Of a stretch of DNA of 44,990 bases, positions 1-44,990 are shown piece by piece. The position numbers were made by a program, and so were the translations under genes. Origin of the DNA: a virus. Every line of letters begins with the position of its first letter. Within the stretch, counting starts at the first letter, position 1. The notes below the pieces were generated by a model. It made no database searches, was not told the origin of the DNA, and worked only from the letters and a program-made list of their open reading frames with translations. The stretch covers positions 1 to 44,990 of IMG/VR virus record IMGVR_UViG_3300046501_000314. The stretch is one strand, 5' to 3'.

Positions 1-209
1 GCGTCGGCGTCTGCCTTGGGCTTGGCGGCGGCAGCAGCGGCAACATCAGCTTCGGCCTTTGCCTTTGCATCCGCGTCAGCTTTCGCTTTAGCCGCAGCGT
101 CGGCGTCTGCCTTGGGCTTGGCGGCGGCAGCAGCGGCAACATCAGCTTCGGCCTTTGCCTTTGCATCCGCGTCAGCTTTCGCTTTAGCCGCAGCGTCGGC
201 GTCTGCCTT
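1..209. repeat. 96-bp tandem repeats; left copy of the 209-bp terminal overlap
   Basis: Two full 96-bp units (1-96, 97-192) and 17 bp of a third unit are seen. Base 210 (A instead of the repeat's G) is the first to diverge. The 209 bases are identical to 44782-44990. Each unit encodes 32 residues of the Ala/Lys protein. The contig begins and ends exactly where the repeat meets unique flanking sequence, which is what a collapsed repeat in an assembly graph produces. Confidence 0.95.
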
Positions 210-332
210 AGCCCACGGCTTCGCTGCCCATTCCTGCGAAATCGTCGGATCTGCGAGATAGCGGGCGCCGTCGACGGCATCGACTTCGGCGCTCGAACCA
301 TCCTTGTTATAGATTTTCATCTTCTCGGGCAT
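1..332 (-). CDS. Ala/Lys-rich tandem-repeat protein, N-terminal part (continues at 44990)
   Basis: This is the 5' part of a gene that continues from base 44990. With the 209-bp terminal overlap merged, the protein is 115 residues. Residues 1-41 are a unique, acidic N-terminus. Two exact 32-residue repeats and a partial third follow, made almost only of Ala, Lys, Asp and Glu (KADADAAAKAKADADAKAKA...). They are predicted to form a long charged alpha helix like TolA domain II. The start at 332 follows GGAG about 10 nt upstream; an in-frame ATG at 320 is the alternative. It is the last gene of the head operon, directly after the cement gene, so a virion or assembly role is likely but unproven. 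I recognise no family. Confidence 0.75.
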   Translation of the reverse strand, partial: MPEKMKIYNKDGSSAEVDAVDGARYLADPTISQEWAAKPWAKADADAAAKAKADADAKAKAEADVAAAAAAKPKADADAAAKAKADADAKAKAEADVAAAAAAKPKADAD

Positions 333-361
333 TGGTCTGGTCTCCGATGGAAATGGCTACT

Positions 362-385
362 GCCGAGCGCTTAGTAGCGCTCGGC
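362..385 (-). other. Perfect 10-bp stem-loop over the cement gene stop codon
   Basis: The arms 362-371 and 376-385 are perfectly complementary (GCCGAGCGCT / AGCGCTCGGC) with a TAGT loop. The stop codon of the cement gene (371-373) lies at the loop edge. No T run follows on the minus strand, so it is more likely an mRNA stability or attenuation element than a strong terminator. Confidence 0.6.
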
Positions 386-802
386 GATGAAAGCCTTGAA
401 GGTGATCGACGGCGACGTTCCGCCCACATCAGCGTAGAGCCGCACCCACTCATATGTGGTGTCGTGCTGTTCGGTGATGAACGGGATCTCGTACCGGCCA
501 ATAACCGACGTAACCGCGCCGCCAGGGCGAGCGGCTGTCGCACCAAGCGTGATCTGCGCCAGGATCTCATTGGTCGAAAACGCCGACGTGGCCGCGCCCT
601 GCAGGACAAGGTTATAAACCTCGTCGGCGGATGCGACATCGATTGCGGAAACATCGATGATCAAGACGCCTTCGAAGCGGCCGGGGCCGAGCTGAAGGCT
701 GACAGCGGCAGCAGCGACCTGCGAAACGCCATCGGCGGTGACGGCAGCGGCACCATCGGCGAGCTGCATCAGGATATCGAGATTATAAACTCTCTGACCC
801 AT
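371..802 (-). CDS. Bbp16-like capsid cement protein
   Basis: The product has 143 residues. Position directly after the major capsid gene, size and the pattern of short beta segments (GRFEGVLIIDVSAIDV; EVYNLVLQGA; RYEIPFITEQ) fit the Bbp16-type jelly-roll cement protein that decorates the BPP-1 capsid. The start at 802 has GAGGAG eight bases upstream. It is separated from the capsid gene by a strong hairpin (838-855), which may adjust the ratio of the two proteins. The assignment rests on gene order and sequence feel, not a search; another decoration protein family is possible. Confidence 0.6.
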   Translation of the reverse strand: MGQRVYNLDILMQLADGAAAVTADGVSQVAAAAVSLQLGPGRFEGVLIIDVSAIDVASADEVYNLVLQGAATSAFSTNEILAQITLGATAARPGGAVTSVIGRYEIPFITEQHDTTYEWVRLYADVGGTSPSITFKAFIAERY

Positions 803-837
803 CGGTCATTCTCCTCTGTAGAAACGGAATGGCGAAA

Positions 838-855
838 GGCCCGCCGGAGCGGGCC
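838..855 (-). terminator. Hairpin after the major capsid gene (partial terminator)
   Basis: The arms GGCCCGC (838-844) and GCGGGCC (849-855) form a perfect 7-bp stem with a 4-base loop, 6 bp after the capsid stop. On the minus strand it is followed by only TTTCG, so read-through into the cement gene is expected. Confidence 0.6.
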
Positions 856-861
856 AACGCA

Positions 862-1806
862 TCAGATTACGAACGCGGCGTCAGTGATGGAGTCGAGGCG
901 GGTGATGCAGTAATCACCTTCGTCGACGATACCGACATCCCAGGAGACGTTGGTGTTGTAGAACACGCCGTCTTCCTTGGAGAGGCCCATATCGGTGACC
1001 TCGATGTTCTTGAGCTGGATGCCATGAAGGCCGCCTTCACCGAAGTGAGCGACGAACAGCGACGTGGTCACAGCTGCACCGCCGCCGCTGGCGACTTCGG
1101 TAAACGGCAGGATGACGCCGTGGCGATCCTTCGGATAACCGAACAGGATCTGCTTGCCAGCATAGGTCATCTTCGGCGTACCGACCTGATCCCAGGTCTG
1201 GATGACGAAACCGGAAATCGACGTGTTGCGCGCGGCCTGAATGAACCGTGGCAGCAGATCGAATCCGGCGATGATGTAGTTCGCGTTCGCCGTATTCTGG
1301 ATGGCCTTGTCCAGATTGTAGAGCGAAAGCGCGGCGCCACCGGACGCGCCAGAATTGTGCAGAAGGCGGCCGTTGGCGGCGGTGCAGCGCTTCTTGATAC
1401 CATTGAATTCCTTCTGGTTCACGGCGTTGTCGCCGGAAATGAAGGTATCCGTGAAGAGCGTTGCCTGACGCTTCATCTGCATGGATTCTTCCTTGCCGCG
1501 ACGGTCCATGCCATGGCGGGCAAGAATGGCCTTGTCGACCTTCAGATTGATGTCGATCGGAAAGCTGGTTTCCTGAAACGGAGCAATCCGGCCCTGAGAG
1601 TTGCCGGGGCCTTCATTGATACCGCGGAACGCCGCAGTGCCAATCGAGGTTTCGCGATAGCCCTCGAAGGCCGCGCCCGAGAAGCCCTCGAACGGCAGAA
1701 CCTGCAGAATGTCGGACTTCGCAGCGAAGGTTTCGATCAGCGGGCGTTCGATGCTCGACTTCTCAAGACCCTTCGCGTATTCCGGGAGCGTAATCAATTC
1801 AGGCAT
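862..1806 (-). CDS. Major capsid protein
   Basis: A protein of 314 residues lying between a scaffold-like gene and a cement-like gene, the standard place for the major capsid protein. The sequence resembles the Bbp17 capsid protein group of BPP-1-like podoviruses, which have an HK97-type fold with altered topology. Visible features are a long N-arm region (residues 1-100, with RETSIGTAAFRGINEGP), a helical stretch near KVDKAILARHGMDRRGKEES and a C-terminal beta-rich segment. The start at 1806 has AAGGAG eight bases upstream. It should be the most abundant virion protein. No protease gene is seen nearby, in line with scaffold-type assembly. Confidence 0.88.
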   Translation of the reverse strand: MPELITLPEYAKGLEKSSIERPLIETFAAKSDILQVLPFEGFSGAAFEGYRETSIGTAAFRGINEGPGNSQGRIAPFQETSFPIDINLKVDKAILARHGMDRRGKEESMQMKRQATLFTDTFISGDNAVNQKEFNGIKKRCTAANGRLLHNSGASGGAALSLYNLDKAIQNTANANYIIAGFDLLPRFIQAARNTSISGFVIQTWDQVGTPKMTYAGKQILFGYPKDRHGVILPFTEVASGGGAAVTTSLFVAHFGEGGLHGIQLKNIEVTDMGLSKEDGVFYNTNVSWDVGIVDEGDYCITRLDSITDAAFVI

Positions 1807-1827
1807 GTAAGTCTCTCCTTATGGCCG

Positions 1828-2739
1828 TCACTTCTTTGAAGCTTGGCGGGCATAGTTGATGCGAGCGGAGGGAGACATCTTGTCCCACTCTTCATCGCTG
1901 ATTTCCTTCTTTCCGACATCGCGACCAGCGCCGGGCGTGCCCGGAACATCACCCCTGTTGACCGACATCAGCTTTTCGAAAGCCTCGATATGCTTTGCGG
2001 TGAACAACATGCCCTTCAGGGCGTTGCCGAGTTCCGGGCCGACTTTCGCATCGACCCAGGACGTGACGGCCTCGATACGCTCCTTCGAGCGGCTTCCGAG
2101 TTTCGCGGCTTCTGCCTTCAGCGATTCGGCGCCACGATCGGCGGCGGCGATATCCATGTTGACGCCGAGTGCGAGCACATCCTGAAAGTCCTGCTGCGAC
2201 CAGCCCTTTTCATGGGCGATCTTGCGGAGTTCGGAGACGCGCGGATCATCTGCGTCAACGATCTGCTGACCTTCCTCAAGCTTGACATGTTCGGGAAGCT
2301 TGAATGTTTCCGGAAGCTTCACCTCATAGGCGTCGGCGGTTTCCGGCCGGGAAGCTTCAGCGGAAATCCGCTCCGCCCTGAAGGCAACGAGATCGTCAAA
2401 ATCCTGCTGCTTGAAACCCTTCTCGCCGTCCCAAAGGGTTTCCGGCAACCAATCGGGACGTTCCGCCTTTGCCGGCGGAGCATCGGGATTAGCAGGGGGC
2501 GGCGGGTCTCCGACTGGATTGGCTGGCGGTGTATCAACAGGAGGTGCAGGGGCCGGCGTTGGCGCCGGTACGCCTGAAAGGCCGGGCGCATCAGCCGGTG
2601 CAAAGGCAATGCGCGGGCCGCGACCAGACGCGACCCAAGCCACACTACCAGCCGGCCGGACCATGCCGTCGGCTTTTACGTGGTTTGGCGCTTGCTGGCC
2701 TGGCTGTAGTTTTTCGTTCATCGGGTTTGTCGGATCCAT
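1828..2739 (-). CDS. Capsid assembly scaffold protein
   Basis: A protein of 303 residues directly upstream of the major capsid gene. Residues 50-100 are rich in Pro and Ala (a flexible linker), and the rest is Glu/Lys-rich and mostly helical, as in podoviral scaffold proteins that fill the prohead and leave before DNA packaging. The DNA is locally low in complexity at 2470-2580. The start at 2739 has AGAGGAAG upstream; an ATG at 2721 is the alternative. It overlaps the end of the small gene at 2645-2950 in another frame. The assignment is by composition and gene order. Confidence 0.75.
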   Translation of the reverse strand: MDPTNPMNEKLQPGQQAPNHVKADGMVRPAGSVAWVASGRGPRIAFAPADAPGLSGVPAPTPAPAPPVDTPPANPVGDPPPPANPDAPPAKAERPDWLPETLWDGEKGFKQQDFDDLVAFRAERISAEASRPETADAYEVKLPETFKLPEHVKLEEGQQIVDADDPRVSELRKIAHEKGWSQQDFQDVLALGVNMDIAAADRGAESLKAEAAKLGSRSKERIEAVTSWVDAKVGPELGNALKGMLFTAKHIEAFEKLMSVNRGDVPGTPGAGRDVGKKEISDEEWDKMSPSARINYARQASKK

Positions 2740-2950
2740 CGCTATCCGCTTCCTCTGTTCGCATCGAAATTAAATCTGACGCGAATTTGCGGCGCTCGTT
2801 ATGAGCGTGCAAAGCACAGGTCTCCGATGGGCCGACCTCTTCAAGGATTCCTTGCAGCGCGGCGAGGAACGGAAGCGCTTCACGCTGACGGAAAATCCAG
2901 CGGACAGAGAGCCGGACATCCTCATCACTGAGCCGTGGGTGTTTGCGCAT
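2645..2950 (-). CDS. Bbp19-like small protein between portal and scaffold
   Basis: A protein of 101 residues. The ATG at 2950 has a perfect AGGAGG five bases upstream, and the gene overlaps the portal gene end by 26 bp and the scaffold gene start by 95 bp. The middle (RLSVRWIFRQREALPFLAAL, then HNERRKFASDLISM) matches the pattern of the Bbp19 family, small proteins encoded at this place in BPP-1-like phages: a helix, a short gap, then an (E/N)RR-x-hydrophobic segment. Function is unknown in the family as far as I know. The C-terminal 35 residues are very basic and lie in the overlap with the scaffold gene. Confidence 0.65.
   Translation of the reverse strand: MRKHPRLSDEDVRLSVRWIFRQREALPFLAALQGILEEVGPSETCALHAHNERRKFASDLISMRTEEADSDGSDKPDERKTTARPASAKPRKSRRHGPAGW
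2809..2820 (-). promoter_or_regulatory. Late motif copy 1 (CCTGTGCTTTGC)
   Basis: The minus strand reads CCTGTGCTTTGC, one of six copies of the same element in the late half. It lies inside the small gene 2645-2950 and 70 bp upstream of the scaffold start. A CAAATT hexamer follows 17 bases after the TTGCAC part. It could be a promoter serving scaffold and capsid. Confidence 0.5.
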
Positions 2951-4526
2951 TGCCGCCTCCTGAGACCTGCTGAGCAGCGCCAAGCACCTGCTGAACGAGC
3001 TTTTGCGCATCCTCCTTGGAGCGCAGCTTGATCACTTCATCTTTCACCAGCTTCTGCATCGCCTCGATTGTCGCCATCTCGTCGATGGCAGCCTGCGATG
3101 TCTGCGGGAAGAAGTTCTTGACCAGGCCGAGGAGCTGAGTGGCAATCTGCAGTTTCTGGTTATCCTGCGCCTGTGTCGCCGGATTGTTCGGCGTCAGCGT
3201 CAGGGGTTTGTTGTTGAATCTGACCTCTTGGATCTTGCTATCCGCCTTCAGCAGATATTCGAAGCGGCGATAGATCTCATACGGACCTTCACGCCAGAAC
3301 TTGGCGCCAGGCGTGCCGATACGGCGCTGCGCCCGAACCATCTCATCGGTCCACTGTGTCGCGGTCGGTGGCGTGTCGCCCTTCTGCTCTGGATAGTCGG
3401 CGAAGAACTTGCGCTTCACGCGGCGCTCAAGGTCGGTCGCGGTGTAGAAACCGATATCGGGGCTACCCATGAAGGCGAGCGACCCGAAGTCGTTGGCATT
3501 TCCGCCCGGCCGTTTCGCATATGCCCGGCCCGGCTCAAGACCGCTGTCGAAATTGACAACGCCATCGTCGGGATACCAGATAGGTGGGTTCAGCGCGACT
3601 TCGCAGGCGTCCTGCGTCGTCGCCGTGATGGTGTCGAGAACGCGCAATTCCTGAAGCGACTTGATCGCCGGCCCATTTCCCCAGGCATGCAGCTTGTCAG
3701 GCGAGAACCGGAACACGACGAGGGGAAGGCATCCTTCACCGACGAAGTGGTCATAGTGAACCTGTTTGTTGTCGACGAGGAGAACATGCACATACCGGTC
3801 ATCTTCCGGGAAATCCCAATTCCGCCAGAAGCACCAAACCACTTCAGCGCAATCATTCGGTTGGCGCTTGATCTTGTTTTCGACCGTCTGCGGCAACTTG
3901 ACATCTTTCCCGATGACAGACCGCAACGAACGGTATTTCACATGCCGAACCCGGAAACGGTCATCGATGCAGCCGTCGGGGCCGACGTTGATTTCTAACT
4001 CCTGAATTGGAACATGTTCAACCCTGTGGGGCCGGCCGGCGCCGGGAGCTGTGATCCAGAGCGCCATTGTGCCGATCGAAGCATCAGGATCCAAGGTTTC
4101 GGCGATCTCTGATCCAAAATTCGAACCATTGATGGCGGCGAAGATGGTGAGATCGTATTTCTCGATATCATCCTGAAGATCGGCGATATCGTCATCATCG
4201 GCGCCGTCGACGCGTGCCGCTTCACCAGAGGACGTGACCCAACGCTGACCGAGCGGAAAGAATGCGGCAATGACTTCCGTCGCGAAATCTTCGGAGACTT
4301 CGGCGCCGATGCCCGTTGCAAGCTCGTCGACATCGCGATCAAGCGTTGTCGTCGGCTTACTCATCGAGGAGACTTGTCGGGATAGCCGGGGGCGCGTGAA
4401 GAAATAGGCTTCGCGAAGGTCCTGCTCGACAACTGACTTCTGCGCCCTTGCATCGCCAAGACGCATGCATGCATCCTGAGAATACTCAGGCGCCTTTTCT
4501 TCCGGTTCTTGCTTGAGAGACGCCAA
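2925..4526 (-). CDS. Portal (head-tail connector) protein
   Basis: A protein of 533 residues, the usual length of T7-type and BPP-1-type podoviral portals (Head-tail_con family). It forms the dodecameric ring at the packaging vertex, docks the terminase and later the tail adaptor. The N-terminal region (EQDLREAYFFTRPRL; ELATGIGAEVSEDFATEVIA) and the acidic, Gln-rich C-terminus (residues 480-533) are typical. The start is TTG at 4526 with AAGGGG upstream, 12 bp after the previous stop; the next ATG (4466) would remove 20 residues. It follows the terminase and precedes scaffold and capsid. Confidence 0.9.
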   Translation of the reverse strand: MASLKQEPEEKAPEYSQDACMRLGDARAQKSVVEQDLREAYFFTRPRLSRQVSSMSKPTTTLDRDVDELATGIGAEVSEDFATEVIAAFFPLGQRWVTSSGEAARVDGADDDDIADLQDDIEKYDLTIFAAINGSNFGSEIAETLDPDASIGTMALWITAPGAGRPHRVEHVPIQELEINVGPDGCIDDRFRVRHVKYRSLRSVIGKDVKLPQTVENKIKRQPNDCAEVVWCFWRNWDFPEDDRYVHVLLVDNKQVHYDHFVGEGCLPLVVFRFSPDKLHAWGNGPAIKSLQELRVLDTITATTQDACEVALNPPIWYPDDGVVNFDSGLEPGRAYAKRPGGNANDFGSLAFMGSPDIGFYTATDLERRVKRKFFADYPEQKGDTPPTATQWTDEMVRAQRRIGTPGAKFWREGPYEIYRRFEYLLKADSKIQEVRFNNKPLTLTPNNPATQAQDNQKLQIATQLLGLVKNFFPQTSQAAIDEMATIEAMQKLVKDEVIKLRSKEDAQKLVQQVLGAAQQVSGGGNAQTPTAQ

Positions 4527-4537
4527 TGGCCGACCCC

Positions 4538-4690
4538 TTACGAGGTTGCGCCGGCAAGAGACTGCCGGGCGCCGAAGATTCGGACGGACTGGTTTGTCTT
4601 GTCGGCGATCTGGTCACGAATCGTATTGATGTTCTCAAGTTCGGACTGGCGCTCCTGGCGCTTCATCTCGTCGCTCTCTTGGGCTTTCAT
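4538..4690 (-). CDS. Small charged helical protein before portal
   Basis: A predicted 50-residue protein (MKAQESDEMKRQERQSELEN...) that is highly charged and probably a single coiled coil, ending RIFGARQSLAGATS. Small proteins with a similar ending directly precede the portal gene in many podoviruses of this type. The ATG at 4690 has GGTGG nine bases upstream; an ATG at 4699 is possible. It overlaps the end of the 4635-5129 gene by 56 bp. No function is assigned. Confidence 0.55.
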   Translation of the reverse strand: MKAQESDEMKRQERQSELENINTIRDQIADKTNQSVRIFGARQSLAGATS

Positions 4691-5129
4691 GCTTGTCATC
4701 CACCACGATCGATCCACCGTTGCACAGACATTGCCGAAGAAAGGCATCCGGCCGCAAAGCACAGCCGCCCAGCCCAAGCAGATGAGCGACCGACTGGACG
4801 CATGTGAAAACTGGTTTCAGCCGTAATCTCTTGTCGTGCAGATCAGGCGCCGGCATCCTGACCACGCATCCCGAAGAGCTGTAGAACCCGATGAGGCGAT
4901 CGGCCTGTTCATTGCTGACGGAAAGAATGCGGATACGGCCAGAGAGGAAGCTGAAGAAGGTCCAGTTGTTCGTTGCCTCGACATAGCCGAATGCGGACAC
5001 ATGCTTGTACCGGCCGAAACTCAGCCAGCGCGCCAACTTGATATCGCTGTCACGATGGAAGACGACAAACCACACCGACGGTTCGCAGCGCTCGATATCG
5101 AACCCATCATCCCGTTGATTAGAATCCAC
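4635..5129 (-). CDS. Conserved phage protein, possible permuted papain-like fold
   Basis: A protein of 164 residues starting with GTG at 5129, which overlaps the terL stop by 11 bp and has GAGG seven bases upstream. It contains a His in KHVSAFGYV and later a Cys in FTCVQSVAHLLGL followed by LRPDAFLRQCL. The order His then Cys before a helix resembles permuted NlpC/P60-like or LRAT-like proteins, and similar proteins occur beside terL in BPP-1-like phages. The catalytic reading is an inference from these two positions only. Confidence 0.7.
   Translation of the reverse strand: MDSNQRDDGFDIERCEPSVWFVVFHRDSDIKLARWLSFGRYKHVSAFGYVEATNNWTFFSFLSGRIRILSVSNEQADRLIGFYSSSGCVVRMPAPDLHDKRLRLKPVFTCVQSVAHLLGLGGCALRPDAFLRQCLCNGGSIVVDDKHESPRERRDEAPGAPVRT
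4754..4764 (-). promoter_or_regulatory. Late motif copy 2 (CTGTGCTTTGC)
   Basis: The minus strand reads CTGTGCTTTGC, the 11-base core of the late element but with G instead of the first C. It lies inside the 4635-5129 gene, about 65 bp upstream of the small gene 4690 and 230 bp upstream of portal. GCAATG follows with 17-base spacing. It is the weakest of the six copies. Confidence 0.4.
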
Positions 5130-6720
5130 CGCGCCGCCTCGATTTCGGTCTGAAGTTGATGGTCACCGGCTGGCCGTTCCCACCGGCATTTCGATCCCGG
5201 CCGATGGCCGCCCGGCCTTCACCGGCGCCGAGCACCATGTATTGGCAAGCATCCGCGATGTCGGAGTAGCGATCCTTGAACGGCTTATCGTCGTGCCGCG
5301 ACGTGCCCTTGATGCGCTTGAAGTGATAGCCGCCCTCGCAGGCTACCTTCAGCGTCCGGCAATTTACGCCGCAGACCAAGAAGCGCGGGCCGCCGTTGAC
5401 CATCGTGATCATGGCGTACTCGACCGCCTCGATGCGCGTCTGAATGTGATTGTTCTTCACGGGCGCGGCGCGAACCGGCATGCCAAAGGATGCGAAAATA
5501 TCATAGGCTGTGGTTTCGTCGGACTGCGTTCCGTCATCACCCTTCGGATCGCCAAAGAACTCAACCGAATAGCCTTCGCGCCCTTCGCGCCCGCGCGCCA
5601 CATGCCATTCACCAAGACGGCGATCGAGGAGCTGCTTGACCAGGGGTGCGAAGATCGAGGCGCCGACGCCGCGGCCCGCGATCTCGGCGAAGATCCGCCA
5701 GCGATTGTTGACCAACTGCCCGACCACACATGCGGGATTGCGCCCGAAGTCCAGCCCGACATAGACCGGCCAGCCAGGAATTGGCTCTAGCGCGGTTTTC
5801 GAAACATGGGAGTCGGAACTGAATTGCCCCCACACCGGTTTGCCATCGACGAACACCGTGATCTTGTTCAAGACGCGGCTATCGATCCATTGCTTCGTCT
5901 TGCCCTTGATCTTTTCCGCGTAATAGCCTGGCTTCAGCCATTTCGTGTTTTCCGCCAGCGGGTTCATACGATAGCCGGTCAGCATGCCGGCGGCGTCCTT
6001 GATTTCCAACATAGCCGGCGGCTGCACATGATACGCCCAGGTGTCCGGCCTTTGGAAAGACAGCCTTTCCTCTTCCGTCCAGTCTTCCGGCAAGGGGACC
6101 TCGCCCATCATCAGCGGAATGAAATGATCCTCACGCGGCGCGTTCATATCCGCCAGCACACCGTCCCACGTCGCCCCGCCGTCCTTCACTGCCGGATAAC
6201 GGCCGGTTCGGCTCTCGGCCTCATCCAAGATCGCCTTGTCGATGAATTCAAGCTCGTTGAACCAGATCCCGGTAAACTCGAACGATCGCAGCTTTCGAAT
6301 GTCGTCTTCGCTGTCGAGCGCCAGGAAGATGATTTCCATCTCCACATCGCCGATCCGGATCATGTGCCGGAAAGGCCGATCCCAATAGAACCGGCCATAC
6401 ATATTCTCGGGAAACCAATCGAGCCAGGATTTGACTGTCGTGTTCTTCAGATCGGGGAAGGTGTTGCGCACCACGGCCCAGCGCGTCTTGCGCACGCCGT
6501 CGCTGTTCGGTCGCTGCTCGCACGAGATCGACCACATCTTCATGATGCAGGCCGTCGACGTGCCCGACCCGATTGAGCCACGAATAATCGAAACGTGCTT
6601 CCGGCACTCAAGGAAATCCATGAGCACGGCGCCGTCCGGCTCATAGATCTTGCGCCCGGCCTCATCCAGTTCGATTTTTGGAAGATCCGGCGGCCGATCA
6701 GGCTCGATCACATCAAGCAT
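5119..6720 (-). CDS. terL: Terminase large subunit (ATPase and nuclease)
   Basis: A protein of 533 residues that cuts and pumps DNA into the prohead. The ATPase part shows a Walker A-like RGSIGSGTSTA (residues 47-57), with Thr54 in the place of the usual Lys, and a Walker B-like TGIWFNELEF with the catalytic Glu. The nuclease part has VYVGLDFGRNPA, then EFFGDPKGDDG and KDRYSDIADACQYM, giving the usual three acidic positions of the RNase H-like domain. The ATG at 6720 has GAGGT upstream and follows the previous stop by 2 bp. The family fits podoviral terminases of the BPP-1 type. Confidence 0.93.
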   Translation of the reverse strand: MLDVIEPDRPPDLPKIELDEAGRKIYEPDGAVLMDFLECRKHVSIIRGSIGSGTSTACIMKMWSISCEQRPNSDGVRKTRWAVVRNTFPDLKNTTVKSWLDWFPENMYGRFYWDRPFRHMIRIGDVEMEIIFLALDSEDDIRKLRSFEFTGIWFNELEFIDKAILDEAESRTGRYPAVKDGGATWDGVLADMNAPREDHFIPLMMGEVPLPEDWTEEERLSFQRPDTWAYHVQPPAMLEIKDAAGMLTGYRMNPLAENTKWLKPGYYAEKIKGKTKQWIDSRVLNKITVFVDGKPVWGQFSSDSHVSKTALEPIPGWPVYVGLDFGRNPACVVGQLVNNRWRIFAEIAGRGVGASIFAPLVKQLLDRRLGEWHVARGREGREGYSVEFFGDPKGDDGTQSDETTAYDIFASFGMPVRAAPVKNNHIQTRIEAVEYAMITMVNGGPRFLVCGVNCRTLKVACEGGYHFKRIKGTSRHDDKPFKDRYSDIADACQYMVLGAGEGRAAIGRDRNAGGNGQPVTINFRPKSRRRGGF

Positions 6721-6722
6721 CG

Positions 6723-6956
6723 TCACACCTCGCAATAGACCTGGCCGCGAAGCTCCAACCCGCTCCGCATCGCCGATAGCCGCCGCTCCGCATCGCCGAA
6801 GTCGTACGCGAAGAACTGGATCGCAAAGACCGCCTCATCCATCCGATACTCCGCATGGAAAGCGAACATCTTCCGGCCGAACTCATCCGTCGTCACAAAC
6901 TGAGGATCAGGGCCGTCACGCTTCTCTCGTTCGGCGGCGAGGTCGATGATGGTCAT
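6723..6956 (-). CDS. Small conserved phage protein upstream of terL
   Basis: A protein of 77 residues (MTIIDLAAEREKRDG...). The C-terminal half (YRMDEAVFAIQFFAYDFGDAERRL, written here only in part; then LELRGQVYCEV) matches small proteins found in many rhizobial phages and prophages, where a short beta strand is followed by a DAERRL helix and a GQV strand. The ATG at 6956 overlaps the stop of the 35-residue gene upstream (TGATG), which argues for this start over an ATG at 6974. Function unknown. Confidence 0.7.
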   Translation of the reverse strand: MTIIDLAAEREKRDGPDPQFVTTDEFGRKMFAFHAEYRMDEAVFAIQFFAYDFGDAERRLSAMRSGLELRGQVYCEV

Positions 6957-7063
6957 CAGAAGAAATTCCCGCATTCATGCTCGCACACGAGCGTTGCCCC
7001 CGGCTTCAAGACAATCCTCCCGATGCGGCATCGCCAGAACTTCCAACCGATCCATGGCTCCAT
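6956..7063 (-). CDS. 35-residue Trp- and Cys-rich protein
   Basis: A short gene between terS and terL. The ATG at 7063 has a good AGGAG eight bases upstream, and the stop overlaps the start of the next gene (TGATG). The product starts MEPWIGWKFWRCRIGRIVLK and ends with CEHECGNFF, so it has three Trp and three Cys in 35 residues; the Cys-x-x-x-Cys and His in CEHEC could bind a metal. The coupling and strong ribosome site support it as real. Function unknown. Confidence 0.6.
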   Translation of the reverse strand: MEPWIGWKFWRCRIGRIVLKPGATLVCEHECGNFF

Positions 7064-7083
7064 CGCTCAATCTCCTGAAGGTG

Positions 7084-7111
7084 AAAAAATTCCAGATCTC
7101 AAATTCTGGAA
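7084..7111 (-). terminator. Probable Rho-independent terminator after terS
   Basis: On the minus strand a 7-bp stem TTCCAGA / TCTGGAA with an 8-base loop (arms 7105-7111 and 7090-7096) is followed directly by TTTTTT (7084-7089). It lies between terS (stop 7221) and the 35-residue gene, so terL expression may depend on read-through or on another promoter. The stem is short and only moderately stable. Confidence 0.5.
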
Positions 7112-7220
7112 GGGGAAATCGTGTGAGTGAGGGAGGAACGGAAACTTGGCCGCCCGATTTTGCCCCCACCCCCTCCAATGGGCATTTCTGGTGAACAAAG
7201 GGGGTACGGGGTGGCGTTCC

Positions 7221-7766
7221 TCAATCGTCATCAGGAACGCCCTCCAATGCACTCAATGGGATAGCGTCTTCAACGTCCAGATGCTCTATCTGCTGGCGTC
7301 GTTCGTCCTTGCTGCGATCAATGCGGATGACATAGCCAGGCGTCACGCTGAGCGTGTTGTTCACCTGCACGTTGACCTGTGTTGCGCCGACCTGATGCGC
7401 TCCCCTGTCCATGCCGTCGATGTACTTGGCTGCATCGAGGCGGACACGGTCGCTGTCGGCCTTATCCATCAGCTCGCCTATGCGGTTCAGCGCCCGAGGA
7501 CGCATGCTTGTCCGCAACATCTCTTGTTGAGCATTAAGATAAGCAAGGACGTATGGCTTAGTGAAAGCGACGCGGAGCGCTTCGTCCGACATTCCAGCGA
7601 CTTTCGCTGCTTCGGACCGCTTCAGGCCCTCGAACACCATTGCATGGATTGCAATGCGTTGTTTCGGGGTCGCGCGGGGCGCTTTTTTTTCTTTCTTGAT
7701 GAGAGCGGCGGCTTTTTGCGCCTGAGCGCTGAGTGCCTGCACTGACTGCTTGGAGGGGAAGGCCAT
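7221..7766 (-). CDS. terS: Terminase small subunit
   Basis: A protein of 181 residues, first gene of the late minus-strand operon. Residues 32-85 hold an HTH (TPKQRIAIHAMVFEGLKRSE, AAKVAGMSDEALR, then AFTKPYVLAYL), as in small terminases that recognise the packaging site and load the large subunit. The middle (RIGELMDKADSDRVRLDAAKY) is a helix pair typical for oligomerisation, and the tail is acidic. The start at 7766 has GGAAAG upstream. A late promoter motif lies about 100 bp upstream (7863). Confidence 0.8.
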   Translation of the reverse strand: MAFPSKQSVQALSAQAQKAAALIKKEKKAPRATPKQRIAIHAMVFEGLKRSEAAKVAGMSDEALRVAFTKPYVLAYLNAQQEMLRTSMRPRALNRIGELMDKADSDRVRLDAAKYIDGMDRGAHQVGATQVNVQVNNTLSVTPGYVIRIDRSKDERRQQIEHLDVEDAIPLSALEGVPDDD

Positions 7767-7862
7767 CGCGCTTTCCGTGTCTCGAATTGGTGCTCTCGTC
7801 GTGTTGAGAGCTAAGAAGGGAGGATGTGCGCGCGAAGCTGTAGCGGGTCGCGGGAATAGCTG

Positions 7863-7874
7863 TCAAAGCACAGG
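7863..7874 (-). promoter_or_regulatory. Late motif copy 3 and candidate terS promoter
   Basis: The minus strand reads CCTGTGCTTTGA followed by CA, so this copy also contains a full -35-like TTGACA. CTACAG follows with 17-base spacing. It is the only copy with GA in place of GC at the end. It lies 97 bp upstream of terS and would start the packaging and head transcript. Confidence 0.6.
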
Positions 7875-7934
7875 TAAAAAGCTCAATGATTTCATAGCGA
7901 ATATGAACGGCGGAAAACCGGTTGCAAAGTAGGT

Positions 7935-8027
7935 GGGGTATTTAACACCCCTTAGCCCTGTTTTGCGAATCACTTCATGGGGTGCTATTCACCCATTAAC
8001 AGGCACTGTATGGATATTTAGCGCCCC
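7935..8027. repeat. Related palindromes with core TATTnANCACCC
   Basis: The palindrome at 7935-7951 reads GGGGTATTTAACACCCC. A second at 7977-7996 reads ATGGGGTGCTATTCACCCAT. A half-site at 8015-8027 reads TATTTAGCGCCCC. All share TATT then ACCC-like sequence. They differ from the CI operators and sit just upstream of the candidate promoter at 8034, so they may be operators for another regulator, for example the HTH protein at 9520 or 10276. Confidence 0.5.
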
Positions 8028-8033
8028 GTCTAC

Positions 8034-8062
8034 TTGACTGATTTGAGGGCTTGTGCTTGTAT
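8034..8062 (+). promoter_or_regulatory. Candidate promoter of the 8117-10279 operon
   Basis: TTGACT (8034-8039) and TTGTAT (8057-8062) are 17 bp apart. The -35 box is good and the -10 box is weak, which would fit activation or a need for a host-specific sigma factor. The first gene starts 55 bp downstream. Confidence 0.4.
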
Positions 8063-8116
8063 GTGGCTACCGGTTGCCAGCCGGCTCTATCCACTCACAG
8101 AAACAGGATGATCCCT

Positions 8117-8365
8117 ATGACTGCTCAATCCCAATGGACGCATGTTCTCACCCAAGCCGAGATTGATGCTCGCTTCGATCTGACGCACGCCGTTGACCCC
8201 CGCTTTGCCCGCGAGCAGCGCCGGTTCTATGCCACGCGCACCAGCAACGAGTTGAAGGCCCTCATCAATCAGGCTTGGCTCTGCAATGACGCTGACGGCT
8301 ATCAGATGGCGCGCTCGTATCTGGCCTTGATGAACGGCGTCGATGTCGACGTGTTGGCAGCGTGA
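8117..8365 (+). CDS. Hypothetical protein, first gene of small plus operon
   Basis: An 82-residue soluble protein (MTAQSQWTHVLTQAEIDARF...). It is predicted helical with an acidic end (NGVDVDVLAA). The ATG at 8117 was chosen because AGGA lies eight bases upstream; ATG 8108 directly follows that site. I do not recognise a family. It heads a run of tightly spaced small genes to 10279 that are unlike known virion or replication genes, a place where phages often carry host-takeover or anti-defence proteins. Confidence 0.65.
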   Translation: MTAQSQWTHVLTQAEIDARFDLTHAVDPRFAREQRRFYATRTSNELKALINQAWLCNDADGYQMARSYLALMNGVDVDVLAA

Positions 8366-8376
8366 GGAGCGGCACC

Positions 8377-8601
8377 ATGAGAAAGATTGCTTTGATCGCT
8401 GCGACGGCCTTTGCGGCAGGCGTGACGGTTGCCGCGACCGTGATGGCGTGGCCGATGAGCCAGACGCGCTACGAGCTGCAGGTGACGGACTATGCCGGCA
8501 ACCTGTACGTGGCCGGATCTGGCGACGATTGCGCAGCGGCCTTTGAGGGCGCGAAGTTCCCGGCGCAGTGGCGCGAAATCAATTGCGTGAGGGCACACTG
8601 A
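8377..8601 (+). CDS. Small exported or membrane-anchored protein
   Basis: A protein of 74 residues. The N-terminus MRKIALIAATAFAAGVTVAA is a typical signal peptide or single membrane segment (two basic residues, then about 20 hydrophobic ones, Ala-rich up to VMA at residue 24). The remaining 50 residues contain two Cys (DDCAAAF and INCVRAH) that could form a disulfide in the periplasm. The start has GAGGAG seven bases upstream. Its stop overlaps the next start (TGATG). Function unknown. Confidence 0.65.
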   Translation: MRKIALIAATAFAAGVTVAATVMAWPMSQTRYELQVTDYAGNLYVAGSGDDCAAAFEGAKFPAQWREINCVRAH

Positions 8602-8867
8602 TGACCGAGATACCGAGCGATATCAAACAGGCGGCCTATGACTGCGCGAGAGGCATTTACCTAGCCGTGGATGATGCAGGCGCGCCCTATATGACTGGCG
8701 ATGATGTTGAGGTGATTGCCAAGGCTATCCTGGCCGAGCGCGAACGGTGCGCCAAGCTCATCGAAGACAACATCATCATGAATACCGGTAACGGCAAAGA
8801 ACTGCGCCCGCGCCAAGACGGCAATCAAGACGCGATGTTCTATGCGTCCGAGATCCGCAAAGGCTGA
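8601..8867 (+). CDS. Hypothetical protein
   Basis: An 88-residue protein, coupled to the upstream gene by TGATG at 8599-8603. The central segment (VEVIAKAILAERERCAKLIE) is a helix with the pattern AILAERERCA that is widespread in small phage proteins of alphaproteobacteria, usually with no known role. It is followed by a strong terminator hairpin (8914-8947). Confidence 0.7.
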   Translation: MTEIPSDIKQAAYDCARGIYLAVDDAGAPYMTGDDVEVIAKAILAERERCAKLIEDNIIMNTGNGKELRPRQDGNQDAMFYASEIRKG

Positions 8868-8913
8868 AATAGAAAAGGCGCGGGAGTTTTGCCAGCACCC
8901 GCGCCGCACCCTT

Positions 8914-8947
8914 GCGGGCGATCCTCACAGAAAGGATGCCCGCTTTT
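8914..8947 (+). terminator. Rho-independent terminator after 8867
   Basis: GCGGGC (8914-8919) plus ATCCT (8921-8925) pair with AGGAT (8933-8937) plus GCCCGC (8938-8943), with one bulged G and a 7-base loop, followed by TTTT (8944-8947). A second GC-rich inverted repeat (GGCGCGGG / CCCGCGCC) lies just before it at about 8877-8904. The gene at 8972 must depend on read-through or on its own promoter. Confidence 0.65.
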
Positions 8948-8971
8948 ACCACTGCACCGAGGGTTTGAGCA

Positions 8972-9535
8972 ATGGCTCGCACATCAGCAGGACAGCTTTC
9001 ATTCAGTTTCGATCCTCCCGCCGCATTACTCGCGGCGAAGCCATATGAGCCGCCGCCGAGGCGAGATTTCACGACGCGCGCCTATGGTTCGGAATATGTG
9101 ATGAAGATCGGCCTTGATGAGCTTGATCCTATAGAGATTGAGGTACGCGGCATCCCGACGCTGATCCTATTCAGCTTCGGTTGGCAGACATACACAGTGC
9201 AACCGGCGGGTTCCGCTTATTGGTCTGAGACAGGCTTTCGAAGCTTTGGCGGCCCACAGACCGACCCTGACGAGATAGCGGCCATGATCGCCGCCCATAT
9301 CGACAGCAAGCACGGCTGCAAAGGCAAACTCACAAAATGGTGGCCGAGCTACTGCCTTCATTGGCGGCAGGACAAGAGGTTTGAGAAGAGGTTTGAGCGT
9401 TCGACCACCTGGGACCAATGGGGGCCGGAAAAGCAGAAGGAGCATTGGGATCGGTTCGACGCACGTAACGCGGCGGCGCTTGAGCGCATGGCTGTGGATG
9501 GCATCGACCCGGAGGAAGTATGGAAAACGCGGTGA
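8972..9535 (+). CDS. Hypothetical protein of 187 residues
   Basis: The N-terminus is basic and Pro-rich (PYEPPPRRDFTTRAYGSEY); the centre contains a beta-rich part (IEIEVRGIPTLILFSFG), and the C-terminal part is rich in Trp, Arg and Lys (KWWPSYCLHWRQDKRF; TTWDQWGPEKQKEHWDRF). It is predicted to be soluble. The ATG at 8972 has GAGGG upstream, and the end overlaps the next gene by 16 bp. I do not recognise the family. Confidence 0.7.
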   Translation: MARTSAGQLSFSFDPPAALLAAKPYEPPPRRDFTTRAYGSEYVMKIGLDELDPIEIEVRGIPTLILFSFGWQTYTVQPAGSAYWSETGFRSFGGPQTDPDEIAAMIAAHIDSKHGCKGKLTKWWPSYCLHWRQDKRFEKRFERSTTWDQWGPEKQKEHWDRFDARNAAALERMAVDGIDPEEVWKTR

Positions 9536-9885
9536 CCATGGACAGCCAACCCGAAAATCTGCATGGTGCCGCGATTGCCAGCCCGCAGGAAACACTTATG
9601 GAACGACCAGACGACGACGCCCCGGAGCACGAGAAATGCAAATGGTGGCGGACTGAGGTCGTATCGCTGTCACGCGAGCAGTTGGCACCCCTGATAGGCT
9701 TCAGTGCTGCGGCAATCAAAGACTTCGAGCGCGCGAACAAGGCTGTCGATCCCATGGCCCGCAAGCGGTACATGATGGCGTGCGCGGCGTTATCGATCGG
9801 TGTGAACTTCAATTGGTTCGAAACGTCGTTGATGCTCTCGCGCCCGGTCGAGATCACGATGAAGATGGAGGCGAAGGGCAAATGA
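9520..9885 (+). CDS. Xre-type HTH protein
   Basis: A protein of 121 residues. After an acidic, unordered N-terminus of about 45 residues, positions 49-95 match an Xre/Cro-type HTH: LSREQLAPLIGFSAAAIKDF followed by ERANKAVDPMARKRY. The pattern of Gln-Leu-Ala, Ile-Gly-Phe and the recognition helix SAAAIKDFE is clear. It is likely a transcription regulator; targets could be the palindromes upstream of this operon (7935-8027), which is an inference. The start has GGAGG upstream and the stop overlaps the next start (ATGA). Confidence 0.7.
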   Translation: MENAVTMDSQPENLHGAAIASPQETLMERPDDDAPEHEKCKWWRTEVVSLSREQLAPLIGFSAAAIKDFERANKAVDPMARKRYMMACAALSIGVNFNWFETSLMLSRPVEITMKMEAKGK

Positions 9886-10088
9886 GCGAGTATGTCACCG
9901 TCTTCAATTTCACATTCGAAGTTGAGCGCATTGGAGAAGAAACATTCGTCATAGAGCGCCAAGCAGGTACGCCCGGCTACAAGCGCTATGGGCCGATGCC
10001 GAGGGATATGACCGGTCCGTTCATTGATGAGCTGAAAGAAGCGATCACCGACAATCTGAGCCGAGCAACGGAACCAAAGTCCCCATGA
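9882..10088 (+). CDS. Small hypothetical protein
   Basis: A 68-residue protein (MSEYVTVFNFTFEVERIGEE...), predicted to form a beta sheet in the first half and a helix (PFIDELKEAITDNLSRA) in the second. It is coupled to both neighbours by ATGA overlaps, which supports it as real. No family recognised. Confidence 0.7.
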   Translation: MSEYVTVFNFTFEVERIGEETFVIERQAGTPGYKRYGPMPRDMTGPFIDELKEAITDNLSRATEPKSP

Positions 10089-10279
10089 GCACCCGCATCT
10101 ACGTCGGCTCCATCGTCCGCGCCAAGATCAGCCGATCACCCTCGATGCTGGTCACAAAGCTGCACCTGCATAACGATGATCTGGAATTTGCCGAGCTGCT
10201 ATGGTTCGACGCGAACATGAATGCTCGCCAACTCACCCTGGACACGTCGCTGCTTGAGCATGTGCCGACGCAGGATTAA
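10085..10279 (+). CDS. Small hypothetical protein, last gene of plus operon
   Basis: A 64-residue beta-rich protein (MSTRIYVGSIVRAKISRSPS...), perhaps a small barrel, with an ATGA overlap to the gene upstream. It ends convergently with the minus-strand regulator: the two stop codons share the palindrome TTAA at 10276-10279, leaving no terminator space between the operons. Confidence 0.65.
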   Translation: MSTRIYVGSIVRAKISRSPSMLVTKLHLHNDDLEFAELLWFDANMNARQLTLDTSLLEHVPTQD

Positions 10280-10782
10280 GCCTCGGATTTCTGCTTTCCT
10301 TTGCGCTGCCGGCGCGGCAGATCGACGAGAATAATCCCGACCTTGAGCGCACCAAGCCAGAGCGGAAACACTTCCGGCCCCATGCCGCGCCCGTAGGACT
10401 GCCGCCAGTTCTCAAGCTTGTTCGTATAGCCCTCCTGCATGCCTGATCGGGCGTCCAACTCGATGCAGGACAGCTTTAGCGCATCGCGCCTGGCGACCAG
10501 CGCGTCGACCAGCTCGTCATAGTTCTGGATCATACTGGACACGACATCGTAGCCCAGCGCCTTTTCGGTCCCAACCTCGACCCTATGGCCGCTCTGTTCG
10601 AAATCCCACTGATCAACCTCAGACAGCGCGAAATGACGCTTTCCGACGATGTGCCGAGGAGCGGGGAAACCCCGGCCCTTGATCCAGCGATCCAGCGTGG
10701 CGCGGGATATGCCGTATCGAGCCAGCACCTCTTTGGCCGAGATGTAGATTTCAGCTTTCTTGAGGTTGACTATGTGTCTCAT
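10276..10782 (-). CDS. Two-domain regulator: AlpA/MerR-like HTH plus C-terminal HTH-like domain
   Basis: A protein of 168 residues. Residues 12-60 match an AlpA or excisionase-type winged HTH: YISAKEVLARYGISRATLDR, a GRGFPAPRHI wing and a VDQWDFEQ end. After a linker helix, residues 103-153 (LSCIELDARSGMQEGYTNKL, then GMGPEVFPLWLGALKVGIIL) resemble a small HTH domain seen in rhizobial phage proteins (LDxxAGLxxGYTxKL). The tail is very basic (RRQRKGKQK). It is the last gene of the leftward operon and probably a regulator. The fusion of two DNA-binding types is unusual. Confidence 0.7.
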   Translation of the reverse strand: MRHIVNLKKAEIYISAKEVLARYGISRATLDRWIKGRGFPAPRHIVGKRHFALSEVDQWDFEQSGHRVEVGTEKALGYDVVSSMIQNYDELVDALVARRDALKLSCIELDARSGMQEGYTNKLENWRQSYGRGMGPEVFPLWLGALKVGIILVDLPRRQRKGKQKSEA

Positions 10783-10809
10783 CGCGCATCATTCCCGCTT
10801 CATCGTGCT

Positions 10810-11433
10810 TCAAAATTCAACGTCGGCATAGGCCTCGACAGGTGGCGAAGGCGGGATATCAGGCTCGCTGACCGGCGCTTCAGGCTCGAACATGTCGGCT
10901 TTGAGCATTTCCTGCGTCACCGGCACCCGCAGAGATCCCGGCGGCCCGTACCAGGCGCAGAGAATCCCGCTGTAGACGCTGCCCACCGGCATCTTGCGGC
11001 TGTGGGGCATCCCTGCCGCGTAGCTGTCAGCCTCAAGCAGCAGCTTGCGCTCTTCGTCGGCCATCTTCTGCCGCGCGATCTGGATTCGCTCCTCGATCAG
11101 GACTGGCGGCCGCGCCACCGGGCGGTTGTCGGCGATCTGCATGCGCTCTTGGGCTAGTTCGTTCTGGCGCTTTACGCTGTCCATGACCTCGATAATCGCC
11201 TCGCCAAGCTCGGCCGTGGAAGGCGCGAACTTGCGCGAGAATTTCGGGTGCTGGCCTCTGATCGCCTGAGCTATCACGAAATCCATCGCGTAATGGCTGA
11301 CCTCTTCGAGGGCGAAGACGTAGACCTCGATCTGATCGACGACATCACCTTGACGAATAGGCAAGGCCGAGAAGAGCCTGCCCAGCGCCATTCGTTTTTC
11401 CATTTCCGTCGCTTTCCGGGTTCTCGCGTCCAT
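10810..11433 (-). CDS. Putative helicase loader-like replication protein
   Basis: A protein of 207 residues. The N-terminal half (LFSALPIRQGDVVDQIEVYV; MDFVIAQAIRGQHPKFSRKF; APSTAELGEAI) follows the pattern of phage proteins that sit after an initiator gene and are thought to load the host DnaB helicase, as lambda P does. The C-terminal half is helical, then Pro-rich. It overlaps the initiator gene by 89 bp, and the genome encodes no polymerase, primase or helicase, so host recruitment is expected. The role is inferred from context and is uncertain. Start at 11433 has GGAG upstream. Confidence 0.6.
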   Translation of the reverse strand: MDARTRKATEMEKRMALGRLFSALPIRQGDVVDQIEVYVFALEEVSHYAMDFVIAQAIRGQHPKFSRKFAPSTAELGEAIIEVMDSVKRQNELAQERMQIADNRPVARPPVLIEERIQIARQKMADEERKLLLEADSYAAGMPHSRKMPVGSVYSGILCAWYGPPGSLRVPVTQEMLKADMFEPEAPVSEPDIPPSPPVEAYADVEF

Positions 11434-12022
11434 CTGCCTGCATCTCCAAAACTTGTTGCTTCAACACGTCGGTAATCGAGGGAGCGCGCGCCGGCGGTCC
11501 CCGACTGGCTGGCGCCTTCGAGCTGTTGCGGATCCAGTTGCGCCAAGTCGCGAACCAATCGACCTTCGTGGCGTCCTTTCCGGATTTCGAGCACCAAAAG
11601 TCCCTGAACTTGTCTGCTTCGAGCCGGATCACGGACTCGGCACAACCCTCGTCGAGTGCCCACCGACCCCATGCCGCCGGCAGAACCCAATCCGTCGAAA
11701 GTCGCGTTGCGCGTTTTGTTTCCGGGGTTGGAGATGGGGTGTGGGGGATTATAGGGGGGGGTGTGGGGGGGGAAGAAAGGGGGATAGGGGAAGAGGAAGG
11801 GGCACCACCGTCTGAAACCGTCTTAATCGTCTTATTCAGACGCTTTTCAGACGCTTTAAGACGCTGATAGTGCCGCTTATTGCGCTCTTGACGCTTCGTC
11901 AGCACCGGCTCGTCACCGCCTGTCACTTGATTATCTTCCATATCCTCAATCGCGCGCACGAGCGCGTCACCGGATAGGCCGGCGGCGATCAGATGCTTGA
12001 CGGCTGTTGCGATAACGCCCAT
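11345..12022 (-). CDS. Putative replication initiator with DnaT-like domain
   Basis: A protein of 225 residues. An N-terminal helical part (1-40) is followed by a basic segment (KRQERNKRHYQRLKASEKRL), a Pro-rich linker encoded by C-runs, and a domain at about 110-170 (LSTDWVLPAAWGRWALDEGC; KFRDFWCSKSGKDATKVDWF; WRNWIRNS) that matches the DnaT-like domain of many phage initiators. The ATG at 12022 has GAGG eight bases upstream and follows the previous stop by 3 bp. A G-run tract and six iterons lie inside its reading frame, as the origin lies in the lambda O gene. Confidence 0.72.
   Translation of the reverse strand: MGVIATAVKHLIAAGLSGDALVRAIEDMEDNQVTGGDEPVLTKRQERNKRHYQRLKASEKRLNKTIKTVSDGGAPSSSPIPLSSPPTPPPIIPHTPSPTPETKRATRLSTDWVLPAAWGRWALDEGCAESVIRLEADKFRDFWCSKSGKDATKVDWFATWRNWIRNSSKAPASRGPPARAPSITDVLKQQVLEMQADGRENPESDGNGKTNGAGQALLGLAYSSR
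11724..11802 (+). repeat. G-run tract inside the initiator gene
   Basis: The plus strand carries about eight runs of four or more G within 79 bases, separated by short purine-rich or AT-containing spacers (for example GGGGGATTATAGGGG). It encodes the Pro-rich linker on the other strand. Such a sequence can form G-quadruplexes or unwind easily on one strand. It directly abuts the iteron array at 11805. Confidence 0.8.
11805..11868. other. Candidate replication origin: six phased AGACG/CGTCT iterons
   Basis: CGTCT occurs at 11809, 11819 and 11828, and AGACG at 11838, 11849 and 11859, so six copies are spaced 9-11 bp apart and meet head to head. The fuller unit is TT(C/A)AGACG(G/C)T; two of the plus-strand copies are identical over 12 bases (TTCAGACGCTTT). 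The array sits within the putative initiator gene beside the G-run tract. Helical phasing and symmetry suggest a nucleoprotein assembly site. Confidence 0.6.
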
Positions 12023-12025
12023 CAA

Positions 12026-12391
12026 TCACACCTCTTCCAGCTTGCGGCTCTTGTAAGCCTTGTATTTCCGCTTCCGAAACGCCTGCATGCCGGGCGCAAG
12101 GACCGTGACCAGATTGCCGCCGGTAACGACGTAGATGGCATCGCGCGTGATGATCTTGGCCTTCTGGCTTGAGCGCGTCTGCATGGCCTTCAGGACCGGC
12201 TCTATGAGCATGGAGAGGCGAACGGCATCCACCGGCAGGCCAGCACGCTCGCAGGCAATCTGAGCCTTGCCGTAATCGTTCAGGTGATCGCAGCCGACCA
12301 ACCATTCATCCACCGGCAGACCGAGCACGCGTTCGAGATAGCGGATGACGGAATGGTGTGAGACGCGGAGGAGCACAGATTGATCAAGCAT
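12026..12391 (-). CDS. Conserved rhizobial phage protein
   Basis: A protein of 121 residues. The start (SHHSVIRYLERVLGLPVDEW) and the end (AKIITRDAIYVVTGGNLVTV then LAPGMQAFRKRKYKAYKSRK) follow a pattern I associate with rhizobial prophage proteins: an N-terminal SxHAVxRYLERV helix and a C-terminal beta hairpin ending in a basic tail. It lies directly upstream of the initiator gene (3-bp gap) and overlaps the HTH gene by 8 bp. The function is not known to me; a nucleic acid-binding role is only suggested by the tail. Confidence 0.7.
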   Translation of the reverse strand: MLDQSVLLRVSHHSVIRYLERVLGLPVDEWLVGCDHLNDYGKAQIACERAGLPVDAVRLSMLIEPVLKAMQTRSSQKAKIITRDAIYVVTGGNLVTVLAPGMQAFRKRKYKAYKSRKLEEV

Positions 12392-12626
12392 TGGCGCCGC
12401 TCCTGATCATGGCGGCAATCTCAGGCGATCCCATGCCCTCGGCGATCGCTGCGCAGCGTTCACGTTCATCCAGGCGCATTGACTTGGACCTGGCGAGCTT
12501 GAGACCATTTCGCATGAAGGTCGCACGCACATACTCAGGCATACAGCCGAGATGCTGCGCTATCATTGTCGACGACCATGTCGGATGCTGTTGGTGAGTT
12601 TCGATGACTTCGCGCTTCGTCGTCAT
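12384..12626 (-). CDS. Small HTH protein
   Basis: An 80-residue protein. HPTWSSTMIAQHLGCMPEYV followed by RATFMRNGLKLARSK is a typical HTH (scaffold helix, Gly turn, recognition helix), and the second half (ERERCAAIAEGMGSPEIAAM) may form a second one. It is likely DNA-binding. It overlaps both neighbours by a few bases in the leftward operon. Confidence 0.65.
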   Translation of the reverse strand: MTTKREVIETHQQHPTWSSTMIAQHLGCMPEYVRATFMRNGLKLARSKSMRLDERERCAAIAEGMGSPEIAAMIRSGANA

Positions 12627-12952
12627 GCGACCACCTCGGGCGTGCGAGAGGGGTTGAGCAGCTTCCTGAAGATCGAGATATCCGTCTTGCGCTTTTCGAG
12701 CGGGCGGAAATGAGCATCACCCCAGCCGATATTTCCGCCTAGCGTGCAGCCGTCCTTGTGGTCGACCTGAAACTCGTCGATCTCTTCAAATTTGAGGTAC
12801 ACGCCATCTCCGGCGGCGCTGACAGACTTGATCGTCAGAACCTCGTTGAGCATGGGAACGCGCGTCGGAATGCTGCAGGGTCCGATGCTCCAATATCCCC
12901 AATCGTCATTGATGCAGACGCACTGCACGCCGGGAGCTGCCCAGGTATTCAT
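12623..12952 (-). CDS. Conserved hypothetical protein (SH3-like barrel suggested)
   Basis: A 109-residue protein starting at 12952, where the ATG overlaps the upstream stop (ATGA) and has GGGAGG seven bases away. The beta-rich body (VLTIKSVSAAGDGVYLKFEE) is followed by WGDAHFRPLEKRKTDISIFR, an ending shared by many small rhizobial prophage proteins. The fold reading is tentative and the function unknown. Confidence 0.75.
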   Translation of the reverse strand: MNTWAAPGVQCVCINDDWGYWSIGPCSIPTRVPMLNEVLTIKSVSAAGDGVYLKFEEIDEFQVDHKDGCTLGGNIGWGDAHFRPLEKRKTDISIFRKLLNPSRTPEVVA

Positions 12953-13470
12953 ACATGAACCTCCCGACCAATGAACCGCGGGCCGCCGACGTGCTGGGCG
13001 TGGAAGCGGTACCAGGCGCAATCATCCTTGCCGCTCATCGTCGTGCCGGGGATCCAGCGAAGACGGCCAACGGCAACGATATGGCTGCATTGATCGATGA
13101 ACGGGGCCGACTGCCGCGTGTGTGCCCACGCCGCGTCAAACAGCAGCCACGTCGGCGCCATGACCTGAAAGCGTGCGATCATCGCGTGGAGAATGTCGCG
13201 CTTCCACGGCACGTTGCTGATGATCGCATCGAAAGTGGCATCCTCATCGAAGGGATGCACAAGCGCATCATAGCCAGTCGTGATATCGCCCTCGTAGGCG
13301 CAGACGAGGCCGGCAGCCTGCAAAGCACCGACAAGATAGCCGTCGCCGGCACAAGGCTCGGCAAACGTCTTGATGCCGCGTAGACGCGGCAGGAGCATCT
13401 CAACCGCGCGGGGGTCTATGGTCTGGTAAGCATCGCGCTCTATGCGCTCGAAGGATGACCGTTTTCCCAT
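12949..13470 (-). CDS. Methyltransferase-like protein (N6-adenine type, variant motif)
   Basis: A 173-residue protein from the ATG at 13470, which overlaps the GcrA stop (TGATG). Residues around 35-50 (IKTFAEPCAGDGYLVGAL) form a SAM-binding motif I, and ATFDAIISNVPWKRDILHAM holds a motif IV-like SNVPW in the place of the usual NPPW. The second half (APTWLLFDAAWAHTRQSAPF) is typical of small phage methyltransferase-like proteins of rhizobia. It may methylate DNA; with Val in the NPPW position, activity is uncertain. It lies next to GcrA, a protein that in its hosts reads N6-methylated DNA. Confidence 0.7.
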   Translation of the reverse strand: MGKRSSFERIERDAYQTIDPRAVEMLLPRLRGIKTFAEPCAGDGYLVGALQAAGLVCAYEGDITTGYDALVHPFDEDATFDAIISNVPWKRDILHAMIARFQVMAPTWLLFDAAWAHTRQSAPFIDQCSHIVAVGRLRWIPGTTMSGKDDCAWYRFHAQHVGGPRFIGREVHV

Positions 13471-13967
13471 CAGGCCGCCCTCTCCAATGCGCTCGCAGCC
13501 TTGCGCTCGCTCTCTGTGCCTCTGCCCATGGCGAGCCGAGCATGATACGGGCACCACGACTTGCCCTCGACGACATCGTGACCGCAAAACGTGATGTCGG
13601 CCCGCTCACCTTCCGGCCAGCGGCATTCACGAACGAAATCGGAAAGCTCCAAAAGCTTCAGACCGAGCGAGACAGGCTTGGGAATAGTCTCGACGACCGG
13701 CGGCGGTGCGCGGTCCATGAACTCTTGCAGTTCGGAGATCTTGACCGGGTCGGGCTTTGCCTTGCGGCTGCGAGGTGCGCGGACGATAGGCTCTCGCTTC
13801 AGGATTACCTTGCTGTGGCCCAGCTTCAGGCCGAGCCGTGTAGCCTTGCCGATCACGGCGTTACGGCTGACACCGTCGAGCTTCGCCGCGATCTCCGAGG
13901 CGCTATGACCTTCGGCAACCAGGCGCTTGAGCAACGATATGGATTCATCAGACCATGCGAAATTCAT
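13470..13967 (-). CDS. gcrA: GcrA-family transcription regulator
   Basis: A 165-residue protein. The N-terminus (MNFAWSDESISLLKRLVAEG; SASEIAAKLDGVSRNAVIGK; ATRLGL) is the GcrA DNA-binding domain, and the C-terminus (LLELSDFVRECRWPEGE; FCGHDVVEGKSWCPYHARLA) is the Cys/His-containing domain that contacts sigma70 in Caulobacter GcrA. Middle residues are basic and then Pro-rich. The ATG at 13967 has GAGGG five bases upstream. GcrA is a cell cycle regulator restricted mainly to Alphaproteobacteria, where it activates promoters containing methylated GANTC. The phage copy could redirect host sigma70, for example to late promoters. Confidence 0.9.
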   Translation of the reverse strand: MNFAWSDESISLLKRLVAEGHSASEIAAKLDGVSRNAVIGKATRLGLKLGHSKVILKREPIVRAPRSRKAKPDPVKISELQEFMDRAPPPVVETIPKPVSLGLKLLELSDFVRECRWPEGERADITFCGHDVVEGKSWCPYHARLAMGRGTESERKAASALERAA

Positions 13968-13975
13968 TTGAGCCC

Positions 13976-14422
13976 TCACAAAGCAATGACGGGCGCCGGC
14001 ACGCCTTCGAGGCTGATCACCTCGACGACAAGCCCGGCTTTTGCCCCGAGAATTTTCCAGCAGGATGAGAACGACACCTGCGCGTCATCGGCGTAGGCGA
14101 TCTGGTTCAGTGCATCCTTGACGATCTTGGTGATGTTGTCGGCGTCTGGCTTGGTGATCTTCCACCCGCCATCGATGGCGTTGAGACGCGCTTTCGTGGT
14201 CGACTTCGGCCAGAGGTAGACGGCAGCTATCTTGAGCTGTAGCGGCCCGACCAGAGGGCCGGGGAACACCGCCATTTGCCGATGAGCTTCGGCGCGGATC
14301 ATGCCCATATAGTCCCGCTGCCGCTTGGGCGTGAACTTGACGACGGTCTTGCCGCCGCCGGCACGCGCCCAGGGAACGACATCGCCGGGAATGATGAATT
14401 TGATCCGCGCCGCAACCGTCAT
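13976..14422 (-). CDS. rusA: RusA-family Holliday junction resolvase
   Basis: A protein of 148 residues. The core motif KPDADNITKIVKDALNQIAY followed by ADDAQV (residues 91-116) carries the conserved acidic residues (Asp93, Asp95, Asp103, Asp112/113) and Lys of the RusA family, which cuts four-way DNA junctions as a dimer. The N-terminus (IKFIIPGDVVPWARA) also fits. It is expected to resolve recombination or replication intermediates before packaging, together with the RecE/Sak4 genes of the other operon. It follows the upstream stop by 2 bp. Confidence 0.9.
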   Translation of the reverse strand: MTVAARIKFIIPGDVVPWARAGGGKTVVKFTPKRQRDYMGMIRAEAHRQMAVFPGPLVGPLQLKIAAVYLWPKSTTKARLNAIDGGWKITKPDADNITKIVKDALNQIAYADDAQVSFSSCWKILGAKAGLVVEVISLEGVPAPVIAL

Positions 14423-14424
14423 GG

Positions 14425-14955
14425 TTATTCAGCTCCTGGCGCGTCGGCGGTATCGGTGTCGGGAAGATTGTCGACGACCTGATCCGCCGAGGTGTCTTCG
14501 TTGGCGTCTTCACCATCTTCTTCCGCCGGCTCTTCTTCCTCGTCGTCGATCGGCAAATCCGGCTGATCCTTGTCGGGATTGGCATCTGCCTTCTGCCCGA
14601 TGAACTGATCGGGATTGGCAAAGATGATGATTGCCGGCTGTCCGATGTTCTCGGCGACTTTCTCGATATTGCCGACCGACGAGGCCGCAACCAACTCGGC
14701 CTTTATTTCATCCTTGACGGTGAATTTCGCGATGCGACCGAACACCGGCTCGCTGCCTTGTGCCGCAATGATCGCGACCGCCCGGCGAACAATGGTTTCC
14801 GTCGCATTCGTGATCGCATAGATCTTGTCGGCCTGCGCCTGCTCGCTCATCTTCGACCAAGGCGTCTGCATGCTGCGAATGTGGGTCAGCATGACATCGC
14901 GGAGATCGCCACTCAGGGTTTCGGCCGCCAAATCTTCGGTACTCTTGTCAGTCAT
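14425..14955 (-). CDS. Conserved rhizobial phage protein with acidic tail
   Basis: A protein of 176 residues starting at MTDKSTEDLA (14955, GGAG upstream). Residues 1-75 are helical (ETLSGDLRDVMLTHIRSMQT; ATETIVRRAVAIIAAQGSEP) and the centre (RIAKFTVKDEIKAELVAASS; QPAIIIFANPDQFIGQKAD) follows a pattern common in Mesorhizobium and Rhizobium prophages. The last 45 residues are almost all Asp, Glu and Pro, which suggests DNA mimicry or binding to a basic partner. It lies directly upstream of the resolvase. Function unknown. Confidence 0.7.
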   Translation of the reverse strand: MTDKSTEDLAAETLSGDLRDVMLTHIRSMQTPWSKMSEQAQADKIYAITNATETIVRRAVAIIAAQGSEPVFGRIAKFTVKDEIKAELVAASSVGNIEKVAENIGQPAIIIFANPDQFIGQKADANPDKDQPDLPIDDEEEEPAEEDGEDANEDTSADQVVDNLPDTDTADAPGAE

Positions 14956-15031
14956 TGTCCATCGCTCCAATGCTCTTCGAAGGGTGATGACCTGCAGACG
15001 CGAGAAGAGCGTCACAGCCGGCAGGAATTGG

Positions 15032-15139
15032 TTAGAAGATCCGGCGGCGCGGGCGCATCTCGCGCGCAACGCTAATGACGGACAGCACCACAACGGCGGT
15101 CACGATCATGGCGGCGAGGATCGCAGAGACGATAACCAT
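15032..15139 (-). CDS. 35-residue single-span membrane protein
   Basis: A short gene (MVIVSAILAAMIVTAVVVLS...) with one hydrophobic helix of about 24 residues followed by a basic tail (REMRPRRRIF). Its ATG at 15139 overlaps the stop of the upstream gene (TGATG), which supports translation. It is an inner membrane microprotein with the basic end in the cytoplasm. Function unknown. Confidence 0.6.
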   Translation of the reverse strand: MVIVSAILAAMIVTAVVVLSVISVAREMRPRRRIF

Positions 15140-15321
15140 CAGCGATCACCCATGATGTCGGTATGGCGGTGGGTGATCGGTGCGCCATCATTGCCGCGCA
15201 GAGGGCCAGCCTTCTTGCGGCGGCGGATCAGCACACGGATACCGGCATCCTTGCAGACGACCGAGAGACGGTAGAACCAGCTCGACAACTGCAGCAGGCG
15301 GTCAGCAACGAAATCTCGCAT
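15139..15321 (-). CDS. Small basic protein
   Basis: A 60-residue protein (MRDFVADRLLQLSSWFYRLS...) with an amphipathic N-terminal helix and a basic region (IRVLIRRRKKAGPLRGN). Start at 15321 overlaps the upstream stop (TAATG) and has GGAGG eight bases away. It is part of the leftward early operon. No family recognised. Confidence 0.65.
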   Translation of the reverse strand: MRDFVADRLLQLSSWFYRLSVVCKDAGIRVLIRRRKKAGPLRGNDGAPITHRHTDIMGDR

Positions 15322-15695
15322 TACTTCATCCTCCCTTTGATCTTTTCGAGCTGGTCGCGATGCCAATCGAGCTTCGCTTCAAGCTCCGCGATCTGAACGC
15401 CGCGTTCGAATTCCTTCCACCAGCGCGTGCCTGAGCCTTCCATGATCGATTGCAGCAGCTCAAAACCGGCGTCAGAGCGCAGCAGGTTCACAAGAGCGTC
15501 GGCGCCCGGTTCGGTGCGGCCTTCGAGCCACAGTTCAGCGGCGCGCTTCGAGATCTCGGCACGGCTGGATAGATTGATGGCGGTTTTTGAAGGCCAGAGA
15601 CGGCGAGCCATATCGCAAACCGCGTCGACAGGCCGAATCCGCTTACGGTTCCTGCTGAATCCAGACGCGGCAAAGAAAGACGATTGTGCGGACAT
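15321..15695 (-). CDS. HTH-like phage regulator with C-terminal coiled coil
   Basis: A protein of 124 residues. PVDAVCDMARRLWPSKTAIN followed by LSSRAEISKRAAELWLEGRT is an HTH-like region common in rhizobial prophage proteins that follow cro. A conserved WWKEF motif precedes a coiled coil (IAELEAKLDWHRDQLEKIKG). It could be a CII-type or accessory regulator, an inference from its place as the second gene after Cro. It is coupled to cro by TGATG and has GAGGT upstream. Confidence 0.7.
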   Translation of the reverse strand: MSAQSSFFAASGFSRNRKRIRPVDAVCDMARRLWPSKTAINLSSRAEISKRAAELWLEGRTEPGADALVNLLRSDAGFELLQSIMEGSGTRWWKEFERGVQIAELEAKLDWHRDQLEKIKGRMK

Positions 15696-15949
15696 CAGGC
15701 CACCTCGACCGAAGCCGCTGCGTTAGCAGGAGCGTCGAAGAGATCGGGCCTGATCACCCACTTCGGCACGACGCCGCCTGTGGAGTTGTGAATAGCCACG
15801 GCTAGTTCCGCAGCCGGTTCATTTTCGCGGTTTAGAGCTCTCGAAATCGTCTGCTGAGAAAAGCAGCCGATATTTTCAACAAGTTTAGCCTGCGAGCCAA
15901 AGAACTCGACGGCCAAAACCATTCCTGGGTGCTGTTCAGCGCTTTGCAT
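15695..15949 (-). CDS. Cro-like repressor
   Basis: An 84-residue protein divergent from CI. Residues 10-50 (VLAVEFFGSQAKLVENIGCF, SQQTISRALNRE) form a Cro/YdaS-type HTH in which SQQTISRAL is the recognition helix; KWVIRPDLFD is the usual end of the domain. It is the first gene of the leftward early operon and is transcribed from a promoter overlapping CI operators. By analogy it lowers cI and early transcription during lytic growth. Confidence 0.8.
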   Translation of the reverse strand: MQSAEQHPGMVLAVEFFGSQAKLVENIGCFSQQTISRALNRENEPAAELAVAIHNSTGGVVPKWVIRPDLFDAPANAAASVEVA

Positions 15950-15986
15950 GAAAACTCGCTGCGATAGGGTTTAAGGGTTAAAACCC

Positions 15987-16015
15987 GTTCTAACTCAAAA
16001 TCGAGTAACTTGCAA
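15987..16015 (-). promoter_or_regulatory. Leftward early promoter (cro operon)
   Basis: On the minus strand TTGCAA (16010-16015) and TAGAAC (15987-15992) are 17 bp apart. Operator O1 fills the spacer exactly and O2 covers the -35 box, so bound CI would block RNA polymerase. Confidence 0.65.
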
Positions 16016-16045
16016 TCGAGTTGGATGATGTACCCGCAATTGGGT
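15993..16045. promoter_or_regulatory. CI/Cro operators O1, O2, O3
   Basis: Three 14-bp near-palindromes: ACTCAAAATCGAGT (15993-16006), ACTTGCAATCGAGT (16008-16021) and ACCCGCAATTGGGT (16032-16045). The pattern is AC(T/C)C-N6-G(A/G)GT. Centre spacings are 15 and 24 bp. O1 matches the two operators at 17000-17037 best, and O3 is the most deviant, as expected for graded affinity. Confidence 0.75.
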
Positions 16046-16050
16046 AAAAA
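16021..16050 (+). promoter_or_regulatory. Candidate cI maintenance promoter
   Basis: TTGGAT (16021-16026) and TAAAAA (16045-16050) are 18 bp apart and both weak. The expected transcription start falls on or next to the cI ATG at 16057, and no Shine-Dalgarno sequence precedes it, so the cI mRNA may be leaderless as in lambda PRM. O3 overlaps the -10 region and would allow negative autoregulation. Confidence 0.5.
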
Positions 16051-16056
16051 CACTTT

Positions 16057-16680
16057 ATGGACAAGACATTTGGACAACAGGTGCGTGAAGAACGCGAGCG
16101 GCGCGGCTGGAGTCAGCAGGCGCTTGCTGACGCTGCCAACACAACGCAGCAATCTATCGATCGCATCGAGAGGGATGCCGTGAGGCGGTCGCGGTCGCAT
16201 ATCGAGGTGGCGTCAGTCCTCGACATCGCTCTGCCTGCGAAATTTGCAAACAACGCTGCGGTCTCAGGCCCTGCAAACCTCGATGCGAATTCCAAGCTTC
16301 CAGCCTACGGCCAGGCGATAGGCGGCGCATACGGCGAGTTCATGCTTAATGGAAACAAGATCGATGACATCTTAGCGCCGCCCGGATTGTTGGGCATACG
16401 AGACGCCTATGCCGTCTATGTCAGCGGCGAAAGCATGGAGCCGCGCTATTTCGCTGGCGAAGTCCTGTTCATCAATCCCCGTTTGCCAATCAGACGCGGC
16501 GATTTCGTTGTCGCACAGATTGCCCAGGATGAGCATTCCGCGCCTCTCGCCTACGTGAAGCGATTTGTTTCAAAGCAAGGAACACTCAGGCTCGAACAGT
16601 TCAACCCACCGGAAGTCCTTGAATTTGACAGTGCCGATGTCGTGTCGGTGCATAAGGTCGTGATGTCGGGTGAAGGCTAA
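16057..16680 (+). CDS. cI: CI-type repressor with S24 (LexA-like) domain
   Basis: A protein of 207 residues. Residues 5-50 are an Xre HTH (QQVREERERRGWSQQALADA; TTQQSIDRIERD). Residues 82-200 are an S24 peptidase fold with the catalytic Ser126 (VSGESMEPRYF) and Lys168 (LAYVKRF). I see no clear Ala-Gly cleavage pair before the domain, so self-cleavage upon DNA damage is uncertain. It is expected to maintain lysogeny by binding the ACTC-N6-GAGT operators on both sides. The start has no ribosome site and may be leaderless. Its stop overlaps the next start (TAATG). Confidence 0.92.
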   Translation: MDKTFGQQVREERERRGWSQQALADAANTTQQSIDRIERDAVRRSRSHIEVASVLDIALPAKFANNAAVSGPANLDANSKLPAYGQAIGGAYGEFMLNGNKIDDILAPPGLLGIRDAYAVYVSGESMEPRYFAGEVLFINPRLPIRRGDFVVAQIAQDEHSAPLAYVKRFVSKQGTLRLEQFNPPEVLEFDSADVVSVHKVVMSGEG

Positions 16681-17000
16681 TGATGGGAGACCTTGGCGGC
16701 TTTCTCGGGCAGTTGAGTGGAAAGGCGTTCGATCCGCTGATCTGGCCGTTTGCCGTCGCCTTCCTTCTCCTCGGCTTCAAGAGAAAGATCCTGTTCGCTG
16801 TAATCCTCGGCGCGCTAGGCGCAGCGTTGAATGCTGCCTTGTCGTGGAGTTGGTGGGCGCAGATTTCCCCAGATGAGACAGGCTTTCATCGTATCGCATT
16901 TATCGTCACGCGAAGCTGGCTTGTGTGGTCGCTGATATTGTCGGGAATTGGTTTCCTGGTGGCCATCATAAGCAGTCGAGTGAGGCCGAAAATCAAATAA
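16680..17000 (+). CDS. Immunity-region membrane protein
   Basis: A protein of 106 residues with three predicted membrane helices (around 20-36, 39-58 and 78-97), interrupted by a loop containing SWWAQISPDETGFHR; the C-terminus is basic (SSRVRPKIK). It is coupled to cI by TAATG and should be expressed in the lysogen from the cI promoter. Membrane proteins in this position often give superinfection exclusion; that role is an inference from context. Its 3' end abuts operator O4. Confidence 0.7.
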   Translation: MMGDLGGFLGQLSGKAFDPLIWPFAVAFLLLGFKRKILFAVILGALGAALNAALSWSWWAQISPDETGFHRIAFIVTRSWLVWSLILSGIGFLVAIISSRVRPKIK

Positions 17001-17042
17001 CTCGATAATGAGTTGACAGATACACTCGATTTCGAGTAACGT
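17000..17042 (+). promoter_or_regulatory. CI-controlled rightward promoter with operators O4 and O5
   Basis: Operators ACTCGATAATGAGT (17000-17013) and ACTCGATTTCGAGT (17024-17037) are nearly perfect palindromes. TTGACA (17013-17018) and a weak TAACGT (17037-17042) are 18 bp apart with O5 filling the spacer, the same design as the cro promoter. It drives the operon from 17065 to the integrase. Confidence 0.7.
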
Positions 17043-17064
17043 TCTCCCATCAAAGGAGAGCGCA

Positions 17065-17247
17065 ATGACTCACATCATCGAGAAGAAGCGGCCCGATCCG
17101 AAGCTGCTTGAACTGCTCCGCAAGCGTGCGGCAGACATCATCGCAATATCCTCCATCGGCCTGCTGCTGATCTCGACCATCGCCTTCGCCGGCTATGTCG
17201 GCCTGGCGCGCGCCGAGAACGCATATGAAGTTGCGGCGAGGGTGTGA
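17065..17247 (+). CDS. Small single-span membrane protein
   Basis: A 60-residue protein with a basic N-terminus (EKKRPDPKLLELLRKRAADI) and one membrane helix (about 24-48), ending AENAYEVAARV. It is the first gene under the CI-controlled rightward promoter, with AAGGAGAG upstream. A first early gene coding a membrane microprotein may act in host takeover or exclusion; that is a guess from position. Confidence 0.65.
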   Translation: MTHIIEKKRPDPKLLELLRKRAADIIAISSIGLLLISTIAFAGYVGLARAENAYEVAARV

Positions 17248-17249
17248 CG

Positions 17250-17612
17250 ATGGCCCTCACGATCGATTTTCCCTTTGATGAGCTGCCGGTCATGGTCTGC
17301 GATGTCTATGACGCGAGCCTGCTGGCTTACGGCCATGCCGAGTTGACCGACGCCGGCCAAGGTTATGAGGGTGAGTTCTACGTCTCAGCCATCAAGCTCG
17401 ACAGCGGCGCCCGTTTGACCGGCGGCCGGCTCGACTCCTTCGAGGGCCAGCTTTTCAAGCGGATCGCTGATGAGATCCAGAACGACCGCTCGAAGATTGG
17501 CCGAGCCGCAGCCGAGGCATGGGCCGAAGCTTTCGAGCAATCCCACGAACCAGACCCCGACTATGAGCGCGACCGCCGGCGGGATGACGCGGCCTATTTC
17601 GCGCACGCCTGA
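17250..17612 (+). CDS. Hypothetical early protein
   Basis: A protein of 120 residues starting at MALTIDFPFD (ATG 17250, GAGGG upstream; a GTG at 17244 is in frame). The first half is beta-rich and acidic (GYEGEFYVSAIKLDSGARLT), the second helical and ending in a charged EPDPDYERDRRRDDAAYF tail. I do not recognise the family. Confidence 0.7.
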   Translation: MALTIDFPFDELPVMVCDVYDASLLAYGHAELTDAGQGYEGEFYVSAIKLDSGARLTGGRLDSFEGQLFKRIADEIQNDRSKIGRAAAEAWAEAFEQSHEPDPDYERDRRRDDAAYFAHA

Positions 17613-17666
17613 GCCTTTCCCCAATCAACACCAGAACGCCTTCACCGCAAGGCGAGGAGAACCCGC

Positions 17667-18395
17667 ATGACCAATGCCAAACACGTTGAACTGCTAGAGC
17701 AGGCGAAGGTCCATTTTGAAATGGATATGCTGCTAAAGGGCACTTACGGCCGCACGAATGACGCTGGCGACTTTCGCGGCTGCTCAGTCGGTTGCCACCT
17801 GTCGCACATCAATCCCGGCATGAGCCCCGTTGATATCGACCATCTGATCGACAAGCATAAGCATGTTGCTGACTATTACGAATATCCGGAATGGCTCGCC
17901 CTTCTACAGGACACCGTTTTTGAAGGCTTGCCAAACGGCGAAAGCGCGAAATGGCATGTCCAGCTTGCCGAGGCCATCGCCGCGCGCAACGGCGCCATTG
18001 ACTGGCAAGAAACGCTCCACCGCGTCCATGTCGGCATTCTCCGCATCTCTTACAACACGGCCGGGACCGCCCAGGAGGTCGTGCAGAGCGTCATAGATCT
18101 TCATGAGCGCGCAGCCGCAGGCGAAGCGATCGGTGACGAGTTGTGGTCTGCGGCGAGGTCTGCGGCGTGGTCTGCGGCGGAGTCTGCGGCGGAGTCTGCG
18201 GCGAGGTCTGCGGCGAGGTCTGCGGCGTGGTCTGCGGCGGAGTCTGCGGCGTGGTCTGCGGCGGAGTCTGCGGCGGAGTCTGCGGCGTGGTCTGCGGCGG
18301 AGTCTGCGGCGGAGTCTGCGGCGAGGTCTGCGGCGTTCCAAGAGATCAGAGACGCCATCCTCGATGCGATCGCCAACAAGTCGGCAAACGCCTGA
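17667..18395 (+). CDS. Protein with 16 tandem xSAA tetrapeptide repeats
   Basis: A protein of 242 residues. The N-terminal part (FRGCSVGCHLSHINPGMSP; YEYPEWLALLQDTVFEGLPN) is a domain I have a sense of from other phage and prophage proteins that also carry SAA repeats, with no known function. Residues 160-223 are 16 tandem units WSAA, ESAA or RSAA, probably one long helix with a Trp/Glu/Arg stripe. A short helix (FQEIRDAILDAIANK) ends the protein. The start has GAGGAG upstream. The repeat is prone to slippage and copy number change. Confidence 0.75.
   Translation: MTNAKHVELLEQAKVHFEMDMLLKGTYGRTNDAGDFRGCSVGCHLSHINPGMSPVDIDHLIDKHKHVADYYEYPEWLALLQDTVFEGLPNGESAKWHVQLAEAIAARNGAIDWQETLHRVHVGILRISYNTAGTAQEVVQSVIDLHERAAAGEAIGDELWSAARSAAWSAAESAAESAARSAARSAAWSAAESAAWSAAESAAESAAWSAAESAAESAARSAAFQEIRDAILDAIANKSANA
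18144..18335 (+). repeat. 12-bp tandem repeat, 16 units
   Basis: Sixteen copies of NNN-TCT-GCG-GCG in which only the first codon changes, and only among TGG, AGG and GAG. The order is W R W E E R R W E W E E W E E R. The invariant TCTGCGGCG points to recent expansion by slippage or recombination within the array. Confidence 0.95.
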
Positions 18396-18406
18396 TCAGG
18401 TTCGGC

Positions 18407-18429
18407 ATCCGCCCTTCACTGCGGCGGAT
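18407..18429 (+). terminator. Weak hairpin after the SAA-repeat gene
   Basis: ATCCGCC (18407-18413) pairs with GGCGGAT (18423-18429) over a 9-base loop, followed by TTCG. With no long T run it is at most a partial terminator. Confidence 0.3.
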
Positions 18430-18461
18430 TTCGAAAGTGATCGAGAGATGAGGATTTTGCA

Positions 18462-18869
18462 ATGGAGTGCAAGGGCATGATCAAGAAGACGGAATTCACC
18501 GTGGAGAAGGATTTCGCCGAGATCCTCAAGGGCAATGTGCCGCTACCGAATGCTGAGGAGTTGGACGCTCAGAAATTCCTCAATGTTTTGGCGGCTGGCG
18601 GTCATTCGCTCTTGCCGAAATGGGGATACTCGAACGTCGAAGGCCGCAAGGCTTGGACTTTCTTCTTCCTCACGCCTGCTGGCATGGGTGGCCGGCTCGA
18701 TGGTGGCGGTTATGCCGTGGCCTACGGCGGTAACGGCCCAAAGGCGATGCGCTTTGCGATCTGCAAGCACGAGAAGGTCGATGCGCCCGGCGCCAACCAC
18801 TCGCGCGGCTGGCACCCCGGTTCCTGCAGGCATTGCGGTCTCGATATGACCGTGGACAGCGGGGATTGA
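18462..18869 (+). CDS. Hypothetical protein with C-terminal zinc-binding pattern
   Basis: A protein of 135 residues. GAGGA seven bases before the ATG at 18462 decides the start; a second ATG at 18477 has a weaker site. The centre is hydrophobic and Gly-rich (WTFFFLTPAGMGGRLDGGGY). The end contains CKHEKVDAPGANHSRGWHPG and SCRHCGLDM, giving a possible C-x-H / C-x-x-C zinc site. It directly precedes the RecE-like gene and could be an accessory protein of the recombination module. Function unknown. Confidence 0.7.
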   Translation: MECKGMIKKTEFTVEKDFAEILKGNVPLPNAEELDAQKFLNVLAAGGHSLLPKWGYSNVEGRKAWTFFFLTPAGMGGRLDGGGYAVAYGGNGPKAMRFAICKHEKVDAPGANHSRGWHPGSCRHCGLDMTVDSGD

Positions 18870-18870
18870 G

Positions 18871-19896
18871 ATGGTCGACCTCATCCACTCCGAAACTCCG
18901 ACCGTGCCCGGACTCTATCGTATGTCCGAGCAGGCTTACCACGCAGACCCGTGCCTATTGCCGAGCCTGAGCCGGTCGATCGGTCAAAAGCTCATCCTCG
19001 AATCCCCGCGTCATGCGTTCGTCGCTCATCCGCGGCTGACGAAGCCTGATGACGAGGAGGAAGAGGACAAGAACAGCCGGACACGCGACATCGGTTCGGC
19101 AGCTCACGCGATGCTGTTGGGCCAGCCGACGGAAATCGCCGCGCTCGATTACAAGACATTCCAGACGAAGGCAGCAAAGGAAGAGCGCGCGGCAGCACAG
19201 GAGCGCGGTGCCATTCCGTTGCTGGTGAAGGATCACAAGACCGCAACGACGATGGTCGAGAAGGCCCGCGCAGTTCTGTCGACCAACCATCATCCGGCGA
19301 TCCGTGCGCTCACTGGCGACTCTGCCGAGACGTTCTCAGGCAATGAGGTGACGGCGGTATGGCGCGACCGTTGCGGCGACAATTGGGCACGCGCTCGCAT
19401 GGACCGGATCAGCATCACCGGCAACCAGATCACCATCATCGACTACAAGACGACCGAGCTTAGCGTCGAGCCGAACGCCGTCGCACGCGCGATCTACAAT
19501 AACGAGTACCATTTCCAAGACGGCTTTTACCGTCGCGGCATCCGTCATCTCTTCCCCGAGATCGACCGGCACGAAATGCGGCTGGACTTCCTGTTCATCA
19601 CCCAAGAGCAGAAGCCGCCGTTCGAAATCACCGTCGCCCGCGTCGACAATGCCGGCCGCCTGATCGGCGAGAAGATGGCAAGCGCCGCCTTCATGCTGTG
19701 GCGCAAGTGCCTGACCGCGAACGAATGGCCTGGCTATCCCGGCGAGATCGTCGACGCCGAATGCCCAGCTTACGTCGATACCCGCTGGACCTCCCGCGAG
19801 ATCGAACACCCGTACCTGCAGGGACTCGGGCACGATCCGATGCCTTTCTATGAAACCCAGCCTTATCGCGCACCGCAAATTATGGAGCCGAATTGA
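18871..19896 (+). CDS. recE: RecE-like exonuclease (PD-(D/E)XK)
   Basis: A protein of 341 residues of the RecE/exonuclease VIII type (DUF3799-like). GSAAHAMLLG (His79) is the usual N-terminal motif, and RARMDRISITG with IIDYKTTE (Asp178, Asp191, Lys193) is the nuclease centre. It should degrade the 5' strand of duplex ends and expose single strands for annealing by the Sak4-like protein two genes later. It is much shorter than E. coli RecE and corresponds to its C-terminal nuclease part, as is normal for phage versions. The start has GGGGA upstream. Confidence 0.87.
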   Translation: MVDLIHSETPTVPGLYRMSEQAYHADPCLLPSLSRSIGQKLILESPRHAFVAHPRLTKPDDEEEEDKNSRTRDIGSAAHAMLLGQPTEIAALDYKTFQTKAAKEERAAAQERGAIPLLVKDHKTATTMVEKARAVLSTNHHPAIRALTGDSAETFSGNEVTAVWRDRCGDNWARARMDRISITGNQITIIDYKTTELSVEPNAVARAIYNNEYHFQDGFYRRGIRHLFPEIDRHEMRLDFLFITQEQKPPFEITVARVDNAGRLIGEKMASAAFMLWRKCLTANEWPGYPGEIVDAECPAYVDTRWTSREIEHPYLQGLGHDPMPFYETQPYRAPQIMEPN

Positions 19897-20096
19897 TGGC
19901 CGAACACATCGCCAAGTCCTACTCCTGCGACCGATGCAAGTCTGATCTTGGATCAGAGCGTCCGAACAGCAAGGCGGTGGTGACCGCATATTTCGAGGGG
20001 GAATGGGCTCCCGAGTGCCGGGCCGAATGGAAAGACCTGTGCCCATCTTGCCGTTCCTCTGCTCTCGAATTCTTTCAAGGACTATCCAATGTCTGA
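19896..20096 (+). CDS. Small zinc-ribbon protein
   Basis: A 66-residue protein whose ATG overlaps the exonuclease stop (TGATG). Two Cys pairs (SCDRCKSDL and LCPSCRSSAL) about 35 residues apart fit a zinc ribbon. It lies between exonuclease and annealing ATPase and overlaps the latter by 8 bp, so a role in recombination is plausible but not shown. Confidence 0.7.
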   Translation: MAEHIAKSYSCDRCKSDLGSERPNSKAVVTAYFEGEWAPECRAEWKDLCPSCRSSALEFFQGLSNV

Positions 20097-21174
20097 TTTC
20101 ACCGACGCCGTACGCGACGACACCAGCCTCTTGATAGCCATTGCCGGCGCATCTGGCAGCGGCAAGACCTTTACCGCGCTGACGATGGCGACCGGACTTG
20201 CCCAGGGCGAGCCGATCTATGCAATCGACACCGAGGCAAAGCGGATGCTGCACTACGCCGATCAGTTCAAGTTCAAGCACCTGGACATGCGGCCGCCCTT
20301 CACGCCGGAAGCCTACATCGAGGCGATCCAGAAGGCGGAACGTGCCGGCGCCAAAGTGATCATCATCGACAGCACGTCCGATGAATACGAAGGCGTTGGC
20401 GGCCTACAGGAGATGCACGACGAGGAAGTCTCGAGACTTGCCCGCAAGCCTTATGACAAGCTCGAAGGCTGGGAGATCGACAAGTTCAACGCCCCGGCGT
20501 GGAAAGTGCCGAAGACACGCCATAAAACCCGGCTCATGTCGCCGCTGCGCCAGGTGCGCGCTTACATCATCTTCTGCCTGCGCGCCGAGGAGAAGATCAA
20601 GTTCGTCAAAGTGATCGACGACCGGTCAGGCAAGGAAAAGACCGCGATCCAGAGCGCCGGTTGGGTGCCGATCTGCGAGAAACGCTTCATGTTTGAAATG
20701 ACGATGAGCTTCACCGTCACTCCCGACAATCCCGGCGTACCGCTGATCGAGGACGGACAGGCCGTTTACGGCAAGATCCAGAGCCAGCACCTGCACATGT
20801 TCCCTACAGGCAAGCGCGTCACGGCCGAGAGCGGCCGGCTGCTGCGCGCATGGGCACGCGGCGAATCCACCACGACACAATCTCGACCAGCCGCCACCAC
20901 TCGGCAGGAAGAGCAGGGAGCCGGCAATTCCTCCCAAGCGCCGGCTCCCTCACACGATAAGGCGCTGCTGATCGAATACGACCAGAAGCTCGCAGCCGCC
21001 GACACCAAGGACAAGATGGCGACTGATCACACCGGCTTCAAATCCCGGTTCACCGACGAAGCCACAGCCGCCGTTGCGCAGAAGATTTTCTACGCACACC
21101 GCGACCGGCTGAACGATCTCGCAGACGCAGAGTCTACCGCAACTTACGTTCTGGGGCTGATCGATGGCGACTGA
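20089..21174 (+). CDS. Sak4-like RecA-fold ATPase (recombinase/annealase)
   Basis: A protein of 361 residues. Walker A is GASGSGKT at residues 20-27, followed by EPIYAIDTEAKR and a Walker B-like VIIIDSTSDEYEG. The arrangement RQVRAYIIFCLRAEEKIKF and the fairly short ATPase domain fit the AAA_24/Sak4 group of phage recombination proteins. Residues 265-300 are a Ser/Thr/Gln/Pro-rich linker, and the C-terminal 60 residues a helical domain. With the RecE-like nuclease upstream it forms an exonuclease-recombinase pair. Confidence 0.82.
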   Translation: MSDFTDAVRDDTSLLIAIAGASGSGKTFTALTMATGLAQGEPIYAIDTEAKRMLHYADQFKFKHLDMRPPFTPEAYIEAIQKAERAGAKVIIIDSTSDEYEGVGGLQEMHDEEVSRLARKPYDKLEGWEIDKFNAPAWKVPKTRHKTRLMSPLRQVRAYIIFCLRAEEKIKFVKVIDDRSGKEKTAIQSAGWVPICEKRFMFEMTMSFTVTPDNPGVPLIEDGQAVYGKIQSQHLHMFPTGKRVTAESGRLLRAWARGESTTTQSRPAATTRQEEQGAGNSSQAPAPSHDKALLIEYDQKLAAADTKDKMATDHTGFKSRFTDEATAAVAQKIFYAHRDRLNDLADAESTATYVLGLIDGD

Positions 21175-21283
21175 GGATTGGAACATCGTCATCATTGCGG
21201 CCTTCTCGTTCCCGGTGCTGATCGGGATCGTTGCGCTCATGCCCTCGGTGGTCAGCGCCATGCTCCGAAAGCTCCGCAGATGA
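21164..21283 (+). CDS. 39-residue membrane protein
   Basis: A short gene (MATEDWNIVIIAAFSFPVLI...) starting inside the end of the ATPase gene, with one hydrophobic helix of about 24 residues and a basic C-terminus (MLRKLRR). Its stop overlaps the next start (ATGA at 21280). Placement between coupled genes supports it. Together with the next gene it forms a membrane protein plus lipoprotein pair. Confidence 0.55.
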   Translation: MATEDWNIVIIAAFSFPVLIGIVALMPSVVSAMLRKLRR

Positions 21284-21414
21284 CCAGACGAGCGCTCCTA
21301 GTCCTCATCACCATCGCCATCACGGCCTGCGCCGAACAGCGGAAGCCGTGGACTGCCAAGAACCTTTACGAGGCCATCGAAAGCGCGAAGGCCGAGCAGG
21401 AGAGTTTCAGATGA
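21280..21414 (+). CDS. 44-residue lipoprotein
   Basis: The sequence MTRRALLVLITIAITACAEQ contains a lipobox (ITAC, Cys17) after a short basic and hydrophobic signal, so the mature lipoprotein would be only 28 residues with a charged helix (KNLYEAIESAKAEQESFR). Both ends overlap neighbours (ATGA at each). It resembles Rz1 in size and type, but the lysis spanins are elsewhere (26588-26978). Confidence 0.6.
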   Translation: MTRRALLVLITIAITACAEQRKPWTAKNLYEAIESAKAEQESFR

Positions 21415-22442
21415 CACAGACCGCCCATGAATTATCCGACCAGATCACGAAGGCCCCATCGCACGAAGACCGAATCCAGAAGCTGGACAAAGTTTTTTAC
21501 GTTCGGTGGACAAGCGGCCCAGATTACGAGCGTGCTTTCCTTTGCATTGAGGATGGTGAGGCGGACATGCGCGATTTCGCGATAGTGTCGTTTGGACAAG
21601 CGGAATTGTTTGTCGCAGCCTTTGAAGCCTCACGACAGGTCACCCTCTCAGCTCTTGCGGATGCAGAACTCCAACTTTCCGCCGACTCCCGCATAGCCGA
21701 GCTTGAGCAGCAAATAGCGAATATCAAGGCAAGCCGTGATTGCCAGGTCACGATTGCAGCGGGTGAGGAAGAGCGGGCGCGGAAGGCGGAAGCTGAGCGG
21801 GACGAGCTGAAGCAGCTTATCCGCGAGAACGGAACTCCTCGATTCAACGCCGTTTGCGCCCGCGCCGAAGCCGCCGAAGCCCTGTTGCAGCAGATGACCG
21901 AATATGCGCTTGAGGTCACACGAGCTCTTACTGGTTTGAGCGGCGGTGGTTCCGAAATGTTCTCCGGTCGGGTTGGCAATATCTACAAGGCGGATAGTGA
22001 AAAATGCTGCGGCGTCGTTCACGACCGTCACGCCAAAATGCACGGGTTGCTCGTCAATGCCGTGAAGTCGAAGAACGCCGCTGAGGTCAAGCTTGCCGAG
22101 GCCGTGAAGGTGATGGAGCAGCCCTTCTGCGTTCTGTTCCTCGACGGTCGCAATGAGCATGGCTCTCACGTCTTGCCGAGCTATCCGCGAGCCTTTGAGC
22201 CCGTCGGTGACGATATCGATGATCAGACAGAAGCTATCTTACTTGAGGCCGAACGTCTTGGGTTTACCATCGGTGAGCACGTTTGGGCCGAGTTTTTTGA
22301 TGTACCAGATCAGATCGGCGATGAGGGCCGGATTGAGTTTTCCGGATATTGGGAATTCAAGGGCATCAACGTCGAGATGAGCCGCGTCATCAACGCTTCG
22401 ACCCCCTCAAAACTGGAGGCCTCTTACAATGCAAAAGCTTGA
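21411..22442 (+). CDS. Hypothetical protein with coiled coil
   Basis: A protein of 343 residues. Residues 80-150 are a coiled coil (SRIAELEQQIANIKASRDCQ; AGEEERARKAEAERDELKQL). The C-terminal part is a separate domain of mixed beta and helical type (EPVGDDIDDQTEAILLEAER; GYWEFKGINVEMSRVI). Similar modular proteins occur in the variable part of alphaproteobacterial phage early operons. No function is assigned. Confidence 0.7.
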   Translation: MTQTAHELSDQITKAPSHEDRIQKLDKVFYVRWTSGPDYERAFLCIEDGEADMRDFAIVSFGQAELFVAAFEASRQVTLSALADAELQLSADSRIAELEQQIANIKASRDCQVTIAAGEEERARKAEAERDELKQLIRENGTPRFNAVCARAEAAEALLQQMTEYALEVTRALTGLSGGGSEMFSGRVGNIYKADSEKCCGVVHDRHAKMHGLLVNAVKSKNAAEVKLAEAVKVMEQPFCVLFLDGRNEHGSHVLPSYPRAFEPVGDDIDDQTEAILLEAERLGFTIGEHVWAEFFDVPDQIGDEGRIEFSGYWEFKGINVEMSRVINASTPSKLEASYNAKA

Positions 22443-22701
22443 GGAGCTGATAGCCAAGATTGCGCAGGTCGCCAGTTCGGTCGGCTGGCAGGCGAATGAG
22501 CCGGCCATGGAACTTGCAGGCCAGATCGTTTCCGTCCTCGCCGCCAATCCAGAGCATATCGAGCGCTTCATGGCTGAAGGGTCTGGTTTGTTCATCGACG
22601 GCACATTCAATCACGAAAACGGATCGCTGACCTATCGAGCCGGGAATGGCTTTATCTTGTCGCCGTCTGTCCTTCGCGAAACGAAGGGGCAGCAACAATA
22701 G
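22429..22701 (+). CDS. Small hypothetical protein
   Basis: A 90-residue protein (MQKLEELIAKIAQVASSVGW...), helical in the first 55 residues and with a short beta part (GLFIDGTFNHENGSLTYRAG). GGAGG nine bases upstream supports the start. Overlaps the previous gene by 14 bp. No family recognised. Confidence 0.65.
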   Translation: MQKLEELIAKIAQVASSVGWQANEPAMELAGQIVSVLAANPEHIERFMAEGSGLFIDGTFNHENGSLTYRAGNGFILSPSVLRETKGQQQ

Positions 22702-23001
22702 ATGCGTGTCACCGATCTCGAGAAGTTTGCGCTTGAACAGATCTGGCGTCCTTATCAAGGCGCGAAGGGCAGCATGTGCGACTATGAGCCTCGCTTGGAG
22801 CGCCTTCCGAAGTCTCTTGAAGAGACTGCCGCTCAGCTTTTGACAGATACAGAATGGAGCCGTTGTGTCGTCGGACGATTGGCCGGGATCGGCATCACGT
22901 TCCCTTCCTACATCTCCCACCCTCTCGCCACCATCGTGACCTTTTTGATCCGGCGCCATCGCGACCGCATAGATCAGGAGAAGAAAAATGCCGATAAGTG
23001 A
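22702..23001 (+). CDS. Small hypothetical protein
   Basis: A 99-residue protein starting directly after the preceding stop. It is helical and ends in a basic and charged stretch (FLIRRHRDRIDQEKKNADK). A short hydrophobic segment (SYISHPLATIVTFLI) might touch the membrane, but a soluble protein is as likely. Overlaps the next gene by 14 bp. Confidence 0.65.
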   Translation: MRVTDLEKFALEQIWRPYQGAKGSMCDYEPRLERLPKSLEETAAQLLTDTEWSRCVVGRLAGIGITFPSYISHPLATIVTFLIRRHRDRIDQEKKNADK

Positions 23002-24127
23002 AAAGCCGATTGCGCACCTAGTTTGGCTTCAGGGCCGACGCGCCGCCGATGATGTCGAGGACTACTACGAGGTAGCACGTCCCGGCGACAAATCGGTTGA
23101 TGGCTCTGATCCGTTCCCGGTCTACGCAGCTCTCCCTCATCTCGCCAAGCCCGTAGATGGGGAACCGAGTGGCTGGATACAGGGTGACGAATTCACCTTC
23201 GAAAAGGAAATGTACGAGGCGTGGATATCGGAAGGCAAGGTTCCAGAGCCGTTTTACTTCTCGGCTGTTTCCGCCGCCCTTGGAGCCGGGACGGTGGCGC
23301 AGGAGCCGGTGGGCTGGTTCAATCTTCCCAATGACAAGCACGGCTACCAGCAAGTCAGCGTCGAGTTCGAAGGGCTTCCGGGAACGGTGCCTCTTTACGC
23401 CGCCCCACCCCCACCCGCAGCGGTGCAAGAGCCGGTGGCCGTGAAGGCGATCATCCATATCGGCGCAGGCATGGCGAATACCCTGTATGGCTTGGCGCAG
23501 GAGGATTACATCCCCTCGAATATCCGAGAGATCATAAAAGGTCAGCAGCAAGAATGGGATGATGCCCGCTCCGCCCTCTCCACCTCCCAAAGCGACCCCG
23601 CACCCGAGATAGCGTGCCCCTGCACGACATTCGAGCAGGATGAAGATTGCCCGGTGGGACAACCTTCTTTGCTATGCAGTGCGTGCGAGGGAAAAGGCGT
23701 AGCCACCATTGAAGACGTCGTCGCCCTCGCCGCAGAGATGATGAAAGTGGCCGAACAAGTTGATGAACTCGAAGACCCGTTTGCGGCTTGGGAGAGCATC
23801 GAACTATTCAACAGTCACCATAATCAGATGCAAAAGGCATTGTGCAAGATAGCCGACATGGTCGATGCCGAAGACGCCGATCTGGACGATGCGATCTCTA
23901 TCGCCACCGCCGTGTTGCCCGTCCAAGACCCACCGCTAGCACCCGAGATAGCCGCGCTTCCGCAGGACGTGATCAATCTCGTCGGCGCTGCGCGCGAAGC
24001 TTTTGATACTTTTTCATTAGAGGAGCCAGAAAGCAGCGCACTTGACAAGGCCCTTGAACCATTCTCGTCACGCGTTCCATATGAGAACGAGCCGGATGAC
24101 GTCCCCGAGCAAGAGGAGGCGAAGTGA
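22988..24127 (+). CDS. Mosaic hypothetical protein
   Basis: A protein of 379 residues built from at least three parts: a beta-rich N-terminal domain with a repeated element (FPVYAALPHLA near residue 50 and TVPLYAAPPPPA near 140), each after a GWxxxx segment; a middle part with a possible zinc site (ACPCTTFEQDEDCPVG, LLCSACEGKG); and a long acidic helical C-terminus. The VYAA/LYAAPP elements are common in phage proteins of this operon type. AGGAGAAG precedes the start. Function unknown. Confidence 0.7.
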   Translation: MPISEKPIAHLVWLQGRRAADDVEDYYEVARPGDKSVDGSDPFPVYAALPHLAKPVDGEPSGWIQGDEFTFEKEMYEAWISEGKVPEPFYFSAVSAALGAGTVAQEPVGWFNLPNDKHGYQQVSVEFEGLPGTVPLYAAPPPPAAVQEPVAVKAIIHIGAGMANTLYGLAQEDYIPSNIREIIKGQQQEWDDARSALSTSQSDPAPEIACPCTTFEQDEDCPVGQPSLLCSACEGKGVATIEDVVALAAEMMKVAEQVDELEDPFAAWESIELFNSHHNQMQKALCKIADMVDAEDADLDDAISIATAVLPVQDPPLAPEIAALPQDVINLVGAAREAFDTFSLEEPESSALDKALEPFSSRVPYENEPDDVPEQEEAK

Positions 24128-24330
24128 TGGCCTATCCGAAGATGAAGCCGTGCCCGAAGTGCGGCAGCACCAACCTCAGCATCTACACCTATGACAACGG
24201 CTGGCGGCACGTCGAGTGCGACGAATGCTTCTATCTCGGCCCTGGTGAAGGCAGTAAGGCTGATGCCGTGAAGCAGCACAACGCCGGCCGCGCCGCCTTG
24301 GCTGATGAGGGAGGAAGAGAGAAGCCATGA
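24127..24330 (+). CDS. Lar-like zinc-ribbon protein
   Basis: A 67-residue protein, coupled to the upstream gene by TGATG. MKPCPKCGSTNLSIYTYDNG, ECDECFYLGPGE and AVKQHN fit the Lar/restriction alleviation-like zinc ribbon group (CPxCG, a Trp, CxxC, then an A-x-x-x-W/H-N helix). Rac prophage Lar alleviates EcoK restriction; many phage relatives have no proven role, so anti-restriction is a possibility only. Confidence 0.72.
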   Translation: MAYPKMKPCPKCGSTNLSIYTYDNGWRHVECDECFYLGPGEGSKADAVKQHNAGRAALADEGGREKP

Positions 24331-24458
24331 GCATCAAAAATGAAGGTGGCGGCCGATTTACCGTCGACGGCATTCATGCTGCGGTAATCCTTCTCATTAT
24401 CCTAGCTGCGGCATTCGGCGTAGGCGTCATCTTCGGATACACGGGGAGGATGATTTGA
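24327..24458 (+). CDS. 43-residue membrane protein
   Basis: A short gene overlapping the previous stop (ATGA) and the next start (TTGA). It encodes a polar N-terminus (MSIKNEGGGRFTVDG) and one membrane helix (AAVILLIILAAAFGVGVIFG). Overlaps at both ends support its translation. Function unknown. Confidence 0.6.
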   Translation: MSIKNEGGGRFTVDGIHAAVILLIILAAAFGVGVIFGYTGRMI

Positions 24459-24697
24459 CGAAAGCCACCGCTCTATTCCTGACCGAGGCCCAGCTTGCCG
24501 AGCGCATTGGCCTCACCACAGAGGCGTTCAAGACCGCGCTGCCCGCCCTGATGAAGTCCGGCTTTCCTGCGCCGGACCCGCTTTTTGACAAGCGCCGCTA
24601 CTGGCCTGCATGCGAAGCGTTCCTTGACCGCAGGTATGGACTCGCCGCAGCATCGGGGCAGGGCACTCCCGCCCTTGATGGAGATGAAAAATGGTAA
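24455..24697 (+). CDS. Excisionase-like DNA-binding protein
   Basis: An 80-residue protein starting with TTG at 24455, which is fixed by GGGGAGG five bases upstream and by the TTGA overlap with the previous stop. LFLTEAQLAERIGLTTEAFK followed by FPAPDPLFDKRRYWP is an AlpA/Xis-type winged helix, ending RYWPACEAFLDRRYGL. It directly precedes and overlaps the integrase, the normal place of an excisionase that would favour excision at attP. Confidence 0.72.
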   Translation: MTKATALFLTEAQLAERIGLTTEAFKTALPALMKSGFPAPDPLFDKRRYWPACEAFLDRRYGLAAASGQGTPALDGDEKW

Positions 24698-25962
24698 GCG
24701 CACCCGGCCTTAAATCGAGGCAACGGGGGAATGGCAACACGGCTCACTATTGGGTCGCGACTGCTGTTTCCAGACATGCCGGGGAATATCCCCTCAAGAC
24801 CGTGCGCGTGCACGGCACAGACGATGAGATCGCCGCACGTTGCCGCGCCCTCACTTCCGAGCTGAAAGAGTGGCTGTCGGGCCGAGGACATGGCAGTAAG
24901 CCTCAGTTCGATGGTTCGTTGCGGTCGTTGATCAAGGTCTATCAGCAGACACCAGAAAGCCCGTACCATGACGTAAAGAGCAACACGCGGGCGATGTATG
25001 ACGAAAGCCTGTCGCTGCTTGAGAAGAAGGTGGGCGACCGTCGGCTTGAGAAATTGACCGGCCTCGATTTCAAACGCTGGTATGCGAACTTTAAAGAGCC
25101 GGCCGAAGATACGCCAAAGCAGGCGGAGCGCCGCGCCGAGGCTGCGAAGCAAGGCAACCCGCTGCCACCTAACCCGGAGCGCGTTCGCCGCGCCTACAAG
25201 GCGATGCAGCTTCTACGCATCATCGTCGGATTCGGCGTCGTCTCGAATATCAAAGAGTGCTTCCGGCTCAAGATGGTCTTGGAAGAGATGGAGTTTCATT
25301 CGCCGCGCGGACGATCCGAAGCCATCACCTTCGAGCAGGCCAAGGCAATCTGCGATCTGGCGGTCAAGAAGGGGCTCTATTCCATCGCACTCGCCCAGGC
25401 ATTGCAGTTCGAATTGACGCTGCGGCAAATCGACGTGATCGGGCGTTGGGAGAGGACGGACAATCCGCTTGACGGTGGCATCGTCGATCGCGGCCAGCGC
25501 TGGCGTGATGGTCTCCTGTGGTCGCACCTCGATAGCTCTGGCGTCCTGCTGAAGGAAACCAGCAAGATCGAAGGCGTCACCGCCGAGCACGACACCATGC
25601 AGTATCCGTTCCTTCGCGAGATGATCGAACACATACCGATGGAGAAGCGGTTCGGGCCGATGATCAAATCCGAGGCGACCGGCATGCCGTATCGCTACCG
25701 GTATTTCTCATCAGTGTGGCGCTCGATCGCAACGGAAGCTGGTGTGCCGGCCCATGTATGGAACCGCGATAGCCGAGCCGGCGGCGTGACGGAAGGCTCC
25801 GATGCTGGCGCCAATCTTGAGCATCTTCGCCACCACGCCAACCATAAAAACATCGCGACGACTGCGAAATATAATCGCACGACGCGCGAGAAAACCACGA
25901 CGGTGGCGAAGCTGAGAGTCGCGCATCGAGGCGACAAGAACGCGACAGGAACAGGCGAGTAG
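24691..25962 (+). CDS. int: Tyrosine integrase
   Basis: A protein of 423 residues. The catalytic domain shows Arg245 (ELTLRQIDVI), WNRDSRAGGVTE (Arg359/Arg362, in the place of H-x-x-R), HHANHKNI (His385) and Tyr394 (TTAKYNR). Residues 70-200 form the core-binding domain. The LRQxDV form is common in integrases of alphaproteobacterial prophages. It should insert the phage into a tRNA-Arg(CCU) gene by the attP core 76 bp downstream. The start has GGAGA upstream and overlaps the excisionase-like gene. Confidence 0.92.
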   Translation: MVSAPGLKSRQRGNGNTAHYWVATAVSRHAGEYPLKTVRVHGTDDEIAARCRALTSELKEWLSGRGHGSKPQFDGSLRSLIKVYQQTPESPYHDVKSNTRAMYDESLSLLEKKVGDRRLEKLTGLDFKRWYANFKEPAEDTPKQAERRAEAAKQGNPLPPNPERVRRAYKAMQLLRIIVGFGVVSNIKECFRLKMVLEEMEFHSPRGRSEAITFEQAKAICDLAVKKGLYSIALAQALQFELTLRQIDVIGRWERTDNPLDGGIVDRGQRWRDGLLWSHLDSSGVLLKETSKIEGVTAEHDTMQYPFLREMIEHIPMEKRFGPMIKSEATGMPYRYRYFSSVWRSIATEAGVPAHVWNRDSRAGGVTEGSDAGANLEHLRHHANHKNIATTAKYNRTTREKTTTVAKLRVAHRGDKNATGTGE

Positions 25963-26038
25963 GAACGCCGTCGGAACGTGTAGGAACACGAATGCAGCAG
26001 ACCGATAGACTAACAGATTGTTTTTATTGGGTGATTGG

Positions 26039-26086
26039 TGGTGATCTCGACGCGATTCGAACGCGTGACCCCCAGATTAGGAATCT
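26039..26086 (-). other. attP core: 3' end of tRNA-Arg(CCU)
   Basis: On the minus strand this reads, in tRNA order, the anticodon loop TTCCTAA (anticodon CCT), its 3' stem TCTGG, a GGGTC variable region, a T arm ACGCG-TTCGAAT-CGCGT, the acceptor strand CGAGATC, then ACCA. The 5' side of the anticodon stem (AGAGA) no longer pairs fully, so the tRNA part ends at about 26086. Integration here would rebuild the host tRNA gene. It is not a full tRNA gene. Confidence 0.82.
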
Positions 26087-26127
26087 CTGCCTAGCTATTG
26101 GAATTGTTTCCTAGTGTTCCACGATAG

Positions 26128-26159
26128 CCGCGTTCCCGCAGATAAGCGTGGGAACGCGG
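26128..26159. other. 10-bp inverted repeat between attP and the lysis genes
   Basis: CCGCGTTCCC (26128-26137) and GGGAACGCGG (26150-26159) form a perfect stem over a 12-base loop. No T run follows on either strand, so it could be a weak terminator of the late transcript or a pair of integrase arm sites (GTTCC / GGAAC). Confidence 0.55.
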
Positions 26160-26163
26160 AACG

Positions 26164-26583
26164 TCACGGAAGCTTCAGCCATTGGCGCACCATCGACGAG
26201 GCTGTGTCGCTCGCCCAGGTGACGATGGCTCCGACAGATATCCCGAGAAGCAACAGGATGCCACCGAAGCCGGTACCGAGGATCTTGATGCGTCTCCACT
26301 CGGAGAGAGACGGGGCGACTTCCTTGTGATTTTTTTCGACGGTCTCGTTCAAGTTCTTTATCTGATCTCGAAGCTGAGCATCGACATGGCCGGCAATGGC
26401 GATCGTCTCGTCCGTCTTCGCCATCTGTCTCGCATGCTCATCAAGCCGCTTATGAATGACCGCACGGCTTTCGTGGGCGCTCTCTTTCTCTTCCTGAAAG
26501 TCATCCCTGATCCGCTCTACACCCTCTTCGAGGCGACCGAGTGAGCGCATGATCTCGTGCATAAGGTCCGCATTCGTCGCCAA
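26164..26583 (-). CDS. Coiled-coil, tail-anchored membrane protein (DUF1515-like; holin candidate)
   Basis: A protein of 139 residues when started at TTG 26583 (AGGAAG upstream; ATG 26562 is the alternative). Residues 10-95 are a long coiled coil (RSLGRLEEGVERIRDDFQEE; HVDAQLRDQIKNLNETVEKN), followed by one membrane helix (ILGTGFGGILLLLGISVGAI) and a short tail. The form resembles the DUF1515 group of rhizobial prophages. As the last gene of the lysis cluster and with no other holin in view, it is a holin or lysis accessory candidate by position only. Confidence 0.65.
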   Translation of the reverse strand: MATNADLMHEIMRSLGRLEEGVERIRDDFQEEKESAHESRAVIHKRLDEHARQMAKTDETIAIAGHVDAQLRDQIKNLNETVEKNHKEVAPSLSEWRRIKILGTGFGGILLLLGISVGAIVTWASDTASSMVRQWLKLP

Positions 26584-26587
26584 GAGG

Positions 26588-26800
26588 TTACTTCCTGCAC
26601 ATTGGATCTTTGCCGCACTGAACATTGTGCGCGGCAACCTCGTTCACGAACGGGCGATCATTGGAGAAGATGAATGCGCGGGTCGCGGCGTTCGGGTGCA
26701 AAGCGGCATAGCCGGCGCCGTCACTGGCACCGGTCGTCACCCCACACCCCGCCAATAGCGCGACACAGCTCAGGGTCAGACATGCTCTGAACCTTTTCAT
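26588..26800 (-). CDS. Outer-membrane spanin (Rz1-like lipoprotein)
   Basis: A 70-residue lipoprotein: MKRFRACLTLSCVALLAGCG carries a clear lipobox (LAGC, Cys19). The mature part has two more Cys (VQCGKDPMCRK) that could form a disulfide. The start at 26800 has AAGGAA eight bases upstream and lies 80 bp inside the inner spanin gene in another frame, the classic overlapped Rz/Rz1 arrangement. Together they would fuse inner and outer membranes in the last step of lysis. Confidence 0.78.
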   Translation of the reverse strand: MKRFRACLTLSCVALLAGCGVTTGASDGAGYAALHPNAATRAFIFSNDRPFVNEVAAHNVQCGKDPMCRK

Positions 26801-26978
26801 CGGTGATGTTCCTTTCCTTAAGCTGATTGAAGATGGCTTTCGTCTGCGCCGCTGCGCCGGCCGCCGTGCCATCGGAGTGGCCCTTGATGTAGACCCCGCC
26901 GATAATGGCGAGGACAGCAGCGACAACTAGCAGCGAGAGCCAGTTCTTCTTGATGAAATACAGGATGACGGCGATCAC
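26721..26978 (-). CDS. Inner-membrane spanin (Rz-like)
   Basis: An 85-residue protein starting with GTG at 26978, which overlaps the endolysin stop (GTGA). The N-terminal anchor (ILYFIKKNWLSLLVVAAVLA) is followed by a periplasmic helix (GTAAGAAAQTKAIFNQLKER) and an end rich in Cys (LCRAIGGVWGDDRCQ). It is shorter than coliphage Rz but has the same design and the nested Rz1-like gene. Confidence 0.72.
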   Translation of the reverse strand: MIAVILYFIKKNWLSLLVVAAVLAIIGGVYIKGHSDGTAAGAAAQTKAIFNQLKERNITDEKVQSMSDPELCRAIGGVWGDDRCQ

Positions 26979-27736
26979 AGCGCCTTGCCTTTGTTGACCG
27001 AGAAGCGGCCGGACAGGAACATGTAGCCGATACCACAGGCCGCCAGCAGCAGCACGAGCATGAATACCAGCGAGTAGAGGTTGTTGATGCCTGTAAGCGC
27101 AGGCAGGGCGATACCGGCCGCTGCGGGCGCCGCTGTGGAGAGAAGCGCCATGGCCGACTGTGTGGCCGGCTTGTCGTCTGGCTTCGCGTCCTCGCTGTCG
27201 ACTGAGGCGATCTGAGCCGTGTCCTGCGATGCGTTGATGGCATCGAGGAAGTTCTTGTAGTAGCCGGCGATGAGTTGCGCCTTGTCCGTACCGTTGATGA
27301 TCTTCCGCGCGCCGACCGGATCGTCGATCGTCACGCCGAAGTAATCGGACAGCCTCTTGCCGGTGAACATGCCCTGCAGCATTCCATCGAAGAGCGCGCG
27401 AAGGGCAATCGGCCAGGTCATGAGCTGACCGGGAGCCGTAGCGCCGAACTTGCGCGCATTCTTTTCCCAGGTGACCTGCACAAGGCCTTCTCCGACCCAC
27501 GGATAATAGGCCTTGCCCTTCAGGTACTTTTCGCCGCCATCTTCACGAACCGGCTGCATTTTGCCACCAGTCTCATGAAAGACCGTCGCCAGCATATAGG
27601 CGAGGAAACGAACATCGTTGAGCGCGCGCCGATCCCATTCGTCAAGGATCTTGGTCAGTCCATCGACCTGAGATTGCCAGAGGCTACCTCCAAAGGGCGC
27701 CTTGCGGACGAATGCGAAAAAGGTCGTGCGGTTCAT
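26975..27736 (-). CDS. Endolysin, GH19-like, with C-terminal membrane anchor
   Basis: A protein of 253 residues. Residues 40-100 (FLAYMLATVFHETGGKMQPV, REDGGEKYL, YYPWVGEGLVQVTWEKNARK) match the GH19 chitinase-like lysozymes of phages, with Glu55 as the likely catalytic acid. Residues 170-215 are a Ser/Ala/Asp-rich linker, and 219-242 (LYSLVFMLVLLLAACGIGYM) form a membrane helix with a basic end. There is no N-terminal signal. The ATG at 27736 was chosen because GGAG is eight bases away; ATG 27742 is too close. It heads the lysis cluster and follows a late motif. Confidence 0.85.
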   Translation of the reverse strand: MNRTTFFAFVRKAPFGGSLWQSQVDGLTKILDEWDRRALNDVRFLAYMLATVFHETGGKMQPVREDGGEKYLKGKAYYPWVGEGLVQVTWEKNARKFGATAPGQLMTWPIALRALFDGMLQGMFTGKRLSDYFGVTIDDPVGARKIINGTDKAQLIAGYYKNFLDAINASQDTAQIASVDSEDAKPDDKPATQSAMALLSTAAPAAAGIALPALTGINNLYSLVFMLVLLLAACGIGYMFLSGRFSVNKGKAL

Positions 27737-27789
27737 TGCCATCGCTCCAAGGAAAGATGGCGTGATAATCGGCGGCCAGACAATGCGCC

Positions 27790-27801
27790 GCAAAGCACAG
27801 G
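27790..27801 (-). promoter_or_regulatory. Late motif copy 4, lysis gene promoter candidate
   Basis: The minus strand reads CCTGTGCTTTGCGG, with GATTAT 17 bases after TTGCGG. Spacer and GATTATC match the copy at 30372. It lies 54 bp upstream of the endolysin start. Confidence 0.6.
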
Positions 27802-27822
27802 TAAGGGATAGGCGCCTCGCTG

Positions 27823-28080
27823 CTATTCGGCCACTGCGACGTAATTCGCTTTGAACTCCGCGATGTCGATAGCCGACAAAGTTCCATCATCATCTCTGAC
27901 GATATAATGATCGTCGAGGATCGGCGTCCCGGCGGGGTCGATCACATATTGGCGAAACTCGGAAAGCCGAATTTGCTTCGCACGAATGGCAGCGAGGAGC
28001 CAAGCCGGATAGGCTTCGGGATCGTTGCCATAATTGAAGCGGACTGCATCCACCTGCTTTTCGTCGATCTGGTATCTCAT
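27823..28080 (-). CDS. Small protein downstream of the tail spike
   Basis: An 85-residue protein (MRYQIDEKQVDAVRFNYGND...) ending with beta hairpins (HYIVRDDDGTLSAIDIAEFK). It lies between the tail spike and the endolysin, where phages often encode a spike chaperone or accessory protein; that role is possible but not shown. AGGGAT precedes the start. No family recognised. Confidence 0.7.
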   Translation of the reverse strand: MRYQIDEKQVDAVRFNYGNDPEAYPAWLLAAIRAKQIRLSEFRQYVIDPAGTPILDDHYIVRDDDGTLSAIDIAEFKANYVAVAE

Positions 28081-28122
28081 GTTGTCATCCCTATTAAACT
28101 ATGGCTCGAACGGGATCGCTTA

Positions 28123-30354
28123 CTACCCGGTCTTCACCCTTGCGAAACACGCGACTTGCATGGTGATGCCGGCGCCGGCGGCGACGACAACTCGAAACTC
28201 TCCGATGATTTGTGACGATGACACAGCGGACACCATGAGGCCGGAAATTTGCAGATTTCCATCCAGAGTGCCACGGACCAAGTTTAGATTGACATCGGCA
28301 ACGCTTGGAGTGAATGCCAGATTGTGATTGAAAGTAAAAGTTTTTCGCCCAGTCGTGGAAACATCGATCGACGCTGACAGCACCAAATGCTGTTCCGTAC
28401 GGAGGCCGCTGACATTGCTGATCGTCGCGATGCCATCAACGTCGTTGACGTTCGTGCCGTTGCCAGTGCAAGATCCGCCGATGATCCGGATCGCCGTCGA
28501 TCCTGTTCGTATGTCATAACCGATACCGGTATTGCTGCGGACATCGCAGCCGATGAAGCTGACTTCATCGACGCTATCGACGATGATGCCGGCCTGGACG
28601 TTGCTTCTGCTCTCCAGGCCAACATAGGTATTGGTGTCGGCTTCAAAACCTGCGGAAGCATCCTGCCAAAGACGGTAGCCGACAGCATTCGCCTCGGCAA
28701 CACAGTTCGATATACGTACATCTGGCGCAGTGATAGAATATCCGTCACCGCCAATCCCCTGGACCTTTCCCAGCACGACTTGCGCATAGCGGGTGATAAC
28801 ACGGACGCCTTGAGTGTTGGCAATGTTGGTGCCGGTGACCTTGAAATCTTTCAGCGTCGAGACCTGATAGGGCACCTCGCCGGCAACGCCGACCTGCATA
28901 CGGATCCCGACCGTTGCCATCGGCCCCATGCCTTTGACATGAATGTTGCTCGCTGTAACGCCAGAACGAAGATCAAGACCGGCCTGTCCCGTCAGCAATC
29001 CAGTCGCAAGACCAAAATTTTCAATATCGATCTCGTCTGCCACATTGCCGTGGCCGGTCGCGGTATCGTCCTTCCAGTCGATCGCGTCGGCACCGGTATT
29101 GTAGCACTTGACGCGCCTAATAGAGCAGTTGATCAGGGCGTCACGCTGCATGCCGATCGCATAATACTGGCAATCATGGATATACATGTCGTGGATGTGC
29201 ACGCGGGAACAATTGCTAGAAACGGTGATGCCGGACCAATGATTTGTGTCGTCATCCGGGAGCGGAACGTTGTCACGATTTCCATCGATCTCGATATCGC
29301 TGATAATGACATCGTCGACGAGGACAATCGTTTCGACACGCTGACCGACCTGAATGACATCAGCGCTCTCACCGTCGGCGAGCTTCAGGATAGTGCCGCC
29401 GGCCCCGCGAATTCTCACATGGTTGTGCCCAATATAGATCGCCCGGAAGTTCGCCCAACTGCCGGCGCCTGGATTGGTATTCCTAAGAAGCGCAGTTCCC
29501 TGTCCGAGGAGGACCGTGCCGCCACCCCTGTAACCGACGTAGCTCAACGCAGCATTGATCGCTGGAGAGCAATTCGTGACGCCATCGAGCTTGGCGCCGA
29601 TGCTCTCAGCGCGCACGGTTGAGCTTGCGGGCTGCCACCAGGCACCGTCGGCGGACTGCCATTTCATGTCGTGAGGCGGTTCGCTCGCCACCCAACTCCA
29701 GACTTCAAGACCACCATCACCGGCCTGGTCATATCCAGCTGTTACGATGCTGCGGTAGGACGGCGGAATAACCGCGAGCTTGGCGCCGCCAAGCGTATCG
29801 AAATAGGCGGTACTGACAGAATGCGTAGCGGCTATAAGCGCCCGCAGGGCGTTGTCGCCGGCGATCCGCTGGCTCTGTTCCGTCGAGTCAGCAGCGATCC
29901 GCGCCGATGTCTCGGCGGATAAAGCCACGGCGAGCGCGGCATCGCCGGTCTCTCGATCTGTGATTTCGGTATTGAGATCGTCTCGCAGTTCGCCGATATC
30001 TCGACGCGCCTCTTGATTTTCGATTTCGAGGCGGTTGAGCGCATAGTTGAAATTAGAGATCGGCAAAGGAGCGCCGTTGTTGAACTGATCAGTTCGCGCC
30101 GGCGCGCGCATACCATAGATCACGACATTCCCGATCACGCCGGAATTCATGATCACGGCGGCATTCGTCGAAACACCGTCAACATAGGTCGCGGTTACCG
30201 TATAGTCTGTGCGCGGTACATCGTTGATGACCACCAAAAGATCAGCGTTGGCGAACAGGGGGAAGTTGACCGCAAAGGTCGTCGTGGAGACGACGGGGTC
30301 GTAGGTCGTTTTGCGAAGTGAGGGCGTGATCGTAACCATGGCCGGGATAATCAT
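28123..30354 (-). CDS. Tail spike with parallel beta-helix domain
   Basis: A protein of 743 residues. Residues 1-115 are the virion-attachment domain of podoviral spikes and fibres (FPLFANADLLVVINDVPRTD; VVIYGMRAPARTDQFNNGA). Residues 115-185 are coiled coil (RLEIENQEARRDIGELRDDL; ETSARIAADSTEQSQRIAGD). Residues 240-640 are a pectate lyase-like beta helix with repeated hydrophobic strands and Asn ladders (DVIISDIEIDGNRDN; VHIHDMYIHDCQYYAIG). The last 90 residues form a separate tip. It likely binds and cleaves host surface polysaccharide. The start may be ATG 30354 or 30339. Confidence 0.87.
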   Translation of the reverse strand: MIIPAMVTITPSLRKTTYDPVVSTTTFAVNFPLFANADLLVVINDVPRTDYTVTATYVDGVSTNAAVIMNSGVIGNVVIYGMRAPARTDQFNNGAPLPISNFNYALNRLEIENQEARRDIGELRDDLNTEITDRETGDAALAVALSAETSARIAADSTEQSQRIAGDNALRALIAATHSVSTAYFDTLGGAKLAVIPPSYRSIVTAGYDQAGDGGLEVWSWVASEPPHDMKWQSADGAWWQPASSTVRAESIGAKLDGVTNCSPAINAALSYVGYRGGGTVLLGQGTALLRNTNPGAGSWANFRAIYIGHNHVRIRGAGGTILKLADGESADVIQVGQRVETIVLVDDVIISDIEIDGNRDNVPLPDDDTNHWSGITVSSNCSRVHIHDMYIHDCQYYAIGMQRDALINCSIRRVKCYNTGADAIDWKDDTATGHGNVADEIDIENFGLATGLLTGQAGLDLRSGVTASNIHVKGMGPMATVGIRMQVGVAGEVPYQVSTLKDFKVTGTNIANTQGVRVITRYAQVVLGKVQGIGGDGYSITAPDVRISNCVAEANAVGYRLWQDASAGFEADTNTYVGLESRSNVQAGIIVDSVDEVSFIGCDVRSNTGIGYDIRTGSTAIRIIGGSCTGNGTNVNDVDGIATISNVSGLRTEQHLVLSASIDVSTTGRKTFTFNHNLAFTPSVADVNLNLVRGTLDGNLQISGLMVSAVSSSQIIGEFRVVVAAGAGITMQVACFARVKTG

Positions 30355-30371
30355 GGGCCATGAAGATCACC

Positions 30372-30383
30372 GCAAAGCACAGG
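30372..30383 (-). promoter_or_regulatory. Late motif copy 5, tail spike promoter candidate
   Basis: The minus strand reads CCTGTGCTTTGCGG with GATTAT 17 bases after TTGCGG, the same as the endolysin copy. That GATTAT overlaps the ATG at 30354, so if this is the promoter, translation would start at the ATG at 30339. Confidence 0.6.
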
Positions 30384-30404
30384 CCAGCAAAGTTGACTTG
30401 ACCA

Positions 30405-30465
30405 GCATTACAATCCATCGATAGGAAACCGTTCGACAGCTCGATCGAGAGAAAAAAGGTTAGCC
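30405..30465 (+). promoter_or_regulatory. Leader and possible promoter of the cargo genes
   Basis: Just upstream, TTGACTTGACC at about 30392-30402 offers overlapping -35 boxes, with TAGGAA as a possible -10 about 18 bp after TTGACC. AAAAGG lies ahead of the ATG at 30466. The cargo is divergent from the late genes, so it should be transcribed independently in the lysogen. Confidence 0.3.
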
Positions 30466-31698
30466 ATGCAGAATTCTGCTTATGACTTTCGTCAGCATCC
30501 CGCGCCGCCGATCATTACTTCTGATAACACGTTCCTCGAATGCAGCTCTCTAGACAACCTTTTCGTATCGCACGAGGAGTCTGTTTATGTCGAAAGACAG
30601 GATCGCCAATCCATTTGCCAAATGCCGACGCTCTTCGAACATTCCAGAACGTCGCCAGGAGCGCCCGAGTTTAAGGGACAGAAATACCGCCTTTCCGCTC
30701 CGTACTGGTGGAACGAAAATACAAAGATTCCTGCGCTGAAGGTTTTTTCCTTGCAGGACGCCCATGTCTTCGGCGGCAAGATCAGGTCCAGAGAGCCTTA
30801 CGGCTATCATGCCAAAGGGCAACTCACACTCCGACAAGATATGTCCCTGTTCGAAAGCTCCGGGGGCATAATGGACGGCATCACAAGCTTGCCGTCTGAT
30901 CTGTTAGCGGCAAGGGATGAAGGCCGTTATCATCTCACGATCTCCGATGAGCCGGAATTCTTTAGCGGCGACTATTATCTGATTGGGAGCATTCATTCGC
31001 ACTTTGGTCACTTCATGCTTGAAGGCTTGTCGCGCCTATGGGCTGCAACCTTGCTGCCTGCTCATATCTTTTCACAGCTTCGGTTTGTTGTGTACGAGCC
31101 GGCAATCTCTCCCTACGCCATGACATGCATGCAATTGTTCGGGATCAGAAAAGAGCAGCTTATCTTTTGCCCGCCGCACGCGGTTTTTGACCGCCTTTTC
31201 GTGCCGGCGCCGTCCTACCGATCCCATTGGTGGGCTCAACCAGAACAAGTTCGGACATGGGACCGTATCGCCGAGAGAGCCACAGCCGAGCGCCAGCATC
31301 CCTACCCGGAGAAAGTATTTTTCAGTCGTCGCAACATCAAGGAGCGCAGGCTGTCGAACATCGATGATGTCGAAGATGCCTTTGCACATGCAGGTTATGC
31401 GATCGTCGCCCCCGAAACATTCCCCATCGGCGATCAGATCCGCATGGCATACTCAGCCAAAGCCCTAGCAGGATGCGTCGGCAGCGCCATGTATCTCGCT
31501 GCCTTCCAGAAAAAAGCAGAAATCCCGACGATCATCGTGGGTCCAAGAAGCTTTTATCTCAAGGACGATTCCATCATAGCGGACATCAAGGGAAATAACC
31601 TTGTCGTTGCATTAGGCACAGAGACTAGCGAAAGCGAAGAAAAATTGTGGTATGCCGATGTTGGATCGATCCGATCCGCGATCGATCACACGCGTTAA
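30466..31698 (+). CDS. GT61-family glycosyltransferase (DUF563-like)
   Basis: A protein of 410 residues. SIHSHFGHFMLEGLSRLWAA (near residue 175), PYPEKVFFSRRNIKERRLSN, IVAPETFPIGDQIRMAYSAK and LAGCVGSAMYLAAF are the successive conserved blocks of the GT61/DUF563 family, which transfers sugars onto polysaccharides or glycans. It lies in a cassette of opposite strand and visibly higher AT content between tail spike and ejection genes. It probably changes the host surface polysaccharide in the lysogen and so blocks adsorption of related phages. It overlaps the permease gene by 47 bp. Confidence 0.8.
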   Translation: MQNSAYDFRQHPAPPIITSDNTFLECSSLDNLFVSHEESVYVERQDRQSICQMPTLFEHSRTSPGAPEFKGQKYRLSAPYWWNENTKIPALKVFSLQDAHVFGGKIRSREPYGYHAKGQLTLRQDMSLFESSGGIMDGITSLPSDLLAARDEGRYHLTISDEPEFFSGDYYLIGSIHSHFGHFMLEGLSRLWAATLLPAHIFSQLRFVVYEPAISPYAMTCMQLFGIRKEQLIFCPPHAVFDRLFVPAPSYRSHWWAQPEQVRTWDRIAERATAERQHPYPEKVFFSRRNIKERRLSNIDDVEDAFAHAGYAIVAPETFPIGDQIRMAYSAKALAGCVGSAMYLAAFQKKAEIPTIIVGPRSFYLKDDSIIADIKGNNLVVALGTETSESEEKLWYADVGSIRSAIDHTR

Positions 31699-32515
31699 GA
31701 GTAAGCCTGTGGCAAGAGCATCAAAATACAAATATTCTCCGCAAATCCAAGCGCTTATCGATGCAAAAAACGTTATGAGTGCCGTGGTCCTTCGGGATAT
31801 GCGGACACGGTTTTTCAATCACGGTCTTGGATTTTTGGTCGTTCCACTCTGGCCTCTAATTCACATGGGAGTGCTCATCCTCATTCATGCAGTCGGCAAA
31901 GGAGCTTCCCCGTACGGCGATAGCGCTTCGGTCTTTTATGCCACCGGTCTCGTCCCGACGCTGACCTTCATCTACGTGTCGCGATTTATGGCTCTCTCGC
32001 TCGTAATGAACAAGCAGATGCTCAATTTCCCGATCGTTAGAATTATGGATGTTCTGGTTGGTCGCGCATTTTTGGAAACTATCGCGGCCTGTGTAACTCT
32101 GACCGCCATGATGGCTATTCTCTGGATGTTCGGACAAGATCCATGGCCGGACAATTTAGAAGCCGCCGTGAGCTGCTATCTGGCGACGATCCTCCTGGCC
32201 TTTGGCGTTGGAACATGCGTCGCGATGTTTTCGATGTTTATGCCGTTCTTGCTGACCTTGTATCAGCTCCTCGCGATCGTCCTCTATCTTTCGTCCGGCA
32301 CGATGTTTGTCGCATCCCACCTTCCTGATCAGATAGCGTACCCGCTATCCTACAATCCCCTGCTTCAATGTGTTGAGTGGATGAGAACTGCCTTTTACCC
32401 GACATACAGCGACAAGCTGGTAAATAAGGAATATGTGATAGCCTTTGGCGTGTGCGCACTCATGATTGGACTCGGGACCGAGCGCTTTTTCAGGGGCAAG
32501 ATCCTAGAAGGCTAA
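31652..32515 (+). CDS. ABC-2 permease of polysaccharide export type (KpsM/Wzm-like)
   Basis: A protein of 287 residues if started at ATG 31652; GTG 31709, just after the upstream stop, is a likely alternative. The cytoplasmic N-terminus (SPQIQALIDAKNVMSAVVLR, DMRTRFF) and six membrane helices are those of KpsM/Wzm-type permeases, with the short typical stretch YNPLLQCVEWMRTAFYPTYS before the last helix. No ATPase gene is present in the phage, so it must use a host ATPase or act as an inhibitor by mixing with the host transporter. It is visibly AT-richer than the neighbouring virion genes. Confidence 0.85.
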   Translation: MPMLDRSDPRSITRVKSKPVARASKYKYSPQIQALIDAKNVMSAVVLRDMRTRFFNHGLGFLVVPLWPLIHMGVLILIHAVGKGASPYGDSASVFYATGLVPTLTFIYVSRFMALSLVMNKQMLNFPIVRIMDVLVGRAFLETIAACVTLTAMMAILWMFGQDPWPDNLEAAVSCYLATILLAFGVGTCVAMFSMFMPFLLTLYQLLAIVLYLSSGTMFVASHLPDQIAYPLSYNPLLQCVEWMRTAFYPTYSDKLVNKEYVIAFGVCALMIGLGTERFFRGKILEG

Positions 32516-32523
32516 GCGAGATG

Positions 32524-32551
32524 CGCGCCGCCGGTATGATTCAGCGGCGCG
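32524..32551. terminator. Hairpin between convergent cargo genes
   Basis: CGCGCCGC (32524-32531) and GCGGCGCG (32544-32551) form a perfect 8-bp stem with a 12-base loop, placed between the convergent permease and methyltransferase genes. A TTTTT run follows only 18 bases later on the plus strand. A terminator for the cargo transcript is likely. Confidence 0.55.
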
Positions 32552-32557
32552 TGTAGC

Positions 32558-33331
32558 TTAGCTTTTTCTCAGGACAAAACACGGCTGCAGATAAGTTTCC
32601 GAATACTTCTCTTCGAAGGATACCAATTCCAGCGGCCAGTGCCGAGCATACGCCGGCGGAATGGCAGCCTCGCCATATATGTCCTGGTTTAATCCACGGC
32701 CGCCGTCGCCCCCCAAAAAGACGAAATCGCCAGCATCGTATTTGCGCTCATAGAGAGCAGCATTCCCGTCGGACAGACGTTTAATGTCATCTGACTGGAT
32801 GTGAGCTTTCGGCCGGGTCGTCAGGCACGCAATGCCACCGGGCTTAAGAATTCTCTTAAACTCTGAAACCCAATCGTTGGTGAGAGATTCCGGCAAATGA
32901 GAGAACACCGAAAAGGCATAGATCACATCAAAGGTATTGTCCGCATAGTCGAGCGGCGGCGCGGGACTGCTCACCCTCAGATCGCATTCAGCCGGAAGTG
33001 ACGCCTTCGCCTCCTTGAGAAATCTTTCAGTGACATCCACACCGGAAAGGTTCCTCGCCTCGATATCGCGCAAAAAGAACCTGAGAATGCGCCCCCAAGA
33101 CACGCCGAAATCAAGCACTCGTGTGTCAGCGTTGATAGGCTTCCCATGGCTCTCTGCCATCCTGCGGATGAATTGCCAAAACATCCAGGCATCTCGAAGT
33201 GCCGAGGCGCCAGACTTCCCAACTGTCGATTTTTGAAGATCTTCGGGCGGCAAGCTCAATAAAGGCTCTACCCCTGCTCCGAGAAGTTTCAGGAACCAAG
33301 CCTCTTCGCTAAGCGCCTCATATTGCAACAT
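32558..33331 (-). CDS. Class I SAM-dependent methyltransferase (cargo)
   Basis: A protein of 257 residues. ADTRVLDFGVSWGRILRFFL is motif I (Gly-rich loop, D-F-G-x-x-x-G), LSGVDVTERFL motif II, and FDVIYAFSVFSHLPES the post-II region of the Methyltransf_11/25 type, followed by LKPGGIACLTTRP. Such enzymes methylate sugars or lipids rather than DNA. It faces the glycosyltransferase and permease genes and may modify the same surface glycan. AAGGAG seven bases upstream fixes the start. It is convergent with the permease. Confidence 0.85.
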   Translation of the reverse strand: MLQYEALSEEAWFLKLLGAGVEPLLSLPPEDLQKSTVGKSGASALRDAWMFWQFIRRMAESHGKPINADTRVLDFGVSWGRILRFFLRDIEARNLSGVDVTERFLKEAKASLPAECDLRVSSPAPPLDYADNTFDVIYAFSVFSHLPESLTNDWVSEFKRILKPGGIACLTTRPKAHIQSDDIKRLSDGNAALYERKYDAGDFVFLGGDGGRGLNQDIYGEAAIPPAYARHWPLELVSFEEKYSETYLQPCFVLRKS

Positions 33332-33367
33332 CGTCTCACTCCTTGTTGGACGCGCCGGGCAACTTAG

Positions 33368-33417
33368 ATAGCTCTCCTAGGGATTGCAATCTGCCTATGC
33401 TTTCCAACAAGAGCTAT
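33368..33417. other. 8-bp inverted repeat at the cargo / ejection gene border
   Basis: ATAGCTCT (33368-33375) and AGAGCTAT (33410-33417) flank a 34-base spacer and include the stop codon of the ejection gene. It marks the end of the cargo cassette and might be an old insertion border or a weak terminator. Confidence 0.35.
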
Positions 33418-35873
33418 TTTCCTCCAATCGCAGCCCCGAGGTTTGGCGCCCGCTGCGGCGCGACATCGCCTGGTTGCCACCAAAACTTCTGCCCATAGTC
33501 CTTCTCGATACGGTTCTTGTAGCGGCGGAAAGACTCGCGATAGTGCGGATCAACCATCGTCTGCATGAAATCGAAGACGAGGCGATCGGTGGCGATCTTC
33601 GTATACCAGAGCGAGGAACCGGGCACCCATGCCTTGACATGCTGCGCCAGCATCTTGCCATTCAGCGGCTTATCGCCGGTATAGACATCCTTGTTTGCGA
33701 GCGCCTGAGCGATATCACCAGTGGCCGAGATGATCTCTCCGGGCACTGGACCAGCCGCATACTGCATGATGCCTTCACCGCCGCGCGTGGAGGCGGAATA
33801 GGCAAGGTCACCAGCCATGCCAAGGCCGCCGCCGCGCATCACTGCCTGAAGCCAGAAGTGCGGGCTTTTCATATCGAGCGGGTCTTGGCCGGAGATCAGC
33901 GATTGCATCTGAGCCGTCACCGCCCCGGCGATGGTCACCATCGTGAGCAGCTTCGCGCCGGCCGAGGCTTTGCCCCACGCTCCATCCTGAATGGCGGCGC
34001 GGGTCATATGGGTCATCATGAACGTCATCGGGAACGACTTGAATTGCGTGGCAGACCTGACTGCTTCACCAAGCAACGTCCCGCGCTTCGTGCCCATCGT
34101 CATCGCGCCACGGATACGGGCGTCCGGCTCGATGACGGCGAAGTGCCGTTCGTCGATGATGGCCGACATCAGCCGATCCGCAAGCTTCTGATCCTCAACG
34201 GCGTTCACATTGAAGAAGCGAGCGCCATCGGCTTCGAGCGGCGGGGTTGCTCTGAGCTTGTCCCAATCCGAGGCGCTGAAGCCATATCGATCAAGGAAGC
34301 TGCGAAAGGCGGGGTCCAACTTCTCGAATGCATCGCCAGCCGATCGGGCGACGAGACCGTTGAACTCCATCGACCAGGCGCGCTTCAGCCCTTCCGTCCA
34401 GACATTGATGCCTGTGATCCGCATCGTCGTATCCGCGATGCGCGCGGTCAGACCTTCCCCGACGACCTGATCGGCGAACCGCTTGGAGCCGAGGGCATGG
34501 TCGATCACGGAATGGGCGGTAAGATTGATCTGCCGGGCAAGCTCTTCGGCGCCGTGGCGGTTCGTCGTCAGATCGCGGACGGTGCGCGCGAGCACGGCGG
34601 CGGCCGGGATGCCATTGTAGTTTGCGGCCAGCATTGCCGTCATGCTGTCGCCAGGAAGCGCGGATACCACCGCCGAACCGAGACTTGCCGCCGTCTTGAT
34701 GTTGCGAAGGCCGCCGGCCACGCCTGCGATCAGTTCGCTTTGCGGAATGCCAAGCTTGCCAGTCACGGAATCATAGGTGTTCTGAACCGCCGCCGGGCTG
34801 TTCATCGAGAGCGAGCGCTTGATCTTCTTGCCGATGCTGGCATTGCGCAGCTTGTCATCTGCGGCGGCCACCTCAAGGAGGCTCTTGAAGTTGGCCTCGT
34901 ATTGCGGCCCGAGCAGTTCCACCAGCGAGATTTCGCGACCCATGGCACTGAGGTGGCCCATCATCGTATTGTAGAGGCCACCACTGCCCATGCCGTATTT
35001 CTGCATGAGCTTGATGTATGAGTCCGGATTGTCAAAACGGAAGGTGCGGAGCTGGTTCGACATTGCGCCGCTGCCATTGCCGACACCGCGAGCGAGGCGG
35101 ATGTCGTCATAGGCATTCGCGATGATGCCAGGAACCGCAGCCTTCGGCGCTTCCCCAAATCCGGCCTTGTCCATGACGCGCATGTTCCCGGCCTCAACTT
35201 CCGTCATCAGGTCGTTGACGAACTCCTGCTGCGAGAACTTGCGCAGACGGCCGGAATCCCAATACTGCGGGAGCCGCCAATCCTCAAGAACAGATAATCG
35301 TTTCCCGCTCTGCTTCACCCGACCGACGGCATAATCCGTCGCGCGTTTCCAGCCATTCGCCGCAGCCTTGGCGGCATCATCGCCGGTATCGGAGCCGAAG
35401 AGTTCGCGAACCACATTCCAGACGGACTCCGTGTCCTGCGACAGGCCGGCCAGCTTCGAGGCGTATGGTTCCATGGCGCCATTCATGAAGCCGAGGAGGC
35501 GCTTGGTAACGGCCTCGCTATGGGAGTCGACGTTGAGCGCATTGCCGGTTGCCACGCCGCCCTCATAGTTGTCTCGGACCAAGACGCTGTGCAGGCCAAC
35601 CGTCTTCCCGTCGGGATGGAGCTCCATGCGGTTCAGCACCTCTTGATGCGTGATCGCCTGATGAGCTGCCATAAGCTGGCGGTCCCGCGCTGCCTGTGCC
35701 ATCGCACGAGCCGCCTCAAGCGCGCCGGCGGCATCGGCGGACGCCGGGGGCATCGCCGGATAGAGCCGGCCCTGCATGCCCTCGTGCAGTGCCAGCGCGT
35801 CATCCGCCTGCTTTTGCGAAATGCGCTTGGAGCTGACGAGGCGTCCAAGGCAGTTTTCAATCAGTGAAGCCAT
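33414..35873 (-). CDS. Internal virion (DNA ejection) protein, 819 residues
   Basis: The last gene of the ejection cluster. It is mostly helical. The C-terminus (SSLWYTKIATDRLVFDFMQT; DPHYRESFRRYKNRIEKDYG; FWWQPGDVAPQRAP) is the usual ending of the large internal virion proteins of podoviruses with T7-like or BPP-1-like tails. No enzyme motif is seen. After adsorption such proteins leave the capsid and help form the channel through the cell envelope. Its start overlaps the upstream stop (TGATG). Confidence 0.8.
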   Translation of the reverse strand: MASLIENCLGRLVSSKRISQKQADDALALHEGMQGRLYPAMPPASADAAGALEAARAMAQAARDRQLMAAHQAITHQEVLNRMELHPDGKTVGLHSVLVRDNYEGGVATGNALNVDSHSEAVTKRLLGFMNGAMEPYASKLAGLSQDTESVWNVVRELFGSDTGDDAAKAAANGWKRATDYAVGRVKQSGKRLSVLEDWRLPQYWDSGRLRKFSQQEFVNDLMTEVEAGNMRVMDKAGFGEAPKAAVPGIIANAYDDIRLARGVGNGSGAMSNQLRTFRFDNPDSYIKLMQKYGMGSGGLYNTMMGHLSAMGREISLVELLGPQYEANFKSLLEVAAADDKLRNASIGKKIKRSLSMNSPAAVQNTYDSVTGKLGIPQSELIAGVAGGLRNIKTAASLGSAVVSALPGDSMTAMLAANYNGIPAAAVLARTVRDLTTNRHGAEELARQINLTAHSVIDHALGSKRFADQVVGEGLTARIADTTMRITGINVWTEGLKRAWSMEFNGLVARSAGDAFEKLDPAFRSFLDRYGFSASDWDKLRATPPLEADGARFFNVNAVEDQKLADRLMSAIIDERHFAVIEPDARIRGAMTMGTKRGTLLGEAVRSATQFKSFPMTFMMTHMTRAAIQDGAWGKASAGAKLLTMVTIAGAVTAQMQSLISGQDPLDMKSPHFWLQAVMRGGGLGMAGDLAYSASTRGGEGIMQYAAGPVPGEIISATGDIAQALANKDVYTGDKPLNGKMLAQHVKAWVPGSSLWYTKIATDRLVFDFMQTMVDPHYRESFRRYKNRIEKDYGQKFWWQPGDVAPQRAPNLGAAIGGK

Positions 35874-38245
35874 CAGCTTTCCCCTACCGGCTGGCCGATG
35901 GTGCAGGACTCAATTTCCTTGGCCGCGGCGATTTCATCATCTGCCTCTTGCATGATCTCATCAAGCGAGCGCGAACCCCGGCCATCGCCGATGTCGATCA
36001 TGATGGGCTCAGCCTCGCGCCCAGCCGGCGCAGATCCGATCGGGCCAAGCTGGCGCTCTTCATTGTCGGCGATCAGCTTGCGGGCATTCATGATCACCGC
36101 GTCTTCCGTCTCAGGAGAGGTAGCAATCTTCTCGATAGCCTCTGGCGTCAGGCGTTCAGCGGCGACGGCTTCCAGATCCTCACGGCCAGCCTTGGCAAGC
36201 GAGCCGCGCAGAACGTCGCCAGCGTCCAGCGGTTCACCGAAGAGCCTCGGCCCGGAGTCGTTCTTCATAGCTTCCGTCGCGAAGTCATCGAGGAAGGCAC
36301 CGAGGCGCTTACGGCTGATCGGCCGGGAGAGATTGGCATCGCCGAACATGGCGCGCGCCACAATCTTGGCCGTCTCGCTGGGGCCGCCGAACATCTCGGC
36401 TTGGTTCACGAGATCACCGACCTTCTGCCCTTCATCGCGGGCGCGCATCACCGTGCGGACGGCATCGAGCAGATCGTCGGTGATGTCCATGCCCTTTGGG
36501 ATCTGCCCGCGCGAGACGGCGTCCCTCATCTTCGCCCAGGCGGGAGCGCTGTCGCCGAGCGCGCCAGAGATCGCCTTGATGTTGCTGTCGGCATCTTCGA
36601 GCGCGCGGCCGAGGAGATTGGAGTCGCCGTAGGCGCGGCCCATAAGCGCGGCCATGACACGGCGCTCGCCCTGCTGGGAAAGAACACCGTGGCGATCGAC
36701 AAGCTCGCTCTGTTCGGCGCGTGGAAGCTTTTGCATGAAGCCACGTACGAAATCCCGATTGGTGGTCGCATCAACATCGGCACCCTGCAGCTTGTCGAGC
36801 AAGGCATCATCGATCATGCGTCCATCGGACAAAGCCTGTTCAGCCGGAGCGAGGCGCATGGCCGTCGATCGGTTTGCCGCTGTCACGAAATTGAGCCTGT
36901 CCTCATCAGTCAGATCGGTGATGCGCCGGGCGATCAGCACCGGCTTCGCCATGTCGCCGATCTCATAGCCCTGCGACTGAAGATAGTTGCGATAGCTGTC
37001 CGCGCTGGGGCCGCCCATCTCATAGGCGCGACGGATCGCCATGACGCGGCCATTGCCGGACTCCACCAGATAATCAGGTCCAATGATCGGCGCACCGTTT
37101 GCGGCATCCGTGGAAGGCCCGAGCCGTTCCGGCTGCAAACTGCCCGCGATATTCTGCACCTGATCCTGCGATATCGCGCGGGTTCGATCGCGCGGCTGAA
37201 ATTCCTGCGGAAAGGCGGGGTTCAGGCCCATATCATCGTTATGTGAGGTGGTCAGGCTGTCAGCATCGACGACCTCATAGTTCACGCCGACGGATCGGCC
37301 GTCCGCATCATAGACCCGGCCCGGCCGTGCCTGTGCCTGAAGGAAGGCTTCGGGGGGCAACTCCACCGGCCGCCCGGCGAATAGATCATCGGATGCCTTG
37401 TCGACGGTGGCACGATAGATGGCCTTCCCCTGTGGCGTCACCTCCTGCCGATATGACGGAATGGAGGCTTCACGCTGGACAACATTGGCGGCATCGACGA
37501 CGTGGCTGGGCCAATCACCGGTTCTCAGCCGCTCCCATAGGCCGGCGAGTCCCTTCAGTCCGCCACCCAGCACAGCGCCGCCGACACCAGCGGCGGCAAC
37601 CTCGTACGCCGCCGTTTTCGCATTGAAATTCGGGTCCACCTGTTTGCGGTAGTCATAGGCGACTGCTGTGCCGAGTGCCTGAGACCCAGCACCTAGCGCA
37701 CCTTCCGTTGCCGCCGTCCGAATGATGCCGGCGGCTGGCCCAGCGCCAAAGGCCATTGTCATCGCGTTGAGCGGATCACGCATCGCACCGACGGCGGTAC
37801 CAGCGAAGCCACCAAGCGCAGAGGCCCAGGAAGTGGAATTTTCCTGAAGCTGCTGCGAAGCACCGGAAACGCTCTGTGAACGCTTCAGCGCCTCGCTCGT
37901 GATGTAGCCGTTCTCCGGAAAGAAAAGATCGCTGTCCGGATTGCTCTTCTTCCACGCATCGAACTGCCCGCGCGCTGCCGCCTCGCGATCCGCGATGGGA
38001 TTGACGCCGGGACCGCCGAGCCAGTTCCGAACACGAACGCCGCTCTCCTTGTAAAAGCGGTCGATGAATTCGCTCTGGATATCGGCGCGCTGCAACTCGC
38101 GAGAGTTGACGTTGTTCGCGTCGACCATTGCCGCTTGATCAGCTTGGAAACGCGAGATGAAACCCGGATCGAGTCCTTGAACCGGGTTCTGATTGGCGAA
38201 TTCAAGCGCGGCATTCCGCTGCGCATCATCGATGAGGAGAGCCAT
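35873..38245 (-). CDS. Internal virion protein with DdrB/ParB-like domain
   Basis: A protein of 790 residues, from ATG 38245 overlapping the upstream stop. Residues 310-445 (VNYEVVDADSLTTSH; FQPRDRTRAISQDQVQNIAG; PIIGPDYLVESGNGRVMAIR; QSQGYEIGD) match the DdrB-like ParB-superfamily domain known from phage virion and mobile element proteins. ParB-fold enzymes can bind nucleotides or cut DNA, but the role here is unknown. The rest is helical with Gly/Ala-rich segments (145-235) that might insert into membranes. It belongs to the ejection cluster. Confidence 0.82.
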   Translation of the reverse strand: MALLIDDAQRNAALEFANQNPVQGLDPGFISRFQADQAAMVDANNVNSRELQRADIQSEFIDRFYKESGVRVRNWLGGPGVNPIADREAAARGQFDAWKKSNPDSDLFFPENGYITSEALKRSQSVSGASQQLQENSTSWASALGGFAGTAVGAMRDPLNAMTMAFGAGPAAGIIRTAATEGALGAGSQALGTAVAYDYRKQVDPNFNAKTAAYEVAAAGVGGAVLGGGLKGLAGLWERLRTGDWPSHVVDAANVVQREASIPSYRQEVTPQGKAIYRATVDKASDDLFAGRPVELPPEAFLQAQARPGRVYDADGRSVGVNYEVVDADSLTTSHNDDMGLNPAFPQEFQPRDRTRAISQDQVQNIAGSLQPERLGPSTDAANGAPIIGPDYLVESGNGRVMAIRRAYEMGGPSADSYRNYLQSQGYEIGDMAKPVLIARRITDLTDEDRLNFVTAANRSTAMRLAPAEQALSDGRMIDDALLDKLQGADVDATTNRDFVRGFMQKLPRAEQSELVDRHGVLSQQGERRVMAALMGRAYGDSNLLGRALEDADSNIKAISGALGDSAPAWAKMRDAVSRGQIPKGMDITDDLLDAVRTVMRARDEGQKVGDLVNQAEMFGGPSETAKIVARAMFGDANLSRPISRKRLGAFLDDFATEAMKNDSGPRLFGEPLDAGDVLRGSLAKAGREDLEAVAAERLTPEAIEKIATSPETEDAVIMNARKLIADNEERQLGPIGSAPAGREAEPIMIDIGDGRGSRSLDEIMQEADDEIAAAKEIESCTIGQPVGES

Positions 38246-41200
38246 CACTTTTCCCTGAGATCGAGAATGAACGGTCCACCGGAGACACGGCTAAGACGGG
38301 AGTCGCCCTGTACCGGAGCGGTCTGCGCAAAGGCTGGCGTCGAACCGGGCAAGCTGAAGTCGATCAGGTATTGCCCGTCACCGACCGCTTTGAGGCGCCC
38401 CTGCCGCCAGATGTCGCGCGGAGAGATCTGCGTTCCGTCTGCCGTGATCGCCCCGGTGATCTGTTCAGGCTTGAGGCCCCTCATCAGCCCGTCGAACTGA
38501 TCCTGTGTCATCCCGTAGCGCGGCGCGATGACGGTCTCGCCATTCATCGTGAGAGCGCCACCGGTCACATCGTTGACGGCTTGCGTCATACGAGTGCTGT
38601 TGAGTTCTGCCGAGGTGTCTCCGGCCATGCTGGAGAGATCGGCATACCGGGCGGTGGCAGCTTCAAGGATCTGCTGGCGGGCACCTTCAAGCCCTGCACC
38701 GAATGCGGTTGGCGGCAGGATCTGGTCGACATCAGCGGTATTCGAATCCGACTTCTTCGGCGCAAAGTTTGGATTTGCCGTGAGCAATGTGCGGCCTCGG
38801 ATGATGGACTGAGCGACTTCTGGGTTCTCGGCATAGATCGCCCCAGCCGTCGCCAGCGCGCGCGTATCTGGCTTCGATGCGAGATCGGCCATTGTTGATT
38901 TGAACGTCTCGGGGCTGAGTGAACTGGACATTGCGCCGAGCATCGCCGCTTGCGCCGCCGGAGTGGCAGTCTCGATGAAGCTGGACAGCGCGGTCTTGTC
39001 GACCGGCCGCAGCGCGGAGATGTTGCCGACTTCGCCTCGGGCGCGCAACAGGTTCACGGTGTTCTGCCGAGCCGCCAGAGCTGCGGACACCGCATCTGTC
39101 CCGGCGGCAACATCGATGGGGGGAACAGCCTTCGAGAACCCGCGCTGTGCCGCATACCCGATCGGATCATTCTTGATGGCTTCCGCGCTCTGCTGATCAT
39201 AGCGCTGTGCCGCGCTGAGGATATCTTGCTGTGCCATGGTGGCGCCATCGGCGGCGCTGGCCTGCAAACCGGAGATCGCAGCGGCGCGCTGTTCTGGTGG
39301 CAATTGCGCGAGGGCTTGGCCGGCGGCCTCACTCTGCATGAAGCGGCCAACCTCAGATTTAAAATTCGGATCATCGACGAGAGCGAGCTGACGGGCGAAG
39401 AGCGAGAACTCATTTGCATCCGGCGCATAGCCCTTCTTGATGCCATCCTGAATATCTGACCAATAAGCTTTGGCGTCGGCGGTGACGCCTTCGCGATATG
39501 CCTTGATCGCATCCGGAGGCACGCCGAGGCCATTGCTGGATGGTGGCGCACCGCCGACCGCAGAACGGCCTTGGTGCGTGGAGGAATCCTCGATATGCCA
39601 GTTCTCATTCGCGAGCGGAAACTTGAGGCCGAAAGTTGCGGCGTTCTGGTGAAGCCAGTTCACAACTTCAGGCGGCGCATCCTTCAAGCTTTTGCCGTCA
39701 TATCCGAGATCGGCAGCATCGCCCTTGTTATGTTCCGAGTTTCCAGGCGGAGCGACCCATTTGCGGGCCTCTTCGGCTGAACCATATTTCTTGAGCGCTG
39801 CCTGCCAAAGCTCGTTCTGGTGATCCACGTCGCGATAAGCAGAATAAACTCCGAGCTTTTCACGAATACCGGGAGGCGCGGCCTGTAGGAGTGCAGCAAC
39901 TTTGTTGCCGAAACCTTCCTGCAAACCGTCAATTGCCGCCTCACCTTTGTCTGTCACGCTCAGGAGAAAAGCGCGAGAAGCGGAAGGCCCAGCCTGTCCC
40001 ATCGTGCGGCCAGTCGGCGCCCCGGCCTGACCAAGCACCTTCTTGTAATAGTCTGCGGTTTCTTTGGGAATGACGCTATCGTCACGGCCATTGGCAATCC
40101 ATGCATCGGCGCGGGCCGGGCCACCATTATACGCGACAAGAGCGGCTTGCTGATCGCCACCATACCGTTGCAGCATCTGGTTATAGTAGGCCTCGCCATA
40201 CCGCTCGCTGACATCATCCCTTTGCAGATAGGCCTTCTTCTCGACATCGGTGCCATTGAACGGAAAGTTCTTGTCACCGAGGGACCGTGCGACTTCCTCG
40301 CCCGTTCCTGGCATGACCTGCATCGCGCCGAGCGCGCCAGCCCGCGATACCTGTGTTCCATCACCGCCGCTTTCAACATTGCGCATGGCGCTGAGAACGT
40401 TGCCGTTGGCCGCTGCGAATCCAGATGTCGCGATCTGCACCCGCTGGTCTGGGGTCGCTGTCTTGAAGTCGCGAATGATACGGGCAGTGTTGCGCGCCTG
40501 GCTGAGTTGGAGTGCGCCGGCCGGATCGCCGCCGCGTGCGAGATTGCCGATGAGATCGTCGATCGCCGGATTATCAATCCCGACCTGCTGATCGAGCAGC
40601 TTTTGAACCTGTGTGGACTGATCCTGAAAAGGCTTCACGGCAACCTTCTGCTGCGCAACGAAGCCGTTGATCGTCTCATCCATGATCCCGTTATATTGGC
40701 GGCGCTCTGCCGGCGAGAGGTTCAAACTGGTATCGGTCAGGATGCCTTCGGCCTGCTTGCGAGCGGCGACAACGCCGCCTTCCTGCAAGGTCTTATTGAC
40801 GGAACCCACCATGGCTTCCGCCATGTTCCGGGACTCCGTGTGCTTCAGGTCGATATCGGCCTGCTTCTGCGACATGGTGAAATCGGGGTTCGCTACCATG
40901 TTCTGATACAGCGACGTTAACTGACCACGCTTCGCCTGATAGTCTGGCGTGTTCGTGCCGCCGCCTCGCGCAAGCGTAGCCATTTCGTCCATCAGGTTTT
41001 GCGCTTCGGACTTGGTGTCTGCTTCGAACACCGCGATATCGCGCTTGCGCTTCACCTCCGAAACACCAAGGCTGAATTGCGAGCCATATTGATCGAGCTG
41101 CGCCTGGATAGAACCCTTCAACTCTTCCGGCGCGTTCTTCAGGATTCCCTTTTGATAGGTGTTCCAGCCAGCATTGAAGACGGCAGGGTCGCCCTTTGCA

Positions 41201-41526
41201 GCATCCGCCTGCTGCTGCCCCTGTGTCCTGATATCTCCCTGCAAACGCGCCATCATCCCGAGCTCAGCCGCATGATTATAGGTGCGCGCGGTATCCGTGG
41301 TGTTGTCTTTGAGCGTGACCTGAAGATTTCCGTCAGCATCTCGATAGACGGCGTTCGATCCTTCCTTTTGGGCAGTGTCGAGTTCGCTGTTATGAATGCG
41401 CTGGCCCACGTCGCCGAGGGCGCTGGCGATCTGCATATACGGGTTTGCGGCGACATCCGCAGGAACGCCGCGCAAGTCAGCCTGAAGGATACCGCGATTG
41501 GGATTGACGGTGGGAAGACGTGCCAT
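38245..41526 (-). CDS. Internal virion protein with lytic transglycosylase and M15 peptidase domains
   Basis: A protein of 1093 residues. Residues 375-500 are a soluble lytic transglycosylase domain: NVLSAMRNVESGGD with Glu385, SRAGALGAMQVMPGTG and ALVAYNGGP. Residues 530-650 are an M15/VanY-type peptidase: VYSAYRDVDHQNELW, SEHNKGDAAD (His599, Asp606) and ENWHIE (His644). The virion thus carries two cutting activities against cell wall, one for glycan strands and one for peptides. The flanking parts are helical. It replaces T7 gp16 function, which has only the transglycosylase. Confidence 0.9.
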   Translation of the reverse strand: MARLPTVNPNRGILQADLRGVPADVAANPYMQIASALGDVGQRIHNSELDTAQKEGSNAVYRDADGNLQVTLKDNTTDTARTYNHAAELGMMARLQGDIRTQGQQQADAAKGDPAVFNAGWNTYQKGILKNAPEELKGSIQAQLDQYGSQFSLGVSEVKRKRDIAVFEADTKSEAQNLMDEMATLARGGGTNTPDYQAKRGQLTSLYQNMVANPDFTMSQKQADIDLKHTESRNMAEAMVGSVNKTLQEGGVVAARKQAEGILTDTSLNLSPAERRQYNGIMDETINGFVAQQKVAVKPFQDQSTQVQKLLDQQVGIDNPAIDDLIGNLARGGDPAGALQLSQARNTARIIRDFKTATPDQRVQIATSGFAAANGNVLSAMRNVESGGDGTQVSRAGALGAMQVMPGTGEEVARSLGDKNFPFNGTDVEKKAYLQRDDVSERYGEAYYNQMLQRYGGDQQAALVAYNGGPARADAWIANGRDDSVIPKETADYYKKVLGQAGAPTGRTMGQAGPSASRAFLLSVTDKGEAAIDGLQEGFGNKVAALLQAAPPGIREKLGVYSAYRDVDHQNELWQAALKKYGSAEEARKWVAPPGNSEHNKGDAADLGYDGKSLKDAPPEVVNWLHQNAATFGLKFPLANENWHIEDSSTHQGRSAVGGAPPSSNGLGVPPDAIKAYREGVTADAKAYWSDIQDGIKKGYAPDANEFSLFARQLALVDDPNFKSEVGRFMQSEAAGQALAQLPPEQRAAAISGLQASAADGATMAQQDILSAAQRYDQQSAEAIKNDPIGYAAQRGFSKAVPPIDVAAGTDAVSAALAARQNTVNLLRARGEVGNISALRPVDKTALSSFIETATPAAQAAMLGAMSSSLSPETFKSTMADLASKPDTRALATAGAIYAENPEVAQSIIRGRTLLTANPNFAPKKSDSNTADVDQILPPTAFGAGLEGARQQILEAATARYADLSSMAGDTSAELNSTRMTQAVNDVTGGALTMNGETVIAPRYGMTQDQFDGLMRGLKPEQITGAITADGTQISPRDIWRQGRLKAVGDGQYLIDFSLPGSTPAFAQTAPVQGDSRLSRVSGGPFILDLREK

Positions 41527-41529
41527 GTT

Positions 41530-41937
41530 TTACGACCACTTCAAGCTGCTGAGACCCTTGGCCGCGCCGCCGGCCAGTGAGAAAAGCCCGGCGGTCTGGT
41601 AAGCCCCGGCCGCCCGATCTTGTGACGAAGCCTCGAGCCTTTTGCCGGTAACCGCCGTGACACGGTTCCGATCGCTCAGATCCTCTTGCCGCTGCTCAAG
41701 CGCAATCCCTGTCGGGCTATTCGCCCCGACGCCGGATGATGCCCGGATCGCACGAATGTTCGAGATCGTTGACATCAGGTCCTCGCGATAGGCAGTGTCA
41801 GTCTCGTTGGCCTGCACGCGCGCAAGCCCAGCCTGATCCTTCGCGGTCTGCGCGGATTGATTGTTGCCGACCATGCCGCCGACACCGGACAAAATGCCGG
41901 AACCTGCAATGAGTGCTGCGCTTGCTCCGCCGTCCAT
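41530..41937 (-). CDS. Small internal virion protein (gp14-like)
   Basis: A protein of 135 residues. It begins with a Gly/Ser/Ala-rich hydrophobic segment (ALIAGSGILSGVGGMVGN), continues as a Gln/Ala helix and ends in a Gly-rich hydrophobic part, as T7 gp14-like ejection proteins do. These insert into the outer membrane upon infection. It starts within the stop of the nozzle gene (TAATG) and precedes the larger ejection proteins, the standard order gp14, gp15/16. Confidence 0.75.
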   Translation of the reverse strand: MDGGASAALIAGSGILSGVGGMVGNNQSAQTAKDQAGLARVQANETDTAYREDLMSTISNIRAIRASSGVGANSPTGIALEQRQEDLSDRNRVTAVTGKRLEASSQDRAAGAYQTAGLFSLAGGAAKGLSSLKWS

Positions 41938-44060
41938 TAGACCGTGATCTCCGTTGTCAGTTCGAGGAGCTTGAACTCCCCTGGAAAGGTTTGCTCGAAG
42001 AAGAGTTGCGGGTCGAAGTCTCGGCCGAGGACACGGATCGTGTATGTGTCGGATCGCAACGGCATCGGAGCCGCGAAGTCATCACCGCCGACATAGCCGG
42101 CAAGGAGACGGCTCCCCATCTGGAATTCCTGGGTATCCTCAACTCGCGCAGCCGCGCGCACAATCCGCCGGCGGCGCAGGTTTTGCTTATAGTCACTGCC
42201 GCCTTCCGTCTGTTGGAACAGCGGAGACAACGTCCAGATGAACAGGTATCCGACGATCACATTCGTGAAGCCTCCGATACCCGGAACCGCCCCACCAGCG
42301 CCAATAACAGCATCGCCAAGATAGAAGCCATCAGCCCATATCTGCATGGTGGCGCCAGCAAAGGCGCCCGGAATATTTCCGCCGACCGCAGCAAGCGCAC
42401 AATCCGGCTTCATCGCGGAATCGTTCTCCTCGACAACGGAGATGGACCCGGCACCAACTGGATAGATCGTCAGAAACTTCGCCTCGTCGAAGCGAGTGCA
42501 GACATCCTTCACGATGCCCTGGCCGGTATGCTTGAGCCAGCCGACATATTGCCGAGCAACATTGTATTGTCCGAGCACGACGCTGCCGTCACCGTTCACC
42601 ACATAGATCTGCCGGCTTGCGTTTTGCGGCGTCCCCGCATTCGATCCGATGGCAACGATGTCGTTGAAGAGGTGACGATGTCCCTCTGTCAGTTCGGTGA
42701 CCTGATACGGGCGTGCCTGCGCTCCGGTGGCGTTAATGGCATAGATGCCAGTGCCGGACTCATCGACGAACAGAGCGCCTTCGGTAACCTGCACCGGCTT
42801 CACCGCAGAGATCCGGCCAGAGTAGAGAAGATTGAATTCGACAGATCCGGGTTGCAACGGAGCCGTGCCAGATACCGGGATATAGAAGACGCCGCTGTCG
42901 GTGATCGCGAACTCATCATAGCCGCCGACCACATGGAGAACCCGGCAGTCCGCTTGCAGATACTCGAAGATCGCGCTTTCCGCATCATCGGCGCTGATCA
43001 AATAGTTCAACGGGTCGTCGATCGCAGACCAAATGATCGCCGCCTTGAACTGCGGGAAGTCGCAAAAAATGATCCGGTTGTCATCGACAGCGACAGACTG
43101 CGGCCATCCGCGAAAGTCCGACATGAAGATCTCGGTCCATTGCGTCGTCGCACCTGGTGAAACGATCGTCATGGATTCCGTGTTGGCATCAGCGTTCGGG
43201 CCGACAAGGCGATCCGACGGATCACGCTGGCGATACTGGTTGAGAACGACACCTGTGATCGTCAAGCCGACGATGTCGATCCCGATGATTTCGATCTGAA
43301 CCCCGGAAACACTGGTTTGCGCGAGTTCGCCAATGGTGAAGCCCTCAAGTTCCGTGGCATCGGCGAAGACATATCGGATAGTAGGCGCCAGGCGCTCCAA
43401 CGCCGTCGCTGTCGCCGTCGTCGACGAGGTCACCGTATCGATCTGCAATTGCCGGCCGGCATATTCGAAAATGGTCCAGACATGGGCGGCATTGAGCACG
43501 GCGGCCGAGAACGTCACATTGATCCCGGCGCCGCTGGTGGCGCTGACCTGCATCGTCACGCCCTTGTTGCCGAACCGGAAGAACGGAGCCTCATAGGTTC
43601 CGGAAAGTTTGCGATCAAACTGGAAATTTGAAATCGTCCAGGCCCGCGTATTCTCGTTGACCGTGACGACCTGTGTCCGCATGCCAGGACCGCAGACGAA
43701 AATCAGGTTTTCATAGAAACCCCAAACGAGCCGCGACAGAATGGCGGATGACCATGGCGCGCCCAACGTTGCAAGGATCGCATGGCTCTCGTCTCGCACG
43801 GTGAGATAACCATTTCCGAAGCTCAGAAAATATCTAAGACCATCATGGAATGGCTGAAACTCGTCAGTGCGGCCGGCTTCTGGAAACAGCATGCGACGGC
43901 CGAAGCGCCGCTGAAGCGCGCCCGATGGAGTCGTTTGCAGGTTCCGAGCAAGCCGAACGCCGAATTTGAAGATGTCCAGATCATCGCGGCGGATGGAATC
44001 CGGATCAATCTCACCAGCCGAGAAATCACGCTGGCGGATAACCATCGTGTTGAAACTCAT
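41937..44060 (-). CDS. Tail nozzle (tubular protein B-like)
   Basis: A protein of 707 residues, beta-rich throughout. The N-terminus (MVIRQRDFSAGEIDPDSIRR; FKFGVRLARNLQTTPSGALQ; RRFGRRM) is typical of podoviral tail stabilisation or nozzle proteins of the BPP-1 and N4-like kind, and GWPQSVAVDDNRIIFCDFPQ is the characteristic internal block. It forms the distal tail tube through which DNA leaves. It overlaps the adaptor gene by 4 bp. Confidence 0.83.
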   Translation of the reverse strand: MSFNTMVIRQRDFSAGEIDPDSIRRDDLDIFKFGVRLARNLQTTPSGALQRRFGRRMLFPEAGRTDEFQPFHDGLRYFLSFGNGYLTVRDESHAILATLGAPWSSAILSRLVWGFYENLIFVCGPGMRTQVVTVNENTRAWTISNFQFDRKLSGTYEAPFFRFGNKGVTMQVSATSGAGINVTFSAAVLNAAHVWTIFEYAGRQLQIDTVTSSTTATATALERLAPTIRYVFADATELEGFTIGELAQTSVSGVQIEIIGIDIVGLTITGVVLNQYRQRDPSDRLVGPNADANTESMTIVSPGATTQWTEIFMSDFRGWPQSVAVDDNRIIFCDFPQFKAAIIWSAIDDPLNYLISADDAESAIFEYLQADCRVLHVVGGYDEFAITDSGVFYIPVSGTAPLQPGSVEFNLLYSGRISAVKPVQVTEGALFVDESGTGIYAINATGAQARPYQVTELTEGHRHLFNDIVAIGSNAGTPQNASRQIYVVNGDGSVVLGQYNVARQYVGWLKHTGQGIVKDVCTRFDEAKFLTIYPVGAGSISVVEENDSAMKPDCALAAVGGNIPGAFAGATMQIWADGFYLGDAVIGAGGAVPGIGGFTNVIVGYLFIWTLSPLFQQTEGGSDYKQNLRRRRIVRAAARVEDTQEFQMGSRLLAGYVGGDDFAAPMPLRSDTYTIRVLGRDFDPQLFFEQTFPGEFKLLELTTEITV

Positions 44061-44647
44061 CCTCGCCTCGTGCGCCGCGCCATGGCGACCTTTGATTTGT
44101 AGATGTTGCGGGCCGGGTTCTGTTGGTCGAGATGCGCGCGTGTCTCGATGATCAGATCCTTGGCGGCCTGATCCCTGACGCGGGCTTCCGTCATGTCTTC
44201 ATTGAGACCGCGAAGGCATCCCGACTCCACCATCAGCGTGAGGACTTCCTCAGCCATAGGGTGCCAGTTCGCCTGATCGAGCTCGCGAACGACCTTGGCG
44301 GAAATGCCATCCGAATGCCGCGAGCTCAGAATGAAACCGATGATCTCGTATTCCGTGAGCGGGCAATTGTTGTGGTAGATTTCCTTGACGTGCAGCACCT
44401 GCGGCGGCGACGGGATGCGGAAACCATTCTGTGGAAATCGGCGGGAAAGGTTCTCCGCATCCGGCACACGGACAAGGTTTTCGACCGTCACCGAGAACGG
44501 CCATGCGTGCATCGAGATCAGGAATTTGATCGCCCGGTCGAAGGCTGCATCCGCGACCTGATATTCTGCCGACGGATCATGCAGAATGTTCACGCGGGCA
44601 TTCCCGGTGTTGATCAGCGCATTGTTGATGACGGTCAGCTTATCCAT
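44057..44647 (-). CDS. Tail adaptor (tubular protein A-like)
   Basis: A protein of 196 residues. LTVINNALINTGNARVN and FDRAIKFLISMHAWPFSVTV at the N-terminus, with the Trp in HAWPF, are hallmarks of the T7 gp11-type adaptor family that joins portal to nozzle. It is the first gene of the tail and ejection operon and follows the terminator at 44691 and late motif copy 6 at 44679. Confidence 0.85.
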   Translation of the reverse strand: MDKLTVINNALINTGNARVNILHDPSAEYQVADAAFDRAIKFLISMHAWPFSVTVENLVRVPDAENLSRRFPQNGFRIPSPPQVLHVKEIYHNNCPLTEYEIIGFILSSRHSDGISAKVVRELDQANWHPMAEEVLTLMVESGCLRGLNEDMTEARVRDQAAKDLIIETRAHLDQQNPARNIYKSKVAMARRTRRG

Positions 44648-44678
44648 GCGCCGAATGTGTCGGAAGCGAAGACCCCCG

Positions 44679-44690
44679 GCAAAGCACAGG
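44679..44690 (-). promoter_or_regulatory. Late motif copy 6, tail operon promoter candidate
   Basis: The minus strand reads CCTGTGCTTTGCCG, with CACATT 17 bases after TTGCCG. It lies directly after the terminator that ends the head operon and 32 bp upstream of the adaptor start, the clearest promoter context of the six copies. Confidence 0.65.
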
Positions 44691-44728
44691 CAAAGAAAAA
44701 CCCCGAGGCGTTGGGGTCCTCGGGGTTT
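44691..44728 (-). terminator. Rho-independent terminator of the head operon
   Basis: AAACCCCGAGG (44698-44708) and CCTCGGGGTTT (44718-44728) form a perfect 11-bp stem with a 9-base loop. On the minus strand it is followed by TTTTTCTTTG. It closes the transcript of the head genes after the Ala/Lys repeat gene. Confidence 0.9.
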
Positions 44729-44765
44729 CCTTCAGTAGCCTCGGCCGCGATGGTGAGGGGCTACG

Positions 44766-44990
44766 TCAGCTCTGCGCCTTCGCGTCGGCGTCTGCCTTGG
44801 GCTTGGCGGCGGCAGCAGCGGCAACATCAGCTTCGGCCTTTGCCTTTGCATCCGCGTCAGCTTTCGCTTTAGCCGCAGCGTCGGCGTCTGCCTTGGGCTT
44901 GGCGGCGGCAGCAGCGGCAACATCAGCTTCGGCCTTTGCCTTTGCATCCGCGTCAGCTTTCGCTTTAGCCGCAGCGTCGGCGTCTGCCTT
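44766..44990 (-). CDS. Ala/Lys-rich tandem-repeat protein, C-terminal part (continues at 1)
   Basis: The 3' part of the gene that starts at 332. It encodes the remaining repeat copies and the end KADADAKAQS with a TGA stop at 44766-44768. Joining 44990 directly to 1 would give 557 bases, not a multiple of three, whereas removing the 209-bp overlap gives 348 bases, that is 115 residues and a stop. The repeats are therefore shared between the two window ends, and the true copy number may be larger. Confidence 0.75.
   Translation of the reverse strand, partial: KADADAAAKAKADADAKAKAEADVAAAAAAKPKADADAAAKAKADADAKAKAEADVAAAAAAKPKADADAKAQS
44782..44990. repeat. 96-bp tandem repeats; right copy of the 209-bp terminal overlap
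   Basis: The units at 44782-44877 and 44878-44973 and 17 bp of a third are identical to bases 1-209. Base 44781 is C where the repeat would have A, so the match begins exactly at the unique border. Confidence 0.95.

Follow-up and report, generated by a model that had tools for sequence, protein, structure and literature searches.

A putative late promoter class marked by a conserved box in epsilon15-like temperate podophages of Rhizobiales

What is the function of a short DNA element that recurs ahead of the virion and lysis genes of a phage genome, and which protein reads it? The 44,990-nt stretch of virus record IMGVR_UViG_3300046501_000314 (the window, in whose numbering all positions are given) raises this question, and an initial annotation had seen in its repeated element a phage late promoter class with an extended -35 element, perhaps activated by the encoded GcrA. 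The window phage encodes an integrase and a CI-like repressor and can be classed as a temperate phage that is epsilon15-like by its gp7-type major capsid protein, which scores above the NF045672 cut-off. The two ends of the window (1-80 and 44911-44990) share a repetitive stretch, so that the record may be circularly permuted.

From the sequence comparisons described below, we consider it quite probable that TGTGCTTTGC forms the recognition site for a class of late promoters in epsilon15-like temperate podophages of Rhizobiales and is read by an early phage protein together with the sigma-70 polymerase of the host. The box would span about -41 to -32 and include the TTG of the -35 element, the host polymerase would use its housekeeping sigma to read a degenerate -10, and an early phage protein would bind the box and make up for the weak -35 and -10. 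At least six late units would be switched on together in this way.

The box in the window and in related phages

The 10-mer CTGTGCTTTG has six exact copies in the window (2810-2819, 4755-4764, 7864-7873, 27791-27800, 30373-30382 and 44680-44689), all on the minus strand, which is the late strand. Only 0.07 copies are expected on both strands of the window, and none of 100 dinucleotide shuffles contained six. The initial annotation was right about the six minus-strand copies and their sites, with every position one too low, but not in counting five identical 12-mers: the complete 12-mer is present in four of the six copies (at 7873 the final base is A, not C), while CCTGTGCTTTG is common to five, the exception being 4755-4765 with G as its first base. 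No exact CTGTGCTTTG was found on the plus strand or in the early genes of the window, and the single copy with one mismatch, at 13330(-), lies within a coding region. As had been described, GATTAT follows TTGCGG after 17 bases at the 27800 and 30382 copies, and the other four sites show weaker -10-like hexamers at that spacing, namely CACATT (44689), CAAATT (2819), GCAATG (4764) and CTACAG (7873). A scan with the 14-mer TACCTGTGCTTTGC returned 119 stretches, by rough estimate mostly chance matches, and was uninformative. The boxes and the genes that they precede are as follows.

44680-44690, minus: putative late box P-adaptor; -10-like CACATT at 44659-44654; predicted +1 at the A of the adaptor ATG (44647), predicted leaderless
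44691-44728, minus: intrinsic terminator (CCCCGAGG..CCTCGGGG TTTTT) immediately before P-adaptor, closes the capsid transcription unit
30373-30383, minus: putative late box P-tail spike; -10 GATTAT at 30352-30347; likely ATG 30339, predicted leaderless
27791-27801, minus: putative late box P-lysis; -10 GATTAT at 27770-27765, followed by a short GGAG-containing leader and a likely ATG close to 27736
7864-7874, minus: putative late box P-terS, TTTGACA variant; -10-like CTACAG at 7843-7838; terS ATG at 7766
4755-4765, minus: putative late box P-portal, within the upstream coding sequence 4635-5129 (codons TGT GCT TTG); -10-like GCAATG at 4734-4729
2810-2820, minus: putative late box P-scaffold, within the coding sequence 2645-3010 (codons TGT GCT TTG); -10-like CAAATT at 2789-2784
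44057-44647, minus: tail adaptor, phrog_394; predicted leaderless
28123-30339, minus: tail spike; predicted leaderless
26975-27736, minus: endolysin, phrog_181; predicted to be served by P-lysis
7221-7766, minus: terminase small subunit (terS); predicted to be served by P-terS
2925-4526, minus: portal-type head-tail protein, phrog_332 (labelled head-tail adaptor)
862-1806, minus: major capsid protein, epsilon15 gp7 family (NCBIfam NF045672, 136 bits vs cut-off 75)

The general layout, with copies upstream of terS, scaffold, endolysin, tail spike and adaptor, is thus as initially annotated, except that the 4764 copy precedes the portal gene by ca. 240 bases, with a 50-aa ORF in between (the first downstream ORF starts at about 4690), and that the copies at 4764 and 2819 sit within coding sequences conserved in relatives.

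A virion protein query, a pattern scan and a candidate-regulator query together yielded more than 30 related records, including loci in public genomes of Rhizobium sp. Leaf453, Gellertiella hungarica, a Rhizobiales isolate and a MAG labelled Arenimonas; their sites were collected through a motif match, which makes the invariance of the box partly a matter of construction. The search of related phages that the initial annotation had proposed found the box at matching places in these records, that is, before terS, portal, scaffold, adaptor, tail spike and lysis genes, and relatives often carry one further box between terS and terL. Nearly all have both the portal and the scaffold copy, with the portal copy being absent from G021 and G024. 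Ten phages of the first set contain 38 exact copies on one strand per phage, against no match to the reversed pattern in the same viral records, and the later sets likewise keep to one strand per phage with few exceptions.

Had the element no link to late genes, it might be equally frequent in the early genes of relatives; of the 195 sites whose second position is T or A, 185 are on the late strand. Among the remaining ten, four precede a small XRE gene that faces the other way, and in G017, G018 and G024 the distance is a short 97-108 bases, so that the gene may share this control in these phages. Confinement to the late strand holds for the window but not for these three relatives, each with one opposite-strand copy.

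Candidate readers of the box

One relative points to a reader acting in trans. In seven of its eight boxes, G029 carries A in place of the T at position 2 (AGTGCTTTGC), compared to 11 of 177 elsewhere (Fisher p = 1.8e-7, with the caveat that ancestry makes sites of the same phage partly dependent). Such a coordinated T-to-A change is the trace that a shifted reader would leave, implying a presumptive trans-acting factor. The early region offers the following candidates or their neighbors.

10276-10782, minus: two-HTH protein of 168 aa, candidate activator; flanked by the replication genes and the late block
13470-13979, minus: GcrA-family protein (Pfam GcrA 2.2e-32; NF050816 78 bits, under its 280-bit cut-off)
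9520-9885, plus: small XRE-type HTH gene, opposite in strand to the late genes; preceded in three relatives by an opposite-strand box
12949-13587, minus: methyltransferase, phrog_799; adjoins gcrA

The early genes present in all 27 complete relatives, whose completeness was judged partly by the presence of GcrA, are 15321-15695, 12026-12391 and those of the methyltransferase, GcrA and the two-HTH protein. Our leading candidate for the reader is the two-HTH protein, with about as much to be said for it as against it. Its N-terminal part resembles a MerR/excisionase-like winged HTH and its C-terminal domain reads as an XRE-type HTH, in agreement with an AlphaFold model (mean pLDDT 77; elements 13-64 and 88-146), while Foldseek gave nothing below E = 0.001 (best 0.029, a MerR-type winged HTH). 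The C-terminal helix region SGMQEGY..KLEN is nearly invariant among relatives. We favor this protein over GcrA because it is kept together with the box in three reduced elements (described below) in which no GcrA was detected. Against it, G019 has an intact box, but its version of the candidate is reduced to a short and divergent XRE form, and the C-terminal recognition helix of G029 is unchanged in spite of the shifted box. Dimeric binding to dyad sites is common among XRE-type proteins, and the asymmetry of the box counts against a reader of this type. Two other genes were rejected: the XRE protein 9520-9885 has no homologue that we could find in G031, which carries the box, and 15321-15695 has a homologue in phage Mwe-JY08, which is without it. 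Judged by conservation, the plus-strand ORF 9520-9885 is itself the gene at this place, and the longer minus-strand ORF 9330-9962 is spurious.

GcrA is known to require methylated GANTC in the promoter (PMC7987155). Like the Caulobacter GcrA/CcrM promoters, those described here would use sigma-70 and the phage encodes a GcrA homologue, but GANTC is depleted around the boxes (0.29 per kb vs 1.71 per kb in these genomes) and present at only three sites. Activation by GcrA in its known way is therefore not supported, and GcrA was also not found in the three box-bearing reduced elements. We regard it as rather unlikely that the phage GcrA drives the late promoters as a sigma-70 cofactor in some other way, with the box read by GcrA itself or by a GcrA-helped sigma region 4. 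GcrA is indeed a sigma-70 cofactor, and a prophage operon of Brevundimonas subvibrioides is expressed in a GcrA-dependent manner (PMC7987155); it occurs in 27 of 27 complete relatives (a set partly defined by it), and neither box nor GcrA turned up in Mwe-JY08, whose capsid, TerL and portal proteins are homologous and whose XRE protein is diverged. Besides the scarcity of GANTC, this reading has to face that most phage GcrA proteins have diverged to 30-72% identity while the box stayed fixed and that satellite-like elements have the box with no GcrA found, though host GcrA could serve there. A part for phage GcrA as a GANTC-independent partner or alternative reader is a tentative possibility. 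Across the whole window, GANTC occurs 72 times, by rough estimate about half of what base composition predicts.

Could the reader be a factor of the host? A long conserved upstream block followed by a degenerate -10 can mark an alternative sigma factor, yet we think it very unlikely that such a factor or a host activator reads the box. In four lysogen genomes, the extended pattern was found in the prophage copies and in one single match, leaving the host genes without it, and 13 out of 200 genomes of one bacterial family had matches, mostly single and scattered, with multiple copies only where the prophage is. A host reader also fits poorly with the joint shift of the G029 boxes. The box is apparently not used by rhizobial host genes, and its reader is probably encoded by the phage, given that host genomes lack multi-copy use outside the prophage. 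Among the matches, G184 has two GATTATC-type copies close together, and its genome also carries the two-HTH gene.

Promoter anatomy and predicted leaderless mRNAs

For alignment of the sites, position 1 was set to the base preceding TGTGCTTTGC, usually a C. In a profile confined to the box and its close surroundings, averaged over seven site classes, A reaches 0.76 at position 32 and T 0.72 at position 36, which we read as the -11A and -7T of a sigma-70 -10 at a 17-bp spacing from the TTG of the box as -35. This degenerate -10 starts 20 bases past CTGTGCTTTG, with fixed spacing and a weak match to the consensus that is particularly poor in the terS and portal classes, and a generic sigma-70 scan did not pick up these promoters, as expected from such a weak -10. 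The terS-class sites also have a TCGCGCG-like conserved stretch after the -10 region, at about positions 37-46 from the start of the box.

We expect transcription to begin near position 43. In 27 of 27 adaptor sites the first ATG lies at position 43-44, in 31 of 33 spike sites at 43-45, and based on this coincidence with the predicted start the adaptor and tail spike mRNAs should be leaderless. The start codon of the spike gene in the window is likely ATG 30339 rather than ATG 30354, which overlaps the -10. All 27 adaptor sites are preceded by an intrinsic terminator (median -21 kcal/mol), compared to 1.4% of random positions. A scan for the box combined with a leaderless start gave four matches.

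The location of the box just upstream of late genes, on their coding strand, would also suit an element that works at the RNA level, within the 5' leaders of late transcripts. The -10 at fixed spacing, the ATG at the predicted +1 and the terminator ending directly upstream of the adaptor copies all argue for promoter DNA instead, making a leader element highly improbable. Together with the relatives and the layout, the -10 signal, the ATG offset and the terminator support the late promoter class with an extended -35 element that had been proposed initially.

At the portal and scaffold copies, the box is written in the codons TGT (or AGT) GCT TTG at 26 and 29 sites, respectively, a count biased by the collection of sites through box match; usage of TGT, GCT and TTG within their codon sets is 0.147, 0.137 and 0.087, and the flanking synonymous positions vary. 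That the repeats arose by chance or are maintained by protein coding, as the conserved C-A-L residues at the two of six copies within genes might suggest, is refuted by the shuffles, the retention of rare synonymous codons and the layout in relatives, where the other four site classes recur before the same genes without such coding conservation, and has next to no probability left.

Known phage switches and satellite-like elements

The MotA box of T4 has its centre at -30 and is separated by 12±1 bp from an excellent -10 (PMC2988021). Like T4 middle promoters, which depend on sigma appropriation by MotA/AsiA, those described here would combine a short asymmetric box with the letters TGCTT(t), a phase-specific gene set and a sigma-70 -10, but here 20 bp separate the 10-mer, which overlies the -35, from a -10 of poor quality. 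No MotA Pfam match was found among the early proteins scanned, and the resemblance is likely convergent. In phage lambda, the early-to-late switch is made by the phage protein Q at one antiterminated late promoter; the window phage is likewise temperate and would likewise use a phage protein for its late switch, though at six or more separate late promoters. Phage P2 and its satellite P4 turn on several late promoters together with a small activator, Ogr/Delta, of which the satellite has its own, and P2 late promoters use a dyad near -55 and this activator, a zinc-finger protein. The present system shares the several late units and satellite-like elements with a gene for the putative activator, here the two-HTH gene. 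It differs in having one asymmetric box over the -35 and an HTH protein as candidate, and the early proteins scanned gave no Ogr/Delta match.

Our literature search found no paper describing the box. We predict that the late promoter class is real and ordinary in kind, undescribed in the literature found, and unusual in its leaderless output. The model makes the late switch testable in a family of temperate podophages of plant-associated Alphaproteobacteria, and our searches turned up no earlier description of a late promoter in this family. According to the model, two virion genes would be read from leaderless mRNAs, and the box can serve as a DNA signature in searches for such prophages and perhaps satellites.

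The three reduced elements G026 (L309-L310; the same element as G009), G032 (L293) and G043 (L294) keep the box and the two-HTH gene and also carry an integrase, a tail spike and genes similar to xis and terS. In these elements no homologues of terL, portal, capsid or GcrA were found by our searches, nor did the rest of the G026 genome give a TerL match; alternatively, they may be remnants or incomplete contigs. It is conceivable, though doubtful, that the two-HTH protein founds a new family of late activators with an asymmetric box over the -35 and that satellites with the box, a copy of the activator, terS and spike tap the late programme of a helper, an arrangement like that of P4 and Delta but reached independently. 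The late boxes of the reduced elements lie before the spike and before the two-HTH operon, which consists of a coiled-coil-like ORF, the two-HTH gene and the xis-like gene, and G032 and G043 additionally share a replication-initiator-like ORF.
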